Assembly: GCA_029858255.1 (NCBI GenBank)
Contig: JAOUFJ010000004.1
Span: 94,936 to 155,167, forward strand
Origin: a candidate division WOR-3 bacterium
Lineage (GTDB): Bacteria; Hydrothermota; Tepidihabitantia; SM23-42
Length of the DNA: 60,232 nt
Reading direction: 5' to 3'
Part shown: positions 1 to 60,232 of the stretch, piece after piece
How the letters are laid out: each line of letters begins with the position of its first letter
How positions within the stretch are numbered: the first letter of the stretch is position 1
Position numbers and translations under genes: made by a program
The notes under the pieces: model-generated
Database searches by the model: none
The model's input: only the letters and a program-made list of their open reading frames with translations
Told to the model about the DNA's origin: nothing

Positions 1-2
1 CA

Positions 3-68
3 ATGGTCAAAGGTCTTGACGGGAATAAGTGCAATAAATGCGGGGAGAAGATTCCAGTTGTGGTATGA
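3..68 (+). CDS. C-terminal end of an unknown zinc-ribbon protein (partial)
   Basis: The plus frame entering the window from the left stays open to a TGA at 66-68. Its last residues contain a Cys-x-x-Cys-Gly knuckle (GNKCNKCGEKIPVV), which looks like the closing half or whole of a small zinc ribbon. The gene begins outside the window, so no function can be given. It ends 18 nt before the DUF4321 gene and could share its transcript. Confidence 0.5.
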   Translation: MVKGLDGNKCNKCGEKIPVVV

Positions 69-86
69 AAACCATAAAGGAGGATC

Positions 87-347
87 ATGGCAAGACGTAA
101 GTTGGGGCATGTAATCGCCGGTGTAATAATAGGCGGAATTATCGGCTCGGCACTATCATCCCTGCTGAGCGGCATTTTTCCAAAGGGCCCTGTGAAGAAC
201 TTTTTCTTCAGCGCACTAAAAGTTGGTTTCTCAGCAGTCGAGGTGAATCTTGGTTTTTTTAACTTTACGATCGGGCTTGGGTTGAACATTACGCTGGTGA
301 CAGTAATCTTCATATTCCTGGCTATCTATTTACTGCATAAATTATAG
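87..347 (+). CDS. DUF4321 family small membrane protein
   Basis: An 86-residue protein with an N-terminal Gly-rich hydrophobic helix (about residues 9-27), a central loop containing FPKGP, and a C-terminal helix (about 62-83) ending in YLLHKL. The order of a Gly-rich helix, a short amphipathic stretch and a terminal helix after GLGLNITLVT matches DUF4321 proteins, small inner-membrane proteins of unknown role. A strong AAAGGAGG ribosome site precedes the ATG by 5 nt. It lies between a zinc-ribbon protein tail and an aldehyde dehydrogenase on the same strand. The family call is by eye. Confidence 0.7.
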   Translation: MARRKLGHVIAGVIIGGIIGSALSSLLSGIFPKGPVKNFFFSALKVGFSAVEVNLGFFNFTIGLGLNITLVTVIFIFLAIYLLHKL

Positions 348-368
348 AATTGACAGGCCAGAAACATC

Positions 369-1775
369 ATGTTTATCAAAGGTAAAAGAGTAGTAAGGGA
401 CAAAAAGATCGAGGTCATTAATCCCTACAATGATCAAATTGTTGAGACGCTCGGTAGGAGCGAAAACGCAGATGTCAAAGAAGCACTGGCTATCGCTCAG
501 AAAGGATTCGATATACTGAGGAAAATGCCCGCTGGCGAAAGGTCAAGGATCTTAGAAAAAACGGCGCAGATAATAATTTCACGCAGAGACGACTTCAGCC
601 GTGCCATAGCCCTTGAATCCGGCAAAACAATCAACGAAGCGCGTAGTGAAGCTGACCGCGCCGCTAACACTATGAAACTGTCAGCCATCGCAGCACTAAA
701 ATTGACCGGCGAGACCGTTCGTTTTGACCTTGGTGGACAATCCAAGAAATTGGGTTTTTTCATGCGGGTTCCGCTGGGAATCGTTCTGGCTATCACACCC
801 TTCAATTTCCCCCTTAATCTATCTTGCCACAAAATCGGGCCAGCTATTGCAGCAGGCAATGCGGTTATTCACAAGCCAGCAACAAAAACACCGATATCTG
901 GCGTGATGCTGGCCGAAGCCCTGGTGGAAGCCGGTCTTCCGGTTGAGGGAATCTCGGTTCTGACCGGTCCTGGCAGTACTATCGGCATGACACTCATCAA
1001 GGACCCGCTCGTTAAGAAAATAAGTTTCACCGGCTCCCTCGAAGTTGGAGAAACAATCACCGCCAATTGTGGTATGAAACGAGTGACAATGGAACTTGGC
1101 TCCAACTCCGCAGTCATCGCATGCAAAGATGCGCCACTCGAGATTCTCGCAAAGAAAGTACGCAAGGGTGGGTATACCCTTGCCGGGCAGGTCTGTATCT
1201 CAATCCAGCGAGTGTACGTTGAAGATACGGTTGCCGATGACCTTCTCGGCATGCTTACGGATGAAGTTAAACACATAAAATACGGGGACCAACTTCTCGA
1301 GCATACCGAGATGGGCCCGATGATCGACAATGCTGCGTTGGAAAAAGCGGAATTATTCTGTGAGGATGCAGTAAAAAAAGGTGGGAAGGTCATTGTCGGC
1401 GGCAAAAGAGAAGGTAGCATTTTCACGCCAACGATCATCTATAATGTGCCGGAGGATGCTCTGGTTATTCAGGAAGAGGCATTTGCACCGATCGTTGCAG
1501 TCAACGCATTTAATGGAATCGACGATGCGATTCAAAAAGTCAACAACACAAAATATGGCTTACAGGCAGGGGTCTTCACACGGGACATCACCAAGGCACT
1601 CCAGTGCGCGCGCGAAATCGACGCCGGAGGAGTACTGATCAATGAAATTCCCACGTACAGAGTCGACAATATGCCTTATGGCGGTACAAAAGGAAGCGGC
1701 ATTGGCCGCGAAGGTCCCGATTTTGCGATTAGGGAAATGACGGAAGAGAAACTCGTTATACTCGACCAGATATAG
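369..1775 (+). CDS. Aldehyde dehydrogenase family protein (NAD(P)+-dependent)
   Basis: A 468-residue cytosolic enzyme of the ALDH superfamily that oxidises an aldehyde to an acid, or to an acyl-phosphate-type product in GAPN-like members. The catalytic set is intact: Asn146 in TPFNFP, Lys169 in HKPA, Glu242 in MELGSNS and nucleophile Cys276 in GQVCIS. The cofactor-side FTGS motif is at about 220-223. The sequence looks closest to the lactaldehyde, succinate-semialdehyde and non-phosphorylating GAPDH group, but the substrate cannot be read from the sequence. No good ribosome site is visible before this ATG; the start follows the family N-terminus (strand, then INPYN). The gene stands 21 nt after DUF4321. 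Confidence 0.9.
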   Translation: MFIKGKRVVRDKKIEVINPYNDQIVETLGRSENADVKEALAIAQKGFDILRKMPAGERSRILEKTAQIIISRRDDFSRAIALESGKTINEARSEADRAANTMKLSAIAALKLTGETVRFDLGGQSKKLGFFMRVPLGIVLAITPFNFPLNLSCHKIGPAIAAGNAVIHKPATKTPISGVMLAEALVEAGLPVEGISVLTGPGSTIGMTLIKDPLVKKISFTGSLEVGETITANCGMKRVTMELGSNSAVIACKDAPLEILAKKVRKGGYTLAGQVCISIQRVYVEDTVADDLLGMLTDEVKHIKYGDQLLEHTEMGPMIDNAALEKAELFCEDAVKKGGKVIVGGKREGSIFTPTIIYNVPEDALVIQEEAFAPIVAVNAFNGIDDAIQKVNNTKYGLQAGVFTRDITKALQCAREIDAGGVLINEIPTYRVDNMPYGGTKGSGIGREGPDFAIREMTEEKLVILDQI

Positions 1776-1834
1776 TATTAAGTAAGTATTTTTTGTGTTG
1801 TGCGATACCGTAAAGGTTTGTAATATGCGGCCAG

Positions 1835-2059
1835 CTATTCGCCGCGGGATTCAAGCTGTGCTTCCAGCTCTTGAATCCTTTCAACCAATTTTTCCTTCTC
1901 CCCTTCTCTTTCTTTCCTCCATATTCTCGTAAGCATTCCAAAAGCCATGAACATAAGAATCATTCCCCACCATGGTGCGAACCAACTGAAGATGTTGAAA
2001 AAATGAAGGATTAATCCAACCACCCCGACCAAGAATAAAACAAGTGCCCATAATGACAT
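1835..2059 (-). CDS. Small membrane protein with C-terminal coiled coil
   Basis: A 74-residue protein with two hydrophobic segments (about residues 3-20 and 26-43, Trp- and Phe-rich) followed by a charged heptad-like helix (about 47-72: KEREGEKEKLVERIQELEAQ). The layout, a membrane hairpin with a cytoplasmic coiled coil, resembles 2TM-domain or phage-shock-like small proteins, but no family is recognised. It has its own promoter (2101-2128) and a TAAGGAGG ribosome site 6 nt before the ATG, and converges on the aldehyde dehydrogenase gene. Confidence 0.65.
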   Translation of the reverse strand: MSLWALVLFLVGVVGLILHFFNIFSWFAPWWGMILMFMAFGMLTRIWRKEREGEKEKLVERIQELEAQLESRGE

Positions 2060-2100
2060 AGAGCCTCCTTAATATCTTTGTCGCTCTGGTGTACTAACGT

Positions 2101-2128
2101 ATTATATGAACAATTAATTTATTGTCAA
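2101..2128 (-). promoter_or_regulatory. Sigma70-type promoter of the 74-residue membrane protein gene
   Basis: On the minus strand TTGACA (2123-2128) and TATAAT (2101-2106) are separated by exactly 16 nt. An untranslated leader of about 35 nt with a TAAGGAGG ribosome site follows. Confidence 0.75.
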
Positions 2129-2162
2129 CAAATTTTTTTCCGCTATGGGTGATTCAAGCACA

Positions 2163-3167
2163 TCATCCCCGGAATTTAACCAAAATGATATCACCGTCGT
2201 GTACTACATATTCTTTGCCTTCAATCTTGGTATACCCCCGATTCTGGCCTTCACCAAATCCTCCGGCTCTGATAAAATCATCATAAGCCAGGACTTCGGC
2301 CTTGATGAAACCTTTCTGCATATCCGTGTGAATCTTACCAGCCGCGTCGATTACCCGTATCCCCCTTGCGACAGGCCAGGCACGTGCCTCCTCACCCTTG
2401 ATCGTGTAGAAAAGAATGATAGATAATTCTTCCATGCACATCCTCACGAGACCATCAATGCCCCGTGGATCCACTCCCGCATCTTGCCTCAATTCTATTC
2501 TCTCTTCATCGCTGAAATCTCCTGTTTCCTCTTCAAGCTTCACCGAAATTCTATATCCTTCATGTTCAGTAACGAACTTACCCTCGTCATCAAGATTCAA
2601 CAACACAATCTCCTTTTTCGTGGTAAGCAGTGGAATTCCCTCGTGGGTCTCGCTCGGTATATTGCCTTGAACTAGTTCATCTTTAATGCTATCCAGTTTC
2701 TGGAGTTCTTCACGAAATTCCGCCGCTTTTTTTATTTTCTCAATACGCCTTTCTACAATTTCCAGATCTGCAAGCAGCAATTCCGTGCGAACCACTGAAT
2801 AATCACCTTCTGGCGACAGCTCAGCCGAAGTATGCGCAACATCGGGTGCTTCGAAGCACCTCAAAACGTGTACGATGCAATCAACATCCCGGATGTGAGA
2901 GAGAAACTTATTGCCCAGACCTTCACCCTTATGCGCATCTTTGATAAGACCGGCGATATCCACGAACTCAATGCTGGCGTATCTCATCTTGGGGGATTTT
3001 GTGATCTCCACAATATGCTCAAGGCGCTCGTCCTGAATCATAACCATACCTACATTTCTATCTATCGTGGTAAAAGGGAAATTTGCCACCTGGGCACCGG
3101 CCTTTGTTAGCAGATTGAAGAGGCTGGATTTACCAACATTGGGCAATCCGACAATACCAATCTTCAT
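2163..3167 (-). CDS. ychF: Redox-regulated ATPase/GTPase YchF (Obg family)
   Basis: A 334-residue cytoplasmic P-loop NTPase of the OBG/HAS group. YchF proteins prefer ATP, bind ribosomes and affect stress responses. The G1 motif GLPNVGKSS is at residues 7-15, the switch region FPFTTIDRN at about 30-38, the DIAGLI G3 motif at about 69-74, and the C-terminal TGS domain begins after the helical arm and ends near VHDGDIILVKF. It is somewhat shorter than the roughly 363 residues usual in enterics. It is the last gene of the ispE-prs-rplY-pth-ychF run, 22 nt after pth; pth-ychF adjacency is conserved in many bacteria. Confidence 0.95.
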   Translation of the reverse strand: MKIGIVGLPNVGKSSLFNLLTKAGAQVANFPFTTIDRNVGMVMIQDERLEHIVEITKSPKMRYASIEFVDIAGLIKDAHKGEGLGNKFLSHIRDVDCIVHVLRCFEAPDVAHTSAELSPEGDYSVVRTELLLADLEIVERRIEKIKKAAEFREELQKLDSIKDELVQGNIPSETHEGIPLLTTKKEIVLLNLDDEGKFVTEHEGYRISVKLEEETGDFSDEERIELRQDAGVDPRGIDGLVRMCMEELSIILFYTIKGEEARAWPVARGIRVIDAAGKIHTDMQKGFIKAEVLAYDDFIRAGGFGEGQNRGYTKIEGKEYVVHDGDIILVKFRG

Positions 3168-3189
3168 ATTTTCGAAGAGAATATGATAC

Positions 3190-3756
3190 TCATTTGTCTG
3201 AATCTAACTCAATCTTAATCGAGTTGATGTGGTTCTGAGCTTTCACAAAGCCATCGCGCACCAGTATTCTTATTCCTTCTATGCCATGTTTCAGCACCCT
3301 GACGAGTATTCTCATCTCCCCTGAATTGAAACTTTCAAGAACATAATCTTCGGTATCAATCGAGGGTTGACCGATGCCTATTCGCAAACGGGGAAAGTCG
3401 CAGGTTCCAAGACTATCTATTAATGACCGTAGCCCCAAATGCCCGCCGTCGCTTCCATTACTTCTCAGACGCATTCTTCCAAGGGGTAAGTTGACGTCAT
3501 CAAGAACAACCAGAAAGTCATCTTTCTCGCCCCGGAGCAGGTCGCGAACCACTAAACCGCACTGGTTCATCCAACAATTGGGCTTTACAAGCTGCACCGG
3601 CGTATTTCTTATGCGAAGCTTTGTTTGTCTGTACTGTCGTTTGTCGACGAATCTCTTTTTTGACGTTCGGGCCAGTTGTTCAAGGAAGAGGTATCCTGCG
3701 TTATGTCTTGTTCTTCGATATTTCAGACCTGGATTACCAAGCCCAAAAATTATCAT
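3190..3756 (-). CDS. pth: Peptidyl-tRNA hydrolase
   Basis: A 188-residue enzyme that releases the peptide from peptidyl-tRNA dropped by stalled ribosomes. The N-terminal GLGNPGLKYRRTRHNAGY carries the substrate Asn (residue 7) and catalytic His (residue 18). The conserved middle Met-Asn segment appears as NCWMNQCG where KPxTYMNxSG is usual. The catalytic Asp is in VLDDVNLPLG, followed by GSDGGHLGLRSL. The start overlaps the end of rplY by 4 nt (ATGA), indicating translational coupling. The Cys/Trp substitutions in the middle motif are mildly unusual. Confidence 0.93.
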   Translation of the reverse strand: MIIFGLGNPGLKYRRTRHNAGYLFLEQLARTSKKRFVDKRQYRQTKLRIRNTPVQLVKPNCWMNQCGLVVRDLLRGEKDDFLVVLDDVNLPLGRMRLRSNGSDGGHLGLRSLIDSLGTCDFPRLRIGIGQPSIDTEDYVLESFNSGEMRILVRVLKHGIEGIRILVRDGFVKAQNHINSIKIELDSDK

Positions 3757-4460
3757 TTCCCTCCTCTGGGTGCCTCCTTGCCTTTTTTCTCTTCCTTCAC
3801 CTCTTTCTTTTCTTTAGCTTCCTTTACTTCCTCTTTTTTCTCTTCCTCTTCTGCGCCCTCTTCGGCCGCGACAACCTCCTCTTCAGCCGGCGCCTTAACC
3901 TCAACCTCTAACGCGCGCGGGACAAGAATCGAAACGACGGTCGTATCAGACGAAAGCTCAAACTCCACACTAGGCATCTGAATATCACTGATGTGAATAG
4001 CCTCACCCAGATCAAGGTTGGAGATGTCAACATCAATGTGGGAAGGAAGAGCGTCGGGCAGGCATCTCACCTGCACTTCATGAAGATGAACGTCCAGAAT
4101 TCCACCCTTCTTGATTCCGGGTGCTTCACCAAGAGCATGAATTGGCACGGTTGCTCTTATTTTCTCTTTTTTATGAATATGCTGAAAATCCACGTGTAGC
4201 AGCGTTGCCTCTAATGGATTTTGCTGCAAAGACTTGATCACACACGGAAAGCCTTTACTACCAATTTTCAGATTGACAATGACGGTTTCGCTCTTCATTG
4301 CATCCAAAACTTTTTTGAATTCCTTCTGTTCAACATATATTCTTTTGGTTTTCTCTTTGTGTCCATATAGAACGGCCGGAATTTTGCCTTCTCTGCGTAA
4401 TCGTTTTATATCACCCTTTTTCTCGGTCTCAAGGGTATTCGCAGGTAGATCTATTTTCAT
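3753..4460 (-). CDS. rplY: 50S ribosomal protein L25/TL5 (CTC family)
   Basis: A 235-residue, two-domain L25 of the long TL5/CTC type, which binds 5S rRNA. The N-terminal RNA-binding domain contains RREGKIPAVLYG (about 20-31), and the beta-rich second domain (about 95-185) ends in the TTVVSILVPRA segment. The last 45 or so residues are an extended Glu/Lys-rich tail (EEEEKKEEVKEAKEKKEV-like), longer than in many homologues and probably disordered. It overlaps prs and pth by 4 nt on each side, so prs, rplY and pth should be translated as a coupled unit. Confidence 0.93.
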   Translation of the reverse strand: MKIDLPANTLETEKKGDIKRLRREGKIPAVLYGHKEKTKRIYVEQKEFKKVLDAMKSETVIVNLKIGSKGFPCVIKSLQQNPLEATLLHVDFQHIHKKEKIRATVPIHALGEAPGIKKGGILDVHLHEVQVRCLPDALPSHIDVDISNLDLGEAIHISDIQMPSVEFELSSDTTVVSILVPRALEVEVKAPAEEEVVAAEEGAEEEEKKEEVKEAKEKKEVKEEKKGKEAPRGGK

Positions 4461-5413
4461 GTTTGTACCTCCTTGAATAATGAACTTATCGATTCAGCGC
4501 GATGGATTCTGATGATCGCTTTACCTAGAAGACTGGCAACGGACAATATTTTCAGTTTCTTTATTTTCTTCTCCGGAGACAACGGTATTGTGTCAGTCAC
4601 CACGAGCTCCTTGATACAAGATTTCATTAACCTTTCCGGCGCGTTGCCAGAGAGGAGTGGGTGTACTACACAAGTGTATATTTCTTTGGCACCTTTTTTG
4701 CGGATGGAATCAGCAGCATCGACCATGGTCCCGCCGGTGTCTAACATATCATCGTAGATCAATGCAATCTTGTTCTCAACCTCACCGATGATGTTCACTA
4801 CTACCGATTTATTTGGCCCAGTCCGCCGTTTATCAACTATTGCGATCGGCACGTGTTTACCCAGGCGCCTCGCAAAAGCGCGCGCCCTCTTGACGCTCCC
4901 GGTATCGGGAGCGACCACGATCAGGGAAGCAGTGCTGAATTTCTGATAGTAGTCGATAAAGACAGGTGCTGCATATAGGTGATCGACAGGAATGTCAAAG
5001 TATCCCTGTATCTGTTCGGCGTGCAGGTCCATTGTCAATACCCTGCTGGCACCACTTCTCGCGATCAGGTCAGCAAGCAACTTTGCCGAAATCGGTACCC
5101 TTGGCTCATCTTTTCTGTCCTGCCTGGCATAGCCGAAGTATGGAATGACCGCGGTTACACGATCCGCTGAAGCACGTTTCGCCGCGTCAAGAAATAACAG
5201 GAGCTCAAGAATATGCTCGGCTGGCGAATGTGTTGACTGCACGATAAATACATCGCGACCGCGGATATTCTCTTCCAGTTTGACCTTCAGCTCACCGTCA
5301 GCAAAGCGCGTAATCGTGCTCTTACTAACCGGAACGCCAATGGCTGAAGAAATCTTTTTTGTCAAATCCTGACTCGCACTACCCGCAAATAACTTTATAT
5401 CCCTTTTCATCAA
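4457..5413 (-). CDS. prs: Ribose-phosphate pyrophosphokinase (PRPP synthetase)
   Basis: A 318-residue enzyme making PRPP from ribose-5-phosphate and ATP, the precursor for purines, pyrimidines, His, Trp and NAD. The family-typical start KLFAGSAS, the flexible loop region YARQDRKDEPRVPISAK (about 99-115), the metal-binding DLHAEQIQGYF (about 131-141) and the PRPP-binding signature IYDDMLDTGGTM (about 219-230) are all intact. An AAAAGGAGG ribosome site sits before the ATG, and a short symmetric hairpin lies just ahead of it. It lies downstream of ispE and tRNA-Gln, a gene order seen in several other bacterial groups. Confidence 0.95.
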   Translation of the reverse strand: MMKRDIKLFAGSASQDLTKKISSAIGVPVSKSTITRFADGELKVKLEENIRGRDVFIVQSTHSPAEHILELLLFLDAAKRASADRVTAVIPYFGYARQDRKDEPRVPISAKLLADLIARSGASRVLTMDLHAEQIQGYFDIPVDHLYAAPVFIDYYQKFSTASLIVVAPDTGSVKRARAFARRLGKHVPIAIVDKRRTGPNKSVVVNIIGEVENKIALIYDDMLDTGGTMVDAADSIRKKGAKEIYTCVVHPLLSGNAPERLMKSCIKELVVTDTIPLSPEKKIKKLKILSVASLLGKAIIRIHRAESISSLFKEVQT

Positions 5414-5422
5414 AAAACCTCC

Positions 5423-5442
5423 TTTTTGCCGGAAGGCAAAAA
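5423..5442 (-). promoter_or_regulatory. Hairpin in the prs leader next to the ribosome site
   Basis: A perfect 8-bp stem (TTTTTGCC/GGCAAAAA) with a 4-nt loop ends 1-2 nt upstream of the AGGAGG site of prs. Because both flanks are A/T runs it could act as a weak terminator after tRNA-Gln or modulate prs translation. Structure only; no known regulator motif is recognised. Confidence 0.4.
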
Positions 5443-5564
5443 TGGATTCAAGCCGCTGCTCAGCGTATCAAGCTCCCCGTTTCTCAACTTCCTCACTTCT
5501 CATCCTCTCATCTTCTCAGCATCTTCGCCGCTCCGTGTTACCGGGTCTCCCTGTCTTCCCGTAG

Positions 5565-5635
5565 CTGGGGCGGGAGGAGTCGAACCTCCGCGCCAGGATC
5601 CAAAATCCTGTGTCCTGCCACTAGACGACGCCCCA
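5565..5635 (-). tRNA. tRNA-Gln (anticodon TTG)
   Basis: On the minus strand the 7-bp acceptor stem TGGGGCG/CGCCCCA closes a full cloverleaf. The anticodon loop TTTTGGA lies within stem CAGGA/TCCTG and gives anticodon TTG, reading CAA. The T arm is GGAGG-TTCGACT-CCTCC. The discriminator is G, as usual for tRNA-Gln, and CCA is not encoded. It sits between ispE and prs with no promoter of its own seen, so it is probably cut from the operon transcript by RNase P and 3' processing. Confidence 0.95.
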
Positions 5636-5742
5636 ATAAAGATCGACTGACGTTTTACGGTTTCGATGATCGTTTCGTCCAACGTCATCGATCCACGGTT
5701 GACGAAACGCTTTTCGCAACCGACCAACAATTACCTGTTTCG

Positions 5743-6573
5743 TCAAGTAGTTGCCACTTCGAAATATGTAGCACCGATTCCACCCAGGTACTTTATTATC
5801 TTGGGACGAAGGCTGTCATCAACGACAGCGAAAATACATGAACCGCTACCGGATAATGACACAAAAAAGGCGCCCGTGCCAAGTAAATTCGTTTTTACAT
5901 CCAATAGATCAGGGTGGTACTGGAAAATTACCTTTTCAAAGCTATTCTCCAGCTGAAAGCCCTTTCTCTTCGCTTTGCGTTTGTCCTGAACAATATTATC
6001 CACATCCGGCTCGTGTGTCAACATCATCTTATCATATTGTTCGTAAGCCCATTTCGTAGATATCGCATATCCTGGATAGTAAAGCACAAGATCCATCCGG
6101 GGTAATTTGAAAAAAGTCAGCTCATCACCCCTGCCGCGTGCATAGGCAGCACCCCCTTTGATGAAAAACGGCACATCAGAGCCTATCTCCCGGGCCATTT
6201 CCATGAGTTCCTCGTCCCCGATGAACATATTGAAGAGCTTTCCAAGACCCTTGAGCACCGTGGCGGCATCTGCAGACCCGCCGCCTAAACCAGCACCAAC
6301 GGGGATGTTCTTTACAAGCCCGATCTTAACCCCCCGGGTTATTCCATATCGTTGCTTGAATAGTTCAGCAGCCCGGTAACAAAGGTTATCAGGCCGCTCA
6401 ATCTGGAGATTTTTGGCTTCTATGACGGTGCCCGACGTTGTTTCCTCCAGCGTCAAAAAATCAGACAGGTTTACCGTCGTAAGGGTCGTCTCCAAATTAT
6501 GGAAACCATCTTCCCGTTTATTGAGGATCTTCAGCCCGATATTCACTTTCGCCCAGGCTTTTAGTCTAATCAT
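5743..6573 (-). CDS. ispE: 4-diphosphocytidyl-2-C-methyl-D-erythritol kinase
   Basis: A 276-residue GHMP-family kinase phosphorylating CDP-methylerythritol in the MEP isoprenoid pathway. It starts with the typical AWAKVNIGLKIL segment (about 6-17), has the ATP-binding PVGAGLGGGSADAA motif (about 90-103), DVPFFIKGGAAYARGRG (about 134-150), and the third GHMP motif SLSGSGSCIFAV near the C-terminus. Its ATG overlaps the rlpA-like stop (ATGA), so it is translationally coupled to that gene. Confidence 0.95.
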   Translation of the reverse strand: MIRLKAWAKVNIGLKILNKREDGFHNLETTLTTVNLSDFLTLEETTSGTVIEAKNLQIERPDNLCYRAAELFKQRYGITRGVKIGLVKNIPVGAGLGGGSADAATVLKGLGKLFNMFIGDEELMEMAREIGSDVPFFIKGGAAYARGRGDELTFFKLPRMDLVLYYPGYAISTKWAYEQYDKMMLTHEPDVDNIVQDKRKAKRKGFQLENSFEKVIFQYHPDLLDVKTNLLGTGAFFVSLSGSGSCIFAVVDDSLRPKIIKYLGGIGATYFEVATT

Positions 6574-6917
6574 TTAAGTATCTCTATTTTGACTTTCGTG
6601 ACCCCGGCTGCGATCATGTCAATCTTTTTTGCCGCGGCATAGGATATATCAATCAACCTGCCGCGTACCCACGGTCCCCGGTCATTTACCCTCACGACCA
6701 CGGATTTCTTGTTTTTAACGTTGGTGACCTTGATGCGCGTTCCAAATGGAAGATCCCTATGGGCACAGGTGTAATCCCACTGATTGAAGATTTCACCCGA
6801 TGCCGTCTTTTTGCCGTGGAATTCTGACCCATAATAGGACGCCAGGCCATATGTCGGAGCACTGGTAGGTCCACCAAATAGACAACAACATGAATAGAGA
6901 CATAACACAATGCCCAT
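6570..6917 (-). CDS. RlpA-like septal/cell-wall protein (double-psi beta-barrel)
   Basis: A 115-residue exported protein. After a short Cys-rich hydrophobic N-terminus (about residues 1-22) comes the RlpA double-psi barrel: GLASYYGSEFHGKKTASGE, LPFGTRIKVTNV, VVRVNDRGPW and a catalytic-type Asp in RLIDIS. Some RlpA proteins cleave denuded glycan strands at the septum; others only bind them. There is no C-terminal SPOR domain, so it is a minimal form. The start is fixed by a promoter whose -10 box ends 7 nt before the ATG, leaving no room for a ribosome site. It heads the ispE-prs run. Confidence 0.85.
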   Translation of the reverse strand: MGIVLCLYSCCCLFGGPTSAPTYGLASYYGSEFHGKKTASGEIFNQWDYTCAHRDLPFGTRIKVTNVKNKKSVVVRVNDRGPWVRGRLIDISYAAAKKIDMIAAGVTKVKIEILK

Positions 6918-6924
6918 TCGTCCT

Positions 6925-6952
6925 ATTATACAATGATTTATTTTGATGTCAA
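6925..6952 (-). promoter_or_regulatory. Promoter giving a leaderless rlpA-like mRNA
   Basis: Minus strand: TTGACA (6947-6952), 16 nt, TATAAT (6925-6930), then 7 nt to the ATG at 6917. Transcription would begin at or 1 nt before the start codon. Confidence 0.75.
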
Positions 6953-6964
6953 CGGAATATGTTT

Positions 6965-7663
6965 TTACTGTAGTTTCATGAAAATTTCTTCTAGCACCCC
7001 GCCCCTTGAGAAAATACGGTGTTCGCCTTTGTAGATGGCTTCGGACCGACCATCGTCATCGACATTTATGTCAACCCAACCCCTCTTGCAGGACATACAT
7101 ATTGGGAAGAGATAATCCCAGTCGCGTCGATCACCAAGATCATAGAAATAAAGGTAATCCCAGGTTTTCCCATTGCGCGGGTTTCTGGTGTAGAACAAAA
7201 AATACTGGCCGTTTGGTGAGACCCTGTAATCAAGTAATTGCTGCCATTCTCCTTCTTCTATGATTTCAACCTTCTCGCCGTCCTTCACCACAAAGAAGCT
7301 AGGATCACTGCTGAGTCTATCCCAGATTGTGACGACCAGGATCCCGTCGTATATGCCGGAGAAATCATATGAAATGTTTCTTCCCTCCTGCCCCAGTTCT
7401 TCCCACAAAAGGTTTTTCCCGGCGTCGTAAAACGATATTTTTGAATGCACCACTTCCTCATCACCGGCTTGCACCGCCTCATAGATCAGATAATACATGT
7501 GATCTTCCGACACCCTTCCCCGTCGAACGACTATTTGCCCCAAGCTGTCGCTGTAATCTTCGTCTTCCAGGATTATTATGTCAACAACTGAATCTTGATC
7601 TGTAAATTGAAGAGTATCTGCGTTCTGATAGACAAGCAACCCAACCAGAAAGAATGTTATCAT
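6965..7663 (-). CDS. Exported protein of unknown function, beta-rich
   Basis: A 232-residue protein with one hydrophobic N-terminal segment (residues 1-10 from Met ITFFLVGLLVY) and then a soluble beta-rich, acidic body with repeated aromatic strand patterns (YRVSPNGQYFLFYTR, WDYLYFYDLG) suggestive of beta-propeller-type blades. A pair of Cys near the end (ICMSCKRGW) might form a disulfide or bind metal. No family is recognised. The longer reading frame starts 8 codons upstream, but that ATG lies inside the promoter; the -10 box ends 6 nt before the ATG used here, so this start is preferred. Confidence 0.6.
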   Translation of the reverse strand: MITFFLVGLLVYQNADTLQFTDQDSVVDIIILEDEDYSDSLGQIVVRRGRVSEDHMYYLIYEAVQAGDEEVVHSKISFYDAGKNLLWEELGQEGRNISYDFSGIYDGILVVTIWDRLSSDPSFFVVKDGEKVEIIEEGEWQQLLDYRVSPNGQYFLFYTRNPRNGKTWDYLYFYDLGDRRDWDYLFPICMSCKRGWVDINVDDDGRSEAIYKGEHRIFSRGGVLEEIFMKLQ

Positions 7664-7669
7664 AAATTC

Positions 7670-7698
7670 ATTATATAAAACTTCCATTGGTTTGTCAA
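7670..7698 (-). promoter_or_regulatory. Promoter giving a leaderless mRNA for the exported unknown protein
   Basis: Minus strand: TTGACA (7693-7698), 17 nt, TATAAT (7670-7675), 6 nt, then ATG at 7663. Both hexamers are perfect consensus and the A of ATG falls at the expected +1. Confidence 0.75.
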
Positions 7699-7775
7699 CG
7701 ACCTGAGAATTTTCTAGAATTTTTGTTCAATGCAAATTTTGTGCCGAATAATATCGTTCGCTTTCCATTTTTTTC

Positions 7776-7803
7776 TTGACTTTCACCTTCTTTTGTGTAG
7801 ACT
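7776..7803 (+). promoter_or_regulatory. Likely dnaA promoter
   Basis: TTGACT (7776-7781), 16 nt, TAGACT (7798-7803). The -10 matches consensus at 4 of 6 positions. A leader of about 110 nt to dnaA follows and contains a T-rich hairpin, a short SD-led ORF and DnaA boxes. Confidence 0.5.
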
Positions 7804-7815
7804 TTAGGCACCGGT

Positions 7816-7843
7816 AAAGAATCTTTTTCAGATTCTTTTTTTT
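7816..7843 (+). terminator. Terminator-like hairpin in the dnaA leader
   Basis: AAAGAATCT (7816-7824) pairs with AGATTCTTT (7830-7838) around a 5-nt loop, and the stem runs into a T tract ending at 7843. It lies between the dnaA promoter and gene, so it could attenuate dnaA transcription. The stem is AT-rich and may be weak. Confidence 0.4.
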
Positions 7844-7876
7844 CTCGTTAACATGTCAAAAAATAAGGAGAAATGT

Positions 7877-7930
7877 ATGCTTTCCGTGTGGATAACTATG
7901 TGGGTTTCTGTGGATAAACAAAATGACTGA
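7877..7930 (+). CDS. Possible 17-codon leader peptide upstream of dnaA
   Basis: An ATG 6 nt after a clean AAGGAG (7865-7870) opens a reading frame encoding MLSVWITMWVSVDKQND. Its stop TGA (7928-7930) falls just past the dnaA ATG (7923), in another frame. dnaA itself has no ribosome site, so ribosomes finishing this peptide could restart on dnaA. Both perfect DnaA boxes lie within this ORF, so DnaA binding and leader translation use the same DNA. It could also be chance. Confidence 0.35.
   Translation: MLSVWITMWVSVDKQND
7887..7917 (+). promoter_or_regulatory. DnaA box cluster, candidate oriC/autoregulatory site
   Basis: Two perfect TGTGGATAA boxes (7887-7895 and 7909-7917) are spaced 22 nt, two helical turns, with a degenerate TGTGGGTTT (7899-7907) roughly midway. 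Gene orientation flips from minus to plus exactly here, as expected at a bacterial origin. The boxes also suit dnaA autoregulation. Confidence 0.65.
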
Positions 7931-9245
7931 GCAGGCGAAAAAAACCTGGGAGAATATCCTAAATTATTTAAAGGAAAGAATCAACCCCCAATCCTTTGCC
8001 ACATGGTTTGGCAGTAGCTCCGGAGTTGAACTTAAAGATGATGTACTCCTCGTTGAATTCCCGAACGGATTTTTTATCGACTGGATAGAGGAACATTATT
8101 ACAGCATACTGGAAGAGGCGGTTAATCACGTAAACGGAAGCAAACTGCGGCTTGCGTTCAAGGCAACAAAGCAGCAGGGTGATCGTCCGATCCGCAAGAG
8201 GAAAAGGATTATTCTTTCCCACGCCTCAACAAAACTGCAAGAGCGGTATACTTTCGAGAATTTTGTCGTTGGCAAGAGCAATGAATTCGCGCATGCAGCG
8301 GCGCTGGCCGTTGCCGAAGCGCCCGGCCAAGCATACAATCCTCTCTTCCTCTATGGTGGCGTGGGGTTGGGTAAAACCCATCTCATGCAGGCGATAGGCA
8401 ATTTTGCACATCGCCAGTATAAGAACCTGAGTGTGTATTATACTCAAGCGGAAAACATAATGACCGAGCTCATTGAGGCAATACAGAAGAACCAACAGAT
8501 GACATTTAAGAGGAAGTATCGCACGAAGGAACTCCTCCTTATCGACGATATTCAATTCCTTTTTGGAAAAGAGCGGTTGCAGGAAGAGATATTTCACACT
8601 TTTAACTACCTGTACACCCAGGGAAAGCAAATAGTCATTAGTTCAGACCGGCCACCAAAGGAGATCCCGACTATTGAGGAGCGTCTCACATCCCGCTTCC
8701 AGGGAGGGCTTGTCGTTGACCTTCAACCCCCGGACCTTGAGACTCGCATTGCTATCCTGCAGAAGAAGGCGGAATTTGAGAACATCAGGATCCCGAGTAA
8801 CGTGGCTTATTATATTGCCTCCCGGGTGAAATCGAATATCCGTGAATTAGAGGGTTGCCTGATCAGACTACTGGCAATGTCATCCTTGTCAGGCGAAGAT
8901 GTGACGGAACAACTGACCGAGACCGTGCTTAAGGACCTCTTAAACCACGGAGGCAAGGTCACGAAAGAAATGATCCTGCGCAACGTTGTCGATGAGTTCG
9001 GCTTCACCGAGTTAGAGCTCAAGGGCCGACGCAGAACCCAGAAGTTGGCACTGGCGCGACAGACTTCCATGTACTTGATCCGCAATTTGCTCAGTCTCTC
9101 CCTTACTGAAATCGGTGATTTCTTTGGAGGAAAGGACCACACAACGGTCATGCATGCTATTGAGAAAGTCGAAAATTTGAAGAAAGCCGACTTTGAATAT
9201 AGCCAAAAACTCCAGGGGATAATGACGCGAATAAATAGTGTGTAA
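7923..9245 (+). CDS. dnaA: Chromosomal replication initiator DnaA
   Basis: A 440-residue AAA+ initiator that binds DnaA boxes and melts oriC. Domain I begins immediately (TWENILNYLKERINPQSFATWF, the helicase-loading fold). Domain II is short (about 85-105). Domain III has Walker A GGVGLGKT (145-152), Walker B LLLIDDIQF and the sensor segment SDRPPKEIPTIEERLTSRFQGG. Domain IV ends in the DNA-binding signature GGKDHTTVMHAIEKVE. This start fits the family N-terminus exactly, but no ribosome site precedes it; an SD-led 17-codon ORF overlaps the start instead. dnaN follows on the same strand. Confidence 0.97.
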   Translation: MTEQAKKTWENILNYLKERINPQSFATWFGSSSGVELKDDVLLVEFPNGFFIDWIEEHYYSILEEAVNHVNGSKLRLAFKATKQQGDRPIRKRKRIILSHASTKLQERYTFENFVVGKSNEFAHAAALAVAEAPGQAYNPLFLYGGVGLGKTHLMQAIGNFAHRQYKNLSVYYTQAENIMTELIEAIQKNQQMTFKRKYRTKELLLIDDIQFLFGKERLQEEIFHTFNYLYTQGKQIVISSDRPPKEIPTIEERLTSRFQGGLVVDLQPPDLETRIAILQKKAEFENIRIPSNVAYYIASRVKSNIRELEGCLIRLLAMSSLSGEDVTEQLTETVLKDLLNHGGKVTKEMILRNVVDEFGFTELELKGRRRTQKLALARQTSMYLIRNLLSLSLTEIGDFFGGKDHTTVMHAIEKVENLKKADFEYSQKLQGIMTRINSV

Positions 9246-9384
9246 CACGTGGAGAAAAGATTGAAGAATTTGAAAGACACCGTTTGTTCACAGGAAATCC
9301 ACGTACCTTTCTGGATATTCGAAGGAAGTTTGTTGAAGGATTTTGAAGCTTTAGGGACATATCAACATTTCCACCTACCCAACA

Positions 9385-9419
9385 ACAACAACAAATATAT
9401 ATTTATATATTGTTGTTGT
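9385..9419 (+). repeat. AT-rich inverted repeat between dnaA and dnaN
   Basis: Ten bases ACAACAACAA (9385-9394) pair with TTGTTGTTGT (9410-9419); inside, TATAT/ATATA can extend the stem past one bulged A. The hairpin would lie in the dnaN leader, 18 nt before the start codon. It could be an unwinding element, a weak transcript-end or a stabilising mRNA structure. The 192-nt gap has no perfect DnaA box. Confidence 0.5.
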
Positions 9420-9437
9420 ATTTATTAAGGAGGATAC

Positions 9438-10532
9438 ATGGAATTCAAAATTGCTAAAAGTGCATTGGAGAAAACGCTGAATAGTGTCGTACGAATAATT
9501 CCTCCAAAGAGTACCTATACCGTATTACAGAATATCATATTAGAAGCAAAGGATAAAGAAATCTCGATAGAAGCAACTGATTTAGATATTTTTATAAGAA
9601 AGGTCATACCTGCCGAGGTCAAGGATACAGGAAAAGTACTGATACCGGGGAAGAAAATACTCGAAATAACAAGAGAGGCGAACGCTAAAGAAATCGGATT
9701 CAAACTAAAAGAACTGAACCTGCAAATTTCTGCTGGCAATGCGCATTTCAATATTCCTTCTTTGGACTCTCAAGAATTTCCCGAAGTCCCTAAATTTCCC
9801 GAGAAGAAATGGTTTGATATCAATATCAGTCAAGCACAGGAGATGGTCAACTCAACCATTTTCATGGTTGCAAAGGACATCAGCCGCCGGCCAATGAATG
9901 GTGTCCTCATTCAACTGAAGGAAAATGAATTAAAATTCGTAACAACCGATGGCGCCCGGTTGGCGATGTGCAAAACCGAAAAACAGGAAAATCCGGGTGA
10001 AATCATCGTTGCACCTAAACTGTTCGATCTCATCGGCTACGACAGCCCTGACGAGCAGGTCGAAATATTCTCGGAAGAAAGAATGTTGGGTCTGAAATTC
10101 GCGGACACAAAAATAATCGCGCGCTTAATTGAGGGTCCCTACCCTAACTATGAAGGGGTCATACCGAAAACCTTTGTGGGTAATTGTACGATAGAGAAGG
10201 ATATTTTAGATGGTGCCCTCAAGCGTGTTTCCCTGGTTTCCAGTCCGCACATCAAGAATGTTAAGTTTGACTACAGCAGCGGCGGTATTGTTTTATCGGC
10301 CTCCTCGCCAGACATTGGTGAGGCCAAGGAAGAAATCCCCTGTGTTTACGAAGGTGAGGGTCTATCCATCTGGTTTAACGCAAGCTACATTATCGAAATC
10401 TTACGACATGTGACGACAAACGACGTGGTTATGCAGCTGACATCACAATCGACGGCGGCACTTCTTGGACCAAAAGCACAGGAGAATATACTGTATTTAT
10501 TGATGCCTTTAAGGATCGAAGGGTGGGAATGA
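9438..10532 (+). CDS. dnaN: DNA polymerase III sliding clamp (beta subunit)
   Basis: A 364-residue beta clamp with three repeated clamp folds, tethering Pol III to DNA. Recognisable segments are the N-terminal MEFKIAKSALEKTLNSVVRIIP, the LEATDLDIFI-type strand (SIEATDLDIFIRK), RRPMNGVLIQLKENELKFVTTDGARLA at the start of domain 2 to 3, and the C-terminal ENILYLLMPLRI, where the family usually ends in a YVIMPMR-like strand. A TTAAGGAGG ribosome site precedes the ATG by 5 nt. It lies downstream of dnaA in the standard order, and its stop overlaps the next start. Confidence 0.96.
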   Translation: MEFKIAKSALEKTLNSVVRIIPPKSTYTVLQNIILEAKDKEISIEATDLDIFIRKVIPAEVKDTGKVLIPGKKILEITREANAKEIGFKLKELNLQISAGNAHFNIPSLDSQEFPEVPKFPEKKWFDINISQAQEMVNSTIFMVAKDISRRPMNGVLIQLKENELKFVTTDGARLAMCKTEKQENPGEIIVAPKLFDLIGYDSPDEQVEIFSEERMLGLKFADTKIIARLIEGPYPNYEGVIPKTFVGNCTIEKDILDGALKRVSLVSSPHIKNVKFDYSSGGIVLSASSPDIGEAKEEIPCVYEGEGLSIWFNASYIIEILRHVTTNDVVMQLTSQSTAALLGPKAQENILYLLMPLRIEGWE

Positions 10533-10996
10533 TGAAGAAATTAGCAATTCTATGTATCCTGATCGCTCCGGTGGTTGCGTTTGCCGGAAACCTGGGGCTT
10601 GGGGTCGTCCTGGGAAGTCCAACTGGACTGTCACTTAAATACATGTTGTCAAGACAGTCTGCATTCTCGGCGCATGCTGGATGGTCATTTATTGATGACC
10701 CGGGCGTGCACCTGACCGGGGACTATCAACACCTCTTTCCGATGGTGATCGAAACCGCCGAGGGCACAACGATAAGCGATTTCACGCCATATATTGCGGC
10801 TGGGGGTCGTTTCAGGTTCAAGAAGGATGAAACCACCGATGAGAATGAATTTCACCTCGGAGTGCGTATCGGTGGCGGCGTTGAATACAATGTCTCCCAA
10901 TTTGGGATATTCCTTGAAATATTGCCCGTTGTCGACCTTATCCCCGAGACCAGCTTTGACCTTGAAGGCGGGCTGGGCTTTCTCTTCTACTTTTAG
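10529..10996 (+). CDS. Small outer-membrane beta-barrel-like protein
   Basis: A protein of about 155 residues with a clear Sec signal peptide (MKKLAILCILIAPVVAFAG) followed by alternating amphipathic strands with Gly turns and a terminal aromatic residue (GGLGFLFYF), as in small outer-membrane barrels. The N-terminal GNLGLGVVLGSPTGLSLKY resembles barrel proteins of unknown role. The ATG pair at 10529/10532 overlaps the dnaN stop (ATGA), so it is coupled to dnaN; a GTG two codons earlier is less likely. Why a surface protein is coupled to the clamp is not clear. Confidence 0.7.
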   Translation: MMKKLAILCILIAPVVAFAGNLGLGVVLGSPTGLSLKYMLSRQSAFSAHAGWSFIDDPGVHLTGDYQHLFPMVIETAEGTTISDFTPYIAAGGRFRFKKDETTDENEFHLGVRIGGGVEYNVSQFGIFLEILPVVDLIPETSFDLEGGLGFLFYF

Positions 10997-11037
10997 GGCA
11001 TAGGCCGTACTAACAGGCGAAAGATAAACATTGGGTA

Positions 11038-11065
11038 TTGACAGCAACAAAAAAATTTATATAAT
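11038..11065 (+). promoter_or_regulatory. rRNA promoter P1
   Basis: TTGACA (11038-11043), 16 nt rich in A, TATAAT (11060-11065): perfect hexamers ahead of the 23S gene. Confidence 0.8.
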
Positions 11066-11089
11066 AATAGGCTGTAGGTATTTCGTCTC

Positions 11090-11117
11090 TTGACAAGAGG
11101 GCGAAAATGCTTATAAT
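11090..11117 (+). promoter_or_regulatory. rRNA promoter P2
   Basis: A second perfect TTGACA (11090-11095), 16 nt, TATAAT (11112-11117), 52 nt downstream of P1. Tandem strong promoters directly before the 23S show that it is transcribed independently of any 16S gene. Confidence 0.8.
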
Positions 11118-11142
11118 ATAAAGCATAGAAACTAACTGCTTT

Positions 11143-11155
11143 TGATCTTTGAAAA
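11143..11155 (+). promoter_or_regulatory. boxA-like antitermination site
   Basis: TGATCTTTGAAAA resembles the boxA element (TGCTCTTTAACA type) found in rRNA leaders, where NusB/S10 load to prevent early termination. It lies between promoter P2 and the 23S processing stem. Confidence 0.45.
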
Positions 11156-11177
11156 CTTATTTGGCGGAAGGTAACGG

Positions 11178-14210
<3,033 letters not shown>

Positions 14211-14245
14211 CCTTCCGCCAATTTAATTAAGATTTTAAGAAGATT

Positions 14246-14361
14246 CCCGGTGGCATTACCGATGGGGAAACACCTCTACCCATTCCGAACAGAGAAGTTA
14301 AGCCCATCAGGGCCGATGGTACTATGCTGGTAACGGCATGGAAGAGTAGGTCGCTGCCGGG
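14246..14361 (+). rRNA. 5S ribosomal RNA
   Basis: About 116 nt closed by CCCGGTGGC/GCTGCCGGG, with the typical CCCATTCCGAACAGAGAAGTTAAG loop region and GGTCGCTGCCGGG end. It follows the 23S by 35 nt and shares its transcript. Confidence 0.95.
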
Positions 14362-14387
14362 TCTTTTTTTTTGCCTCTTCGAGGCAA
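14362..14387 (+). terminator. Terminator region after 5S rRNA
   Basis: A run of T residues directly follows the GC-rich closing helix of 5S, and is itself followed by a 7-bp hairpin TTGCCTC/GAGGCAA (14371-14387). Helix plus T tract should end rRNA transcription. Confidence 0.6.
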
Positions 14388-14463
14388 TCGATGATGAGAT
14401 AAAAAAGATTGATTACAATGATGTTTTTTTGTGAAATGATATTGTTACGTAGATACATGCAAC

Positions 14464-14491
14464 TTGACACGCTATTACGCTTCTGTATAAT
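14464..14491 (+). promoter_or_regulatory. Promoter of the secreted-protein operon
   Basis: TTGACA (14464-14469), 16 nt, TATAAT (14486-14491). A leader of about 80 nt precedes the SD-led ATG at 14580. Confidence 0.75.
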
Positions 14492-14579
14492 TCAGCACGA
14501 TGATTGAGTAGTTGTTCAGAAAGATATTTGTGAAAATTTGTAGTTGAAAAACACGCCGTAATTTATTCAGGAGGTGGTT

Positions 14580-15122
14580 ATGGCCAAGACGGCGACATGT
14601 CTTGCCATTGTACTCGTGTTGTGTATTACTACGCATGAAGCCTATCCCTTTCAGCTCAAATCCGATATTTTATCGAGCGGTGGCACAACGGTGGTGTCTA
14701 CCGGGTTTGTTGCTGAGGGCACGCTGTCCCAGTTCACGGCGAGCAGTCCGTGGCTTACGAGCAGCGGGTTTCAGGCGGTCATTGGTTTCTGGCATCCATT
14801 TGTCGGCGGCCCGGGGATCGATGAGCACTATGAAAATCTCGGACCGAGCGCTTACGTGAATTTCCTTTATTCAAATGACCCGAATCCGGCCTGTGATCAT
14901 ACGGTCATTCAGTATTCGATCGCGCGTGAGGGCAGGGTAAGACTTGAGGTTTATAACACGCTGGGCCAGCGCGTGACGTCGCTGGTGGACGGGACGCAGT
15001 CGCCCGGTATGTACAAGGTTGCCTGGAATTTTCAGATAGACCGTTTACCGGCCGGGGTCTATTTTTACCGGTTAAAGACCGTAGACTACACGAAGATTAA
15101 AAAGATGGTAGTAGTTCATTAG
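14580..15122 (+). CDS. Secreted protein with FlgD/T9SS-type C-terminal sorting domain
   Basis: A protein of 180 residues. A signal peptide (about 1-22, TCLAIVLVLCITTHEAYPF) is followed by a middle part (FQLKSDILSSGGTTVVSTGF) of a kind often found before such tails. The C-terminal 75 or so residues form the FlgD-like Ig / type IX sorting fold: TVIQYSIAREGRVRLEVYNTLGQ, GMYKVAWNF, LPAGVYFYRL, then a basic-hydrophobic end KKMVVVH. The start is the ATG at 14580, 5 nt after AGGAGG; a GTG two codons earlier overlaps that site. It lies 10 nt before the repeat protein gene and probably helps carry the same surface structure. Confidence 0.8.
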   Translation: MAKTATCLAIVLVLCITTHEAYPFQLKSDILSSGGTTVVSTGFVAEGTLSQFTASSPWLTSSGFQAVIGFWHPFVGGPGIDEHYENLGPSAYVNFLYSNDPNPACDHTVIQYSIAREGRVRLEVYNTLGQRVTSLVDGTQSPGMYKVAWNFQIDRLPAGVYFYRLKTVDYTKIKKMVVVH

Positions 15123-15132
15123 GGAGGAGATG

Positions 15133-17502
15133 ATGAAGAGTATTTGTCTGGTGTTTCTCTTGTTGGTTGGGTTTTGTGTGTTTGCTGATGACGCGCGGGT
15201 GGTTGAGCGCTCTTCGGATGAGGCGGTAAAGGTCGAGACGAGCCGGATAGATCCCGAGGTTTTTGCCGTGCCCTTGCGTTTGAACTATCAAGGTTTTTTG
15301 ACCGATGACAACGGCAATGCTATCGATGACACGGCGACCATGGTCTTCAAGATATTCACGGCTTCGGTTGGCGGCAGCGAGTTGTGGTCAAGTGGCAATC
15401 AGCTGATTGATGTAGAGAATGGTGTCTTTCACCGCGTTCTTGCGAGTGTGCCGATGAGCGTCTTTGAGGCTGGTGATGTGCGCTGGTTGGAGCTCGCGGT
15501 ACGGGGTCAGGTGTTGAGTCCGCGGACCGAGATCACAAGTGTTCCCTGGTCATACGTCGCGACCCTTGCCGACAGTGCTGATGGCTCGGCACGGATCGGT
15601 GGCCAGACCCTTGCTGCGCTTGATGCGCGGTATATCAATAATGGCGAAAATGCGGGCAATGATCTTTCCGGCACCTATCCAAACCCCACGGTAATAAGGA
15701 TCCAGACCCGCCCCGTATCGAGCACGGCGCCGACAATTGGCCAGATCCTAAAATGGAATGGCACACAGTGGGCGCCGGCGAATGACACGGCCGGCGGTGC
15801 TGATAATGACTGGGTCATTGCAGGCAACAACATGTATTCCGGCGTGTCAGGTAATGTCGGGATCGGCACTGGAAGCCCTTTGGTCAAACTTGACGTGCGC
15901 GGCGCGATTTGCGGCGGTTGGGTGAATACGGTCAACGCAACATATGGTGCAGTTCTTGGAGGTTACAGCAACACGGCCGGCGATGCGGTGACTGATACCG
16001 GTGCCGTTGTTTGCGGCGGTCGGTATAACACGGCAATAGATCGGTACACTACAGCAAGCGGTGGACGGGATAACGTGGTGAGTGGCACTTACGCGACCGT
16101 GGCCGGGGGTTATAGCAGCACTGCGAGCGGTATTTATGCAGCAGTAGGTGGGGGGTATGATAACACCGCAAGCGGCAATTACTCGACCGTAGCCGGGGGC
16201 CGGTACAATGGCGGCACGGGTATTAGTGCAACTGTAAGCGGTGGTATTAATAACGGCGCCACGGCGGGGTATGCTACAGTTGGCGGGGGCAACATAGATT
16301 CGGCTCTTGCCGTGTATTCTGGAGTTCTCTCTGGCTACAGCAATCTCGCTGGTGTTGTAGTGAGTGATACCGCGGCAGCGATCTGTGGCGGATACAACAA
16401 TCTTGCACGAAAATATTCATTTGTTGGTGGTGGCCGCAACAACTCTGCCGGTGGCAGCAGTGAGAGTCATGCTACTGTTGGCGGGGGTTCCTACAACTCG
16501 GCTGGTGGCGATTATGCTACGGTCGGCGGTGGAACGGGTAATTCCGCTGGCTTCGACTACTCAACCGTAGCCGGTGGTCACTACAACGAAGCCGATGCCG
16601 ATTACGCGACTGTTGGCGGCGGCAATAACAACAATGCTGCGGGTAGTTATACGACCGTGGCTGGCGGCCATGCGAATTTTTGTTATGCACAATATGCAAC
16701 TGCTGGTGGCGGACGTGATAACTACGTCAATGGTTTATATGCAACTGTGTCAGGCGGATATGATAATAGAGCGATCGGCGGTGCATCAATCGTTTGTGGC
16801 GGTTATCGGAATAGCGCCAGCGTTGACTACGCGACCGTGGCCGGAGGATACGCGGATACTTCGGGGGCATTTTACAGCTACACTGTAGGTTACCACTCAG
16901 TGGTACCCTATGGTTACAGCAACTCTGTCGCTCTCAACGGCCAGACAGCCACGGCATCGAATCAGACAAGGGTCGGTGTGCTTTCTAAAGCATCCGGAAC
17001 GTTCACGATCGACCATCCCCTTGACCCCATGAACAAGATCCTCAACCACTACTTTGTTGAATCGCCGGAAATGGTGCTCATTTACCGGGGTGTTGCGACA
17101 ATTGGTGTCGGTGGGCGCGCCGAGATTCAGTTGCCTGATTATTATGACGCACTCAACAAGAATTCACAGATTCAGTTGACCGGCGTGGGAACCTACGAAG
17201 TCTTTATTGCGGAGAACGTCCGGAACAACCGTTTTGTCATCGGCGGCAAGCCTGGGACTGAGGTGCATTGGGTAGTCACGGGTGAGCGCAAAGACCCGTC
17301 GGCCGAGATCACGAAGATCATCATGCCGGTGGAGCAGGCCAAGGATGGAGAACTGGCTGGTCGGTCCCTTGACGATGATTTCCTGTGTTCGACCAGGGAG
17401 CAGCTTGAGCGGATGGGTAGGGCCGCAGAGTTCAAATTCCGCCTTGCTTCGAGCCAGCAGAGATATGAAGAAATGCGGAGGATGCTAGTAGAAAACAGAT
17501 AA
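15133..17502 (+). CDS. Secreted protein with YadA-head-like repeats
   Basis: A 789-residue protein. The signal peptide (1-18) is followed by an N-terminal beta domain (about 35-145: PLRLNYQGFLTDDNG to ITSVPWSYVATLADSADG) like those on tail-fibre-type proteins, with a DLSGTYPNPTV collar. About twenty repeats of roughly 16 residues, pattern Tyr-Ala-Thr-Val-x-Gly-Gly-x-x-Asn-x-Ala, span about 255-610 and match the left-handed parallel beta-roll of YadA heads. The C-terminal part (about 620-789) has a strand-rich domain and a charged helix but no YadA membrane anchor and no FlgD-like tail. The ATG at 15133 lies 3-4 nt past GGGAGGAG; the one 3 nt earlier abuts it. Confidence 0.8.
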   Translation: MKSICLVFLLLVGFCVFADDARVVERSSDEAVKVETSRIDPEVFAVPLRLNYQGFLTDDNGNAIDDTATMVFKIFTASVGGSELWSSGNQLIDVENGVFHRVLASVPMSVFEAGDVRWLELAVRGQVLSPRTEITSVPWSYVATLADSADGSARIGGQTLAALDARYINNGENAGNDLSGTYPNPTVIRIQTRPVSSTAPTIGQILKWNGTQWAPANDTAGGADNDWVIAGNNMYSGVSGNVGIGTGSPLVKLDVRGAICGGWVNTVNATYGAVLGGYSNTAGDAVTDTGAVVCGGRYNTAIDRYTTASGGRDNVVSGTYATVAGGYSSTASGIYAAVGGGYDNTASGNYSTVAGGRYNGGTGISATVSGGINNGATAGYATVGGGNIDSALAVYSGVLSGYSNLAGVVVSDTAAAICGGYNNLARKYSFVGGGRNNSAGGSSESHATVGGGSYNSAGGDYATVGGGTGNSAGFDYSTVAGGHYNEADADYATVGGGNNNNAAGSYTTVAGGHANFCYAQYATAGGGRDNYVNGLYATVSGGYDNRAIGGASIVCGGYRNSASVDYATVAGGYADTSGAFYSYTVGYHSVVPYGYSNSVALNGQTATASNQTRVGVLSKASGTFTIDHPLDPMNKILNHYFVESPEMVLIYRGVATIGVGGRAEIQLPDYYDALNKNSQIQLTGVGTYEVFIAENVRNNRFVIGGKPGTEVHWVVTGERKDPSAEITKIIMPVEQAKDGELAGRSLDDDFLCSTREQLERMGRAAEFKFRLASSQQRYEEMRRMLVENR

Positions 17503-17520
17503 ATGAGAGTCTGCTTCCGC

Positions 17521-17663
17521 AAATCCGAAATCCGAATACCGAAAATCCTCGCGAAGCGGGACAAATTCAAAGCACGAAATATTAATTACCAAAACCGCGT
17601 TTGATATTTTGGATTTGGAAATTCGAGATTGTTTAGAGTTTAGGATTTAGTGCTTAGGATTTT
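17521..17663. repeat. Dispersed AT-rich two-hairpin repeat, copy C (inverted orientation)
   Basis: Units such as AAATCCGAAATCCG and TTTAGGATTTAGTGCTTAGG fill the junction between two converging genes. Its reverse complement aligns along much of its length with the copy at 42613-42812, including CACTAAATCCTAAAC, CGGTTT and TTGTCCCGC-loop-GCGAGGAT. Only the CCCGC/GCGAGG hairpin is kept; the second hairpin is missing. Confidence 0.7.
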
Positions 17664-17667
17664 ATCT

Positions 17668-19221
17668 TTAGAAGGTTTCGTCTTTTTCTTCTTCTTTGTA
17701 ACTGATCTTGTACAGGTCAGAGCGGCGGTCGAGCCAGGTCAGAACACTGCCGTCTGATCGATGTGTCTTAAGCAGCCTAAGGTCAAGATCCTGAAAGATC
17801 ATCGTTTCGATATTCGGGGCGCATTCGGCTGCAACACCGTCACGCTGAAACGGTATATCACTCGGCGTAAGAATAGCCGACTGTGCATAATGAATGTCTA
17901 GGTTCTTAACACTCGGCAGGTTGCCGACGCAGCCAGCGATTATTACATATATCCCATTCTCGATACAGCGGGCGTGAGAGCAGTATCGTATGCGCATGTA
18001 GGCTCTTCGCTCATCAGTATTGAAAGGAACGAAAATCATGTTTGCGCCTTTGCGAACAGCAATACGGGCGAGTTCGGGGAATTCAATATCGTAGCAAACG
18101 AGAATAGCGATCTTTCCCTTGTCGGTATCGAAGACTTCAACCCTGCTTCCCGGTTTTACGCCCCACCACCTGCGTTCACTCGGGGTGATGTGGATCTTAT
18201 ATTGCTTGCCGATCGTTCCATCCCTGCGGAACAGGAATGAAATGTTATACAGACCATCATCCTCGATCGCGAAGTGAGAACCGCCTATTATGTTGATATT
18301 ATGCTTAATCGCAAGTTTCGTGAAAAGGTCCAGGTAGCGCGGCGTGAATTCGGAAAGCGCGCGCATGGCTTTGGCGGGCCGTTTGATCTGGAAAAAAGAC
18401 AAGAGTTGTGTGGTGAACATCTCCGGGAACATTATGAAATCACACTTGTAGTCAGAGGCAACATCGACAAAATACGTACTGTGTTCAGCGAAATCGTCGA
18501 AATTTTTGATCATACGCATCATGTACTGTACTGCGCAAACCCTCACGTATAGAGGCGTCAAAGCACTCTCCGGGCCGGGGATATAGTCGAGGTTCGTCCA
18601 TTCAAGAAGCGTCGCAAAACCTTTTGATTCTTTATCACCGGGCAAGTATTCCGGGATGAGTCGTTTCAGGACAAACCCGTTGGCGATTTGAGCAGTAAGA
18701 ACTGGGTCGTATATCACTCTTTCCAGTACTTTCTCAACATATTTTCTTGCCGACATTTTGTCCGCGTATTTGTGAAAAGCAGGAATACGGCCGCCGAGCA
18801 CTATTCTACGTAGATTCAACTTTCTTGCGAACTTCTTGCGCTCGTTGTACAGCCGCCGACTCAGTTTGTAGCCCCTGAATTTGGGCGCCACCATGATCTC
18901 TATTCCGTAGAGCGTGTCGCCGTGCGGATCGTGGTTCGTGGCATACCCCTGCCCGCTGATGTCGCGCCAGGTGTGCGTTTCGTGATATTCGTCGAGATCT
19001 ACGATCAGACTTGATGAGGAGGCTATGATTTTTCTATTGAGCGTGATGCACAACTGTCCCTCAGGAAACACCTTGATTAGGCTGTCAAATTGCTCCCTGG
19101 TCCAGGTTTTCATGTCCGGGAAGCATTCCCTCTGAAGTGCCACTATTGCTTCGTAGTCTTCCGGTTTAAGCACGCGCAGTTTTATGCGCTTCTCGAATTG
19201 CCGAACATCGACGTCTTTCAT
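17668..19221 (-). CDS. GNAT acetyltransferase - carbon-nitrogen hydrolase fusion
   Basis: A two-domain protein of 517 residues. The N-terminal GNAT domain (about 1-200) includes LRVLKPEDYEAIVALQRECFP and an acetyl-CoA loop region near FRGYKLSRRLYNERKKFA. The C-terminal nitrilase-superfamily domain (about 220-500) has the Glu-Lys-Cys triad: Glu in FPEMFTTQ, Lys in YKIHITPSE, Cys in LVCYDIEFPE. This fusion is a known but functionally unassigned family. The longer frame has an ATG at 19248, but that lies inside the promoter spacer; the ATG at 19221 is used because the -10 box ends 9 nt before it and no ribosome site is present. Confidence 0.88.
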   Translation of the reverse strand: MKDVDVRQFEKRIKLRVLKPEDYEAIVALQRECFPDMKTWTREQFDSLIKVFPEGQLCITLNRKIIASSSSLIVDLDEYHETHTWRDISGQGYATNHDPHGDTLYGIEIMVAPKFRGYKLSRRLYNERKKFARKLNLRRIVLGGRIPAFHKYADKMSARKYVEKVLERVIYDPVLTAQIANGFVLKRLIPEYLPGDKESKGFATLLEWTNLDYIPGPESALTPLYVRVCAVQYMMRMIKNFDDFAEHSTYFVDVASDYKCDFIMFPEMFTTQLLSFFQIKRPAKAMRALSEFTPRYLDLFTKLAIKHNINIIGGSHFAIEDDGLYNISFLFRRDGTIGKQYKIHITPSERRWWGVKPGSRVEVFDTDKGKIAILVCYDIEFPELARIAVRKGANMIFVPFNTDERRAYMRIRYCSHARCIENGIYVIIAGCVGNLPSVKNLDIHYAQSAILTPSDIPFQRDGVAAECAPNIETMIFQDLDLRLLKTHRSDGSVLTWLDRRSDLYKISYKEEEKDETF

Positions 19222-19230
19222 ACTTGCGAA

Positions 19231-19258
19231 ATTATACTGGTGAATCATCTTTAGTCAA
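19231..19258 (-). promoter_or_regulatory. Promoter of the GNAT-nitrilase gene, nearly leaderless
   Basis: Minus strand: TTGACT (19253-19258), 16 nt, TATAAT (19231-19236), 9 nt, ATG at 19221. The transcript would have a leader of about 2-3 nt. Confidence 0.75.
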
Positions 19259-19268
19259 GCTTGTATGA

Positions 19269-19380
19269 GGGGACAGGCTACTTTTTCAACATATCACGGT
19301 TGATTCAGGAATGATTCGATAATACCCAATTGTGGAGCATGGCAGAAATTCAGACAATGGTAAAAAAGTAGCCTGTCCCC
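19269..19380. mobile_element. Candidate non-autonomous element with 18-nt terminal inverted repeats
   Basis: GGGGACAGGCTACTTTTT (19269-19286) is repeated in perfect inverse at 19363-19380, enclosing 76 nt. No transposase lies inside or beside it. Ends of this kind resemble REP/MITE-like units mobilised by IS200-type (Y1/RAYT) transposases. The right end touches the stop codon of the MFS gene (19381-19383) and the left end lies 11 nt from the promoter of the GNAT-nitrilase gene. Confidence 0.6.
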
Positions 19381-20601
19381 TTAATGTTTTCCGAAAAAAC
19401 CATATGTAATACCGGTAGAAATGAGATAAAATATGCTTGTTGTGATGAACGGCATAGCATAGCCGAAATGTTCGATCAAATATCCGCCAAAGTTCGCGCT
19501 TATTCCCCATCCTGCAGTGAAGGCTATCGTGAGAAGCGCATTTGTCAGTGGCTGGTCTTCGTGATGTACTTTTTCCATGGCGAAGTTGGTATACAGGGGT
19601 TGCGCCATGTTCATGAAGGCAGCGCGGATCAAGAAGGCCAGGACGGCAAATGCCAGAAGCTTGGTAGTGCCGAGAACAACCAAGAAAGGGATGGAGATGA
19701 GCTGCGAAATGACTACGGTTTTGATCTTGCCGATGCGCTCGGCGGCAAGGGGTGCGATCAGCAAGCCCGTGATCATAAGAAATTGCTGCATGCTGTAGAA
19801 GATCCCGATCATGTATTCCGGTGTGTTGAAAGAATCCTTGAAATACAAGTTAAGGAACGGTATGCTCAGCCCCGCGCCTATGCCAACGATCAGATTGGGC
19901 AGAAAGAGTTTTGCGATGGTGCGGCTGGAGTGAATCTTCATACGTTCTGGCCGGCGGGGTGGCTTCTGTTTGATCAATGTAATGGGTATCATCGCCGCAA
20001 GCACCAGACCGCTGAAAATCAATAGCGTGAAGCGATACGGCAGATAAGGAACCATTCCTGCTTTCTGGATCATGCCGGGCAGAGCACCAGCCAGTATGTT
20101 CCCGAGTATGCCGGCAAAAAGCATGAGTGCAAACTGCATGCTGAAAAGGTACGGCCTTTCCCTGGGTGTGCTGTTGCGCATGAAAAAAGGTGCTGCAGCG
20201 ACGTTTGAGAATACCGCTGCCATGCCCGCGGCAAACCCGCTGGCGAGTATCATTGCATATTGAGACGCTGTGATCTGCATCAGGTATGAAAAAACCGCGA
20301 TCGGTGTGGAGATAAGAAGGATCGGTTTGATCGCAAACCGGCGCAGCAAGAGCGAAGCAGGAATAGCCATGAGCGCCGTGCCGATTGTCGTTGCGGAAAT
20401 GATATTGCCAATGCTGCCCTCGGCAAAGCCCAGCTCTTTAAGGTATAGATTAAAAAGGAGCATGAATCCAGAAAAACCCATACCCCAGAAGAAGGTGCCA
20501 ATAAGGAACAGACGTGCGTTGCGCGAGAACAAACGCAGATTGCTTATGTAATACTTGATTGCGCGCTTAGATTTCTGTGGGATTAGTGCAGGGTTGATCA
20601 A
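19381..20601 (-). CDS. Major facilitator superfamily transporter
   Basis: A 406-residue integral membrane carrier with about 12 hydrophobic helices in two halves separated by a basic loop (QKPPRRPERMKIHSSRTIAKL, about 210-230, broken here by charge clusters). The N-terminal half has FFWGMGFSGFMLLFNLYLKELGF and a glycine-rich helix 2 entry (GSIGNIISATTIGTALMAIP). The substrate cannot be told; drug/sugar MFS exporters of unknown function look similar. The stop codon abuts the inverted-repeat element. It follows the thi4 gene by 21 nt on the same strand and may be co-transcribed, so a thiamine-related substrate is possible but unproven. Confidence 0.88.
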   Translation of the reverse strand: MINPALIPQKSKRAIKYYISNLRLFSRNARLFLIGTFFWGMGFSGFMLLFNLYLKELGFAEGSIGNIISATTIGTALMAIPASLLLRRFAIKPILLISTPIAVFSYLMQITASQYAMILASGFAAGMAAVFSNVAAAPFFMRNSTPRERPYLFSMQFALMLFAGILGNILAGALPGMIQKAGMVPYLPYRFTLLIFSGLVLAAMIPITLIKQKPPRRPERMKIHSSRTIAKLFLPNLIVGIGAGLSIPFLNLYFKDSFNTPEYMIGIFYSMQQFLMITGLLIAPLAAERIGKIKTVVISQLISIPFLVVLGTTKLLAFAVLAFLIRAAFMNMAQPLYTNFAMEKVHHEDQPLTNALLTIAFTAGWGISANFGGYLIEHFGYAMPFITTSIFYLISTGITYGFFGKH

Positions 20602-20622
20602 GGTAGTGCTGGGACCCGCGGC

Positions 20623-21393
20623 TTAGATCTTCTTCATGATAAGTTCGGCAACCTTCCTTCCTGAGAGGAGCATGCCGCCAAAAATCGGTCCCATTCTCGG
20701 TCCTCCAAACACGGCATTCGATGCCATGCCGCATACATAAAGATTTGGGAATGCTTCCTTCGTGTTGTCCACGGTGAATTGTTCGGCGACCTCCGCGTGC
20801 ATCGACTTCTCTCCTTCAACTTTACCCGATGGTGTCAGCAGCCTGCCACCACTCTTTTTCTCGACGATACGAACAATCTCGGACGGGTGCCCCGTTGCAT
20901 CGACAACGACCTTTGACTTGAAAGAGATAGGGTCGATGTGAAGTTTAGCCATTTCGACACTCGACCAGTTGATAACGACGCCAGACACACTATCCTCGCG
21001 TGCGATCACATCTTCGATCGTCATCAGGTTGAATATTCTTGCTCCTGCCTTGAGCGCTTTGTCGGTCAGGGCAGCTGTCGCTTCAAGCGAATTGGCGACA
21101 AAATATCCGGGTTGATATTCGTGATTTTGGATATTGAATTCGTCGAGAATGTCCCGTGCTTCCGCCTGCACGACGATACGGTTGAACATGATGCCGCCGC
21201 CGGGCATGCCACCGCCGAGCTTGAGCGCACGTTCGAAAATGATGACCCGATAGCCCTTTTTTGCCAGATAATATCCGGCGCACAAGCCTGATGGTCCGGC
21301 GCCGCCGATTATGACATCGCTTTCAATAGAATCGAGCAGTTCGTTTAAATACGATTCAACGATTGCTCTTGAAATTATTGTTTCTTCGATCAT
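20623..21393 (-). CDS. thi4: Thi4-type thiazole synthase, sulfide-dependent form
   Basis: A 256-residue FAD/NAD-binding protein making the thiazole phosphate part of thiamine from NAD+ and glycine. It has the GGAGPSGLCAGYYLAKKG dinucleotide motif (about 30-47), FERALKLGGGMPGGG, DATGHPSE, and the C-terminal GGPRMGPIFGGMLLSG. Where yeast Thi4 has the sulfur-donating Cys (AHGTQCCMDP), this protein reads MAKLHIDP with His (residue 152), as in archaeal enzymes that use free sulfide catalytically. The start is the ATG at 21393, which overlaps the barrel gene stop (ATGA); an earlier ATG lies within that gene and lacks family support. Confidence 0.9.
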   Translation of the reverse strand: MIEETIISRAIVESYLNELLDSIESDVIIGGAGPSGLCAGYYLAKKGYRVIIFERALKLGGGMPGGGIMFNRIVVQAEARDILDEFNIQNHEYQPGYFVANSLEATAALTDKALKAGARIFNLMTIEDVIAREDSVSGVVINWSSVEMAKLHIDPISFKSKVVVDATGHPSEIVRIVEKKSGGRLLTPSGKVEGEKSMHAEVAEQFTVDNTKEAFPNLYVCGMASNAVFGGPRMGPIFGGMLLSGRKVAELIMKKI

Positions 21394-21896
21394 CTCAGGA
21401 TTCCGAATCTTCCTCCCATTGAGAAACGGAACCAAACGTCGGTATGGTCGTCATCACGAGTGCTGTTGTAAAAAATCATCATGCTGGGTTCCATGAACAG
21501 ATCGGTGCTCCGAGTGACCGAATAATCGAATCCGAGTCCGCCGCGGAAAGCCAAATCAGTGTGGCCGTCTGCACCGAGCCCGAAACCGACAAAAGCGTAG
21601 GGTCTTATCCCGGACACGGGCATGTATAGCATACCGTCAAGCGACAATGAGCGCAGGTTAAAAAAGAATTCAGTTCCACCGTCGCCGAAACTCAATTCAG
21701 CCAGGTCCATGCGGAGTCCGAAATTTCTGAGGGGGTTGACAATGAATTCAGCGCCAAAACCACCACGCACGCTGCCGATGTACAAGCTCGCCTTGGGGCC
21801 AATTTCGATCAGCGGTCTTTTCAGACTTCTGCGGATCGCTGCATGGCTCACACCGACGAGTAAAAAGAGTAGTATCAGAATAGTTAGTTTCTTCAT
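21390..21896 (-). CDS. Outer-membrane beta-barrel-like protein
   Basis: A 168-residue protein. A signal peptide (MKKLTILILLFLLVGVSHA) precedes about eight amphipathic strands with Gly/Asp turns (GPKASLYIGSVRGGFGAEFIVN, GIRPYAFVGFGLGADGH, DVWFRFSMGGRFGILR), as in small OmpA/OmpW-like barrels of unknown function. It is translationally coupled to thi4 through an ATGA overlap. Its ribosome site AGGAGG lies 5-6 nt before the ATG. It could be a porin or a structural surface protein; no ligand can be read. Confidence 0.7.
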   Translation of the reverse strand: MKKLTILILLFLLVGVSHAAIRRSLKRPLIEIGPKASLYIGSVRGGFGAEFIVNPLRNFGLRMDLAELSFGDGGTEFFFNLRSLSLDGMLYMPVSGIRPYAFVGFGLGADGHTDLAFRGGLGFDYSVTRSTDLFMEPSMMIFYNSTRDDDHTDVWFRFSMGGRFGILR

Positions 21897-21916
21897 TCAC
21901 ATCCTCCTTTTAGGAG

Positions 21917-21944
21917 ATTCTACACAAAATGATAGTCATTTCAA
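21917..21944 (-). promoter_or_regulatory. Promoter of the barrel-thi4 operon
   Basis: Minus strand: TTGAAA (21939-21944), 16 nt, TAGAAT (21917-21922), followed by a short leader with AGGAGG. Both hexamers match at 5 of 6 positions. No thiamine riboswitch fits in so short a leader. Confidence 0.6.
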
Positions 21945-22053
21945 GTATTTCAAAGCAAGGATTCATCCGGTGAAGAGATGTTATGTAATGGCTTTGCTAA
22001 GCGCCACCAAGAAATGACGGCTCGGATGACGACTTTCTATGCTGCGTCGGTTT

Positions 22054-24606
22054 CTATTTGTTTATGCTTTTTTCGAGAAACGCGATGGTTTCTTTTATCT
22101 TCTCTGGATCACCGCCGCCGCCTTCGGCAAGATGTGGTTTTCCACCACCACCACCACCAAGGATTTTTGAAATATCTTTGATCAACTTGTTCGCCGGGTG
22201 CGTTTTGATCATCTCCTCCCCGGCGCATATCAGGTAGTTGATCTTGCCTCCCACTTCCTGGTAGATTATGCCCACGGAATCTGGTGATTGCCCGCGGATC
22301 TGATCCGCAGCCGCGCGCATGATCTCTGCAGGATATTTGTCGAGTCTAATGCTAAAGACCCGGGTTCCTGATTTTTTCATATTCTGGAGAAGGTCTTCTG
22401 CCTCCATCTTCGCAAGGCGCGCGAGATTTTCCTGATTTATTTTTTCAAGTTCGCGCAATCTTTGCTGAAAATCATTTACCCTGTCAATCAGGTCCTTCTC
22501 CGAACCAAAGATCTGTGCCAGTTCGTGGATCTGGGCATATTTCTCCCTGACCTCATAGAACAGCTGCATACCAACGATTGCTTCTATCCGCCTTATTCCG
22601 GCAGCAGCAGACTCCTGGGCGATGATCTTGAATAGACCAATTTCGCCCGTGTTATCAAGATGTATACCGCCGCAAAGTTCTGTGGAGAAATCACCGATTT
22701 TTACTACCCTGACCCTGTCCCCATATTTCTCGCCGAAAATGGCCATGGCGCCCATCTTCTTCGCCTCATCCAGTGTCGTGGAGAATTTTTCCACCGGGAG
22801 CGCGGACATCACTTTTTCGTTGACGATGTTTTCAATAGCCGTAATTTCATCCTCGCTCAAAGGCTTGAAGTGTGTAAAGTCGAAGCGGAACCTGCCCGGT
22901 TCGACAAACGAACCTTCCTGGCGAGCATGTTCGCCCAGCGTCTTGCGCAGCGCTGCATGCAGAAGGTGCGTTGCGGTATGAGCCCTGGCACTCTCCTTGC
23001 GTTTGTCCATGTCAACTGCAGCGTGCACGGATCCAGGGATGAACTTACCAGAGCTGATATTGCAGTGGCATACTATCATGCCTTGATACCAGTATGTATC
23101 AAGAACATCAAGCGTGAAATCCTTGCCTTTGATCATACCATGCTCGCCAACCTGACCACCTGCTTCTCCATAAAAAGGCGACTCTTCCAGGACGAGTTCT
23201 ATTGTGTGATCATATTCGTTGTATCTTAATATACTTGTCTCTACGTCATTTTTATCATAGCCAACGAATGAGCCAACACCCTCTTTTAATACCTTCCATT
23301 CACCCTTGGGTATGAATTTCGCTTTTGCCTTTGACATTTCCCTGGCCCCCTGGAGCATTTTCATGAAGCCCTTCTCATCGACAGCAATATTTCTTTCCCG
23401 CGCGATCTCCGTCGTCAACTCCACGGGGAAACCATAGGTGTCGTACAAACGGAAAGCGTCCTTGCCGGTTACTGCTTTCTTAATCTTGAAGATCTCTTCG
23501 AGTTGTATAAGTCCTTTTTCCAGTGTGGATAGAAATCGTTCCTCCTCGGATTTGATCACCAGGGTGATTTCTTCCCGGCGTTCGGTCAGTTCCGGATATA
23601 CCACTTGATATTCCATGATCGTCCTCGGCACAAGCTTGTACAGAAAAGCCTCCTCCACGCCCAAGTTTCTGGAGAGCCGCACTGCCCGCCGCAGCAACCT
23701 ACGTAACACGTAACCCCTTTCTTCATTTGAAGGAATTATTCCATCTCCAATTGCAAACACGAGGGCGCGTGTGTGGTCAGCAAGGACATTGATAGCAATA
23801 TCGGTTTCAGGGTCTGTGCCATATCTTATTTTCGTATATTTGGAGATTTCATCGATGATTGGCGCAAAGAGGTCGGTATGGAAATTCGATTCTTTTTTCT
23901 GTAGGACCGATACCAATCTCTCGAAACCCATTCCCGTATCAACACCGCGATTTTTGAGCAGCAATCTTTCTCCTGAGACGGTCTGGTCGAATTGAGGAAA
24001 AACCAGGTTCCAGATCTCGGGATAGCGGTCACAGTCGCACCCTGGTGCGCAGGTCTTTTCGCCGCACGAGAACTTCTCCCCCATGTCATAGAATATCTCC
24101 GAGCACGGTCCGCACGGCCCCGAATTGCCGGCCGGTCCCCAGAAGTTATGTTCATCACCGAGACGGAAGATCAGTTCTTTTTTCAACCCGATCTTCTTAT
24201 ACCACATATCATAGGCTTCGTCATCATCTTTGTAGACCGAGACGGAAAGTCTGGATTTGTCGATCGCGAGTACTTCAGTAAGATATTCCCATGCCCAGAC
24301 TATGGCTTCCTCTTTGAAGTAATCACCGAACGAAAAATTTCCCATCATTTCGAAAAACGTAAGATGTCGTCGCGTTCTGCCGACGTTTTGGAGGTCACTG
24401 GTTCTGAGGCATTTCTGAATGCTTGCGGCCCGGCGGTAAGGCAGTTCAACAGCGCCGGTCCACAGAGGCTTAAATTGCACCATACCCGCACTGGTAAATA
24501 GCAGACTTGGATCATCCCTTGGGATCAGGGACATCGATGTCACAATGGCATGATCTCTATCTTTGAAGAATTTTAGGAAACTCTTGCGTAATTCGCTACT
24601 TTTCAT
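22054..24606 (-). CDS. alaS: Alanyl-tRNA synthetase
   Basis: An 850-residue class II synthetase charging tRNA-Ala and hydrolysing mischarged Ser/Gly. The catalytic domain starts at [19 protein letters not shown] with motif 1/2 around LFTSAGMVQFKPLWTG and KCLRTSDLQNVGRTRRHLTFFEMMGNFSFGD. The editing domain has the zinc-site His in TATHLLHAALRKTLGEHARQ and Cys in TELCGGIHLDNTGEIG. The C-Ala domain ends with GGGGGGKPHLAEGGGG. An internal Cys cluster (CGEKTCAPGCDCDR, about 187-200) could bind a further metal. It overlaps recX by 11 nt. Confidence 0.96.
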   Translation of the reverse strand: MKSSELRKSFLKFFKDRDHAIVTSMSLIPRDDPSLLFTSAGMVQFKPLWTGAVELPYRRAASIQKCLRTSDLQNVGRTRRHLTFFEMMGNFSFGDYFKEEAIVWAWEYLTEVLAIDKSRLSVSVYKDDDEAYDMWYKKIGLKKELIFRLGDEHNFWGPAGNSGPCGPCSEIFYDMGEKFSCGEKTCAPGCDCDRYPEIWNLVFPQFDQTVSGERLLLKNRGVDTGMGFERLVSVLQKKESNFHTDLFAPIIDEISKYTKIRYGTDPETDIAINVLADHTRALVFAIGDGIIPSNEERGYVLRRLLRRAVRLSRNLGVEEAFLYKLVPRTIMEYQVVYPELTERREEITLVIKSEEERFLSTLEKGLIQLEEIFKIKKAVTGKDAFRLYDTYGFPVELTTEIARERNIAVDEKGFMKMLQGAREMSKAKAKFIPKGEWKVLKEGVGSFVGYDKNDVETSILRYNEYDHTIELVLEESPFYGEAGGQVGEHGMIKGKDFTLDVLDTYWYQGMIVCHCNISSGKFIPGSVHAAVDMDKRKESARAHTATHLLHAALRKTLGEHARQEGSFVEPGRFRFDFTHFKPLSEDEITAIENIVNEKVMSALPVEKFSTTLDEAKKMGAMAIFGEKYGDRVRVVKIGDFSTELCGGIHLDNTGEIGLFKIIAQESAAAGIRRIEAIVGMQLFYEVREKYAQIHELAQIFGSEKDLIDRVNDFQQRLRELEKINQENLARLAKMEAEDLLQNMKKSGTRVFSIRLDKYPAEIMRAAADQIRGQSPDSVGIIYQEVGGKINYLICAGEEMIKTHPANKLIKDISKILGGGGGGKPHLAEGGGGDPEKIKETIAFLEKSINK

Positions 24607-25204
24607 GGTCGTCTATTACTTCGTAAACGACCGCCGGAGTGAAACCACGCATCAGCAGCCGGCGCAGTACTTTTTGGCGGTCTTTAGGATTGGAGATATC
24701 CAGGTGTGAAAGTTTTTTGATCATGTAATCCGCTGCGATACGTTTCTCATCGCGTTTTCGTAAGAGTTTTTCAACAACCTCGCCCGCGACCCCCTTCCTG
24801 GTCAATTCATGCCGGATAAAAATATTACCCTTGGTTCGTATCTTTGTATAATCGGCGATGAAGGTTTCGGCGAAATTCTCGTCATCGAGGGTATTCTCCC
24901 CGACCATTTCATCGATGACTTCTTCGACAAGAGCCGGATCGAACCCGATTCTCAAAAGCCTATCCTTCAATTCTTTGATTGCCCGGTTTCGGTAATGCAG
25001 GAGCCGATAAGCACGGTTCCGGATTTGCTGCTTTTCTTTAGCCATGAGCACATCCTGAACGAGGTCGTTATCGAGTTCATCCCCTTCGTGCAGGTCAAAC
25101 TTGATAAGGAGTTCATTAGAGAGGCCAAAGGCGAATTTACCATCTAGGTAGATCGTTGAGCGTTTCTTATTTTTCTTTTGCGTTTCGATCTTGCTTATCT
25201 TCAC
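24596..25204 (-). CDS. recX: RecX regulatory protein
   Basis: A 202-residue modulator that binds RecA filaments and limits their growth. It is built of three-helix repeats: the first after [13 protein letters not shown], the second around [23 protein letters not shown], the third around [20 protein letters not shown] and the final [17 protein letters not shown]. The N-terminal [12 protein letters not shown] strand pair is typical. Its start lies 38 nt inside the recA 3' end, so expression is tied to recA. recA-recX-alaS is a widely conserved order. Confidence 0.92.
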
Positions 25205-26207
25205 TGCGTTTCGGTTTGCCGAACATCATTTCGCGAAGCTTCTGGTCGACCTTCTGCGCGATGTCCTGATTGGTCTTCAGAAATTCGATCGCCGCATCCC
25301 TGCCCTGCCCGATCTTGTCTTCGCCAAATGAATACCACGTACCTGCTTTTTGAAGTATGTTATGCTCGACCCCGATATCGACCAGTTCGCCGAATTTTGA
25401 AATTCCCTCACCGTAAATGATATCGAATTCAGCCAGCCTGAACGGCGGAGCCAGTTTGTTTTTGACCACTTTCACTTTTGTTCTATTCCCGATGACCGTA
25501 TCACCTTTCTTGATCGAAGCAATTCGTCTTATGTCAATACGCACCGACGAATGGAATTTGAGAGCAAGCCCGCCCGGCGTTGTTTCCGGTGAGCCGAACA
25601 TTACGCCGATCTTATGCCTTATTTGATTTATGAAAACCGCGCAGGTTTTGGATTTGCTGATGACGGCAGTGAGTTTCCTGAGAGCTTGTGACATGAGGCG
25701 CGCGATGAGACCGAGTTGCATCTCACCCATTTCTCCGGCGATCTCTGCTTTTGGCACCAGGGCGGCGACCGAATCAATGACTACGATGTCCACCCCGCCA
25801 GAGCGCGTCAGAATCTCGGCGATTTCCAGCGCCTGTTCACCTGTATCAGGTTGAGAAATCAACAGTTCGTTGAGGTTTATGCCCAGTGCTTCGGCATACG
25901 TTGGGTCAAGGGCGTGTTCAGCGTCGATGAATATTGCATAACCCCCGAGTTTTTGTGCTTGTGCAATCGCTTCGAGGGCGAGGGTTGTTTTGCCGCTTGC
26001 CTCGGGTCCGTATATTTCCACTACCCTGCCCCTAGGCAGACCACCAATGCCCAACGCAAAATCCAATCCCAGCGAGCCGGTTGGAATGATTTCAACATCT
26101 GCCCTCATTGTTTTGTCGCCGAGTCTCATAACTGATCCTTTACCGAACTGTTTTTCGATCTGGTTGATTGCTAAGGATAATACTTTCTCTTTATCTTCTT
26201 TAGCCAT
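25167..26207 (-). CDS. recA: Recombinase RecA
   Basis: A 346-residue DNA strand-exchange ATPase. Walker [10 protein letters not shown] is at about 67-75, the DAEHALDP segment at about 96-103, Walker [16 protein letters not shown] at about 141-155 and the L2 loop [20 protein letters not shown] at about 213-232 (His, Ser and Pro replace the enteric Met, Asn and Thr). The C-terminus is short and ends in a Lys/Asp-rich tail ([16 protein letters not shown]) that also encodes the recX start in another frame. AAAGGAGG precedes the ATG. The leader is about 175 nt long. Confidence 0.97.
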
Positions 26208-26388
26208 ACTCCTCCTTTGCTGCGCAAATAGATTCCCCTAATCCCTTCGGGACTGCGGGACACTGATGTTTGTTACTCAATCGCAGATTTAGACAAACAT
26301 CGTGACAGAGATAAAAGGACAGATACCAGAGATAGTTGCAACATATCGCCGTAATCTATTTCTATATCTCTGTAATCATCTTTTCAAT

Positions 26389-26416
26389 ATGATAATTAGA
26401 TTACGGGCTAAGTCAA
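26389..26416 (-). promoter_or_regulatory. Likely recA promoter
   Basis: Minus strand: TTGACT (26411-26416), 16 nt, TATCAT (26389-26394). The predicted leader is about 175 nt and contains several short inverted segments such as AGAGATA/TATCTCT. No known LexA operator is recognised. Confidence 0.6.
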
Positions 26417-26435
26417 GGGCAGAACAGGTAGCTTT

Positions 26436-26463
26436 TTGACAAAAGTGAGGTGAGAATTATACC
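26436..26463 (+). promoter_or_regulatory. Plus-strand promoter with no downstream gene
   Basis: TTGACA (26436-26441), 16 nt, TATACC (26458-26463), inside the 371-nt gene-free stretch 26208-26578. No ORF follows; the next plus-strand structure is the hairpin element at 26495-26551, then the antisense 3' end of the FAD oxidoreductase gene. It could drive a small or antisense RNA. Confidence 0.45.
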
Positions 26464-26494
26464 ACCGTCACTCATTGTCCACACTGAAAGATCC

Positions 26495-26551
26495 GTAGGG
26501 TAAACCCTTAGGTTTGCGATATGTTATTGCAGGGCTTAAGCCCTGCCCTAC
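26495..26551. repeat. Nested hairpin element (REP-like)
   Basis: Outer arms GTAGGG (26495-26500) and CCCTAC (26546-26551) enclose a small AAACC/GGTTT hairpin and a perfect 18-nt palindrome GCAGGGCTTAAGCCCTGC (26529-26546; its last C overlaps the arm). The three-branch shape resembles REP or IS-end hairpins. The rest of 26208-26578 holds the recA promoter and leader only. Confidence 0.5.
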
Positions 26552-26578
26552 GCTGTCCTTTTCTCTGGTAATGATTTT

Positions 26579-27682
26579 TTAGAGGGTGGATAGTGTTTTC
26601 TTGCCGTATACAATTCTTTCTTCGAAGGGCGACCTGCGGATTATTTCAAGTTCTCTAGCCGCTTCGGTGGCGATTACTTCGGCACGCTTGTCTTTGCCCT
26701 TGAGACTTTCAAATACGCGTGCGCCGGCGATTCTGCCTTCGAGCATGGCGGTTGAGGCTTCTTCGATGCATGCAAGGTCACCGCAGACAAAGATATTTGC
26801 CTTCGAAGTCATCATGCTCGCATCGTGATAAGGAACATTGCCGCCGAGTTCTGACACGTATTCGACCCGGCAGCCTGCATGATACAACAAGTCGCAGAGC
26901 GGTGACAAACCTATTGCGATGAGTATCATGTCGCACTCAATTATTTTTTCGGTTCCAAGAAGGCATGTGTAGTCATCGCCGACCTGGGAGATGACAGCCG
27001 CCTCGACACGATCCTTGCCTTTTGCCTCGATGACCGTGTGTTTGAGATAGATAGGAACGCCGGACCTCTTTATTTTGGCGGCGTGAACATAATATCCACC
27101 GAATTTATCCATTATCTCGACAATGGCCGCGACCTCAACTCCTGCTTGGATTAACTGGTACGGGACGATCAACCCTATGTTGCCTGAGCCGACAACAACG
27201 GCGCGCTTGCCCGGGATCACGCCGTAAACATTCATCATCGTTTGCACGGCGCCGGCACCGTATACGCCCGGTAGATCGGCATTGTCAAAAGCGAGCATGT
27301 TCTCGCTTGCTCCGGTCGCAAAAATATAGCGTTCGGCTCTCAGCGAGAACAAATTATCGTGTCTCAGTATGCCGAGGGTATCATTGTCATAATACCCGAC
27401 AACAGTAGCGTCATTGATTACTTCGATGCCCAATTCCTCTACCCGGTTGCTTAAGATCGTAGCGATATCAATGCCGCGCACCCCACAATAGTGCAATTTG
27501 GAGCCAAAGAACTTGTGAGTTTGCTTGATCAGCTGCCCGCCCAAGATCGGATTGTCATCGACAATTACTACATTGCCGCCGAGTTCCTTGGCGACGATCG
27601 CTGCTTGCAGGCCGGCTGGACCGCCGCCGACCACACAAACATCGGTGTTTTTATCTGCAGTCTGATATCTGTTATCTGTCAT
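26579..27682 (-). CDS. NAD(P)/FAD-dependent oxidoreductase (HcnB/sarcosine-oxidase-alpha type)
   Basis: A 367-residue flavoprotein with an N-terminal FAD-binding GGGPAGLQAAIVAKELGG motif (about 18-35), a second dinucleotide fold around VVGSGNIGLIVPYQLI (about 160-175), and an ATG-type segment FATGASENMLAF. It is related to the FAD subunits of hydrogen-cyanide synthase, octopine/opine dehydrogenase and multimeric sarcosine oxidase. Its start overlaps the preceding 2Fe-2S gene by 11 nt. The DadA-like third subunit of those complexes is not in the window, so the substrate is unknown; a standalone two-subunit dehydrogenase is possible. Confidence 0.85.
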   Translation of the reverse strand: MTDNRYQTADKNTDVCVVGGGPAGLQAAIVAKELGGNVVIVDDNPILGGQLIKQTHKFFGSKLHYCGVRGIDIATILSNRVEELGIEVINDATVVGYYDNDTLGILRHDNLFSLRAERYIFATGASENMLAFDNADLPGVYGAGAVQTMMNVYGVIPGKRAVVVGSGNIGLIVPYQLIQAGVEVAAIVEIMDKFGGYYVHAAKIKRSGVPIYLKHTVIEAKGKDRVEAAVISQVGDDYTCLLGTEKIIECDMILIAIGLSPLCDLLYHAGCRVEYVSELGGNVPYHDASMMTSKANIFVCGDLACIEEASTAMLEGRIAGARVFESLKGKDKRAEVIATEAARELEIIRRSPFEERIVYGKKTLSTL

Positions 27683-27989
27683 CTGCTACCGTGCTTCCTT
27701 TTAGACGGCGTACTTTCATCCCGGCACGGAGCGGTTCCATGCAGACCATGACGTTCTGGCGTCCGTCGACTTCCATTAGACATGATGAGCATTTGCCGAC
27801 GGCGCAAAAGAACCCGCGCGGTCGTTTGTGTTTCTCTGAATAGGAGAGAACTCTCACTCCCGCAGCATGAAGTGCAGCGGCGATCGGTTCGTTCTCGTAG
27901 CCCTCGAGTTCTTCATCCTCGAACCTGAATTTGACCTTTTTCCCGTGCTCAAACTGTAGAATCGGATGCCGGGTTATGTAATTATCCAT
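27672..27989 (-). CDS. 2Fe-2S ferredoxin-fold subunit (HcnA/SoxA-N type)
   Basis: A 105-residue protein with a plant-type ferredoxin-like fold: KVKFRFEDEELEGYENEPIAAALHAAGVRVL, then Cys ligands in FFCAVGKCSSCLMEVDG and a fourth in MVCMEPL. This is the small electron-transfer subunit paired with the FAD oxidoreductase downstream (11-nt overlap). No close promoter is visible; between it and purQ lies one copy of the dispersed repeat, so it is probably read through from purQ. Confidence 0.85.
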   Translation of the reverse strand: MDNYITRHPILQFEHGKKVKFRFEDEELEGYENEPIAAALHAAGVRVLSYSEKHKRPRGFFCAVGKCSSCLMEVDGRQNVMVCMEPLRAGMKVRRLKGSTVADDR

Positions 27990-28008
27990 GTACCCTCACT
28001 GCATTCGA

Positions 28009-28169
28009 GAAATTCTAAATCCAAATGACCAAATCACCTGGCCGGAGTTTGAATATTCGAATTTTGAAATTCGTATTTGTCCCCCAACGGGGATTCTCGT
28101 AAATAGCATCAAATCAGAGATTTGAACATTTACGGAATTAGTGTTTCGTGCTTCGGATTTAGGATTTGA
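28009..28169. repeat. Dispersed AT-rich two-hairpin repeat, copy A
   Basis: AAATTCTAAATCC-type units flank two hairpins: CCCC-CAAC-GGGG (28081-28092) and a longer one joining CGTAAAT (28098-28104) to ATTTACG (28128-28134) with inner TCAAATC/GATTTGA (28109-28125, loop AGA). The end of the repeat supplies the last codons and stop (TAA) of purQ. Confidence 0.75.
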
Positions 28170-28926
28170 AGTATTTGACTGCATTTTTGAATATGAAAAG
28201 ACCGTCGCCATCACCGTTTGCTCCCTGCTTCCGGTGATTCGGGTGCTGTATGTAGGATACGTGTCGTTCCGGATGCGGCATGAGACCGAGAATCCGCCCG
28301 GTACTATCGGCAATGCCGGCGATGCCCCAAGTGGAACCGTTCGGATTTTGCGGGTATTGAGCTTCTTCGCCATGCTCATTCACGTAGGTAAAGACTGTCA
28401 ACCCCTTGACTTTTTCGAGCACGGTGTCGTCCTTGGCAACGAATTTTCCTTCGGCATGAGCGACAGGCAGCGTGATGATATCCTTTGAATTCATGGTGAA
28501 CACCGACCGTTCGCCCTCTACTTTGAGATATATCCAGCGATCTTCGAACCGCTCTGAATCATTGGCAACCAGACTTACTTTTTGCTCTTCGAAATAATCC
28601 TCGATACCGGGCAATATGCCGCATTTCACCAGAACCTGGAATCCATTGCAGATACCTATGATCAAATTCTCCTTTTCTATGAATTTCATGAACTGATCGC
28701 GATACCTATATTTTATCTCGTTGGCAAGAATTTTTCCGGCTGCTATATCGTCGCCGTAAGTAAAACCCCCCGGCAGCGCGATGATCTGGTAATCAAGAAG
28801 GTTCTTATTTTTTATGTCATCTATGTAGACCCTCTCGGCATGAGCGCCGGCCAGCTCAAATGCATATTGTGTTTCCACGTCACAGTTGGTTCCGGCTGCG
28901 CGTATTATCATGACCTTAGGTTTCAT
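28159..28926 (-). CDS. purQ: Phosphoribosylformylglycinamidine synthase, glutamine amidotransferase subunit
   Basis: A 255-residue class I amidotransferase giving ammonia to PurL in purine synthesis. It starts with KVMIIRAAGTNCDVETQYAFELAGA and has the catalytic Cys in GICNGFQVLVKCG (about 91-103). The catalytic His-x-Glu is in LMPHPERH near the C-terminus. The last residues KYFKS and the stop come from the adjacent repeat (AAATCCTAA), so the original C-terminus has been replaced or trimmed, though the catalytic core is intact. purS and purL are not in the window. No ribosome site is clear before the ATG. Confidence 0.95.
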   Translation of the reverse strand: MKPKVMIIRAAGTNCDVETQYAFELAGAHAERVYIDDIKNKNLLDYQIIALPGGFTYGDDIAAGKILANEIKYRYRDQFMKFIEKENLIIGICNGFQVLVKCGILPGIEDYFEEQKVSLVANDSERFEDRWIYLKVEGERSVFTMNSKDIITLPVAHAEGKFVAKDDTVLEKVKGLTVFTYVNEHGEEAQYPQNPNGSTWGIAGIADSTGRILGLMPHPERHVSYIQHPNHRKQGANGDGDGLFIFKNAVKYFKS

Positions 28927-28964
28927 TTTTGCTGTAGGGGTATATTGTAAGACAAATTACGTTG

Positions 28965-29783
28965 CTAAAACCGCCGTGTTTTTCCATCAGCAGCGGCTTC
29001 AATTTTGCGTCTGGAGTATTTTTTCCTTATTGCCTTGATGTTTTTCTCGATGAACTTATCAGTGCTCGAATGGTCATGGTGAGTGATCATCAGTTCTTTC
29101 ACCCCGGCATCATGCGCGAGAGCTGCAACCTGATTATATGTCGAATGCCCCCATCCCAACCTTTTCTTATAGATTTCATCAGTGTATTGAGCGTCGTGGA
29201 TCAAAAGATCGACGCCGCTTATGAAGCTGACAAATTCATCATAACTTGTTTTTCCGTCCTGCGCATGGACTTCGTTGTCTGTCATGAAAGCAAAACTTTT
29301 GTTACCCTCGGTGAATTTGAACCCGCGTGTATGATTTGGATGATTATTGACGATGGTATCGATCTCGACGCTGCCAATGGTGAGTGTTTTCTTGAGGTTT
29401 TTGAAAGTAACCTTTGAAGGCAAGTTCGACAGGTCAGTCGGGAAAAACGGCATTGTCATTTGATAGGACAGAGCCTTTTCAGCCGTAACTTCGTCGGGTG
29501 GACCAAAGATGGTTATTTCTGTGCTCTTCAGGAAGATTGGAGTAAAAAATGGGAAGCCCTGTAGGTGATCCCAGTGATAATGGCTGAAAATGAGGTTCAG
29601 TTTATGTTTGCCACGGGCAACTAATTCCGTACCCAATTCACGAATACCGGTTCCTGCATCAACGATGATAATATCGCCAGACCGGGCTTCGACAAAGATG
29701 CAGGTTGTGTTCCCGCCGTGTTTTCTGGTTTCTTTGTTACAGACCGGAACCGAACCACGGGTACCATATAGCTTGAGTAACAT
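28965..29783 (-). CDS. MBL-fold metal-dependent hydrolase
   Basis: A 272-residue metallo-beta-lactamase-fold protein. It opens with LKLYGTRGSVPVCNKETRKHGGNTTC, has the metal motif SHYHWDHLQGFPF (about 67-79), an internal His in NNHPNHTRGFKF, Asp in FMTDNEVHAQDGK, and a late ITHHDHSSTDKF. The opening and metal sites resemble the PhnP/RNase Z-like branch acting on phosphodiesters or cyclic nucleotides. The substrate is unknown. It begins directly after the bactofilin stop codon, so the two are co-expressed. Confidence 0.88.
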   Translation of the reverse strand: MLLKLYGTRGSVPVCNKETRKHGGNTTCIFVEARSGDIIIVDAGTGIRELGTELVARGKHKLNLIFSHYHWDHLQGFPFFTPIFLKSTEITIFGPPDEVTAEKALSYQMTMPFFPTDLSNLPSKVTFKNLKKTLTIGSVEIDTIVNNHPNHTRGFKFTEGNKSFAFMTDNEVHAQDGKTSYDEFVSFISGVDLLIHDAQYTDEIYKKRLGWGHSTYNQVAALAHDAGVKELMITHHDHSSTDKFIEKNIKAIRKKYSRRKIEAAADGKTRRF

Positions 29784-30131
29784 TTATTGCTTTTCCTTTG
29801 TTTCCTGTGACATACGGCAATTTCCCTCGAAGAAGACACCTTTTTCAACGATCAGCCCCTTGCAGACTACATCACCGTACATCTCTGCGCCACTCTGAAA
29901 TTCTATGACTTCCTGGGCATTAATATTACCCTGAATTTTCCCGCCTATTACGGCAGAACGACAGTTTATATTGCCTTTTACAGAAGATTCCCTACCAATC
30001 AATGCACTTTCTTTACTGCTAATGTTCCCCTCGATTTTGCCATCGACCTTGATTGATCCATTTACCTTTATATCACCATGAATCGATGTACTCTTCCCGA
30101 TAACGCTGTCTATCTTATCCTCTTTGTTCAT
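29784..30131 (-). CDS. Bactofilin (polymer-forming cytoskeletal protein)
   Basis: A 115-residue bactofilin. After a short tail, the DUF583 right-handed beta-helix runs from about 15 to 105 with short repeating rungs (GDIKVNGSIKVDGKIEGNI, ALIGRESSVKGNINC, GKIQGNINAQEVIEF). Bactofilins polymerise on the inner membrane and position cell-wall or polarity proteins. It has its own promoter (30165-30192) and a TTAAGGAGG ribosome site. Unlike many bactofilins it is paired with an MBL hydrolase rather than an M23 peptidase. Confidence 0.92.
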   Translation of the reverse strand: MNKEDKIDSVIGKSTSIHGDIKVNGSIKVDGKIEGNISSKESALIGRESSVKGNINCRSAVIGGKIQGNINAQEVIEFQSGAEMYGDVVCKGLIVEKGVFFEGNCRMSQETKEKQ

Positions 30132-30164
30132 TGATCCTCCTTAAACCACCGCAAGCGTAAAATT

Positions 30165-30192
30165 ATTATACTTAAAAGTCAAAATCTGTCAA
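30165..30192 (-). promoter_or_regulatory. Promoter of bactofilin-MBL operon
   Basis: Minus strand: TTGACA (30187-30192), 16 nt, TATAAT (30165-30170). It lies 19 nt downstream of the tRNA-Glu 3' end and precedes an SD-led start. Confidence 0.78.
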
Positions 30193-30210
30193 GTATAAAA
30201 TTACACTAAA

Positions 30211-30286
30211 TAGCGCCAACGGGATTTGAACCCGTGATCTTCGCCTTGAGAGGGCGACGTCCTAGGCCGGACTAGACGATGGCGCC
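30211..30286 (-). tRNA. tRNA-Glu (anticodon CTC)
   Basis: Minus strand: acceptor GGCGCCA/TGGCGCT (last pair G-T) with discriminator A. The anticodon stem TCGCC/GGCGA holds loop CTCTCAA, giving anticodon CTC for GAG. The T arm is ACGGG-TTCAAAT-CCCGT. CCA is not encoded. A strong promoter's -10 box ends 7 nt before the first base. Confidence 0.95.
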
Positions 30287-30293
30287 ATAGGCA

Positions 30294-30321
30294 ATTATAC
30301 TGATTTCGTGGATAATGTCAA
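30294..30321 (-). promoter_or_regulatory. tRNA-Glu promoter leaving almost no 5' leader
   Basis: Minus strand: TTGACA (30316-30321), 16 nt, TATAAT (30294-30299), then TGCCTAT (7 nt) before tRNA base 1 at 30286. Initiation at the usual distance would begin the transcript at base 1 or within 2 nt of it. Confidence 0.75.
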
Positions 30322-30394
30322 CGCCGCATTGGTCCTGGTGGTATACGGTGGCATTCTTGATCCTACCCGTCCGTACCAATGCCTGCTCGGTGAC

Positions 30395-30422
30395 TTTACA
30401 ACCATAATAATATTGATATAAT
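30395..30422 (+). promoter_or_regulatory. Promoter giving a leaderless GTG-start glycosyltransferase mRNA
   Basis: TTTACA (30395-30400), 16 nt, TATAAT (30417-30422), 6 nt, GTG at 30429. It diverges from the tRNA-Glu promoter. Confidence 0.7.
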
Positions 30423-30428
30423 TGGCAG

Positions 30429-31094
30429 GTGAAGCTCTCAGTTATCATTCCGGTATACAATGAACGTAACCACATAGTGGATATTATTGCAGCAGTGAGG
30501 GCCGTGCCCGTGGAAAAGGAAATCATTGTCGTCGATGACTGTTCAACGGATGGGACCAGGCATTTTCTAGAAGGAAAACCCGGGATTACATTGCTGTTAC
30601 ACGATAGGAACATGGGTAAAGGCGCGGCAATACGTTCAGGCCTGAAAGCGACAACCGGTGACATCGTGATAATACAGGATGCTGATATGGAGTATTCTCC
30701 ACTGGATTATACCCGGCTTTTGAAACCCCTGAGGGATGGGAAGACGAAAGTGGTCTATGGTTCGCGTTTTCTGGGTAAAGGTGAGTTCTTGACGGCCAGC
30801 TATTATGCAAACCGAACGCTTACCCTGCTCACCAATCTGCTTTTCGGTTCACGCCTGACCGACATGGAAACATGCTATAAACTCGTCCAGACGGGACTTT
30901 TGCGGAACCTCGGCCTCAGTTCTTCGAGATTCGAGATCGAACCCGAGATTACGTGTAAGATCCTGAAGAGAAAGGAGAAAATATGGGAAGTGCCAATCAC
31001 ATACAAGGGACGCACACGGGGCAAGAAGATCGGTCCGAAAGATGGGATTCAGGCCATATGGAATCTACTAAAATGGAAGTTCGTGAAGCAGTGA
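30429..31094 (+). CDS. Family 2 glycosyltransferase (polyprenyl-phosphate sugar transferase type)
   Basis: A 221-residue GT-A enzyme. The start GTG gives the canonical MKLSVIIPVYNE; DDCSTDGT (about 37-44) and QDADMEYSP (about 78-86, metal-binding DxD) match the DPM1/GtrB branch that loads mannose or glucose on a lipid phosphate. YGSRFLGKGEF is typical too. There are no C-terminal membrane helices, as in DPM1. It has no ribosome site; the mRNA should start at the GTG. It is followed 12 nt later by a GT4 gene. Confidence 0.9.
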   Translation: MKLSVIIPVYNERNHIVDIIAAVRAVPVEKEIIVVDDCSTDGTRHFLEGKPGITLLLHDRNMGKGAAIRSGLKATTGDIVIIQDADMEYSPLDYTRLLKPLRDGKTKVVYGSRFLGKGEFLTASYYANRTLTLLTNLLFGSRLTDMETCYKLVQTGLLRNLGLSSSRFEIEPEITCKILKRKEKIWEVPITYKGRTRGKKIGPKDGIQAIWNLLKWKFVKQ

Positions 31095-31106
31095 TTCTCT
31101 AATAAG

Positions 31107-32279
31107 ATGAAAGTCCTTTTCGTTGCTACCGCATATCCACGGTTCAGGGGTGACGTCATCACTCCATGGCTCGTTGAATTGATCATGAAACTCAAAGAAA
31201 AGGGTGTCGACGTTTCGGTTTTTACTTCATCGTACCGCGGTCTGCGCACACATATGCTGGACGGGGTCAAAGTGCATCGTTTCCGTTACTGTTTCAGAAG
31301 ATTCGAGCGGCTGACCCATGAAGAGACTGTTGTCGATAGGATCAAACGAGGTCCTGTTAACGTGATACTGACTTTTCTCTACCTCTTTTTCGGCGCCTGG
31401 TCGATCGTCCGGTTGACAAAAAGTGAGAAGTTCGATATCGTTCACGTCCACTGGCCCTTTCCTCATATTCTATTTGGCATTTTAGGTAAGCAGCACTGCC
31501 GGGCACGTTTGTTCAGTTCTTTCTACGGCGTCGAAATCAGATTACTCAAAAAGAAAATGCGATTTCTACTACCTCCATTCTCAATGTTCATTAATAAGTC
31601 GGACAAGGTCACTGCAATATCTACGCATACCGCTTGCGAGCTGGAGGGAGTTGTTCAGATGCCGGTTCACATAATTCCTTTCAGTGCAGCAATGGGGAGG
31701 CACCACGGTCGATCATCCGACAAGAAGGAGATCATTTTTGTGGGAAGACTGGTGACGAGAAAAGGTGTGAAGTACTTGATAGAAGCGTTCCATCAGGTTC
31801 ACAAATCCGTGTCACATGATCTTGTCATCATCGGCAGCGGTCCGGAACGTGGTCAGCTCGAGGATTTCGTAGCTAATCTGGGTCTAAGGGATCGCGTAAG
31901 ATTCACGGGCACAATTTCTGATGACACGCTCAATCAGTATTATTCATCGTGCAGTTTTCTGGTCCTCCCGGCAGTATATGACGAGAAAGGAGATACTGAG
32001 GGGTTGGGCGTTGTTTTGCTTGAAGCGATGTCGTGCGGCAAGCCGGTCATCGCATCCAGTGTCGGAGGCATTACCGACATAGTGGTAGATCAAAAAAATG
32101 GATTTCTCGTGCCTCCCGCAGACCCCACGGCACTTGCGGCTGCTATCATGAGGATGGCCAAAGACCAGAAGTTGCGCAGTACGCTCGGCCGCGCGGCACG
32201 CAAGACCGTTGACGAAAAATTCAATTGGGATAGAATTGTTGGTGACTTAATAAGGTTATATCATGACAAAAATGGATGA
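31107..32279 (+). CDS. Family 4 glycosyltransferase
   Basis: A 390-residue GT-B enzyme: MKVLFVATAYPRFRGDVITPWLVELI at the N-terminal Rossmann fold, IIFVGRLVTRKGVKYLIEAFHQV (about 210-232) and the donor-binding EKGDTEGLGVVLLEAMSCGKPVIAS motif with the usual E-x7-E (about 293-317). It uses a nucleotide sugar and a lipid or glycan acceptor at the membrane face. It overlaps scpB by 17 nt and sits apart from the main polysaccharide cluster, so its product may be a glycolipid. Confidence 0.9.
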   Translation: MKVLFVATAYPRFRGDVITPWLVELIMKLKEKGVDVSVFTSSYRGLRTHMLDGVKVHRFRYCFRRFERLTHEETVVDRIKRGPVNVILTFLYLFFGAWSIVRLTKSEKFDIVHVHWPFPHILFGILGKQHCRARLFSSFYGVEIRLLKKKMRFLLPPFSMFINKSDKVTAISTHTACELEGVVQMPVHIIPFSAAMGRHHGRSSDKKEIIFVGRLVTRKGVKYLIEAFHQVHKSVSHDLVIIGSGPERGQLEDFVANLGLRDRVRFTGTISDDTLNQYYSSCSFLVLPAVYDEKGDTEGLGVVLLEAMSCGKPVIASSVGGITDIVVDQKNGFLVPPADPTALAAAIMRMAKDQKLRSTLGRAARKTVDEKFNWDRIVGDLIRLYHDKNG

Positions 32280-33138
32280 CAATATTGAAATGAACGAGAA
32301 CAACATATTGGATGATGTCAGGCCGGGTGAGAATACCGCCAAGGAGATAGTCGAAGCCCTGATGATTGCTACGACAGAGCCTCTGCCTCTGGGGAGTATT
32401 GCCGAGATAGTCAATCTTCCGGAAGCAACAGTGAGGGCATATATCGAGGAATTGAACAATGAGTATGGAGCAACTGGGCGGGCATTTGAGATAAAAGAGA
32501 TCGCCGGTGGGTTTCAGATCTACACCTTGCCCAAGTTTGCCGAGTGGGTGGGTGCTCTCCACAAGCGGAAGGAAAGATTATCAAAGGCTGCGCTTGAGAC
32601 GTTGGCAATCGTTGCGTATCACCAACCGATAATCAGGGCAGATATAGAAAAAATAAGGGGCGTTGATTCTACTTCTGTCCTGGATACACTTATCCAGAAG
32701 AACCTGATAAGGACGTGCGGAAGATTGCCTTCACCGGGTCGTCCGATCAAGTATGGTACAACAAAGGAATTCCTGCGCTACTTCGGGATCAAAGACATAA
32801 ACGAGCTTCCCAACGAAGAAGATTTCGGCGATCGGGTCATGGGTGGTTATCCTGATATGCCAAAAACTGAGCCTGACAAGATTGAGGAGGGAGATGACCT
32901 GCGGTTGCCTGAGCCGCAGGATTTTGAAGGCGACAAAGAACCGCCAGACGGGAAAGCGGATGATCGAGCAGAAGACTCGGGAGAAGATATCGAAGACGAA
33001 TTCGTAGATTTTGGTGATGATGACGGCAGGCAGGATGAGCCGGAGTCGCAGGACAAAAGCGTAAGCTCTACAGAAGACAATGGAGAGACGGATATGGGTG
33101 AGGACGAAGGAGGTCGAGATGAAAATCTTCAGCCATAG
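32263..33138 (+). CDS. scpB: Segregation and condensation protein B with long acidic tail
   Basis: A 291-residue kleisin-associated protein that works with SMC and ScpA in chromosome condensation. Two winged-helix domains lie at about 25-95 (IVEALMIATTEPLPLGSIAEIVNLPEATVRAY) and 95-175 (LSKAALETLAIVAYHQPIIRADIEKIRGVDS, then LIRTCGRLPSPGRPIKYGTT). The last 95 or so residues are an Asp/Glu-rich low-complexity tail. The start at 32263 overlaps the GT4 stop; an ATG at 32272 is also possible. ScpA is not in the window. Confidence 0.93.
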   Translation: MTKMDDNIEMNENNILDDVRPGENTAKEIVEALMIATTEPLPLGSIAEIVNLPEATVRAYIEELNNEYGATGRAFEIKEIAGGFQIYTLPKFAEWVGALHKRKERLSKAALETLAIVAYHQPIIRADIEKIRGVDSTSVLDTLIQKNLIRTCGRLPSPGRPIKYGTTKEFLRYFGIKDINELPNEEDFGDRVMGGYPDMPKTEPDKIEEGDDLRLPEPQDFEGDKEPPDGKADDRAEDSGEDIEDEFVDFGDDDGRQDEPESQDKSVSSTEDNGETDMGEDEGGRDENLQP

Positions 33139-33151
33139 TACCGTGTCGTGA
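33119..33151 (+). CDS. Possible 10-codon coupling ORF before the QueG-like gene
   Basis: AAGGAGG (33107-33113) and a 5-nt gap lead to an ATG whose frame encodes MKIFSHSTVS and stops at TGA 33149-33151, overlapping the GTG start of the next gene (GTGA). It lies across the end of scpB in another frame. The next gene lacks a ribosome site, so reinitiation is plausible. Confidence 0.3.
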   Translation: MKIFSHSTVS

Positions 33152-33813
33152 ACCTTAATTCTCCAGTGCCGGATAACAGACAGTTGATAATCGAATTCCT
33201 TGATAATCTTGGCACAAAGATCATTGGCTTCTGTGAAGTGCCTGACAAATTGGAGATGGTTGAGATAGAGGATTCGTTTCCCAGGGCCGTGGTTTTCGGC
33301 TTTCGCCTCTCGGCAAGTGTGCTCGAGACAATAAAAGACCGTCCTACACTGATTTATAAGCATCACTACAAGACTGTTAACTGGATTCTTGATCAAACAG
33401 CTTTTCATCTGGCAAGGTATATTGAAGATCAGGGGATGCGTGCATTGGCTCTGCCGGCATCTCAGACCGTGGACTGGGAAAAGCAGAAGGGACATGTCTC
33501 GCATAAGGCCCTGGCTGCGGCTGCCGGCCTTGGGCACATCGGGCGGAGCGGGCTCCTTGTCCATTCGTCTTACGGGGCGCAGGTCAGGTATGCTGCGGTG
33601 CTGACCGATATGGAATTCAATGTGGACGCGCAGGCCGCGACGACATGCGGGGAATGCCGGAAGTGCATTGACGCATGTCCGGCCGCCGCCATAACCGAGG
33701 CCGGGATCGATCTGAAACCCTGTCTGGATAAGCTTAAGGAGTTCGCAAAAATTCGGGGCATCGGTCAGTATATTTGTGGTGTCTGTGTAAGGGTTTGCGA
33801 TGGCCGAAATTAA
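33148..33813 (+). CDS. QueG-like iron-sulfur protein, short form
   Basis: A 221-residue relative of epoxyqueuosine reductase. SHKALAAAAGLGHIGRSGLLVHSSYGAQVRYAAVLTDMEF (about 120-158, typical of QueG) is followed by two Cys clusters, CGECRKCIDACP (about 168-179) and CGVCVRVC near the C-terminus, which should hold 4Fe-4S centres. QueG is usually near 380 residues, so much is missing at both ends and the cobalamin role cannot be assumed. The start is GTG. It precedes DUF4416, queD and queC in one run, supporting a role in queuosine or a related deazapurine pathway. Confidence 0.75.
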   Translation: MNLNSPVPDNRQLIIEFLDNLGTKIIGFCEVPDKLEMVEIEDSFPRAVVFGFRLSASVLETIKDRPTLIYKHHYKTVNWILDQTAFHLARYIEDQGMRALALPASQTVDWEKQKGHVSHKALAAAAGLGHIGRSGLLVHSSYGAQVRYAAVLTDMEFNVDAQAATTCGECRKCIDACPAAAITEAGIDLKPCLDKLKEFAKIRGIGQYICGVCVRVCDGRN

Positions 33814-34339
33814 ACAACCCCAGAAAACATTACCTGTCGCAGGGCTGATAATCGCTCCTGCATTCGAAGTGGATATATGTGGAGAACTGGAGAACCTCTT
33901 TGGCAATGTAGTACTCAAGTCCTCCTGCATACCATTCAAGCACACAGAATACTACGGTCATGAGATGGGTGATAACCTGAGTAGACAGTGGGTTGCATTC
34001 AGCGATCTGATGATACCGGATGCGCTGGTTGAGTTCAAGCATAGGACAAATGAAATAGAAATAAAGTACTTGAATCAAAATGGCGGGAGAATGGTGAATA
34101 TCGATCCGGGAGCCGTTTCCTTAAGCAATCTGATTCTTGCCTCAACGAAGAATTATTCTCATCGCATTTATCTTGGAAGTGGAATATATGCAGAGGTTAC
34201 ATTGATCTACAAACAAAAGCAGTTCATGCCACTGGATTGGACTTACCCGGATTACCGTGAAGAGACGGCGCTGGGTTTTTTTGCCGAAGCCCGCGAGGTC
34301 TTGAAAAAGAAGTTGACAGCGTTTCAAGAAAAAGAATGA
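33800..34339 (+). CDS. DUF4416 family protein
   Basis: A 179-residue protein of unknown function. The family pattern is clear: AGLIIAPAFEVDICGELENLFGNVV, SSCIPFKHTEYYGHEMGDNLSRQW, TNEIEIKYL, VNIDPGAVSLSNLILASTKNYSHRIYL and the end DWTYPDYREETALGFF. Conserved His, Glu and Tyr residues (TEYYGHEMG, NYSHRIYL) suggest an enzyme or metal site. It overlaps the QueG-like gene by 14 nt and is followed by queD, so it may act on or near a deazapurine intermediate; this is context only. Confidence 0.88.
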   Translation: MAEIKQPQKTLPVAGLIIAPAFEVDICGELENLFGNVVLKSSCIPFKHTEYYGHEMGDNLSRQWVAFSDLMIPDALVEFKHRTNEIEIKYLNQNGGRMVNIDPGAVSLSNLILASTKNYSHRIYLGSGIYAEVTLIYKQKQFMPLDWTYPDYREETALGFFAEAREVLKKKLTAFQEKE

Positions 34340-34349
34340 AGGAGCGAGT

Positions 34350-34715
34350 ATGTTCGAATTGTCAGTTGAGGGATATTTTTCAGCTGCCCATCAAGTGAAG
34401 GGTTATCCTGGTGACTGCGCCGATATCCATGGTCATACATACAAAATACAGGTAAGGGTTGGGGTTGGGAAACTGGATAAGCTTGGGATGGGTGTTGATT
34501 TCCGTATGCTCAATGATGAACTCCAAGAGGTATTGGCGGGATTGGATCACAAGAATTTGAACTTGATTCCCTTTTTCGATAAACACAACGCGACGGCAGA
34601 ATATGTCGCAGAATATATTTTCCGTCGAATGAAGAAGAAAATCGACAATGTCACGGCAGTTACGGTCTGGGAAGGGCCGAACTATTCAGTGACATATTCC
34701 TCCGATGAAGGCTAA
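34350..34715 (+). CDS. queD: 6-carboxy-5,6,7,8-tetrahydropterin synthase
   Basis: A 121-residue QueD converting 7,8-dihydroneopterin triphosphate to carboxytetrahydropterin, the first committed step to queuosine. SAAHQVKGYPGDCADIHGHTYKIQV has the zinc His and the Cys-x3-HGH motif with catalytic Cys (about residue 25); zinc site His 2 and 3 are those of HGH. The C-terminal Glu is in ATAEYVAEYIF and TVWEGPN. An AAGGAG site precedes the ATG. It overlaps queC by 11 nt. Confidence 0.94.
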   Translation: MFELSVEGYFSAAHQVKGYPGDCADIHGHTYKIQVRVGVGKLDKLGMGVDFRMLNDELQEVLAGLDHKNLNLIPFFDKHNATAEYVAEYIFRRMKKKIDNVTAVTVWEGPNYSVTYSSDEG

Positions 34716-35322
34716 GAGCATTATCCTGCTTTCTGGTGGACTGGATTCGACGGTCAGCGCGTCGATCGCCAGGCGAAAAACCTCTCCTCTGTTCGCGCTG
34801 ACTTTCGACTACGGCCAGCGTGCCGCGAGTATGGAGATGGCCGCTGCGAAAAAAATATGCCGATTCCTGAAGATCAAGCACAAAGCGGTCGAGCTTCCAT
34901 TCTTCGAGGAGTTCAGCAGGTTAATGCTGTTACGCTCAAAGAACGCTGATATCAAAAAGCTAAAAAAAGTGGAGAGTTTATGGGTGCCGAACCGCAATGG
35001 TCTATTTATCAATATCGCTGCCTGTTATGCTGAATATTACGGTGCCGAAATTATAATAACCGGGTTCAATCGCGAAGAAGCGTGCGAGTTTCCAGACAAT
35101 TCGGCGGATTTTATGAATGCGATAAATCAATCACTGCGCTACAGCACCTTAAGCCGTGTTACTGTGAAGAGCTATGTAGCAGACTTGACGAAGAAGGAAA
35201 TTTATGAGTTAGGATTACGCAATGGAGCCCCGCTTGAATATCTATATTCGTGCTACCTGGGTGAGCAGAAGATGTGTGGTAAGTGCGCGTCATGTAAGAG
35301 ACTCATCGAAGCCAGAAAATGA
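34705..35322 (+). CDS. queC: 7-cyano-7-deazaguanine (preQ0) synthase
   Basis: A 205-residue ATP-dependent amide/nitrile-forming enzyme making preQ0 from carboxydeazaguanine. The PP-loop LLSGGLDSTVS is at about 8-18, FDYGQRAASMEMAAAK at about 34-49, LWVPNRNGLFINIAACYAE at about 90-108, and the zinc ligands are in SCYLGEQKMCGKCASCKR near the C-terminus. queE and queF are not in the window. A repeat element follows 4 nt after the stop. Confidence 0.94.
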   Translation: MKAKSIILLSGGLDSTVSASIARRKTSPLFALTFDYGQRAASMEMAAAKKICRFLKIKHKAVELPFFEEFSRLMLLRSKNADIKKLKKVESLWVPNRNGLFINIAACYAEYYGAEIIITGFNREEACEFPDNSADFMNAINQSLRYSTLSRVTVKSYVADLTKKEIYELGLRNGAPLEYLYSCYLGEQKMCGKCASCKRLIEARK

Positions 35323-35326
35323 CGGT

Positions 35327-35393
35327 CGTCATTGCGAGGCGTCCCGCTTCAGTATAACACGTAGAATATGATGCGGGACTACGCGGCAATCTC
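35327..35393. repeat. REP-like imperfect inverted repeat
   Basis: CGTCATTGCGAGGCGTCCCGC pairs with GCGGGACTACGCGGCAAT, followed by CTC, around a roughly 25-nt loop. The ends GTCATTGCGAGG and GGCAATCTC look like a dispersed repeat type seen in many bacterial genomes. It fills most of the gap between queC and the phosphorylase gene. Confidence 0.6.
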
Positions 35394-35414
35394 ACAAAAA
35401 GGCGATGGGAAAAA

Positions 35415-36719
35415 ATGAAAATCCATCTCACTCCTTTTGACCTCATCCGCAAAAAGCGTGACGGGGAAAAATTGAGCAGTGCTGAAATTGAGTATTTGAT
35501 TTCTGAGTACACGAGGGGCAGTATCCCGGATTATCAGATGTCTGCTTTCTTGATGGCAGCGTATCTTCAGGGGCTCGACCCTGAGGAAACGACACACTTG
35601 ATGCGATCGATGATGGGTTCCGGTGCAATGCTGGATCTGTCCCATATCAAAGCACCCAGGGTCGATAAACACTCGACCGGCGGTGTCGGTGATAAGGTGT
35701 CTTTGATTCTGGCGCCGCTTCTCGCGTCGTGTGGTGTATGCGTACCAATGATCTCCGGTCGTGGTCTTGGTCATACAGGCGGCACATTGGACAAGCTCCA
35801 GTCCATTCCAGGATTCAGGGCCGATCTGAAGATCGGCGACTTCAAAAAACAACTGAAAAAAATAGGTGTTGCGATGATCGGGCAGACCGCTGAGATCGCA
35901 CCGGCTGACAGGAAGATTTACGCGCTCCGCGATGTTACGGCTACCGTAGATTCCATACCATTGATTGCCGCAAGTATCATGTCCAAGAAACTCGCCGAGG
36001 ACCTGGATGGTCTTGTGCTCGATGTCAAATTCGGTAACGGTGCTTTCATGCGGGAATACAAAGGTGCAAAACAGCTTGCCCAAACGATGGTGCATATTGG
36101 TCGGCGTTCAGGGGTGAAAACAATTGCCGTTATGACAAGCATGAATGATCCGCTGGGTGTAAACGTCGGGAATTCGCTTGAAGTGATCGAGGCGATCGAA
36201 TGCCTGAAAGGAAAGGGGCCAGAAGATCTGATGGAAGTGACATTGGCATTGGGAACGGAGATGCTCAAGATGGCTAGGATCCTTGGTGGTATTAAGCTAC
36301 TCGAAAAAAGGATTGCGGAAGGTGCGGCTCTGCACAAGTTTAAAGATATGGTCGAATGTCAGGGGGGCGATACACGGATCGTCGAGGAGTATTCGTATCT
36401 TCCGCTGCCCAAGTACAAGACTAGTGTAGTGGCGCAAAAATCCGGTTACATATATGCTATTGACTGTTTTTCTATCGGTATGTTGCTGATCGATTTAGGT
36501 GGTGGTAGAAAAAGAAAAAAGGATTCAGTAGATCCATCTTGTGGTTTCAAGATCCACAAAAAGACAGGCGACTATGTCAAGAAAGGAACATGCCTGGCCG
36601 AAGTGCTTGGTGATAATCGGGCGAAATTGCGGCACGTCGCAGTCAGGTTAAAGCAGGTATTCAATATTCAGAATAATCCTCCAAAACAGATAAAACTGGT
36701 CCGAGAAGTAGTAGAATAA
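35415..36719 (+). CDS. Pyrimidine-nucleoside (thymidine) phosphorylase
   Basis: A 434-residue enzyme splitting thymidine or uridine with phosphate to the base and (deoxy)ribose-1-phosphate. The signature KHSTGGVGDKVSLILAPLLASCGVCVPMISGRGLGHTGGTLDKLQSIPGF (about 80-129) binds phosphate; LDVKFGNGAFM and SMNDPLGVNVGNSLEV follow. The C-terminal domain shows KKTGDYVKKGTCLAEVLG. Whether it prefers thymidine (DeoA) or both pyrimidines (Pdp) cannot be told by eye. A weak GGCGATGGGA serves as ribosome site. Confidence 0.92.
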   Translation: MKIHLTPFDLIRKKRDGEKLSSAEIEYLISEYTRGSIPDYQMSAFLMAAYLQGLDPEETTHLMRSMMGSGAMLDLSHIKAPRVDKHSTGGVGDKVSLILAPLLASCGVCVPMISGRGLGHTGGTLDKLQSIPGFRADLKIGDFKKQLKKIGVAMIGQTAEIAPADRKIYALRDVTATVDSIPLIAASIMSKKLAEDLDGLVLDVKFGNGAFMREYKGAKQLAQTMVHIGRRSGVKTIAVMTSMNDPLGVNVGNSLEVIEAIECLKGKGPEDLMEVTLALGTEMLKMARILGGIKLLEKRIAEGAALHKFKDMVECQGGDTRIVEEYSYLPLPKYKTSVVAQKSGYIYAIDCFSIGMLLIDLGGGRKRKKDSVDPSCGFKIHKKTGDYVKKGTCLAEVLGDNRAKLRHVAVRLKQVFNIQNNPPKQIKLVREVVE

Positions 36720-36805
36720 AGCTGCAAAACAATGTACGTTGTGCACTTTTTATGCACTCCTGCCGCAAATCGGGATAGGCGCGGTTCTACGTTCTCGCTA
36801 TTGTC

Positions 36806-38170
36806 CTAATCCCAGCGAGCCAAGCCAACTACTGTCGAGGGCCCGAACTTAACGATCGTCGCCCCGGATTTCCCATCTTCTATGCTCTGGAGTGCAAGAA
36901 TATATCCAGACATCGCAGTTGGTTTTGATATTCTGTGAATTTGTCCGTATTCATCGGTCCACGAGAAGACACCCTGTAGATTGCATCGCGCTATCAATGC
37001 TTTCTCACCTACCATTCCGGCAATATAGAGATGCCTGGCCTCGTCGTATCTGCCCATTGGTATATACCGGGGCTGCATCATAAAAGGTTCGGCCGCATTC
37101 TTCTGTGGTAGGTTCGCGGTCCAAACAGGAGAGCCAGCGCTGTCGTACTTTACGATCGTTATGACCGGCATTCCCTGCGTATTTTCACTCGTACCCGCAA
37201 CATATACGTTCAGCGATTCATCAACGGCGATCGCTTTCGGCTTGTCATTTCGGTGCGCGGCGCCGTCATGGTGACTCGTCCAGAGTAAATTGTCGTTCTT
37301 ATCATATACAATAGTAAAATAGTCATCTCCGGTTTCGGGGCGGTTGATGCTGGCAGCAAGATAGACATATCCATTCGGGTCGATTTTTACGTCGGAGAGC
37401 TCACTGACCCTGGGCCCTTGATGTATGGTATACCCCAGAAATTGACCGGAGCCATCGTATTTCATGTAGAATAACTCTTCCGAGGAGGTCAACACGCCGG
37501 CCAGTAAGAGACAATTGGATTGCATCATGTCATACTTTAGGTCGCCGAAGTCGATTTGCTCATTGTAGTACTTTGTGAACCATGCAGCGTCACCAGATTC
37601 ACTATACTTTCCAACATACACGCTAGCTTTGTTCTCGACATCCTTTTCCCATCCCGCGACATACAGGTTGCCTACATGGTCTGACAGAAGCGTGGCATTC
37701 AGTGTTCCTTCACTGGAAATTACTGTGTTCTGCCAACCGGTGTTTCCCAGTGTATCATATCTTACAAGCACGATGCCCTGATGACCGTTCGTATCGCGGG
37801 TCTGGATGAGCCCGTAAACCTCGCTGCTTGCGTCCAGTTGTTCAGCGCTGGTCATCGAGGCAACGATTTGAATGCCCGCTGCCTGCTCTACACCCGGCGA
37901 CTCAAATACACTGAACCAATCGAGCGAACCGTCGGTGTCGTATTTTGTTATAAAGCATCGAGAAGTTTTTTCATCCTGCCAATACGTGCCCATCACGTAG
38001 ATTTCATTCTTTATTGAGCTTATGCTATTGACCCTGTAGTTACCCGGCCCCAACACGTTGATTTCACGCGTCCATTTGGTCTCCATTACGCCGCAAGCCA
38101 CAAGGAGCACAATGACAACAGCTACGACAAAGAAATTTCTGGGCACAAAACTACTTCTATACCCGGTCAT
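36806..38170 (-). CDS. Lipoprotein with SBBP-type beta-propeller repeats
   Basis: A 454-residue exported protein. The N-terminal hydrophobic stretch ends in a lipobox (LLVAC, Cys about 26). The body consists of repeated blades with the pattern Lys-Tyr-Asp-x-x-Gly-x-x-x-Trp (TKYDTDGSLDWFSVF, VRYDTLGNTGWQN, VKYDSAGSPVWTANL) and VYVAG, as in SBBP beta-propellers. No enzymatic motif is visible. It is read from a GGGGGG-A-rich ribosome site, 42 nt after the other lipoprotein gene, so the two share an operon. Confidence 0.8.
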   Translation of the reverse strand: MTGYRSSFVPRNFFVVAVVIVLLVACGVMETKWTREINVLGPGNYRVNSISSIKNEIYVMGTYWQDEKTSRCFITKYDTDGSLDWFSVFESPGVEQAAGIQIVASMTSAEQLDASSEVYGLIQTRDTNGHQGIVLVRYDTLGNTGWQNTVISSEGTLNATLLSDHVGNLYVAGWEKDVENKASVYVGKYSESGDAAWFTKYYNEQIDFGDLKYDMMQSNCLLLAGVLTSSEELFYMKYDGSGQFLGYTIHQGPRVSELSDVKIDPNGYVYLAASINRPETGDDYFTIVYDKNDNLLWTSHHDGAAHRNDKPKAIAVDESLNVYVAGTSENTQGMPVITIVKYDSAGSPVWTANLPQKNAAEPFMMQPRYIPMGRYDEARHLYIAGMVGEKALIARCNLQGVFSWTDEYGQIHRISKPTAMSGYILALQSIEDGKSGATIVKFGPSTVVGLARWD

Positions 38171-38212
38171 GATCTTCCCCCCTATCGTTCTTACTTAAAA
38201 GCTGAAGCTATG

Positions 38213-38686
38213 TTATTTGTCTGTCCACTCCTTCAACGACTTCTTGATCTTCTCTTCGATTTTTTGCGCGATTTCGTCCCACTCCTCTTCACGCTCTTTT
38301 TTCTTCGTCTCCTGGAGCCAAGCCTTCAAGCCTTCGCGCACCTTCTCTTCGACTTTGGCACCTATTTCTTCCCATTCCTTTTTCTGGATATGATGCTTTT
38401 TGCGCCATTTCCACGGGTTCCAGCGCCAGGGCGCGCCGATCGAGAAGCACAGACCGATGAGAAAGCCTAAGTTGTAGGGCCATCCATTGTTCTCGAACTC
38501 GTAGATGCCCACGGTGTCGGTGAAGAGACTAACGATGAAGGTAATGATGATTATGATGCCGTGCCATATGCCTGCCCAGAATCCTGCCTGGTGGTCCCAC
38601 GTCCAGCGTTCGTTCTTTGGAGCGCAGTTTAAAGCGACAAGCGCGAAGATTATGATGATCCCAATTATTACTATTTTTTTATCCAT
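38213..38686 (-). CDS. Small lipoprotein-like membrane protein with coiled-coil tail
   Basis: A 157-residue protein. The N-terminal helix (about 4-20) ends in ALNCAPKNERW, a possible lipobox. A second membrane segment (about 40-58) follows a Trp-rich loop, then YEFENNGWPYNLGFLIGLCFSIG. The rest (about 90-157) is a Lys/Glu-rich pair of amphipathic helices, a repeated EEIG/DEIAQKIEEKIKKSLKEW motif suggesting duplication. Similar unnamed proteins are known across several phyla; function unknown. Its promoter (38715-38742) and an AAGGAGG site are present. Confidence 0.65.
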   Translation of the reverse strand: MDKKIVIIGIIIIFALVALNCAPKNERWTWDHQAGFWAGIWHGIIIIITFIVSLFTDTVGIYEFENNGWPYNLGFLIGLCFSIGAPWRWNPWKWRKKHHIQKKEWEEIGAKVEEKVREGLKAWLQETKKKEREEEWDEIAQKIEEKIKKSLKEWTDK

Positions 38687-38714
38687 ACGTACCTCCTTGA
38701 TTGCTGTATAGATT

Positions 38715-38742
38715 AGTATATGCGAGATAGCCCCTTAGTCAA
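38715..38742 (-). promoter_or_regulatory. Promoter of the lipoprotein operon
   Basis: Minus strand: TTGACT (38737-38742), 16 nt, TATACT (38715-38720), with an SD-containing leader. Confidence 0.7.
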
Positions 38743-38792
38743 TAAACAAAGGCTTTACGTATTTGTCCAAATGATAGAGATTCTGTTGAATG

Positions 38793-38820
38793 TTGACATT
38801 CGTGAAATGTCAGATACTAT
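38793..38820 (+). promoter_or_regulatory. Promoter of the M6 peptidase gene
   Basis: TTGACA (38793-38798), 16 nt, TACTAT (38815-38820). AAAGGAGG follows within 10 nt, then the ATG at 38836, so the leader is only about 10 nt. Confidence 0.6.
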
Positions 38821-38835
38821 TGGAAAGGAGGTTAC

Positions 38836-40479
38836 ATGAAGTTAATCATCATAGGTTTGTTATTTGTCTTACTTGTTGGTTCGCTAAGTGCAGTACCGAT
38901 GTCTCCTCAGTTGAAAGCCAGGCTCTATGCTGAGGGCACTTTTGAACAGGTCGTTGAAATGCTCAAAGCAGCCAAGGCGAGGGGTTTTGATGAACCAAAT
39001 CCAAGGCCCTTCATATCTGACCGCGCCCGGACCGACACCATCAAAGCGATTGTGATACTCGTCGACTTCACAGATAACATAGGAACCGAACCGGTTGCGC
39101 ATTTTGATTCGCTACTTTCTTCTTGCGGTTGTTACCCAACCGGGTCAATGCGTGATTACTATCTTGAGATCAGTTATGGTTCTGTAGAATTCATTACGAC
39201 GGTCGTCGGTTGGTTTAGAATGCCGCAGGTGTATACCTATTACACCAATAACAACTACGGTTTTGGGGCTTATCCAATGAACGCCCGGAGAATGACCGAG
39301 GACGCGGTATGGGCTGCTGATCCAACCGTCGATTTTTCCGAATTTGATAACGACAACGATGGGTATGTTGATGCATTATTTGTCGTACACGCCGGGCCCG
39401 GTGCCGAGGTTACGGGAAATGTCAACGATATCTGGTCACACGCTTCGACCACAGTAAATGTGCCATATGTGGATGGAGTATATGCCTGGCGGTATTCGAC
39501 CGAGCCCGAGGACGGCGCAATTGGTGTCTTCTCGCATGAAGCCGGACACGCGATTTTCGGTCTACCCGACCTTTACGACTATGACTATGATTCAGAAGGA
39601 ATCGGCTCTTGGAGCCTGATGGCAGGCGGTAGTTGGAATCTTAATGGCTATTCACCGGCACACATGGATGCCTATAGTAAGGTGACGAGCGGCTTTGTGG
39701 AACCCGAGATCGTTACGAGTAATGTGGACAGCGTCATTATTCCGAACGTTACATACAATCCTGTTATCTTCAAGATGTGGCGGGACGGTTCTCCCGGCAC
39801 TCAGTATTTTCTCGTTGAAAATCGCCAGTGGCTGGGATTTGATAACTATCTGCCATGGGAAGGTTTAATGGTCTATCATGTTGATGAAAACATGCCCAAT
39901 AATGATCATCAGTGGTATCCGGGCTATACTAGTTATGGCCATTACAAGGTTGCGCTCGAACAGTCTGATGGCCTCTGGCAGATGGAACAAAATATCAACC
40001 CCGGCAACCATGGCGATCCCTATCCCGGAGTAATGCCGATGCACTTCTTCTTCAATGACACGACGGTGCCCGATTCAAAGGATTACGATTTCATTTCCAC
40101 CTATGTCGCGGTTGAGAATGTGAGTTTTCCTGGTGATACGATGACCGCCGACCTGAAAGTGCTGCCGACCGGTATTCAGGAACTGACAGAACCCGCGGTC
40201 TCAATACTGCAATTCCAGGTTACTCCCGTAATCAGCAATGATCGGTTCCAGATATCGTTCGGTGCAATCCAGGATTACGGGCAGGCGCGTGCTGAGATTT
40301 ACGATGCGGCGGGCAGATTGGTGAAATCCTATTCTCAGCTGAGCGCAGGCAATATAAGCTGGAATGGAGAAGACAATTTCGGTAACAAAGTTGCACCCGG
40401 CGCGTATTTTGTGAAACTCGAAGTGGAAGGAGCAAACGGCCTCTTGCGCGGGATTCAGAAGATAGTTTTCATAAAATAA
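38836..40479 (+). CDS. Secreted M6-family metalloprotease with C-terminal sorting tail
   Basis: A 547-residue immune-inhibitor-A-like zinc peptidase. The signal peptide (about 1-18) is followed by the M6 domain (CGCYPTGSMRDYYLEISYGSVEF, then zinc site HEAGHAIFGLPDLYD at about 234-248 with the Met-containing SWSLMAGG turn). A beta domain follows. The last 85 or so residues form a FlgD/T9SS-type sorting domain: RAEIYDAAGRLVKSY, ISWNGEDNFGNKVAPGAYFVKLEV, ending QKIVFIK. The substrate is unknown; secretion by a type IX-like route is inferred from the tail. Confidence 0.88.
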   Translation: MKLIIIGLLFVLLVGSLSAVPMSPQLKARLYAEGTFEQVVEMLKAAKARGFDEPNPRPFISDRARTDTIKAIVILVDFTDNIGTEPVAHFDSLLSSCGCYPTGSMRDYYLEISYGSVEFITTVVGWFRMPQVYTYYTNNNYGFGAYPMNARRMTEDAVWAADPTVDFSEFDNDNDGYVDALFVVHAGPGAEVTGNVNDIWSHASTTVNVPYVDGVYAWRYSTEPEDGAIGVFSHEAGHAIFGLPDLYDYDYDSEGIGSWSLMAGGSWNLNGYSPAHMDAYSKVTSGFVEPEIVTSNVDSVIIPNVTYNPVIFKMWRDGSPGTQYFLVENRQWLGFDNYLPWEGLMVYHVDENMPNNDHQWYPGYTSYGHYKVALEQSDGLWQMEQNINPGNHGDPYPGVMPMHFFFNDTTVPDSKDYDFISTYVAVENVSFPGDTMTADLKVLPTGIQELTEPAVSILQFQVTPVISNDRFQISFGAIQDYGQARAEIYDAAGRLVKSYSQLSAGNISWNGEDNFGNKVAPGAYFVKLEVEGANGLLRGIQKIVFIK

Positions 40480-40530
40480 GCGGTTACTGAAGACAAGATT
40501 CTCTTAATATTCTGTAGCACGGTCATGCTG

Positions 40531-40558
40531 TTGACACAGGCAGAGAAGTCTGTATAAT
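40531..40558 (+). promoter_or_regulatory. Promoter of rnfB, near-leaderless
   Basis: TTGACA (40531-40536), 16 nt, TATAAT (40553-40558), 9 nt, ATG at 40568. Only about a 3-nt leader is expected. Confidence 0.72.
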
Positions 40559-40567
40559 TGAGGCAGC

Positions 40568-41584
40568 ATGGATCTCAACGAAATCATCAAAGCGGTTGCC
40601 GGGCTTGGAGGTTTGAGCCTGGTGTTCGCTATTATCCTCGCCATCGCATTCAAGAAGCTGGCAGTTCAGATCAGCGAGGAAGAACGGAAGATCAAGGAAC
40701 TGTTACCTGGTGCCAATTGCGGCGCTTGCGGTTTCCCGGGATGCGAGGCATATGCAAAAGCGCTGGCCGAGAAGACCGGTGAATATCCACCAGATTTGTG
40801 CACGGTTGGAGGCTCTGAGACTGCCCGGGAAATTGGCAAGATACTGGGCATCGAAGTTGAAGAGAGCGCGCCCAAAGTCTGCGTCCTGCGCTGCATGGGC
40901 GGTAAGAATGAAGCGGTTGAGCGTTTTGAATATGTTGGGCCGGGCGATTGCCGCAGCAATCACATTCTCCTTGGCGGCAACAAGGCATGTATTTACGGCT
41001 GTCTTGGCGGCGGGCATTGTATTACAGTTTGTCCTTTCAAAGCGATCAAAATGGGGCCGGATCACCTACCAGTTATTGATCATGATAAATGTACGGCATG
41101 CGGTATATGCGTAAAAGAATGCCCGAGACAAGTCCTCGAGCTGATACCGAAATCACAGTTGGTATACCTGGTATGTAAATCCCTTGATAAAGGGAAGGCA
41201 GTCAAGAATGTCTGCAAGGTTGGCTGCATAGCTTGCACAATGTGCGTGAAAGTGTGTCCATATGAAGGTGCAATAGCCATGGATGGTAACCTGCCAGTGA
41301 TGAACTACGGGAAATGTACTTCATGTGGCATCTGCTACAACAAGTGTCCGACCAAGTCTTTTATCGATCGCGCAAAAGCACGTCCCCACGCCACTATTTC
41401 ACAGCAGTGCGACGGCTGCGGAGAGTGCGTGAAGGCATGTTTGTTCAAGGCGATCGAAGGCGAGCCAGGCGAGAAACACGCCGTGATAAAGGATACGTGC
41501 ATTGGTTGCGGGCGTTGTTTTGAGGTTTGTCCGATCAAAGCGGTAACCATGATCGGTGCCCTGGGTTATGCCGAAGCAGCATAG
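40568..41584 (+). CDS. rnfB: RnfB-like ferredoxin subunit with extra 4Fe-4S clusters
   Basis: A 338-residue membrane-anchored iron-sulfur protein. One N-terminal helix (about 7-28) is followed by the RnfB/NQR-type cluster region LLPGANCGACGFPGCEAYAKALAEKTGEYPPDLC, then six Cys groups: CLGGGHCITVCP, CTACGICVKECP, CIACTMCVKVCP, CTSCGICYNKCP, CDGCGECVKAC, CIGCGRCFEVCP. The last may accept 4Fe-4S in ferredoxin-like pairs. In the Rnf complex RnfB feeds ferredoxin electrons toward RnfC/D/G/E/A. None of those genes is here, so it may serve another complex. Confidence 0.88.
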   Translation: MDLNEIIKAVAGLGGLSLVFAIILAIAFKKLAVQISEEERKIKELLPGANCGACGFPGCEAYAKALAEKTGEYPPDLCTVGGSETAREIGKILGIEVEESAPKVCVLRCMGGKNEAVERFEYVGPGDCRSNHILLGGNKACIYGCLGGGHCITVCPFKAIKMGPDHLPVIDHDKCTACGICVKECPRQVLELIPKSQLVYLVCKSLDKGKAVKNVCKVGCIACTMCVKVCPYEGAIAMDGNLPVMNYGKCTSCGICYNKCPTKSFIDRAKARPHATISQQCDGCGECVKACLFKAIEGEPGEKHAVIKDTCIGCGRCFEVCPIKAVTMIGALGYAEAA

Positions 41585-41596
41585 CCACAAAAGAAG

Positions 41597-41730
41597 TGGA
41601 AATCACAAATTCGAATATCGAAATTCTAAACAAATCCCAAATTCAAAATTCGAATGTTCTAAGCACGATTTTTGGATTTGGAATTGGTGCTTTGAATTTG
41701 TTTAGAATTTAGGATTTAGTGTTTAGGATT
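41597..41730. repeat. Dispersed AT-rich repeat, copy D (hairpins absent)
   Basis: Tandem AAATTCGAATATCG-like units and the end TTTAGGATTTAGTGTTTAGG match the flanks of the other copies, without the GC hairpins. It runs from just after the rnfB stop to the speB start codon, and its last TTAGGATTT acts as the only ribosome-site-like sequence for speB. Confidence 0.65.
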
Positions 41731-41731
41731 T

Positions 41732-42550
41732 ATGAAGCTGTACTACGCAAATAGCACAAAAGCAGATGCCGAGGTAACAGTCCTGGGTCTCCCCTATGAC
41801 CGTACCTCTTCGTTCATACCGGGTTCGCGCTTCGGACCGCAGTATATTCGTCAATGCGCAGAAAACATCGAGGACTATTCACCATATCAGAATAAAAGCC
41901 TAGGCGATCTCCGAGTGTGTGATCTGGGCGACATTCAATTCCACGGCGAAGATTGGCTTGGGCAGATTGAAGAAGAATCCGCAAAGATAGTCGACGGCAA
42001 GAGATTGCCTGTATTCCTTGGCGGCGAGCATACGATCACGCCAGCGATCGTAAGGGCTATGAAGAAAACATGCGGGAGTTTCACGTTGGTGCAGTTCGAT
42101 GCACATTGTGATCTGCGTGATGAGTACCTGGGTGAGAAGAATTGTCATGCGACCGCAATGCGCCGGGCAAGCGACGTTTTGGGTGCTGACCGGATATTCC
42201 AGTTTGGCATCCGTTCAGGCACGCGAGAGGAATTCGAGTCCGGTAACAACCTTTACAAATTCGAAGTTTTCAAGCACTTATCAAAGGTTATCGATCAGAT
42301 CAGGGAACCAATTTACATATCGATCGATATCGATGTTCTGGACCCCTCTGCCATGCCGGCAGTATCGACCCCTGAGCCAGGTGGCATCAGTTACCGGGAA
42401 CTGGTTGATTCTCTTGTGTTGTTCGGGAACAAGAAGGTCATCGGCGCAGACATTGTAGAATACAATCCGCTTGCAGCGTCTCCCTATGCCTCAGGTTCTA
42501 CCGTAGCCGAGGTTTTGCGCGAACTGATCCTTGTAGCGACGCATACCTGA
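41732..42550 (+). CDS. speB: Agmatinase / ureohydrolase family enzyme
   Basis: A 272-residue binuclear-manganese hydrolase splitting agmatine to putrescine and urea (arginase-family members act similarly). Metal motifs are FLGGEHTITPAIV (about 95-107), QFDAHCDLRDEY with D-A-H-x-D (about 119-130), KNCHATAMRRA, and SIDIDVLDPSAMPAVSTPEPGG (about 195-216). LGLPYDRTSSFIPGSRFGP opens the fold as in SpeB. The start lies at the end of the repeat. No other polyamine gene is in the window. Confidence 0.88.
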   Translation: MKLYYANSTKADAEVTVLGLPYDRTSSFIPGSRFGPQYIRQCAENIEDYSPYQNKSLGDLRVCDLGDIQFHGEDWLGQIEEESAKIVDGKRLPVFLGGEHTITPAIVRAMKKTCGSFTLVQFDAHCDLRDEYLGEKNCHATAMRRASDVLGADRIFQFGIRSGTREEFESGNNLYKFEVFKHLSKVIDQIREPIYISIDIDVLDPSAMPAVSTPEPGGISYRELVDSLVLFGNKKVIGADIVEYNPLAASPYASGSTVAEVLRELILVATHT

Positions 42551-42612
42551 TAACTGTAGAACAAGGTCATATACCTCTGATATCGTCCTTCGGTTATGAA
42601 AAGCGATACAGG

Positions 42613-42812
42613 GTGTTAAATCCTAAATCCGAAGCACTAAATACTAAACAATATCGAATCCTGAATGACCAAAATCCAAAACACGGTTTCGGTCATTGGA
42701 ATTTTGAGATTCGTGCTTGTCCCGCTATGCGAGGATTCTCGTGAATGCGGTCAAATCAAAGATTTGAGCATTCGCGGAATTTAGGGCTTCGATATTCGAA
42801 TTTTGCCGTTAA
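42613..42812. repeat. Dispersed AT-rich two-hairpin repeat, copy B (most complete)
   Basis: It starts AAATCCTAAATCCGAAGCACTAAAT-like and contains CGGTTTCGGTCATTGG, hairpin CCCGC-TAT-GCGAGG (42721-42734) and a longer hairpin joining CGTGAATGC (42740-42748) to GCATTCGCG (42768-42776) with inner TCAAATC/GATTTGA and loop AAA. It fills much of the 354-nt gene-free stretch 42551-42904; the rest holds the M1 peptidase promoter. Confidence 0.75.
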
Positions 42813-42858
42813 CTAACGGGCACCGTAACCATTGAACTCCGGACAATTTTTTGAAGGA

Positions 42859-42886
42859 TTGACATCCGCTACCCTACCTTTATAAT
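42859..42886 (+). promoter_or_regulatory. Promoter of the M1 peptidase gene
   Basis: TTGACA (42859-42864), 16 nt, TATAAT (42881-42886), then an AAGGAGGAG site before the ATG at 42905. Confidence 0.78.
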
Positions 42887-42904
42887 CGTTACTAAGGAGG
42901 AGAT

Positions 42905-44761
42905 ATGACAATATTGGCATTGTTTTTGCTGTCAAATTCATTTCTTGCAAGAGAATGCAAATTTGTGTACCACCCGGAAATTGTTAGGGCCGAATCCACG
43001 CACTCCTATGACGTTTTGCACTACCTTATCGATCTTGATATACCAATGACATCACGGTATCTCGAAGGAGCGGTAACGATGTCCGCACGCAGCAATGAGA
43101 GCAACTTGACAGTAGTGGATCTGCATCTGCTTGGATTGAATGTTGATTCGGTCAAGGTCAACGGGCTGACCGCTTCTTACAATCACGTAGATGAAACCCT
43201 TTATGTGAATTTGCCCCAGCCCGCCGGGCTGAACGATTCTTTTGACATCATGGTCGGCTACAGCGGCACGACTTCGGGCAATATGGGTTTTATCTGGGTA
43301 CAGTCGTATCTACCAATGGCGTATACCCTGGGCTGCCCTTATTGTACTAGAATGTGGATGCCCTGTTACGACCGGATGTGGGACAAGGCGGATTACGGAG
43401 TTGAGTTCTACGTTACGGTACCTGATTCATATACGGTTTGTGCCACCGGTGAGTTTCTAGGTGAGCAGACCTCTGGTGGCTACTCTACTTACCACTGGAA
43501 GCATGAGTATCCGATTTCACCTTACTTGATCCATTTCGCGGCGAGCGTCTATGTTACGATATCAGATTGGTATCACGCCTCCCCTACGGATAGTATTGAA
43601 ATGCTTTATCATGTGTGGCCGTTCGACACTAGTTACACAGCCAATGCGTTCTCTTTGATGAACGACATGATGTTTTTCTACGATTCGTTGTACGGCGAAT
43701 ATCCATTCGAACGCTACGGCATGGATTTCATTTCCGGCTTTTATTATGGGGGCATGGAGCATCAGACCATGGCTACGATAAACCGGAACTGGCTTACCAG
43801 TTATCCCCCGGATCATTTCGGCTTTGCCCATGAATTGTCGCACATGTGGTGGGGCGACATGGTCACCTGCTTCGGCTGGGAAAACGTGTGGCTAAATGAG
43901 GGTTTTGGCACGTACAGTGACGCGTTGTATCTGGAGCGAATACAGGGGCACCAGGCATTCATCGACACGATGAAGCTGCGCCGCAACGTGTATATTGGTG
44001 CTGAGCTCTCCAATCCACATTCCATGTATGACCCGCCGCCGAATCTTCTGTTCACGTGGTCACATACTTACTACAAGGCATCATGGGTACTGCACATGAT
44101 AAGATACCTTTGCGGTGACGATGCCACCTGGCTTAATTTCATGGCAACCTACCGCGATTATTTTGCCTACGGCAATTCCTCGACCGAGGACTTGAATACA
44201 TTGATGAACGGGCTGCTTGGCGGCAACTACGACTGGTTCATTGACGAATGGGTATACGGGATGGGGTTCCCCCAATACGATATTACCTGGAGCAGGGTCT
44301 ACGAGGCGCCAAACTGGCGGCTTATTCTGGATGTAACCCAGTACCAGACGATCGGCCCATCGGTCTTCCACATGCCGTTACCGATCGGGGTCGATTATTC
44401 GAGCGGCGATACTATACTGACCCTAGCAGTCAATTTCTCGCCCCAGCATTTCGAGTATGTGTTGCCCTTTGAGCCTACCAGCATAACAGTTGACCCTGAA
44501 ACCTGGGTTATCCAGCAGAATACGGTGACCGGGGTCGAGGAACTGGTGGCAAAAGGCGACCTCTTCGTCCGGAAGATCCAGACCATTGGACGGGCGATAA
44601 ACCTTAAACTGAGCGTGCCGGGTTTGATCAGGATCTTCGACATTACCGGCCGTCAGGTCTACGAGACTCACGCCGAAGAACTAGATTACCAGCCGTCCAG
44701 TGCCGGCATATATCACGTGCTGGTTGGCGATGAGAAATACAGGGTGGTGGTTGTTAAGTAA
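42905..44761 (+). CDS. Secreted M1-family zinc aminopeptidase with C-terminal sorting tail
   Basis: A 618-residue peptidase. A short hydrophobic N-terminus (LALFLLSNSFLA) is followed by the M1 beta-saddle (YDVLHYLIDLDIPMTSRYLEGAVTM), the exopeptidase-site region YGGMEHQTMATI (about 278-289), and the zinc site HELSHMWWGDMVTCFGWENVWLNEGFGTYSDAL (His-Glu-x2-His and Glu 18 residues later). The C-terminal part contains a FlgD/T9SS-like tail: INLKLSVPGLIRIFDITGRQVYETH, AGIYHVLVGDEKYRVVVVK. It ends 8 nt past the end of the oppositely oriented amidotransferase gene. Confidence 0.9.
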   Translation: MTILALFLLSNSFLARECKFVYHPEIVRAESTHSYDVLHYLIDLDIPMTSRYLEGAVTMSARSNESNLTVVDLHLLGLNVDSVKVNGLTASYNHVDETLYVNLPQPAGLNDSFDIMVGYSGTTSGNMGFIWVQSYLPMAYTLGCPYCTRMWMPCYDRMWDKADYGVEFYVTVPDSYTVCATGEFLGEQTSGGYSTYHWKHEYPISPYLIHFAASVYVTISDWYHASPTDSIEMLYHVWPFDTSYTANAFSLMNDMMFFYDSLYGEYPFERYGMDFISGFYYGGMEHQTMATINRNWLTSYPPDHFGFAHELSHMWWGDMVTCFGWENVWLNEGFGTYSDALYLERIQGHQAFIDTMKLRRNVYIGAELSNPHSMYDPPPNLLFTWSHTYYKASWVLHMIRYLCGDDATWLNFMATYRDYFAYGNSSTEDLNTLMNGLLGGNYDWFIDEWVYGMGFPQYDITWSRVYEAPNWRLILDVTQYQTIGPSVFHMPLPIGVDYSSGDTILTLAVNFSPQHFEYVLPFEPTSITVDPETWVIQQNTVTGVEELVAKGDLFVRKIQTIGRAINLKLSVPGLIRIFDITGRQVYETHAEELDYQPSSAGIYHVLVGDEKYRVVVVK

Positions 44762-45821
44762 GGAAATATTTATGCGATAAACCTACTTGCTCGATGATTT
44801 CTGTGATCTTATCGATGTGTAGCTGATTTTCTTTTTCCAATCTAGCAAGTGCTTCAGAGCGTGTCATTAACCCTTCCCTGACCATTTTCGCGTAGAAATC
44901 ATCCTTCTCGGTCATGCCTAATGTCTTCACATACATATAATCCTTTAGATGTGCGATCTCGCAGTCAAATCTCCATGTGGAGTTTAATGTTTTGGGATAA
45001 TCCCAATGCAATTCCCTTGAAATTCTCGAAATCACATCTTTTTCATTCCACCGGATAAAATGAAATAAATCAAGGATTTCGATGCCGGGACTGAAAAGCC
45101 TCGGGCCAATTGCGTATTGGTGAGCGAATAAATAACCCTTGAATAAAATCGGTACATATTTTGGTTTGATGTATGCCAGATTTTTCAACGACTCTTTAAT
45201 AAGTCCCCTTAAGTAATTAACATAGTAGAAACCCAGATGCATATCTCGGGATACGTTGAGCAATTCCTTCTTGAAGGAAGTATACTCGTAGGGATTGCCG
45301 CCGTTGATAATCAGGGAAACATCATGCTCTTTTGCAGTCCGCAATATGGTTTTCCAGATCAACTTGCAACCTATGCATATCATTGGCACCATTGCAGGCG
45401 AAGGGTTTTTAAACCAGGCGAGTAGATTATTTTTGAAACATGACTCATGTATCTGACTTTTATGTTTGAATCTTACGATGTCGACGCCAAGCGCCTGGAC
45501 CATGTTGGCAATATTCTTTTTCGCCCGGATATTGGTGAAGGGATTTTCATAGTTAACGGCAAGGGTATTCATTCCGTAATCTTTAGCGATTTTTAACAGC
45601 GTATATGCACTATCTCTCCCTCCGCTGATAGTCACCATGCATTCGTATTTCTTGGTTTTGTTTCGATGAGCATTCAGAATCAACAGCAATCTATGTTCAC
45701 CCTGCAACTGCAATCTCTCATAAGTCCTGCAATAATTGCACACGTTATTCTCGTCAAATGATATATTGGGGGTTTTGTCAATTAACACGCATCTTGAGCA
45801 ACGTCGGGTGATTTCATTCAT
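44754..45821 (-). CDS. N-acetyl sugar amidotransferase-like PP-loop enzyme (WbpG/PseA group)
   Basis: A protein of 355 residues. The N-terminal Cys pairs CSRCVLIDKTPNISFDENNVCNYC (about 8-31) and the PP-loop TISGGRDSAYTLLKI (about 65-79) match the sugar amidotransferases that amidate nucleotide-sugar or lipid-linked uronic acids, using ammonia from HisH/HisF-like partners. A further motif MICIGCKLIWKTIL is present. No HisH/HisF partner is nearby. The start is the ATG at 45821, since the longer frame runs through the promoter. Its end overlaps that of the M1 peptidase. Confidence 0.85.
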   Translation of the reverse strand: MNEITRRCSRCVLIDKTPNISFDENNVCNYCRTYERLQLQGEHRLLLILNAHRNKTKKYECMVTISGGRDSAYTLLKIAKDYGMNTLAVNYENPFTNIRAKKNIANMVQALGVDIVRFKHKSQIHESCFKNNLLAWFKNPSPAMVPMICIGCKLIWKTILRTAKEHDVSLIINGGNPYEYTSFKKELLNVSRDMHLGFYYVNYLRGLIKESLKNLAYIKPKYVPILFKGYLFAHQYAIGPRLFSPGIEILDLFHFIRWNEKDVISRISRELHWDYPKTLNSTWRFDCEIAHLKDYMYVKTLGMTEKDDFYAKMVREGLMTRSEALARLEKENQLHIDKITEIIEQVGLSHKYFLT

Positions 45822-45836
45822 ATATTTTAGCACCGT

Positions 45837-45865
45837 ATTATGGGATATCGAAATGATGATGTCAA
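45837..45865 (-). promoter_or_regulatory. Promoter of the amidotransferase gene
   Basis: Minus strand: TTGACA (45860-45865), 17 nt, CATAAT (45837-45842), then 15 nt to the ATG. No ribosome site is visible. Confidence 0.6.
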
Positions 45866-45927
45866 GATGCAAGAAATGTAGGCCGTTGGCGCGTGTAAAT
45901 CGACCCTAGTTTATCAAATATTTCAAC

Positions 45928-45955
45928 TTGCATTTTTCGAAAAGAAGTGTATAAT
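45928..45955 (+). promoter_or_regulatory. Promoter of the plus-strand glycosyltransferase operon
   Basis: TTGCAT (45928-45933), 16 nt, TATAAT (45950-45955). It diverges from the amidotransferase promoter. A TTG codon lies 8 nt and an ATG 17 nt after the -10 box. Confidence 0.65.
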
Positions 45956-45972
45956 TACAGCGGTTGCTACTA

Positions 45973-46842
45973 ATGAATTCATTTTCGCAAGAGAAGAGAT
46001 CATCTTTTTATGATATTCTGTCAATTGTGATTATAACGGTCAATTCCAAATCGCAGCTCAAACGTTGCCTGGAATCGATTTATACGAATGTGAAATATCC
46101 GTTTGAATTAATTCTTGTTGACAATGGTTCAACTGATGGCACCGTTGACATGGTGAGGCATGAATTCCCTGAGGTGAGGGTGCTCAGAAATAGAAGGAAC
46201 AGAGGTGTTGCGCCCGCGCGGAATCAAGGATTGGCAGTATGTAAGGGTAGGTATATTCTCATTTTGGATGATGATACCTATGTTATAGACGGTGCGATTG
46301 ACAGAATCGTAGAATTCATGTCCAAGCGGCCTGTGGTTGGTGTTTGTGGGGCAAAACTGCTAAATGCTCGCGGAGAGTTAATACACAGCTGTCGTAGATT
46401 TCCGACTCTCAGTTCGTCCATTCTCAACCGCATTGTCAAAATTGCTGATACTGAGTCGCCACTGCCGCTGCGTAGACATTTAATGATAGATTGGGCTCAT
46501 GACCAGCCGTCCGTTGTCGATTATATGGCAGGCGCTTGTCAGTTAATAAACCGTCAGGCGTTGATTGATGTTGGACCTTACGATAAGAGTATATTCTATG
46601 GACCTGAGGATCTTGAGTTTTGTTTTCGAATGTGGAAAAGAGGTTGGGAAGTGTGGTATGTGCCCGATGCTCATGTTGTCCATGATTGGCGTAGATCAAC
46701 CAAGAAGAACCCGGTAAGCATGCTTGCCATTCGCCACTTCCTCGCAGTTTTGAGAATGCACTTACAATACCGGTTCAGGGACTTCAGACATGTCACAGAA
46801 GCTACCGACCGAAGAAGAAGTTACTTAACTAAACAACATTGA
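45973..46842 (+). CDS. Family 2 glycosyltransferase (rhamnosyl-type)
   Basis: An enzyme of 289 residues. SIVIITVNSKSQLKRCLESIYTNV begins the GT-A fold; LVDNGSTDGTVDMV and LRNRRNRGVAPARNQGL follow, then the metal-binding LILDDDTYV (about 95-103). GPEDLEFCFRMWKRGWEVWYVPDAHVVHDWRRS (about 205-237) is the acceptor region typical of Wbb/rhamnosyl transferases. The start may be the ATG at 45973 or a TTG at 45964; neither has a ribosome site. It leads a three-gene operon. Confidence 0.88.
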   Translation: MNSFSQEKRSSFYDILSIVIITVNSKSQLKRCLESIYTNVKYPFELILVDNGSTDGTVDMVRHEFPEVRVLRNRRNRGVAPARNQGLAVCKGRYILILDDDTYVIDGAIDRIVEFMSKRPVVGVCGAKLLNARGELIHSCRRFPTLSSSILNRIVKIADTESPLPLRRHLMIDWAHDQPSVVDYMAGACQLINRQALIDVGPYDKSIFYGPEDLEFCFRMWKRGWEVWYVPDAHVVHDWRRSTKKNPVSMLAIRHFLAVLRMHLQYRFRDFRHVTEATDRRRSYLTKQH

Positions 46843-47915
46843 AGCATCTCATTGTCATCACGCCGAATTTGAAGGAAGCAAGTACCGGGGGTTTGATATG
46901 GCAGAAGCGATTTTGTGAATATGCCAGCAGGGTGCATGAACCTACAGAAATCATCGACGCAACCCAAATCCCGAATATATATAGGAGCATCAGATTGCTT
47001 AATATTGTCTATTATACTTTACGTTTGCTGAGGAATAAAGATGCGTTCCTGTTTGTTGACCACAATCTGCATGTTAGACTATCTATTCCCTTGTGGTTAA
47101 ATAAGATGATCAGGAAGAATCATTATGGGGTGATATGCCACCATGTGGTTCACGGGTTGAGGAAGAATCCGATTAGACGCTGGATAGAATTTCTTTCGGA
47201 AAAGATTATTTTGCGCAATGCGGTAAGAATCATAGTGCCGAGCGTAAAAACTTCAAGCGATATTGAGATTTTTAACGTAGACACCTCCAGAATTGTGGTT
47301 ATAAATCCTACACTTGTTTTCAGATCTGCTCTAATGCCGGTAAGAAAGAACGAGAGGCGAATATTGTTCGTGGGCAATATCGAGCCCAGGAAGGGCCTGG
47401 ATACATTGATCAGGGCATTATATTTGAGCAAGGATATCGATTTTTCGTGTGAGATCGTAGGTGGTTGTTACGGATATGAGCGCTACCTTAAGGGTCTGTT
47501 GAAACTAATTGAGAACTCCAGGCTGTCAGAAAGAATTGTCTTCAGGGGAAAACTTGATTCTGCATGCACAATCAAAAGTTATGAGAATGCGAATGTCTTC
47601 GTTTTTCCTTCTTTGCACGAAGGATATGGCATGGTACTGCTTGAGGCAATGAGTTTTGGTTTGCCCATCGTGGCAAGTGACATAGCACCTGTCAACGAGA
47701 TAGTCAAAGACAGACTGAGTGGATATTTATTCGCGCCCGGTGATGAGAAGTCTCTTGCTGAGGTATTGAGGAGGTTACTTTTATCTTTTGACCTGCAGAA
47801 AAAGATAGGCATGCGTAATTTCAAGCGTAGTAGGGATTTTTCCTCTTGGGATAAGGTGGTGGACAAGACCTTCGCGGTTGTCAAACCGTATCTTCACAAT
47901 GAAGATAGTAATTGA
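46839..47915 (+). CDS. Family 4 glycosyltransferase
   Basis: A 358-residue GT-B enzyme. It starts with a TTG that overlaps the stop of the previous gene (TTGA) and encodes MKHLIVITPNLKEASTGGLIWQKR. RRILFVGNIEPRKGLDTLIRAL (about 174-195) and the donor-binding SLHEGYGMVLLEAMSFGLPIVASDIA (about 259-284) identify GT4. It lacks membrane helices. The product is a sugar unit of the surface polysaccharide; the sugar cannot be told. Confidence 0.88.
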   Translation: MKHLIVITPNLKEASTGGLIWQKRFCEYASRVHEPTEIIDATQIPNIYRSIRLLNIVYYTLRLLRNKDAFLFVDHNLHVRLSIPLWLNKMIRKNHYGVICHHVVHGLRKNPIRRWIEFLSEKIILRNAVRIIVPSVKTSSDIEIFNVDTSRIVVINPTLVFRSALMPVRKNERRILFVGNIEPRKGLDTLIRALYLSKDIDFSCEIVGGCYGYERYLKGLLKLIENSRLSERIVFRGKLDSACTIKSYENANVFVFPSLHEGYGMVLLEAMSFGLPIVASDIAPVNEIVKDRLSGYLFAPGDEKSLAEVLRRLLLSFDLQKKIGMRNFKRSRDFSSWDKVVDKTFAVVKPYLHNEDSN

Positions 47916-49035
47916 TTGTGTTGGGTGGGCATCAGAGATACGCGGCGTAGACCGCTACTATTTTGAATTGATCAAAGCTCTTCTCAAGGTAGACCGCGTT
48001 AATACCTACTACGTGTTTGTGGGCTCTTGGCAGAAATACTTTGTGCAGCTTCGTGCAAAAGATAATCTAAAGATAATTCCAATCAGATGGTCATCCCTTC
48101 GAATACTCAGAAACATCTGGCATGCGATAGTCTTTCCTTTTTATGCGAGGGCGATTAACCCTGATGTCGTTCACCTTCCCAATACTATACCCCTTATTGT
48201 AAGAATAGCACCCACAGTTTGTACAATACACGATTTGCTGGAGTATGTATGTCCGGAAACATTTGGTTTTGTACAGGCGCGCGCAAGGAAAGTAATCGTT
48301 AGGACAGAGGTGAAGCAAGCAGATGTTATCATAGCGGTGTCAGATCTCACTCGCGATTCATTGGTTGATATACTACGCGTGGCGCATTCCAAAATTAAGG
48401 TAATCTATAGTGGTGTCGATAGACAAGTTTTTAACGTATCACGGCAATCACGGCTAAGTGTGAGGTCCGATTTTAAGATAGGTAAAAAATACATTCTTTT
48501 TGTTGGAATACTGGAGAAGAAAAAGAATATCGATGGATTAATAAAAGCGTTCAACATGATCCCGGAGAAGCTGAGGCAGAGGTATCAATTGGTCATTGCC
48601 GGCAAAGCCGATAATGCTTATGAGGAGGCAAAGAGCCTTGTCAAAAGGCTTCGCTTAGAAGCAGATGTAATGTTCCTAGGACAAGTATCAGAAGGTCTTG
48701 CTGGTTTATATCAGGGGGCCTCGCTTTTTGTACTACCATCTTTCTATGAGGGATTTGGTCTGCCTGTATTGGAGGCGATGGCCTCGGGTATCCCTGTTGT
48801 TGTTTCAAAACATGTTGCAATTGGTCATCGCCTTCGAGGTTGTTGCGCGATAATCGATCCTGACAACCCAGCGGAAATTGGAGAAACAATGAGGATTATG
48901 CTTACGAATAAACGATTGAGAGAGAGGTATGTCAAAGAAGGAATTCGGCGTATCAAGGATTTTACCTGGGAAAACGCTGCTGCTGAAACTCTTGAAATCT
49001 ACGGCATTTGTGCACGAAGATTATTTAAGGATTAG
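47899..49035 (+). CDS. Family 4 glycosyltransferase
   Basis: A protein of 378 residues. The ATG at 47899 gives the family start MKIVIDCVGWASEIRGVDRYYFELIKAL; the frame is open upstream but the ATG overlaps the preceding gene by 17 nt. YILFVGILEKKKNIDGLIKAFNMI and the SFYEGFGLPVLEAMASGIPVVVS donor motif are intact, as in mannosyl/rhamnosyl transferases. Its last 15 nt overlap the end of the glycoside hydrolase gene on the other strand, with both stops there. Confidence 0.88.
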   Translation: MKIVIDCVGWASEIRGVDRYYFELIKALLKVDRVNTYYVFVGSWQKYFVQLRAKDNLKIIPIRWSSLRILRNIWHAIVFPFYARAINPDVVHLPNTIPLIVRIAPTVCTIHDLLEYVCPETFGFVQARARKVIVRTEVKQADVIIAVSDLTRDSLVDILRVAHSKIKVIYSGVDRQVFNVSRQSRLSVRSDFKIGKKYILFVGILEKKKNIDGLIKAFNMIPEKLRQRYQLVIAGKADNAYEEAKSLVKRLRLEADVMFLGQVSEGLAGLYQGASLFVLPSFYEGFGLPVLEAMASGIPVVVSKHVAIGHRLRGCCAIIDPDNPAEIGETMRIMLTNKRLRERYVKEGIRRIKDFTWENAAAETLEIYGICARRLFKD

Positions 49036-50931
49036 CCTAACGCAATATTGGTTAGATGTCGGATCGAAATCCCGACTTTCGGAAAAATCGTCGTCGTCAA
49101 GCTTAATTGATATTTTATCTCGCGCAATATCGTAAGAGCCTGATCTGAGAGGTCCGAGAGAGATAAATACCGCATTCTTCCAATACCCCCGTTCGATTTT
49201 TTGCGGAGAAATGTTTTTCTTAGAAATGTGGGCTTGAAGACCAATGCCCGCGATGACTAAGGTATCGTTCGCTTTTGCTACTATCCCTCGGGCATATTTC
49301 GGGTCGGAATTTGGTATAATCTCTATCTCCAGGTCATCAATAGAAAGGGTTTTGGTTTCCACGTTCCTGAATCCGAATAAAACATTATCTTTGTTGTAGA
49401 ATATATCAAAGGGCAAATGCCCAATGACACTATAACTATTGCGAACCAGATATGCGTCTTGTTCCCAAATGCCATCGGATGTCAATAGTCCATAATCGTT
49501 GCTGATAAGATCATATAGCTGTACCCCGATTCCCCTGTATGTTCCTAGAACTTTAAAGATTAGAGAAAAGGCATTAATGTAATCAGAGTCTTTTCGCTTC
49601 TTAAATCTCCCAGTCTCGGGAATAAATACGGCATTTCTTTCCTTATTCAGACTATCGATGACACTGATCTTCGACTCCAGATATATGTCAGGAGCTATGA
49701 AGTCGATTTCTGGAATTTGATTGAGGTAATTCCGTGGTTGGCCATAGGGGTTTCCAAGTAGTTTTTTCGCATCTCCGCTTACGAGTAGATTCAGGTATAA
49801 GGGGAAATCTCGGTCGATCAAAGACACCGCCCGGGAAAGTTCCTTCATGTAATTAAGAAAGTTTGATTGCATAAAGTCAGCATCGGAAACAGATTGGCGT
49901 TTCTCGTAGATCTCATTGCATCTTGCACAGTGACAGCGTTCTGCAATAGGTCGTATCTGGATTCCTGAAATGAAAACAGTGTCAGAGCAGGTTCTTCTTA
50001 ATTGAAGCTTCATTTTTCCCGGCGTGGTACTAAAACGCCCGCCAACGTGTATTTCGTGATGGCCGCTTCCTTTAACATAGCCGCTCCAGAATGGCTGTCC
50101 CAGCGTATCGGTTATCTGTATGTCAAACTCACAATGAGCAGGTGATTTTAGGGATAGTTCTATCTTCAGACTGCAACTCATAACATCAAACCGTTCATCC
50201 CAGATGTGTGTTTTCTGCCCTGGTAGTATCTTGGCAGATTGTGGGTACACTGGTGGCCACGGGCGCCATAATTCAGGGTGAACGAATAGCTCGTTTTGCA
50301 GCTGCAGCATTATGAATGTTTCGCCGGGGTCGTTTTCCTTTACCCACTTCATCAATGCCTGTAGTGCATTTTCTTCTCGCTGGAGGAGTTCATTCGGATG
50401 CTCGCCATCGAACGAATAGCAGTATATTCTGCCCCCACCATCATCATACATTTTTCCTGCAATTGAACCGTCACTTCTCGTGTATGGTTGATACCTATCC
50501 GCGTCTTTGCGTATATATTGAGGTACAACATTCTCATGGCCACTAATGTTCGACCCAAACCATAGAATAATCACTTTCAAATCGTACTTGGCGGCAACGA
50601 GTGCAATGTTTCGTAAAATCGTGGTGTCATAGAGTCCGGGTTCTTTCTCGAAGAATGACCAGCGGAAGGAGACGCTCACAGTATTTGCATGCAATTGCGC
50701 TGCTATCCTGAAATAATCTTCTCGTACGTGGCCATCAAAGTCAACAGACTTATGGTCTTCGATTGACATTACGACGAATGGGTTGTTGTTTACATATAGC
50801 ACTCGGTTGTTGTGATGAAAACCAACGTATTGTGAACAGTATATTGTAGATGGCAGGAATGCAGATGCGCAGAGAAAAACGACGGGCAGAAGTGTACGTT
50901 TCAATACTACAAAGATTCGGCTAAAGTTCAT
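49021..50931 (-). CDS. Exported glycoside hydrolase, GH42/GH35-like TIM barrel
   Basis: A 636-residue protein. The signal peptide (about 1-33) leads to a (beta/alpha) barrel: ANTVSVSFRWSFFEKEPGLYD (about 82-102) as in beta-galactosidases, the acid/base Glu214 in LQLQNELF and a likely nucleophile Glu439 in FIPETGRF. A beta-sandwich insertion (about 240-330, carbohydrate-binding-like) and a Cys cluster CHCARCNEIY (333-342) interrupt the barrel. The C-terminal region resembles the DUF5597-type beta domain after such barrels. It lies last in the wzz-wzy-wzx operon, so it may trim or retrieve the polysaccharide made there. Confidence 0.75.
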   Translation of the reverse strand: MNFSRIFVVLKRTLLPVVFLCASAFLPSTIYCSQYVGFHHNNRVLYVNNNPFVVMSIEDHKSVDFDGHVREDYFRIAAQLHANTVSVSFRWSFFEKEPGLYDTTILRNIALVAAKYDLKVIILWFGSNISGHENVVPQYIRKDADRYQPYTRSDGSIAGKMYDDGGGRIYCYSFDGEHPNELLQREENALQALMKWVKENDPGETFIMLQLQNELFVHPELWRPWPPVYPQSAKILPGQKTHIWDERFDVMSCSLKIELSLKSPAHCEFDIQITDTLGQPFWSGYVKGSGHHEIHVGGRFSTTPGKMKLQLRRTCSDTVFISGIQIRPIAERCHCARCNEIYEKRQSVSDADFMQSNFLNYMKELSRAVSLIDRDFPLYLNLLVSGDAKKLLGNPYGQPRNYLNQIPEIDFIAPDIYLESKISVIDSLNKERNAVFIPETGRFKKRKDSDYINAFSLIFKVLGTYRGIGVQLYDLISNDYGLLTSDGIWEQDAYLVRNSYSVIGHLPFDIFYNKDNVLFGFRNVETKTLSIDDLEIEIIPNSDPKYARGIVAKANDTLVIAGIGLQAHISKKNISPQKIERGYWKNAVFISLGPLRSGSYDIARDKISIKLDDDDFSESRDFDPTSNQYCVRLILK

Positions 50932-51838
50932 GTTTTACTATCCATGTTAAGATGTTAAAATGATTCTTAACCGCGCGTTTGTTCATCAAGAGAGCGTGTG
51001 CCAGAAGCCTAATGGAACTACCGTATACATAAAGTGTATTGAAAAAAAACACACCTAGACTACCATAATACTTTTTTAGATACCGCTTCTCACTTCTCAA
51101 GGACACCATTAATTGTTTTTCGCTACCCTCTCTCCAACTTGTAGATAACACATGATATATCTGTGCATCATGGAGGAAGAAAGTAATGTAATTGTCAGTG
51201 CTGGCGCGACGGCAGTAATCCATGTCTTCATAATACGCAAAGAACTGCTCGTCGAGTAGACCTGCTTCTTCAATCAATTGTCTTCTGATTAGCATGCACA
51301 CACCGGATACCCAGTCTATTTGCCGAGATGAATTCCTGGGCCAATAATATAATAACCTTCTCCCGAAAATTTTGCTGCGCGGGAAGATTTTCTCAAGTCC
51401 CATTAGTCTGAAGCATAGCGTTGCGGGTGTCAAGAAATGACCGCAACTATCCCACTGCAGCTGTCCAGACAGGTTGAGTACTCTGCACCCCAGTATGCCA
51501 ACGCGTGGATTGTTGCGAGCGTAATCCACCAGTTTGGCTACTGCCGTTGCAGTGACTACGGTATCGGGGTTTAATAGCAGAATGAATGTCCCCTTTGCTA
51601 CTCGTATGCCTTGATTATTCGCTGCTGCAAAACCGACATTACGTTGGTTTTGCACGACCCTTGTTGCCGGGAAGTGTGTGTGAACATAATGTACACTGCC
51701 GTCAGTAGAATTATTGTCTACCATAATCACTTCGTGGGATATATTGTGTATCGTTTTTTGAAGTGCAGAAAGGCATGGGGCAAGAAACTGCCTTGCGTTA
51801 TAACTGACAATGACGATGGATAAATCCAATGATTTCAT
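50921..51838 (-). CDS. Family 2 glycosyltransferase (rhamnosyl-type)
   Basis: A 305-residue GT-A enzyme with SIVIVSYNARQFLAPCLSAL, MVDNNSTDGSVHYV, NQRNVGFAAANNQGIRVAKG, the metal-binding LLLNPDTVV (about 88-96) and the acceptor segment AYYEDMDYCRRASTDNY. These match WbbL/rhamnosyltransferase enzymes. It overlaps the GT4 gene start by 4 nt (ATGA) and the hydrolase by 11 nt. Confidence 0.9.
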   Translation of the reverse strand: MKSLDLSIVIVSYNARQFLAPCLSALQKTIHNISHEVIMVDNNSTDGSVHYVHTHFPATRVVQNQRNVGFAAANNQGIRVAKGTFILLLNPDTVVTATAVAKLVDYARNNPRVGILGCRVLNLSGQLQWDSCGHFLTPATLCFRLMGLEKIFPRSKIFGRRLLYYWPRNSSRQIDWVSGVCMLIRRQLIEEAGLLDEQFFAYYEDMDYCRRASTDNYITFFLHDAQIYHVLSTSWREGSEKQLMVSLRSEKRYLKKYYGSLGVFFFNTLYVYGSSIRLLAHALLMNKRAVKNHFNILTWIVKHEL

Positions 51839-53121
51839 GGGTTTTGCCTACCTGTTACGCTCTCAATGAAATCGATTAACTGTATTGCCATTTTGTCTGT
51901 CCTCAGTTGTTGACGAATCGAGGGTTTTTGTTTAAATAGTAATCTTCCTTTTGTGTACAAATCATACGCAATCGAGATTTTCTGGCCTATCTCTTCGGGT
52001 TTCAACGGGCTGGCTACGAAACCTCCGTATTTTGATACCATATCCTTCACCGCGCCCTCTGTTGTGATGGCAAGTATTGGTTTATTCATGCCAATATACT
52101 CAAAGAGTTTCCCTGGAATATTAGCAGATGGCTGGGCTGATGGATGGTTGATTAATAGCAGCAAATCTGCACTACGTTGATAAGCCAAGGCCTCGGCGTA
52201 CGGCACCTCTGGCAATACCTGAACCATATGATCAAGATTTGCCATGGATATAGCAGTCTTTTCAGTATCGGTTAAGTTTCCGATTAAGAATACTGCAATG
52301 TTGTCCCGCAGTTTTGGATTTTGGCTGATAGCGTGAACCAGACCTTGGATAAATGGGACTATTGAGCGTCCGTAGTGACTTCTACTTATGTTACCAGTAT
52401 GTACTACCAAGAACCCTTTCCGAGGTTTCTTTCTCTTTAACCTAGGCAGTTCGGTTTGGTCATAGCCTCTGTAAATAGTAGCTATTATCCCCTGATTATT
52501 TGAGAAATATCTGTCTCGGAAATACCCCTCTGCGACCTTGCTGTTAACGACCATCCCATCTGCCGATCTAACAATCAATTTTTCAAGAAAGGAATCTGTC
52601 GTCCGCCTGAGTGATGATTTCTCGATTACAGGGTTAAGGGGATCGTAGATCCACGTATCACGGAACTCGGCAATCCACGTTACCCTTCTGAATAGTTTTG
52701 CGCATAGTCCTATGAAATGAGAGGACTCAGGTGGCGATGTAGTGTAGATCACGTTGACCTTTTCACGTTGAACTAGTCTTATGGCATGAAACACGGCATA
52801 GGGTACCCAAAAAATTTGACGATCAGGAATGCAGGTGAATTGCATGTATTTCGCGATAAGATGTGAAAAGAAAAGACGGATGCGGCTCTTAGCTTCATCC
52901 CTTTCTACTCCGGACTCGAGTACACTTGCAAGCCGTTTTACCAATCTCGGTAGACGGACGAAAATTGCTCCGTTTTCAGAATAGTTGTCTCTTTCGGGGG
53001 CAAGAACAATTGTTTTATTGTCACTACGGTCTAGATAATGTCTAAATCTTAGTAGACGTCTAACACCTATACCTTTATACGGCAGAAAGTAAAAAGAAAC
53101 AAACAATATTTTCTGTTTCAT
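51835..53121 (-). CDS. Family 4-like glycosyltransferase
   Basis: A 428-residue GT-B enzyme: KILFVSFYFLPYKGIGVRRLLRF, then VIYTTSPPESSHFIGLCAKL (about 125-144), AEFRDTWIYDPL (about 150-161), LVVHTGNISRSHYGRS and the donor-side IPGKLFEYIGMNKPILAITTEG (about 345-366) in place of the classic E-x7-E. This form is common in capsule and O-antigen loci. It begins directly after the flippase stop. Confidence 0.85.
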   Translation of the reverse strand: MKQKILFVSFYFLPYKGIGVRRLLRFRHYLDRSDNKTIVLAPERDNYSENGAIFVRLPRLVKRLASVLESGVERDEAKSRIRLFFSHLIAKYMQFTCIPDRQIFWVPYAVFHAIRLVQREKVNVIYTTSPPESSHFIGLCAKLFRRVTWIAEFRDTWIYDPLNPVIEKSSLRRTTDSFLEKLIVRSADGMVVNSKVAEGYFRDRYFSNNQGIIATIYRGYDQTELPRLKRKKPRKGFLVVHTGNISRSHYGRSIVPFIQGLVHAISQNPKLRDNIAVFLIGNLTDTEKTAISMANLDHMVQVLPEVPYAEALAYQRSADLLLLINHPSAQPSANIPGKLFEYIGMNKPILAITTEGAVKDMVSKYGGFVASPLKPEEIGQKISIAYDLYTKGRLLFKQKPSIRQQLRTDKMAIQLIDFIESVTGRQNP

Positions 53122-54414
53122 CTAAGGTTTCTTCAAAAATCGCTTGATTATGGAAAGAAATTCGAAACTGGGTAGCATGAACTTCATAAGAGTCAGGTGT
53201 GATTCTTTGATAAAGAACACAATTGTCAGCAGAAGCGAAATCAAATAGGCACCGGTAGTCGCTATCGCCGCGCCGAGTATGCCTATCCTCGGTATCAGCA
53301 ACATGTCGAACACAAGCGTAAGGACCAGGGAACAAATGGTGACTATGCTTCCGTAGTACGGTTTGCCCATACCATGTAAATGATTTGTTAATATCTTGAC
53401 AAGTCCAAAGGCAATGATGCCAGGTAGAAGAATCTGCAAAGGTAGTATCGATTGTACGAAATCATTGCCATATAGGACGGGAATCAAGTATTGTCCAAGA
53501 AGACCCAGAACTAATGCCGAGAGAAGCATTACCGCTATCGAAATCCTGCTAACCCTACCTGTAAATTCACTTGCAGGCGTACGCTCTTTTCTCGATACTC
53601 TTGGAAAGAGCGTTAAAGAAATCGAGTTGGGAACATACCACAGAAGTTCCGCGATTGTTACGCTGACCGAGTAGAGACCTACTGCATTTATGTCGAGAAA
53701 ATAATTAACTAAAAACATATCCAACCGATAATTGAAGAATTGAAAAAATATCCCAATTTGTCCTTTCATTCCGTATTTTATACTTTCACCCAAGAGTTTC
53801 TTTTCAATCGAAAGTTTAGATTTTACATGTTTGGCGAGAATCAAGAATGAAAGAACGGTTGGCACGAAGTAAGATAGGAATATCGCGTGCGCACCCCCGG
53901 TTATCCCTCTTCTGAGAATCACGACCAGTAGAATCAGACCGACTAACCTCGTCACCGGTTCGATGATCCTGAGCATGTTGAATTTGAAGAAGCGCTCTAA
54001 TCCCTGACACAGAGTAAGAGCATAGCCTGACCATAGCAGAAAGGGAAAAATCAACACAGCCAGGTTAAACATCTTTGAATCAAATCCCGGGAGGAATCTG
54101 GATAATACGTAATCTCTTAAAAGTAGGGCAATCAATGCAAAAAAGGCGCTTGATGCAATCCATATCAGAAGGTTGTTTGAAAATATTTCGTGGAACCTTG
54201 TGGGTTTCTTGCTTGTAAAATACACGTTTGAAAACTCCATACCCATACCGCCTAATAATTTGATTACTGTCGAGACAAGTAACATGATCGCAAGAACACC
54301 TTTTCCTGAAGGCCCCAGATAGCGGGCAATCAATATACCCGAGATCATGCTCAACGGAAATATGAGTACTTGAGTAGAAAGGACTCCTAATGTTTTTTTG
54401 GTGTAATCAGACAT
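53122..54414 (-). CDS. wzx: Polysaccharide flippase Wzx
   Basis: A 430-residue membrane protein with about 12-14 helices of the MATE/MVF (PST) exporter superfamily. It opens with TLGVLSTQVLIFPLSMISGILIARYLGPSGKGVLAIMLLVSTV, the recognised Wzx start. It would flip the undecaprenyl-PP-linked repeat unit across the inner membrane before Wzy joins units. It overlaps the upstream GT4 by 8 nt in the wzz-wzy operon. Confidence 0.9.
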   Translation of the reverse strand: MSDYTKKTLGVLSTQVLIFPLSMISGILIARYLGPSGKGVLAIMLLVSTVIKLLGGMGMEFSNVYFTSKKPTRFHEIFSNNLLIWIASSAFFALIALLLRDYVLSRFLPGFDSKMFNLAVLIFPFLLWSGYALTLCQGLERFFKFNMLRIIEPVTRLVGLILLVVILRRGITGGAHAIFLSYFVPTVLSFLILAKHVKSKLSIEKKLLGESIKYGMKGQIGIFFQFFNYRLDMFLVNYFLDINAVGLYSVSVTIAELLWYVPNSISLTLFPRVSRKERTPASEFTGRVSRISIAVMLLSALVLGLLGQYLIPVLYGNDFVQSILPLQILLPGIIAFGLVKILTNHLHGMGKPYYGSIVTICSLVLTLVFDMLLIPRIGILGAAIATTGAYLISLLLTIVFFIKESHLTLMKFMLPSFEFLSIIKRFLKKP

Positions 54415-55519
54415 CGAGACAACAAGTTATAAGATTACTGAGTTTTTCGCCTGTTCTGCGAAAATTGTAGTGAGTATCAATCCTTTTTTGTGCCTTCCTA
54501 CCTAATTCCTTCCTTTTCTTTGGGCTCTCTAACAAATACACAATCGCATTTCTAAGGCCAGTTATATCATTGGGCTCGACAACAATGCCGGTGTTACCCA
54601 ATATCTCCGGAATATCGGAAATGCGAGTAGAAATGATTGACTTACCTTGGGCCATGGCGTCAAAGATTTTTGCAGGCACCTGTGTCCTGCCAACAACGGT
54701 ATCTTTCTGGGGTATCACGATGATTTCCGCCCGTGCTATGTGATCTGTCAATTCATCAAAAGGGATCATTCCACTTAATACAATTCTACTGTCGGTCTTT
54801 GCTGCAGCTATTATCTGATAATTCTCTTGATCCTGGTAATCCATACCGATTATTTTAAGAATTGCTTTAGGCTCTTCTACCATCTTGAATGCTTTAATCA
54901 AATCATCTATACCCTTGTGTGGTCTGGGTGTTCCAAGAAACAGAATGACTACCTTGTTTTTCTTGGTAATCGGTTTTGTGTGTACGATTTCACGGACGTG
55001 GGGTATTACTGTTCCGCCGTACATTGCGCGCAATGTCTTTGATGAAACAGTTATCATATCGGCCGCTTTGACGAACTTGTCGAATAGTAGATTTACCAGA
55101 TACGAAACAGGCTGATTGATGTGTAGAATTCCCGAGATGTATCTGTGGATCCTATCCTCTAATAAAAAAGGAGACAACTCCCAATCATCAATATCTAGTA
55201 TCAGAGGTACACTGTATTTAGCCTTTGCGAGCAGACCTATGCCGAAGCTGGCGATTAAGGGTTTACATGCGTACAGAACGTCGCTCCTGCATTGATCTAC
55301 GATTTTTGTGATGTTCCTAAGAAACACTGAAACCGTTGGTTTCACTCTGATCGGGTGAAATTCAACACTCCTCGTCTGTTGTAATGGTTGCCAAATGTCG
55401 GCACCAAACATTGGTCCGACAATAGAGACAGAGTGTCTTTCTTTCAGGAGATTCGCCAAAAGATACGCTCTGCCCAGACAATTTCCGGAGAAATCAGATG
55501 TCAGAATCGTAATTTTCAT
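54407..55519 (-). CDS. Family 4 glycosyltransferase
   Basis: A protein of 370 residues. The start is the ATG at 55519 (MKITILTSDFSGNCLGRAYLLANLL); the frame is open 8 codons further but that region belongs to the wzy 3' end. KVVILFLGTPRPHKGIDDLIKAFKMV (about 185-210) and VGRTQVPAKIFDAMAQGKSIISTRISDIPEI (about 278-308) are GT4-type, with a Gln/Asp pair replacing the E-x7-E centre. It overlaps wzy by 26 nt. Confidence 0.85.
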   Translation of the reverse strand: MKITILTSDFSGNCLGRAYLLANLLKERHSVSIVGPMFGADIWQPLQQTRSVEFHPIRVKPTVSVFLRNITKIVDQCRSDVLYACKPLIASFGIGLLAKAKYSVPLILDIDDWELSPFLLEDRIHRYISGILHINQPVSYLVNLLFDKFVKAADMITVSSKTLRAMYGGTVIPHVREIVHTKPITKKNKVVILFLGTPRPHKGIDDLIKAFKMVEEPKAILKIIGMDYQDQENYQIIAAAKTDSRIVLSGMIPFDELTDHIARAEIIVIPQKDTVVGRTQVPAKIFDAMAQGKSIISTRISDIPEILGNTGIVVEPNDITGLRNAIVYLLESPKKRKELGRKAQKRIDTHYNFRRTGEKLSNLITCCLDV

Positions 55520-56873
55520 TGCCGAAATTCTTGACGCAATCAATCATTGCTATCAATGTGATCCAAAAGATATTCAAGAAGTACTTGATCATCAGTGGAC
55601 TTATGGTTGCTAATAACAACCAAGAAATAAGAAATGCAATCATCGCTCCTGAGTAGATTTTTGTATCGTTCTTTGTGGTTTTTTTAAAGATCTTGATCGA
55701 TTCAATAAGGGATTTGACAACTATCCCAAGAAAGGTTAGTGTGCCAACAATTCCCAATTTCCAGAGTAAGACCAAATATGAATTGTCTATCCAGAAAAAT
55801 GATAGGGTTGTTCCGAAATAACTATGGCTGAATTGCTTACCCAGGCCATTCCCAATGAGAGGGCTTTGCAGGATTTGCTTCCATACGAGTTGACTGTGAA
55901 CGAGCCGCTGATTTAGTGAAATATCCTGAGTGAAGGACAAAAGTGATGAGGCTCGAATTGACACGAGAGTGAAGATACTCAAACCGGTCTTTTGGGTAAA
56001 GTAAAAGATCACTATGATGAACGCTACGAAAATGAATGCCACTGTGCCAAGTACGTATTTCTTGTTAATTTCTTTGCGAAAAAGATACGCCATGATCAGG
56101 GATGCAATTATAAGTGATATCCACAATCCCCGCGTCAGTGTAATGCCAATTGCACCGAAACAAAGCGCAAGGAGGCAGACAAAAAGCCATCGGGCAGCTT
56201 TACTACGAGCTCTAATTGCCATTCCTATCATTAGAGGAATGGCAAACAAATAGATGATCCCCTGATTCGGGTTGAGTCTGATTAATTCTCCTCTCTGCAG
56301 GGTGGTAAGAAATACCAAAAAATACTCAAATGCAATTACTCCAGAACAAATCACGATGATCAGCAATATTCTCGAGAACGTCTTTGGTGAAGAGACTACT
56401 GTTGGTATTATGAAATATAGTCCAAAGAGACATAATATGAGCAGGTCATTTTTTATTATTGGGAAGCTATTTCCGTTTGCCAAGCCGACTAGTGCGCACA
56501 CCAGGATCCATAAAATGAAGAAACCTACCGGAATTGCCAACCTGATTTTGCCGAATTTCTTTCGTTTGAGGAGAACATTTAGAAAAAGAAAAAAAACAAA
56601 GCTAATGAGGGCAAAATATAATGGTATTAGATTTATGCTGAAAGTAAATGGTGGATAATTATACCCAGATGCAGGTATTACTAAAAGGGCTATTATCACT
56701 GCAATAAATAGCCGGTCGATTTTGGCGATCGCGAGGAATAAGGCTAAAACCGCAGCCGTTAGAACTGCGATTGCAGTTGGCTTGAGAATTAGGCCATAGA
56801 TGAGGAGAATTTGAAAAAGAATGAACGTTAAAAAGATCAGAGCAGACTGACGGGTGTCGTCAAATTGAAGCAT
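55494..56873 (-). CDS. O-antigen ligase/polymerase-type membrane protein (Wzy/WaaL)
   Basis: A 459-residue protein with about 11-12 membrane helices and a large external loop (about 300-365) carrying the conserved LRGLWISL-like segment (TLTRGLWISLIIASL) and the loop motif HSQLVWKQILQSPLIGNGLGKQFSH. The IGNGLG with a nearby His is typical of the Wzy_C/O-antigen-ligase family. As it is coded next to Wzx and Wzz it most likely polymerises the repeat unit, although ligase function cannot be excluded by sequence alone. Confidence 0.88.
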   Translation of the reverse strand: MLQFDDTRQSALIFLTFILFQILLIYGLILKPTAIAVLTAAVLALFLAIAKIDRLFIAVIIALLVIPASGYNYPPFTFSINLIPLYFALISFVFFLFLNVLLKRKKFGKIRLAIPVGFFILWILVCALVGLANGNSFPIIKNDLLILCLFGLYFIIPTVVSSPKTFSRILLIIVICSGVIAFEYFLVFLTTLQRGELIRLNPNQGIIYLFAIPLMIGMAIRARSKAARWLFVCLLALCFGAIGITLTRGLWISLIIASLIMAYLFRKEINKKYVLGTVAFIFVAFIIVIFYFTQKTGLSIFTLVSIRASSLLSFTQDISLNQRLVHSQLVWKQILQSPLIGNGLGKQFSHSYFGTTLSFFWIDNSYLVLLWKLGIVGTLTFLGIVVKSLIESIKIFKKTTKNDTKIYSGAMIAFLISWLLLATISPLMIKYFLNIFWITLIAMIDCVKNFGNENYDSDI

Positions 56874-56879
56874 GCGGTG

Positions 56880-58112
56880 CTATTTCTTTAGATATTTTTT
56901 TAGTGAGTAGACATCCCTCTTAAGCACGTGCCAAATATTTTGCAGTTTCTCAAGGGATTTTTTGCTAATACCACCGGTTTGTACATATGTTAGCGCCAAT
57001 ACATAAAGGACGCCGAAGGCAAAAGCACAGATTATCGCAATAATGACGATGAGCGTCCTTCTGGGAAATGACCTCTTTTCTGGTGGCTTTGCTTCATCAA
57101 GAATCTGCACGGTCGGTGTGTCCTTTACTTCCATAATCTTTGCCTGTTCATATTGCTGAGTGAGTAGTTCGTATATAGCCTCCTGGACCTTAACATCTCT
57201 TAAAAGACGTACATACTCAAGAGAAACCTCAGGTATCATCGCCAGCGGAACAGAAAAACCTGCGCCGAATTCCTTGGTACTATCGGTCCGGCCAAATTCG
57301 ATTTTTGCCAATTGTTTTTTCAGTTCGTTGATTTCTCGATTTACATCGCGAAGAAATGGATTATCGAACTGAGATGAGGCCGATAATGCACCGCGCTTAA
57401 CTTCGAGCAGGATAATGCTACTCTTAAGCTTGGCGATTGTGCCGATGATATTCTCTATTTCGATGTCCAGCGCGATTGTACGATGTTGTTCCTGGAATTT
57501 TCTCAGTGTTTCTTCTGCCACTGCGAGTGAATCGATATTTTCCCCGAGGCGTTTCTCTATGAACATACGATATCGCTTTCCTACCGTCATCGCTGTTTCG
57601 GTATTGAATTTATCGAGTTCTTCAATGAAGGAGTTGGCAATATCTGCGGCAAGGTATTTGTTCTTATATGTTACGCTAACGGAAATAATGCCCTCCGGGC
57701 TGACAGCTATTTTCGTGATTCCATCCAATGCATTGAGGGCATCGATTTCAGTTTTTGCTTTGAATTCCTTCTTTAGGTTATACTTTTCGACAATTGTGCG
57801 TCTTATGCGCTGACTTTTCATTATTGCCGCGTATAAATCGGACGGCGTTGTCAGTCCAGGTAACATCCCGCCTCCAATCCGGGCAAGTCCAGATAAGGCG
57901 CTTGGTACATTTACCGAGAGGAGGCCAAGCATGGATTGTTGCTCTGGATTAGGTGGAAGTATCGTTGTGGTCACGGTGTATTTATGGATCAGTACCATAC
58001 TTATGGCGGCTGCAACGATCGCCACAACCAATACATTACGCAGAATAAATTTACGCCATCTTACGATCACTTCTACGTAATCAATGAATGATTTAGCCGA
58101 TTTTTCGCTCAT
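56880..58112 (-). CDS. wzz: Polysaccharide chain-length determinant (Wzz/GNVR family)
   Basis: A protein of 410 residues. A cytoplasmic N-terminus leads to membrane helix 1 (about 26-43, NVLVVAIVAAAISMVLI). The long periplasmic coiled-coil region (about 150-330) holds ENIDSLAVAEETLRKFQEQH. A PEVSLEYVRLLRDVKVQEAIYELLTQQYEQAK segment is the GNVR-type region, and a Pro-rich stretch (DEAKPPEKRSFPRR) precedes helix 2 (about 365-387). There is no fused BY-kinase. The start is the ATG at 58112, 7 nt after a -10 box; the longer frame would run through that promoter. It leads the six-gene minus operon. Confidence 0.9.
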   Translation of the reverse strand: MSEKSAKSFIDYVEVIVRWRKFILRNVLVVAIVAAAISMVLIHKYTVTTTILPPNPEQQSMLGLLSVNVPSALSGLARIGGGMLPGLTTPSDLYAAIMKSQRIRRTIVEKYNLKKEFKAKTEIDALNALDGITKIAVSPEGIISVSVTYKNKYLAADIANSFIEELDKFNTETAMTVGKRYRMFIEKRLGENIDSLAVAEETLRKFQEQHRTIALDIEIENIIGTIAKLKSSIILLEVKRGALSASSQFDNPFLRDVNREINELKKQLAKIEFGRTDSTKEFGAGFSVPLAMIPEVSLEYVRLLRDVKVQEAIYELLTQQYEQAKIMEVKDTPTVQILDEAKPPEKRSFPRRTLIVIIAIICAFAFGVLYVLALTYVQTGGISKKSLEKLQNIWHVLKRDVYSLKKYLKK

Positions 58113-58119
58113 TAATCGA

Positions 58120-58147
58120 AGTATATTCACTTTTGTAATAATGTCAA
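58120..58147 (-). promoter_or_regulatory. Promoter of the wzz operon, leaderless
   Basis: Minus strand: TTGACA (58142-58147), 16 nt, TATACT (58120-58125), 7 nt, ATG at 58112. Confidence 0.75.
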
Positions 58148-58215
58148 CACGCACAGCAATAAGTGCTGCAATTCGAAGGATACAAGGCTGTCCATCCCTC
58201 CATGCGGGCTTTATC

Positions 58216-58243
58216 TTGACTGAGAGTCGATTTTTCGTATACT
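58216..58243 (+). promoter_or_regulatory. Promoter of the formyltransferase operon
   Basis: TTGACT (58216-58221), 16 nt, TATACT (58238-58243), 6 nt, then the ATG of a 43-codon ORF at 58250. It diverges from the wzz promoter. Confidence 0.65.
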
Positions 58244-58249
58244 TCATCG

Positions 58250-58381
58250 ATGCGTTCTTCGATCCGGGAAATCGTTGGGCTTATACAGGATTTTGCTTGT
58301 GCTGGCTCACAGATTCATGATGCATGCGTCAAGATTATGTGTGATCGAGCAATATTTCTGGAAAGACCCAATTCGTATTGA
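58250..58381 (+). CDS. Possible 43-residue leaderless small protein
   Basis: An ATG 6 nt after a -10 box opens 43 codons (from MRSSIREIVGLIQDF to FLERPNSY) ending TGA at 58379-58381, 3 nt before the formyltransferase ATG. The promoter fits the leaderless type found elsewhere in the window. The middle GSQIHDACVKIMC is weakly like the C-terminal part of PIN-domain toxins (Gly-x-x-HDA), so it could instead be a decayed VapC remnant, its frame being open only about 10 codons upstream. Confidence 0.4.
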   Translation: MRSSIREIVGLIQDFACAGSQIHDACVKIMCDRAIFLERPNSY

Positions 58382-58384
58382 AAG

Positions 58385-59179
58385 ATGAAAATATTAGTGG
58401 TGACTCAAGATGACCCTTTCTATCTGCCATGTTTCTTCAAATCGTTCTTTGATGAATTCTTAAGAGAGTTGGGCGGGATTGAAATCGTAGGCGTTGTCAT
58501 ACAACGTCCTCTGGGACAGAGATCTAAGAAAAAACTCCTGTGGAGAATGATCGAGTTTTACGGGCCGGTAGTTTTCGCCGTGATCTCACTGAGATATGTT
58601 CTACAACAGATAGCCAACAGACTCAATCGGCTGGGATTGATGAAGGCCGCTCATTCAATAGACTATTTCTGCCGACGTAACGGAGTACGAATTCTTCCAT
58701 ACAGGAATGTCAATCATCCGCGGTTCGTTGAATTCGTAAAGAACAGCAAGATAGATTTAATCGTTTCGGTTGCCGCGGCACAGATATTTAAGTCGGATAT
58801 ACTGAGGGCGCCGAGGCTGGGGTGTATAAACATTCATAATGCGCCTCTCCCCGATTACCGCGGTATGATGCCGAGTTTCTGGCAGATGTTCCACGGAGAG
58901 AAACACACAGTAGCAACAGTCCATGAAATGGTTGAGGAAATCGATAAGGGAAGGATTATTTTTCAGGCACAAACCGAGATTACAAGGGGCATGACACTCG
59001 ATGCGTTGATCAAAAAAACAAGGAAGGTTGATGCGTGGGCGCTACTAAAGGTGCTCAGGATGTTCAAGGAAGGTCGGGTGAAATACCGTAACCTGCCAAA
59101 TAAAAAGGGTTCTTACTTCTCTTTTCCTTCCAGGCGTGACGTGGTGGAGTTCAAGAAGAGAGGTTATAGAATCGTATGA
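58385..59179 (+). CDS. Formyltransferase-family protein
   Basis: A 264-residue enzyme of the N10-formyl-THF-dependent formyltransferase fold. DLIVSVAAAQIFKSDILRAPRLGCINIHNAPLPDYRGMMPSFWQM (about 120-165) carries the catalytic Asn-x-His (INIHNAPLP); the later Asp is in HEMVEEIDKGRIIFQ (about 180-194). N-formyl amino sugars are made by such enzymes in O-antigen loci, which suits this cluster. It overlaps the next gene by 4 nt (ATGA). No ribosome site precedes its ATG, and the small ORF upstream could supply it. Confidence 0.85.
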   Translation: MKILVVTQDDPFYLPCFFKSFFDEFLRELGGIEIVGVVIQRPLGQRSKKKLLWRMIEFYGPVVFAVISLRYVLQQIANRLNRLGLMKAAHSIDYFCRRNGVRILPYRNVNHPRFVEFVKNSKIDLIVSVAAAQIFKSDILRAPRLGCINIHNAPLPDYRGMMPSFWQMFHGEKHTVATVHEMVEEIDKGRIIFQAQTEITRGMTLDALIKKTRKVDAWALLKVLRMFKEGRVKYRNLPNKKGSYFSFPSRRDVVEFKKRGYRIV

Positions 59180-60051
59180 AGTATTTTGTGCTCTCTGTTG
59201 ACATCGAGGATTGGTTTCAGGTCGAGAATCTTAAGAAGCAGATTCATTACGACGAGTGGCCCGGGAAAGAATCGCGAATAGATGAAAGTACCAGGGTTGT
59301 ACTCGATATATTGAAAAAGAGAGATATAAAAGCAACGTTTTTCATACTTGGTTGGATCGCTAAAAGGAAACCCGAATTGGTAAAAGAAATTGCCTGTCGG
59401 GGACATGAAATCGCATCTCACGGATATAAACACGAGTTACTGCATAAGATTGATGATTCTGCGGTAGAATCTGATATCAGGAAATCAGTTGAGATATTGA
59501 GTCCGTTATCGCAGAAGGAGATCATCGGATACCGCGCGCCCAGTTTCTCAATAACAAAGGCTGCTGCCTGTGCTCTTAAGGCGATGAATTTCGTTTATGA
59601 CGCCAGCCTTAATGATTTCCAGTTCAACAGAAGGTATGGGAAGATAGGAACATGCAATAAGATGAGCAGGGTAGATGGTAGCGACGTCAGGTTTACAGTT
59701 CTGGAAAACGACCTTGTTGAATTCCCGATCTCAGTAAATACATATCTCACGATATACTGGCCTTTGGGTGGTGGCTACTTCAGATTATCTCCAATGTGGT
59801 TTATTAGAAAGCAGCTGCATGATATTTTCAGAGAGAGTGACATCGTGAGCATTTACCTGCATCCATGGGAATTTGATCCGGGACAGCCGCGTCTGAAGAG
59901 TTTGAGCACAAATTATTACTTCCGACATTACTATGGTCTGGACAGAACTGCGGACAAGATAGACAATTTGATCAGGTTGGTAAAGAATTCCCCTGGCGTT
60001 AAGATTAAAACTTTTGGGGAAATGGCCAAGATCCTGGCGCGTAAAGTTTAG
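59176..60051 (+). CDS. Polysaccharide deacetylase (NodB homology, DUF3473 type)
   Basis: A 291-residue protein. SVDIEDWFQVENL (about 7-19) holds the catalytic/metal Asp pair, then KATFFILGWIAKRKPELVKEIACRGHEIASHGYKHELL (about 54-91) with the metal His-x4-His (HEIASHGYKH). RAPSFSITKAAACAL follows. The C-terminal DUF3473 domain has VEFPISVNTY, GGGYFRLSPMW and YLHPWEFDPGQP (about 228-239). Such proteins are common in exopolysaccharide loci. It may deacetylate an N-acetyl sugar that the formyltransferase then formylates. Confidence 0.88.
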   Translation: MKYFVLSVDIEDWFQVENLKKQIHYDEWPGKESRIDESTRVVLDILKKRDIKATFFILGWIAKRKPELVKEIACRGHEIASHGYKHELLHKIDDSAVESDIRKSVEILSPLSQKEIIGYRAPSFSITKAAACALKAMNFVYDASLNDFQFNRRYGKIGTCNKMSRVDGSDVRFTVLENDLVEFPISVNTYLTIYWPLGGGYFRLSPMWFIRKQLHDIFRESDIVSIYLHPWEFDPGQPRLKSLSTNYYFRHYYGLDRTADKIDNLIRLVKNSPGVKIKTFGEMAKILARKV

Positions 60052-60096
60052 AGAATTCTTAGAGAATCTCGAACGCGCGCACGAAAGACATTTATC

Positions 60097-60124
60097 TTGA
60101 CTTTATATCTATCCTATTTATAAT
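60097..60124 (+). promoter_or_regulatory. Promoter for the last gene, leaderless
   Basis: TTGACT (60097-60102), 16 nt, TATAAT (60119-60124), 6 nt, ATG at 60131. Confidence 0.72.
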
Positions 60125-60130
60125 AGCTCA

Positions 60131-60232
60131 ATGCAGGATCAAATAAATATCTTTGAGCAGGATTTCTGGTCAATAAATGACGCGCTCAACCGACTCCTGC
60201 AGGGTACCCACGCCAAGACAATATTGCTCATC
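60131..60232 (+). CDS. Start of a probable roadblock/LC7-type protein (partial)
   Basis: The first 34 codons (from MQDQINIFEQDFWSI to AKTILLI) are seen before the window ends. The segment INDALNRLLQGTHAKTILLI resembles the first helix and strand of roadblock/LC7 (MglB-like) regulators of small GTPases. The start is supported by the promoter 6 nt upstream and the absence of a ribosome site. With so little sequence the family is a guess. Confidence 0.45.
   Translation, partial: MQDQINIFEQDFWSINDALNRLLQGTHAKTILLI

What the first reader, a model, noticed from the sequence alone, without database searches (positions are those of the whole stretch)
6917..60133. Many genes appear to be transcribed as leaderless mRNAs
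At eight starts the -10 hexamer ends 6-9 nt before the start codon and no ribosome site fits: 6917 (7 nt), 7663 (6), 19221 (9), 30429 (6, GTG start), 40568 (9), 58112 (7), 58250 (6) and 60131 (6). In four of them the longest reading frame runs back through the promoter, so standard start prediction would be wrong. Other genes nearby keep strong AAGGAGG sites, so both modes coexist. Leaderless genes with a -10 box next to the start are known in other phyla; the frequency here is notable.
Basis: partly seen in the sequence, partly recalled or inferred. Interest (0 to 1): 0.7.

Follow-up and report, generated by a model that had tools for sequence, protein, structure and literature searches.

The report
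Leaderless genes in WOR-3 bacteria
In this uncultured bacterium about one gene in nine appears to have its promoter pressed right against the start codon, so its message would begin at the first codon with no ribosome-binding leader; this is known in other bacteria, and is shown here with evolutionary support for a little-studied phylum.

Summary
The genome is a WOR-3/Stahlbacteria MAG. In an 860-kb sample, 92 of 726 genes have a strong promoter whose -10 box ends 5-9 nt before a candidate start, against 11 at 0-4 nt and 15 at 10-14 nt. Twenty dinucleotide shuffles average 1.3, and hidden downstream SD starts are no commoner than in a control stretch. A Shine-Dalgarno match of 5 nt or more occurs at 1 of those 92 starts, but at 49 of 82 genes whose promoter lies only 14-60 nt away. 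The anti-SD is intact. At six of eight sites every ortholog examined keeps the arrangement; 58250 is not a convincing gene; 58112 found no relative in the loci held. Best reading: sigma70-type leaderless transcription in about 11-13% of genes, beside SD-led genes. A known kind, in a phylum where my searches found no report of it. Side finding: the -35/-10 spacer is 16 nt in this family and 17 nt in another family of the phylum. No transcript end has been measured.

The parts
6570..6917 (-). RlpA-like (DPBB_1) gene with leaderless-type start at 6917
   Evidence: Pfam PF03330; 17 of 17 family loci have TATAAT 5-7 nt before an in-frame start
6925..6952 (-). promoter TTGACA-N16-TATAAT, -10 ends 7 nt before 6917
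   Evidence: sequence
6965..7663 (-). gene of unknown function with leaderless-type start at 7663 (not 7687)
   Evidence: no Pfam match; -10 box 4-7 nt before ATG in 10 of the 10 loci with a match, of 17 searched
7670..7698 (-). promoter TTGACA-N17-TATAAT, -10 ends 6 nt before 7663
17668..19221 (-). GNAT + carbon-nitrogen hydrolase gene with leaderless-type start at 19221 (not 19248)
   Evidence: Pfam; 5 of 5 loci above 55% identity keep TATAAT at 6-9 nt
19231..19258 (-). promoter TTGACT-N16-TATAAT, -10 ends 9 nt before 19221
30395..30422 (+). promoter TTTACA-N16-TATAAT, -10 ends 6 nt before 30429
   Evidence: TATAAT in 18 of 18 loci above 55% identity
30429..31094 (+). family 2 glycosyltransferase gene, GTG leaderless-type start
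   Evidence: PF00535; start 6-7 nt after TATAAT in 18 of 18 loci, 10 GTG and 8 ATG
40531..40558 (+). promoter TTGACA-N16-TATAAT, -10 ends 9 nt before 40568
   Evidence: both hexamers invariant in 9 of 9 aligned WOR-3/Stahlbacteria sequences, the window included
40568..41584 (+). RnfB-like ferredoxin gene with near-leaderless start
   Evidence: FeS and Fer4 Pfam domains; alignment A1; the name RnfB is my reading of the domains
56880..58112 (-). Wzz-like chain-length determinant gene, leaderless-type start at 58112
   Evidence: PF02706 and PF13807; promoter and distance only, no relative in the 24 loci held, no genome search made
58120..58147 (-). promoter TTGACA-N16-TATACT, -10 ends 7 nt before 58112
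58216..58243 (+). promoter TTGACT-N16-TATACT, 6 nt before ATG 58250; probably serves formyltransferase 58385-59179 with a leader of about 130 nt
   Evidence: 43-codon ORF scores as non-coding and found no relative in 24 loci; PF00551 in 58385-59179
60097..60124 (+). promoter TTGACT-N16-TATAAT, -10 ends 6 nt before 60131
   Evidence: TATAAT 6-9 nt before ATG in 17 of 17 loci without internal stop
60131..60232 (+). start of a gene cut by the contig end (34 codons)
   Evidence: open frame 174 codons in 13 of 17 loci; conserved upstream region
42859..42907 (+). contrast: the same promoter type followed by an SD-led start (TTGACA-TATAAT-leader with AAGGAGGAG, ATG at 42905)

Best explanation
These genes are transcribed from ordinary sigma70-type promoters (TTGACA, 16-nt spacer, TATAAT) placed so that transcription starts at, or within about 3 nt of, the first base of the start codon. 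The mRNA then carries no Shine-Dalgarno site and would be translated by the leaderless route, in which a ribosome binds a 5'-terminal AUG or GUG. The same genome uses SD-led initiation for other genes, and for the genes examined the choice is kept among orthologs of the family. Shown here: the position of the promoters, its excess over chance, the absence of SD, and its conservation. Inferred: the transcription start site and the way of translation.
For: Peak at d=5-9 with 92 of 726 genes, flanked by 11 and 15 in the neighbouring 5-nt bins. 20 dinucleotide shuffles give a mean of 1.3 and a maximum of 5; start triplets that do not belong to a called gene stay at 6-19 per position over d=0-30 (18 at d=5 and 6) where starts of called genes peak. 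SD of 5 nt or more at 1 of 92 such starts, 49 of 82 genes with a promoter only 14-60 nt away. 85 of the 92 are TU-first-like (85 of 377, against 7 of 342 internal-like). Orthologs, window included: rnfB 9 of 9; glycosyltransferase 18 of 18, RlpA 17 of 17, hydrolase 5 of 5; 60131 gene 17 of 17, 7663 gene 10 of 10 with a match. In 4 of 17 RlpA loci the open frame is exactly 115 codons, with a stop directly before the start codon, so no upstream start is possible there. SD plus in-frame start within 30 codons downstream: 6 of 92, control stretch 7 of 92. Anti-SD CCTCC intact in the 16S. E. coli, same method: no peak.
Against: No transcript 5' end has been measured. Distances of 8-9 nt could leave 2-4 nt leaders. 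The gene set rests on my own simple gene finder, not a curated annotation. About 11-15 of the 92 may be background, judged from neighbouring bins. The dip at d=10-14 is not empty: of 11 genes with a site only there, 8 have it at their best-scoring start. In the f37 samples only 3 of 13 led starts have an SD of 5 nt or more, so lack of SD alone does not prove leaderless. The E. coli control has few strong promoters and so is weak.
Confidence: 0.92

Rival explanations
1. The promoters make ordinary leadered mRNAs, and the true starts are in-frame codons further downstream with SD sites; the ATG next to the -10 box is incidental.
For: At 58250 the ATG opens a 43-codon ORF without a relative in the loci held, and the likely gene starts 135 nt further on. 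Two of five exact matches in the window are not leaderless genes.
Against: SD plus in-frame start within 30 codons in 6 of 92 cases, 7 of 92 in a control stretch. Glycosyltransferase orthologs keep the distance while the start codon itself switches between ATG and GTG. Start triplets outside called genes show no such peak.
Confidence: 0.04
2. Leadered but SD-less initiation as in Bacteroidetes: transcription starts at other, unseen upstream promoters and translation uses A-rich or unstructured leaders.
For: FCB-group genomes are reported to use AT-rich non-SD sites (PMC9581028, passages). 237 of the 552 genes outside both promoter classes have no SD match of 4 nt or more near the best-scoring start, so some other mode may exist for them.
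Against: It gives no reason for a full -35/-10 promoter fixed 5-9 nt from the start, nor for the dip at 10-14 nt. SD sites are common: 272 of 726 genes have 5 nt or more.
Confidence: 0.03
3. Chance or compositional artefact of an AT-rich upstream region.
For: TATAAT-like words are common in AT-rich DNA.
Against: Shuffles give 1.3 against 92; reversed pattern 0 against 81; both hexamers invariant in 9 of 9 aligned sequences while the spacer diverges.
Confidence: 0.01

Closest known systems
-10 motif adjacent to ORFs in Deinococcus-Thermus (PMC12340547; sections 7, 11, 14 and passages read)
   Same: -10 box about 6-7 bp before the ORF, coexisting RBS motif, mis-annotated starts, conservation among homologs
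   Different: There the motif is degenerate (TANNNT, most often TACACT) in about 30% of ORFs; here it is a full TTGACA-16-TATAAT in about 11-13% of genes
TA-led (leaderless) genes of Zheng et al. 2011 (PMC3160421; abstract and section 7 read)
   Same: TA-like signal about 10 bp upstream of the start; TAtaaT pattern in medium-GC genomes
   Different: 207 of 953 bacteria surveyed had them; WOR-3 is not among the groups named in the section read
Bacterial leaderless class of GeneMarkS-2 (Lomsadze 2018, not held; known through passages of PMC9581028)
   Same: leaderless transcription in part of the genes; predicted for 21.6% of bacterial species, up to 40% of transcripts
   Different: that survey used NCBI representative genomes; whether WOR-3 was included is not known to me
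Leaderless mRNA translation in general (PMC9031893; listing and passages read)
   Same: initiation codon at or very near the 5' end, 70S binding; GUG used in some species
   Different: mechanism not tested here

Membership tests
Bacterial leaderless genes (TA-led / -10-adjacent) | -10 box ending about 5-9 nt before the start codon, in excess of chance | tested here: met
   92 of 726 genes, shuffle mean 1.3
Bacterial leaderless genes (TA-led / -10-adjacent) | no SD at those starts | tested here: met
   SD of 5 nt or more in 1 of 92; 1 of 158 over seven samples
Bacterial leaderless genes (TA-led / -10-adjacent) | genes are first in their transcription unit | tested here: met
   85 of 92 TU-first-like, 7 internal-like, by neighbour strand and gap only
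Bacterial leaderless genes (TA-led / -10-adjacent) | coexistence with SD-led genes and an intact anti-SD | tested here: met
   17 of 53 window genes with SD of 5 nt or more; 16S tail GGATCACCTCCTTTC
Bacterial leaderless genes (TA-led / -10-adjacent) | transcript 5' end at the start codon | not testable with these tools
   needs dRNA-seq or 5' RACE
Bacterial leaderless genes (TA-led / -10-adjacent) | translation from a 5'-terminal AUG/GUG by 70S ribosomes | not testable with these tools
   needs toeprinting or ribosome profiling
Bacteroidetes-type SD-less leadered initiation | SD largely absent from the genome | tested here: not met
   SD of 5 nt or more near the start of 272 of 726 genes

The most novel reading that the evidence does not exclude
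In this order of WOR-3 bacteria, leaderless initiation is a stable second programme, fixed gene by gene over family-level divergence and with leaders of about 4-8 nt avoided. It goes with a primary sigma factor whose optimal -35/-10 spacer has moved from 17 to 16 nt, so that transcription and translation start signals have evolved together.
Probability: 0.15. Interest if true: 0.6.

Novelty: new member of a known kind. Interest (0 to 1): 0.42.

Why it matters
Start sites in WOR-3 genomes are likely to be mis-annotated where a longer frame runs through such a promoter: 26 of 92 cases in the sample have an in-frame start codon further upstream. The clean consensus promoters give a simple way to place starts and transcription start sites in MAGs of an uncultured phylum. 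The per-family differences (28% of exact promoters have ATG at 5-7 nt in the own family, 8% in f37) make the gain and loss of leaderless initiation testable inside one phylum.

Tried and rejected
Functional bias of the leaderless set was not tested. A sigma54 scan (TGGCAY-N5-TTGCW) of the 860-kb sample gave 3 hits and 3 in the reversed control, so no genome-wide sigma54 claim is made. rnfB outside the family: one search fetched 30 loci; 28 of them plus two named ones were read by eye. In most, rnfB starts directly behind what looks like the end of rnfA (recalled, not tested) or has an SD; exceptions are L228 and L231 (unclear), L236 (TATACT 7 nt before the start, no clear -35 noted), L237 and L238 (match only residues 104-338). 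This says more about operon position than about switching of initiation mode. The first gene finder failed, with 38 genes called in G000, because of a poor background model; it was rebuilt. Chance leads: exact pattern matches at the tRNA-Glu promoter and at 14464-14502. The f30 sample (G126) showed 0 of 113 genes at d=5-9 although its exact-pattern counts are enriched; the composition-corrected threshold is stricter in AT-rich genomes and I did not resolve this. The scoring slightly favours a 16-nt spacer; with equal weight for 16 and 17 nt the count is 97.

Rows dropped before counts: loci under 55% identity or without a match (21 of 26 for the hydrolase, 8 of 26 for the glycosyltransferase, 0 of 17 for RlpA). 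In one search, 7 of 17 loci gave no match for the 7663 gene; for the 60131 gene two broken copies (L213, L214) and one row that repeats another locus (L212, whose own diverged copy was not read) were left out of the 17. In one search, genes open at the 5' edge of a stretch were left out (726 of 753 kept).

Literature searches behind 'no report found': leaderless + WOR-3 (0 papers), leaderless + Shine-Dalgarno + phyla + metagenome-assembled, leaderless + candidate phyla (3 papers, listing and abstract starts seen only), Stahlbacteria + Shine-Dalgarno, leaderless + promoter + candidate division + start codon, leaderless + Caldifarciminota. Most subscription journals are not in the library and supplements were not searched; the Deinococcus paper's supplementary species tables, which might include a WOR-3 genome, were not seen.
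Full report
Identity of the window. The window is bases 94936-155167 of contig 4 of a 2.72-Mb, 82-contig genome, 96.6% complete. Its RnfB-like protein is 75-91% identical to those of eight records named candidate division WOR-3 or Candidatus Stahlbacteria. NCBI lists candidate division WOR-3 under the phylum name Caldifarciminota.

Check of the eight sites. Six head recognisable or conserved genes: an RlpA-like gene, a conserved gene of unknown function, a GNAT/carbon-nitrogen hydrolase, a family 2 glycosyltransferase, an RnfB-like ferredoxin, and the gene cut by the contig end at 60131. A seventh is a Wzz-like gene (58112) for which the 24 loci held gave no relative; no genome search was made for it. 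The eighth, 58250, opens a 43-codon ORF that scores as non-coding and has no relative in the same 24 loci; the formyltransferase at 58385 is the likelier gene of that promoter. Both tests of 58250 are weak (short ORF; mostly distant paralogs among the loci), so a small regulatory leaderless ORF there is not excluded.

More than chance. Exact TTGACA-N15-19-TATAAT-N4-10-ATG occurs 81 times in the genome and never when the pattern is read backwards. With ATG 14-20 nt away there are 49 matches, many carrying AAGGAGG-like words, and some being second ATGs of the same promoters. In 860 kb (the window plus 40 stretches of 20 kb) my gene finder called 753 genes, 726 with their 5' end inside. Genes with a promoter score of at least 12 at distance d from a candidate start: d=0-4, 11; 5-9, 92; 10-14, 15; 15-19, 39; 20-24, 30; 25-29, 28. 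The single positions 5, 6, 7, 8, 9 hold 39, 27, 16, 7 and 10. Twenty dinucleotide shuffles of the upstream regions give a mean of 1.3 and a maximum of 5. Around the same 337 promoters, start triplets that do not belong to a called gene stay at 6-19 per position over d=0-30 (18, 18, 6, 12, 12 at d=5-9), while starts of called genes number 35, 27, 15, 7, 10 there. At looser thresholds the excess is similar: 109 (threshold 10) and 128 (threshold 8) at d=5-9 against 16 and 42 at d=0-4 and 18 and 35 at d=10-14 (sums over positions). After subtracting neighbouring bins this is about 11-13% of genes. Of 377 genes that seem to head a transcription unit, 85 (23%, before any subtraction) are of this class.

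No ribosome site. At the 92 starts, 87 have no SD match of 4 nt or more, four have 4 nt, and one has 6; random positions have 4 nt or more in 12.6% of cases. Of 82 genes with a promoter only 14-60 nt away, 49 have 5 nt or more. SD starts within the next 30 codons are as rare as in a control stretch (6 against 7 of 92). Start codons are 75 ATG, 15 GTG and 2 TTG. The 16S rRNA ends in GGATCACCTCCTTTC, so the anti-SD is intact. In the window 17 of 53 genes have an SD of 5 nt or more near the best-scoring start.

Conservation. In nine aligned WOR-3/Stahlbacteria sequences, the window included, the rnfB upstream region keeps all 12 bases of both hexamers, 8-9 nt before ATG, while the spacer and the flank diverge. 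The glycosyltransferase keeps TATAAT 6-7 nt before the start in 18 of 18 loci above 55% identity, with GTG in 10 and ATG in 8. RlpA keeps TATAAT at 5-7 nt in 17 of 17. The hydrolase keeps it in 5 of 5, at 6-9 nt, so the 9 nt of the window is at the long end. The 60131 gene keeps it in 17 of 17 loci without internal stop (6-9 nt), and the 7663 gene has a -10 box at 4-7 nt (TATAAT in 9, TATACT in 1) in the 10 loci with a match. In 4 of 17 RlpA loci the open frame is exactly 115 codons, with a stop directly before the start codon, so no start further upstream is possible there.

Spread in the phylum. Over 147 genomes, exact promoters (16-18 nt spacer) number 10,498; 2,442 have ATG at 5-7 nt and 7,042 matches have ATG at 8-37 nt, a per-position ratio of 3.5 (N8-37 can count one promoter more than once, which lowers the ratio). 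In the own family (23 genomes) 28% of exact promoters have ATG at 5-7 nt (range 23-34%). Of 37 families, 17 (92 genomes) are enriched at p<0.001. Nine families with at least 20 exact promoters have a ratio under 1.6; one of them, f37, with 950 promoters and 8% at 5-7 nt, still reaches p=0.0006. Gene-level samples (d=5-9, with d=0-4 in brackets): f1 97 (12) of 726 and, in a second genome, 16 (2) of 151; f3 21 (5) of 172; f33 10 (3) of 155; f10 9 (0) of 102; f37 5 (1) of 316; f30 0 (0) of 113 (where 16- and 17-nt spacers weigh the same, hence 97 instead of 92). Over all seven samples an SD of 5 nt or more is found at 1 of 158 d=5-9 starts and in 105 of 155 genes with a promoter only at d>=15; in f37 the latter is 3 of 13. 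E. coli K-12 by the same method shows no peak (3 at d=5-9, 3 at d=0-4, of 175 genes, threshold 8), but has few strong promoters.

rnfB outside the family. Read by eye in 28 of 30 fetched loci, rnfB mostly starts directly behind what looks like the end of rnfA or has an SD; L228, L231, L236, L237 and L238 do not fit either description clearly. The leaderless state of rnfB in this family seems to go with its position at the head of a transcription unit.

Mechanism. Shown: promoters sit 5-9 nt before start codons, beyond chance, without SD, and conserved. Inferred: with the usual 5-8 nt between -10 and +1 (general knowledge), transcription starts at or within about 3 nt of the start codon, and translation uses the leaderless route (PMC9031893, passages). 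The dip at d=10-14 fits two separate classes, since 4-8 nt leaders suit neither mode; but it is a dip, not a gap: 15 genes lie there, and of the 11 with no d=5-9 site, 8 have it at their best-scoring start and only one has an SD of 4 nt.

What is known. Leaderless genes were found in 207 of 953 bacteria, at around 20% of genes in Actinobacteria and around 40% in Deinococcus-Thermus (PMC3160421, section 7). A later estimate gives 21.6% of bacterial species, up to 40% of transcripts (PMC9581028, passages). The -10-adjacent arrangement was tested with reporters in Deinococcus (PMC12340547, sections 7, 11, 14 and passages). The WOR-3 case works like these, and every defining feature that could be tested was met. 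My searches found no paper on it in WOR-3. I file it as a new member of a known kind.

Side finding. With at most one mismatch, the spacer between TTGACA and TATAAT is 16 nt in 164 sites and 17 nt in 27 in G000, and 36 against 1 in G072 of the same family. It is 17 nt in f37 (72 at 17, 6 at 16) and mixed in f3 (17 and 14) and f33 (20 and 15). Leaderless and led promoters of G000 share the 16-nt spacer (80 of 92 and 69 of 82, with a scoring that slightly favours 16), so the spacer looks like a property of the lineage and not of leaderless genes.

Noticed in passing
G000 sample and f37 samples (L151-L160, L250-L269): The optimal -35/-10 spacer is 16 nt in the window's family but 17 nt in family f37 of the same phylum (16:17 nt = 164:27 in G000, 6:72 in f37, at one mismatch or fewer).
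   Followed up: partly
window 7731-7745, minus strand: A sigma54-like element GGCACAAAATTTGCA (name recalled) lies about 82 nt upstream of start 7663, ahead of the leaderless promoter; a full element is visible in 7 of 10 orthologous stretches of 75 nt. Such elements are not enriched in the 860-kb sample.
   Followed up: partly
window 58113-58249: Divergent promoter pair between the Wzz-like gene and the formyltransferase; the 43-codon ORF at 58250 ends 3 nt before the formyltransferase ATG (TGA AAG ATG).
   Followed up: partly
window 60131-60232 and G000 C38:2859-2960: The contig ends inside the gene; another contig (C38) encodes an identical first 34 residues behind a different upstream region, so there are two copies or an assembly break in a repeat.
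   Followed up: no
window 6870-6917: The RlpA-like protein begins MGIVLCLYSCCCLFGG, a lipoprotein-like signal without the usual positively charged residues at its start.
   Followed up: no
window 30286-30321: The tRNA-Glu gene has the same TTGACA-N16-TATAAT promoter close to its 5' end, a source of false positives in pattern searches.
   Followed up: yes
G000 sample: 237 of the 552 genes outside both promoter classes also lack an SD match of 4 nt or more near the best-scoring start; how these start is unexplained.
   Followed up: no
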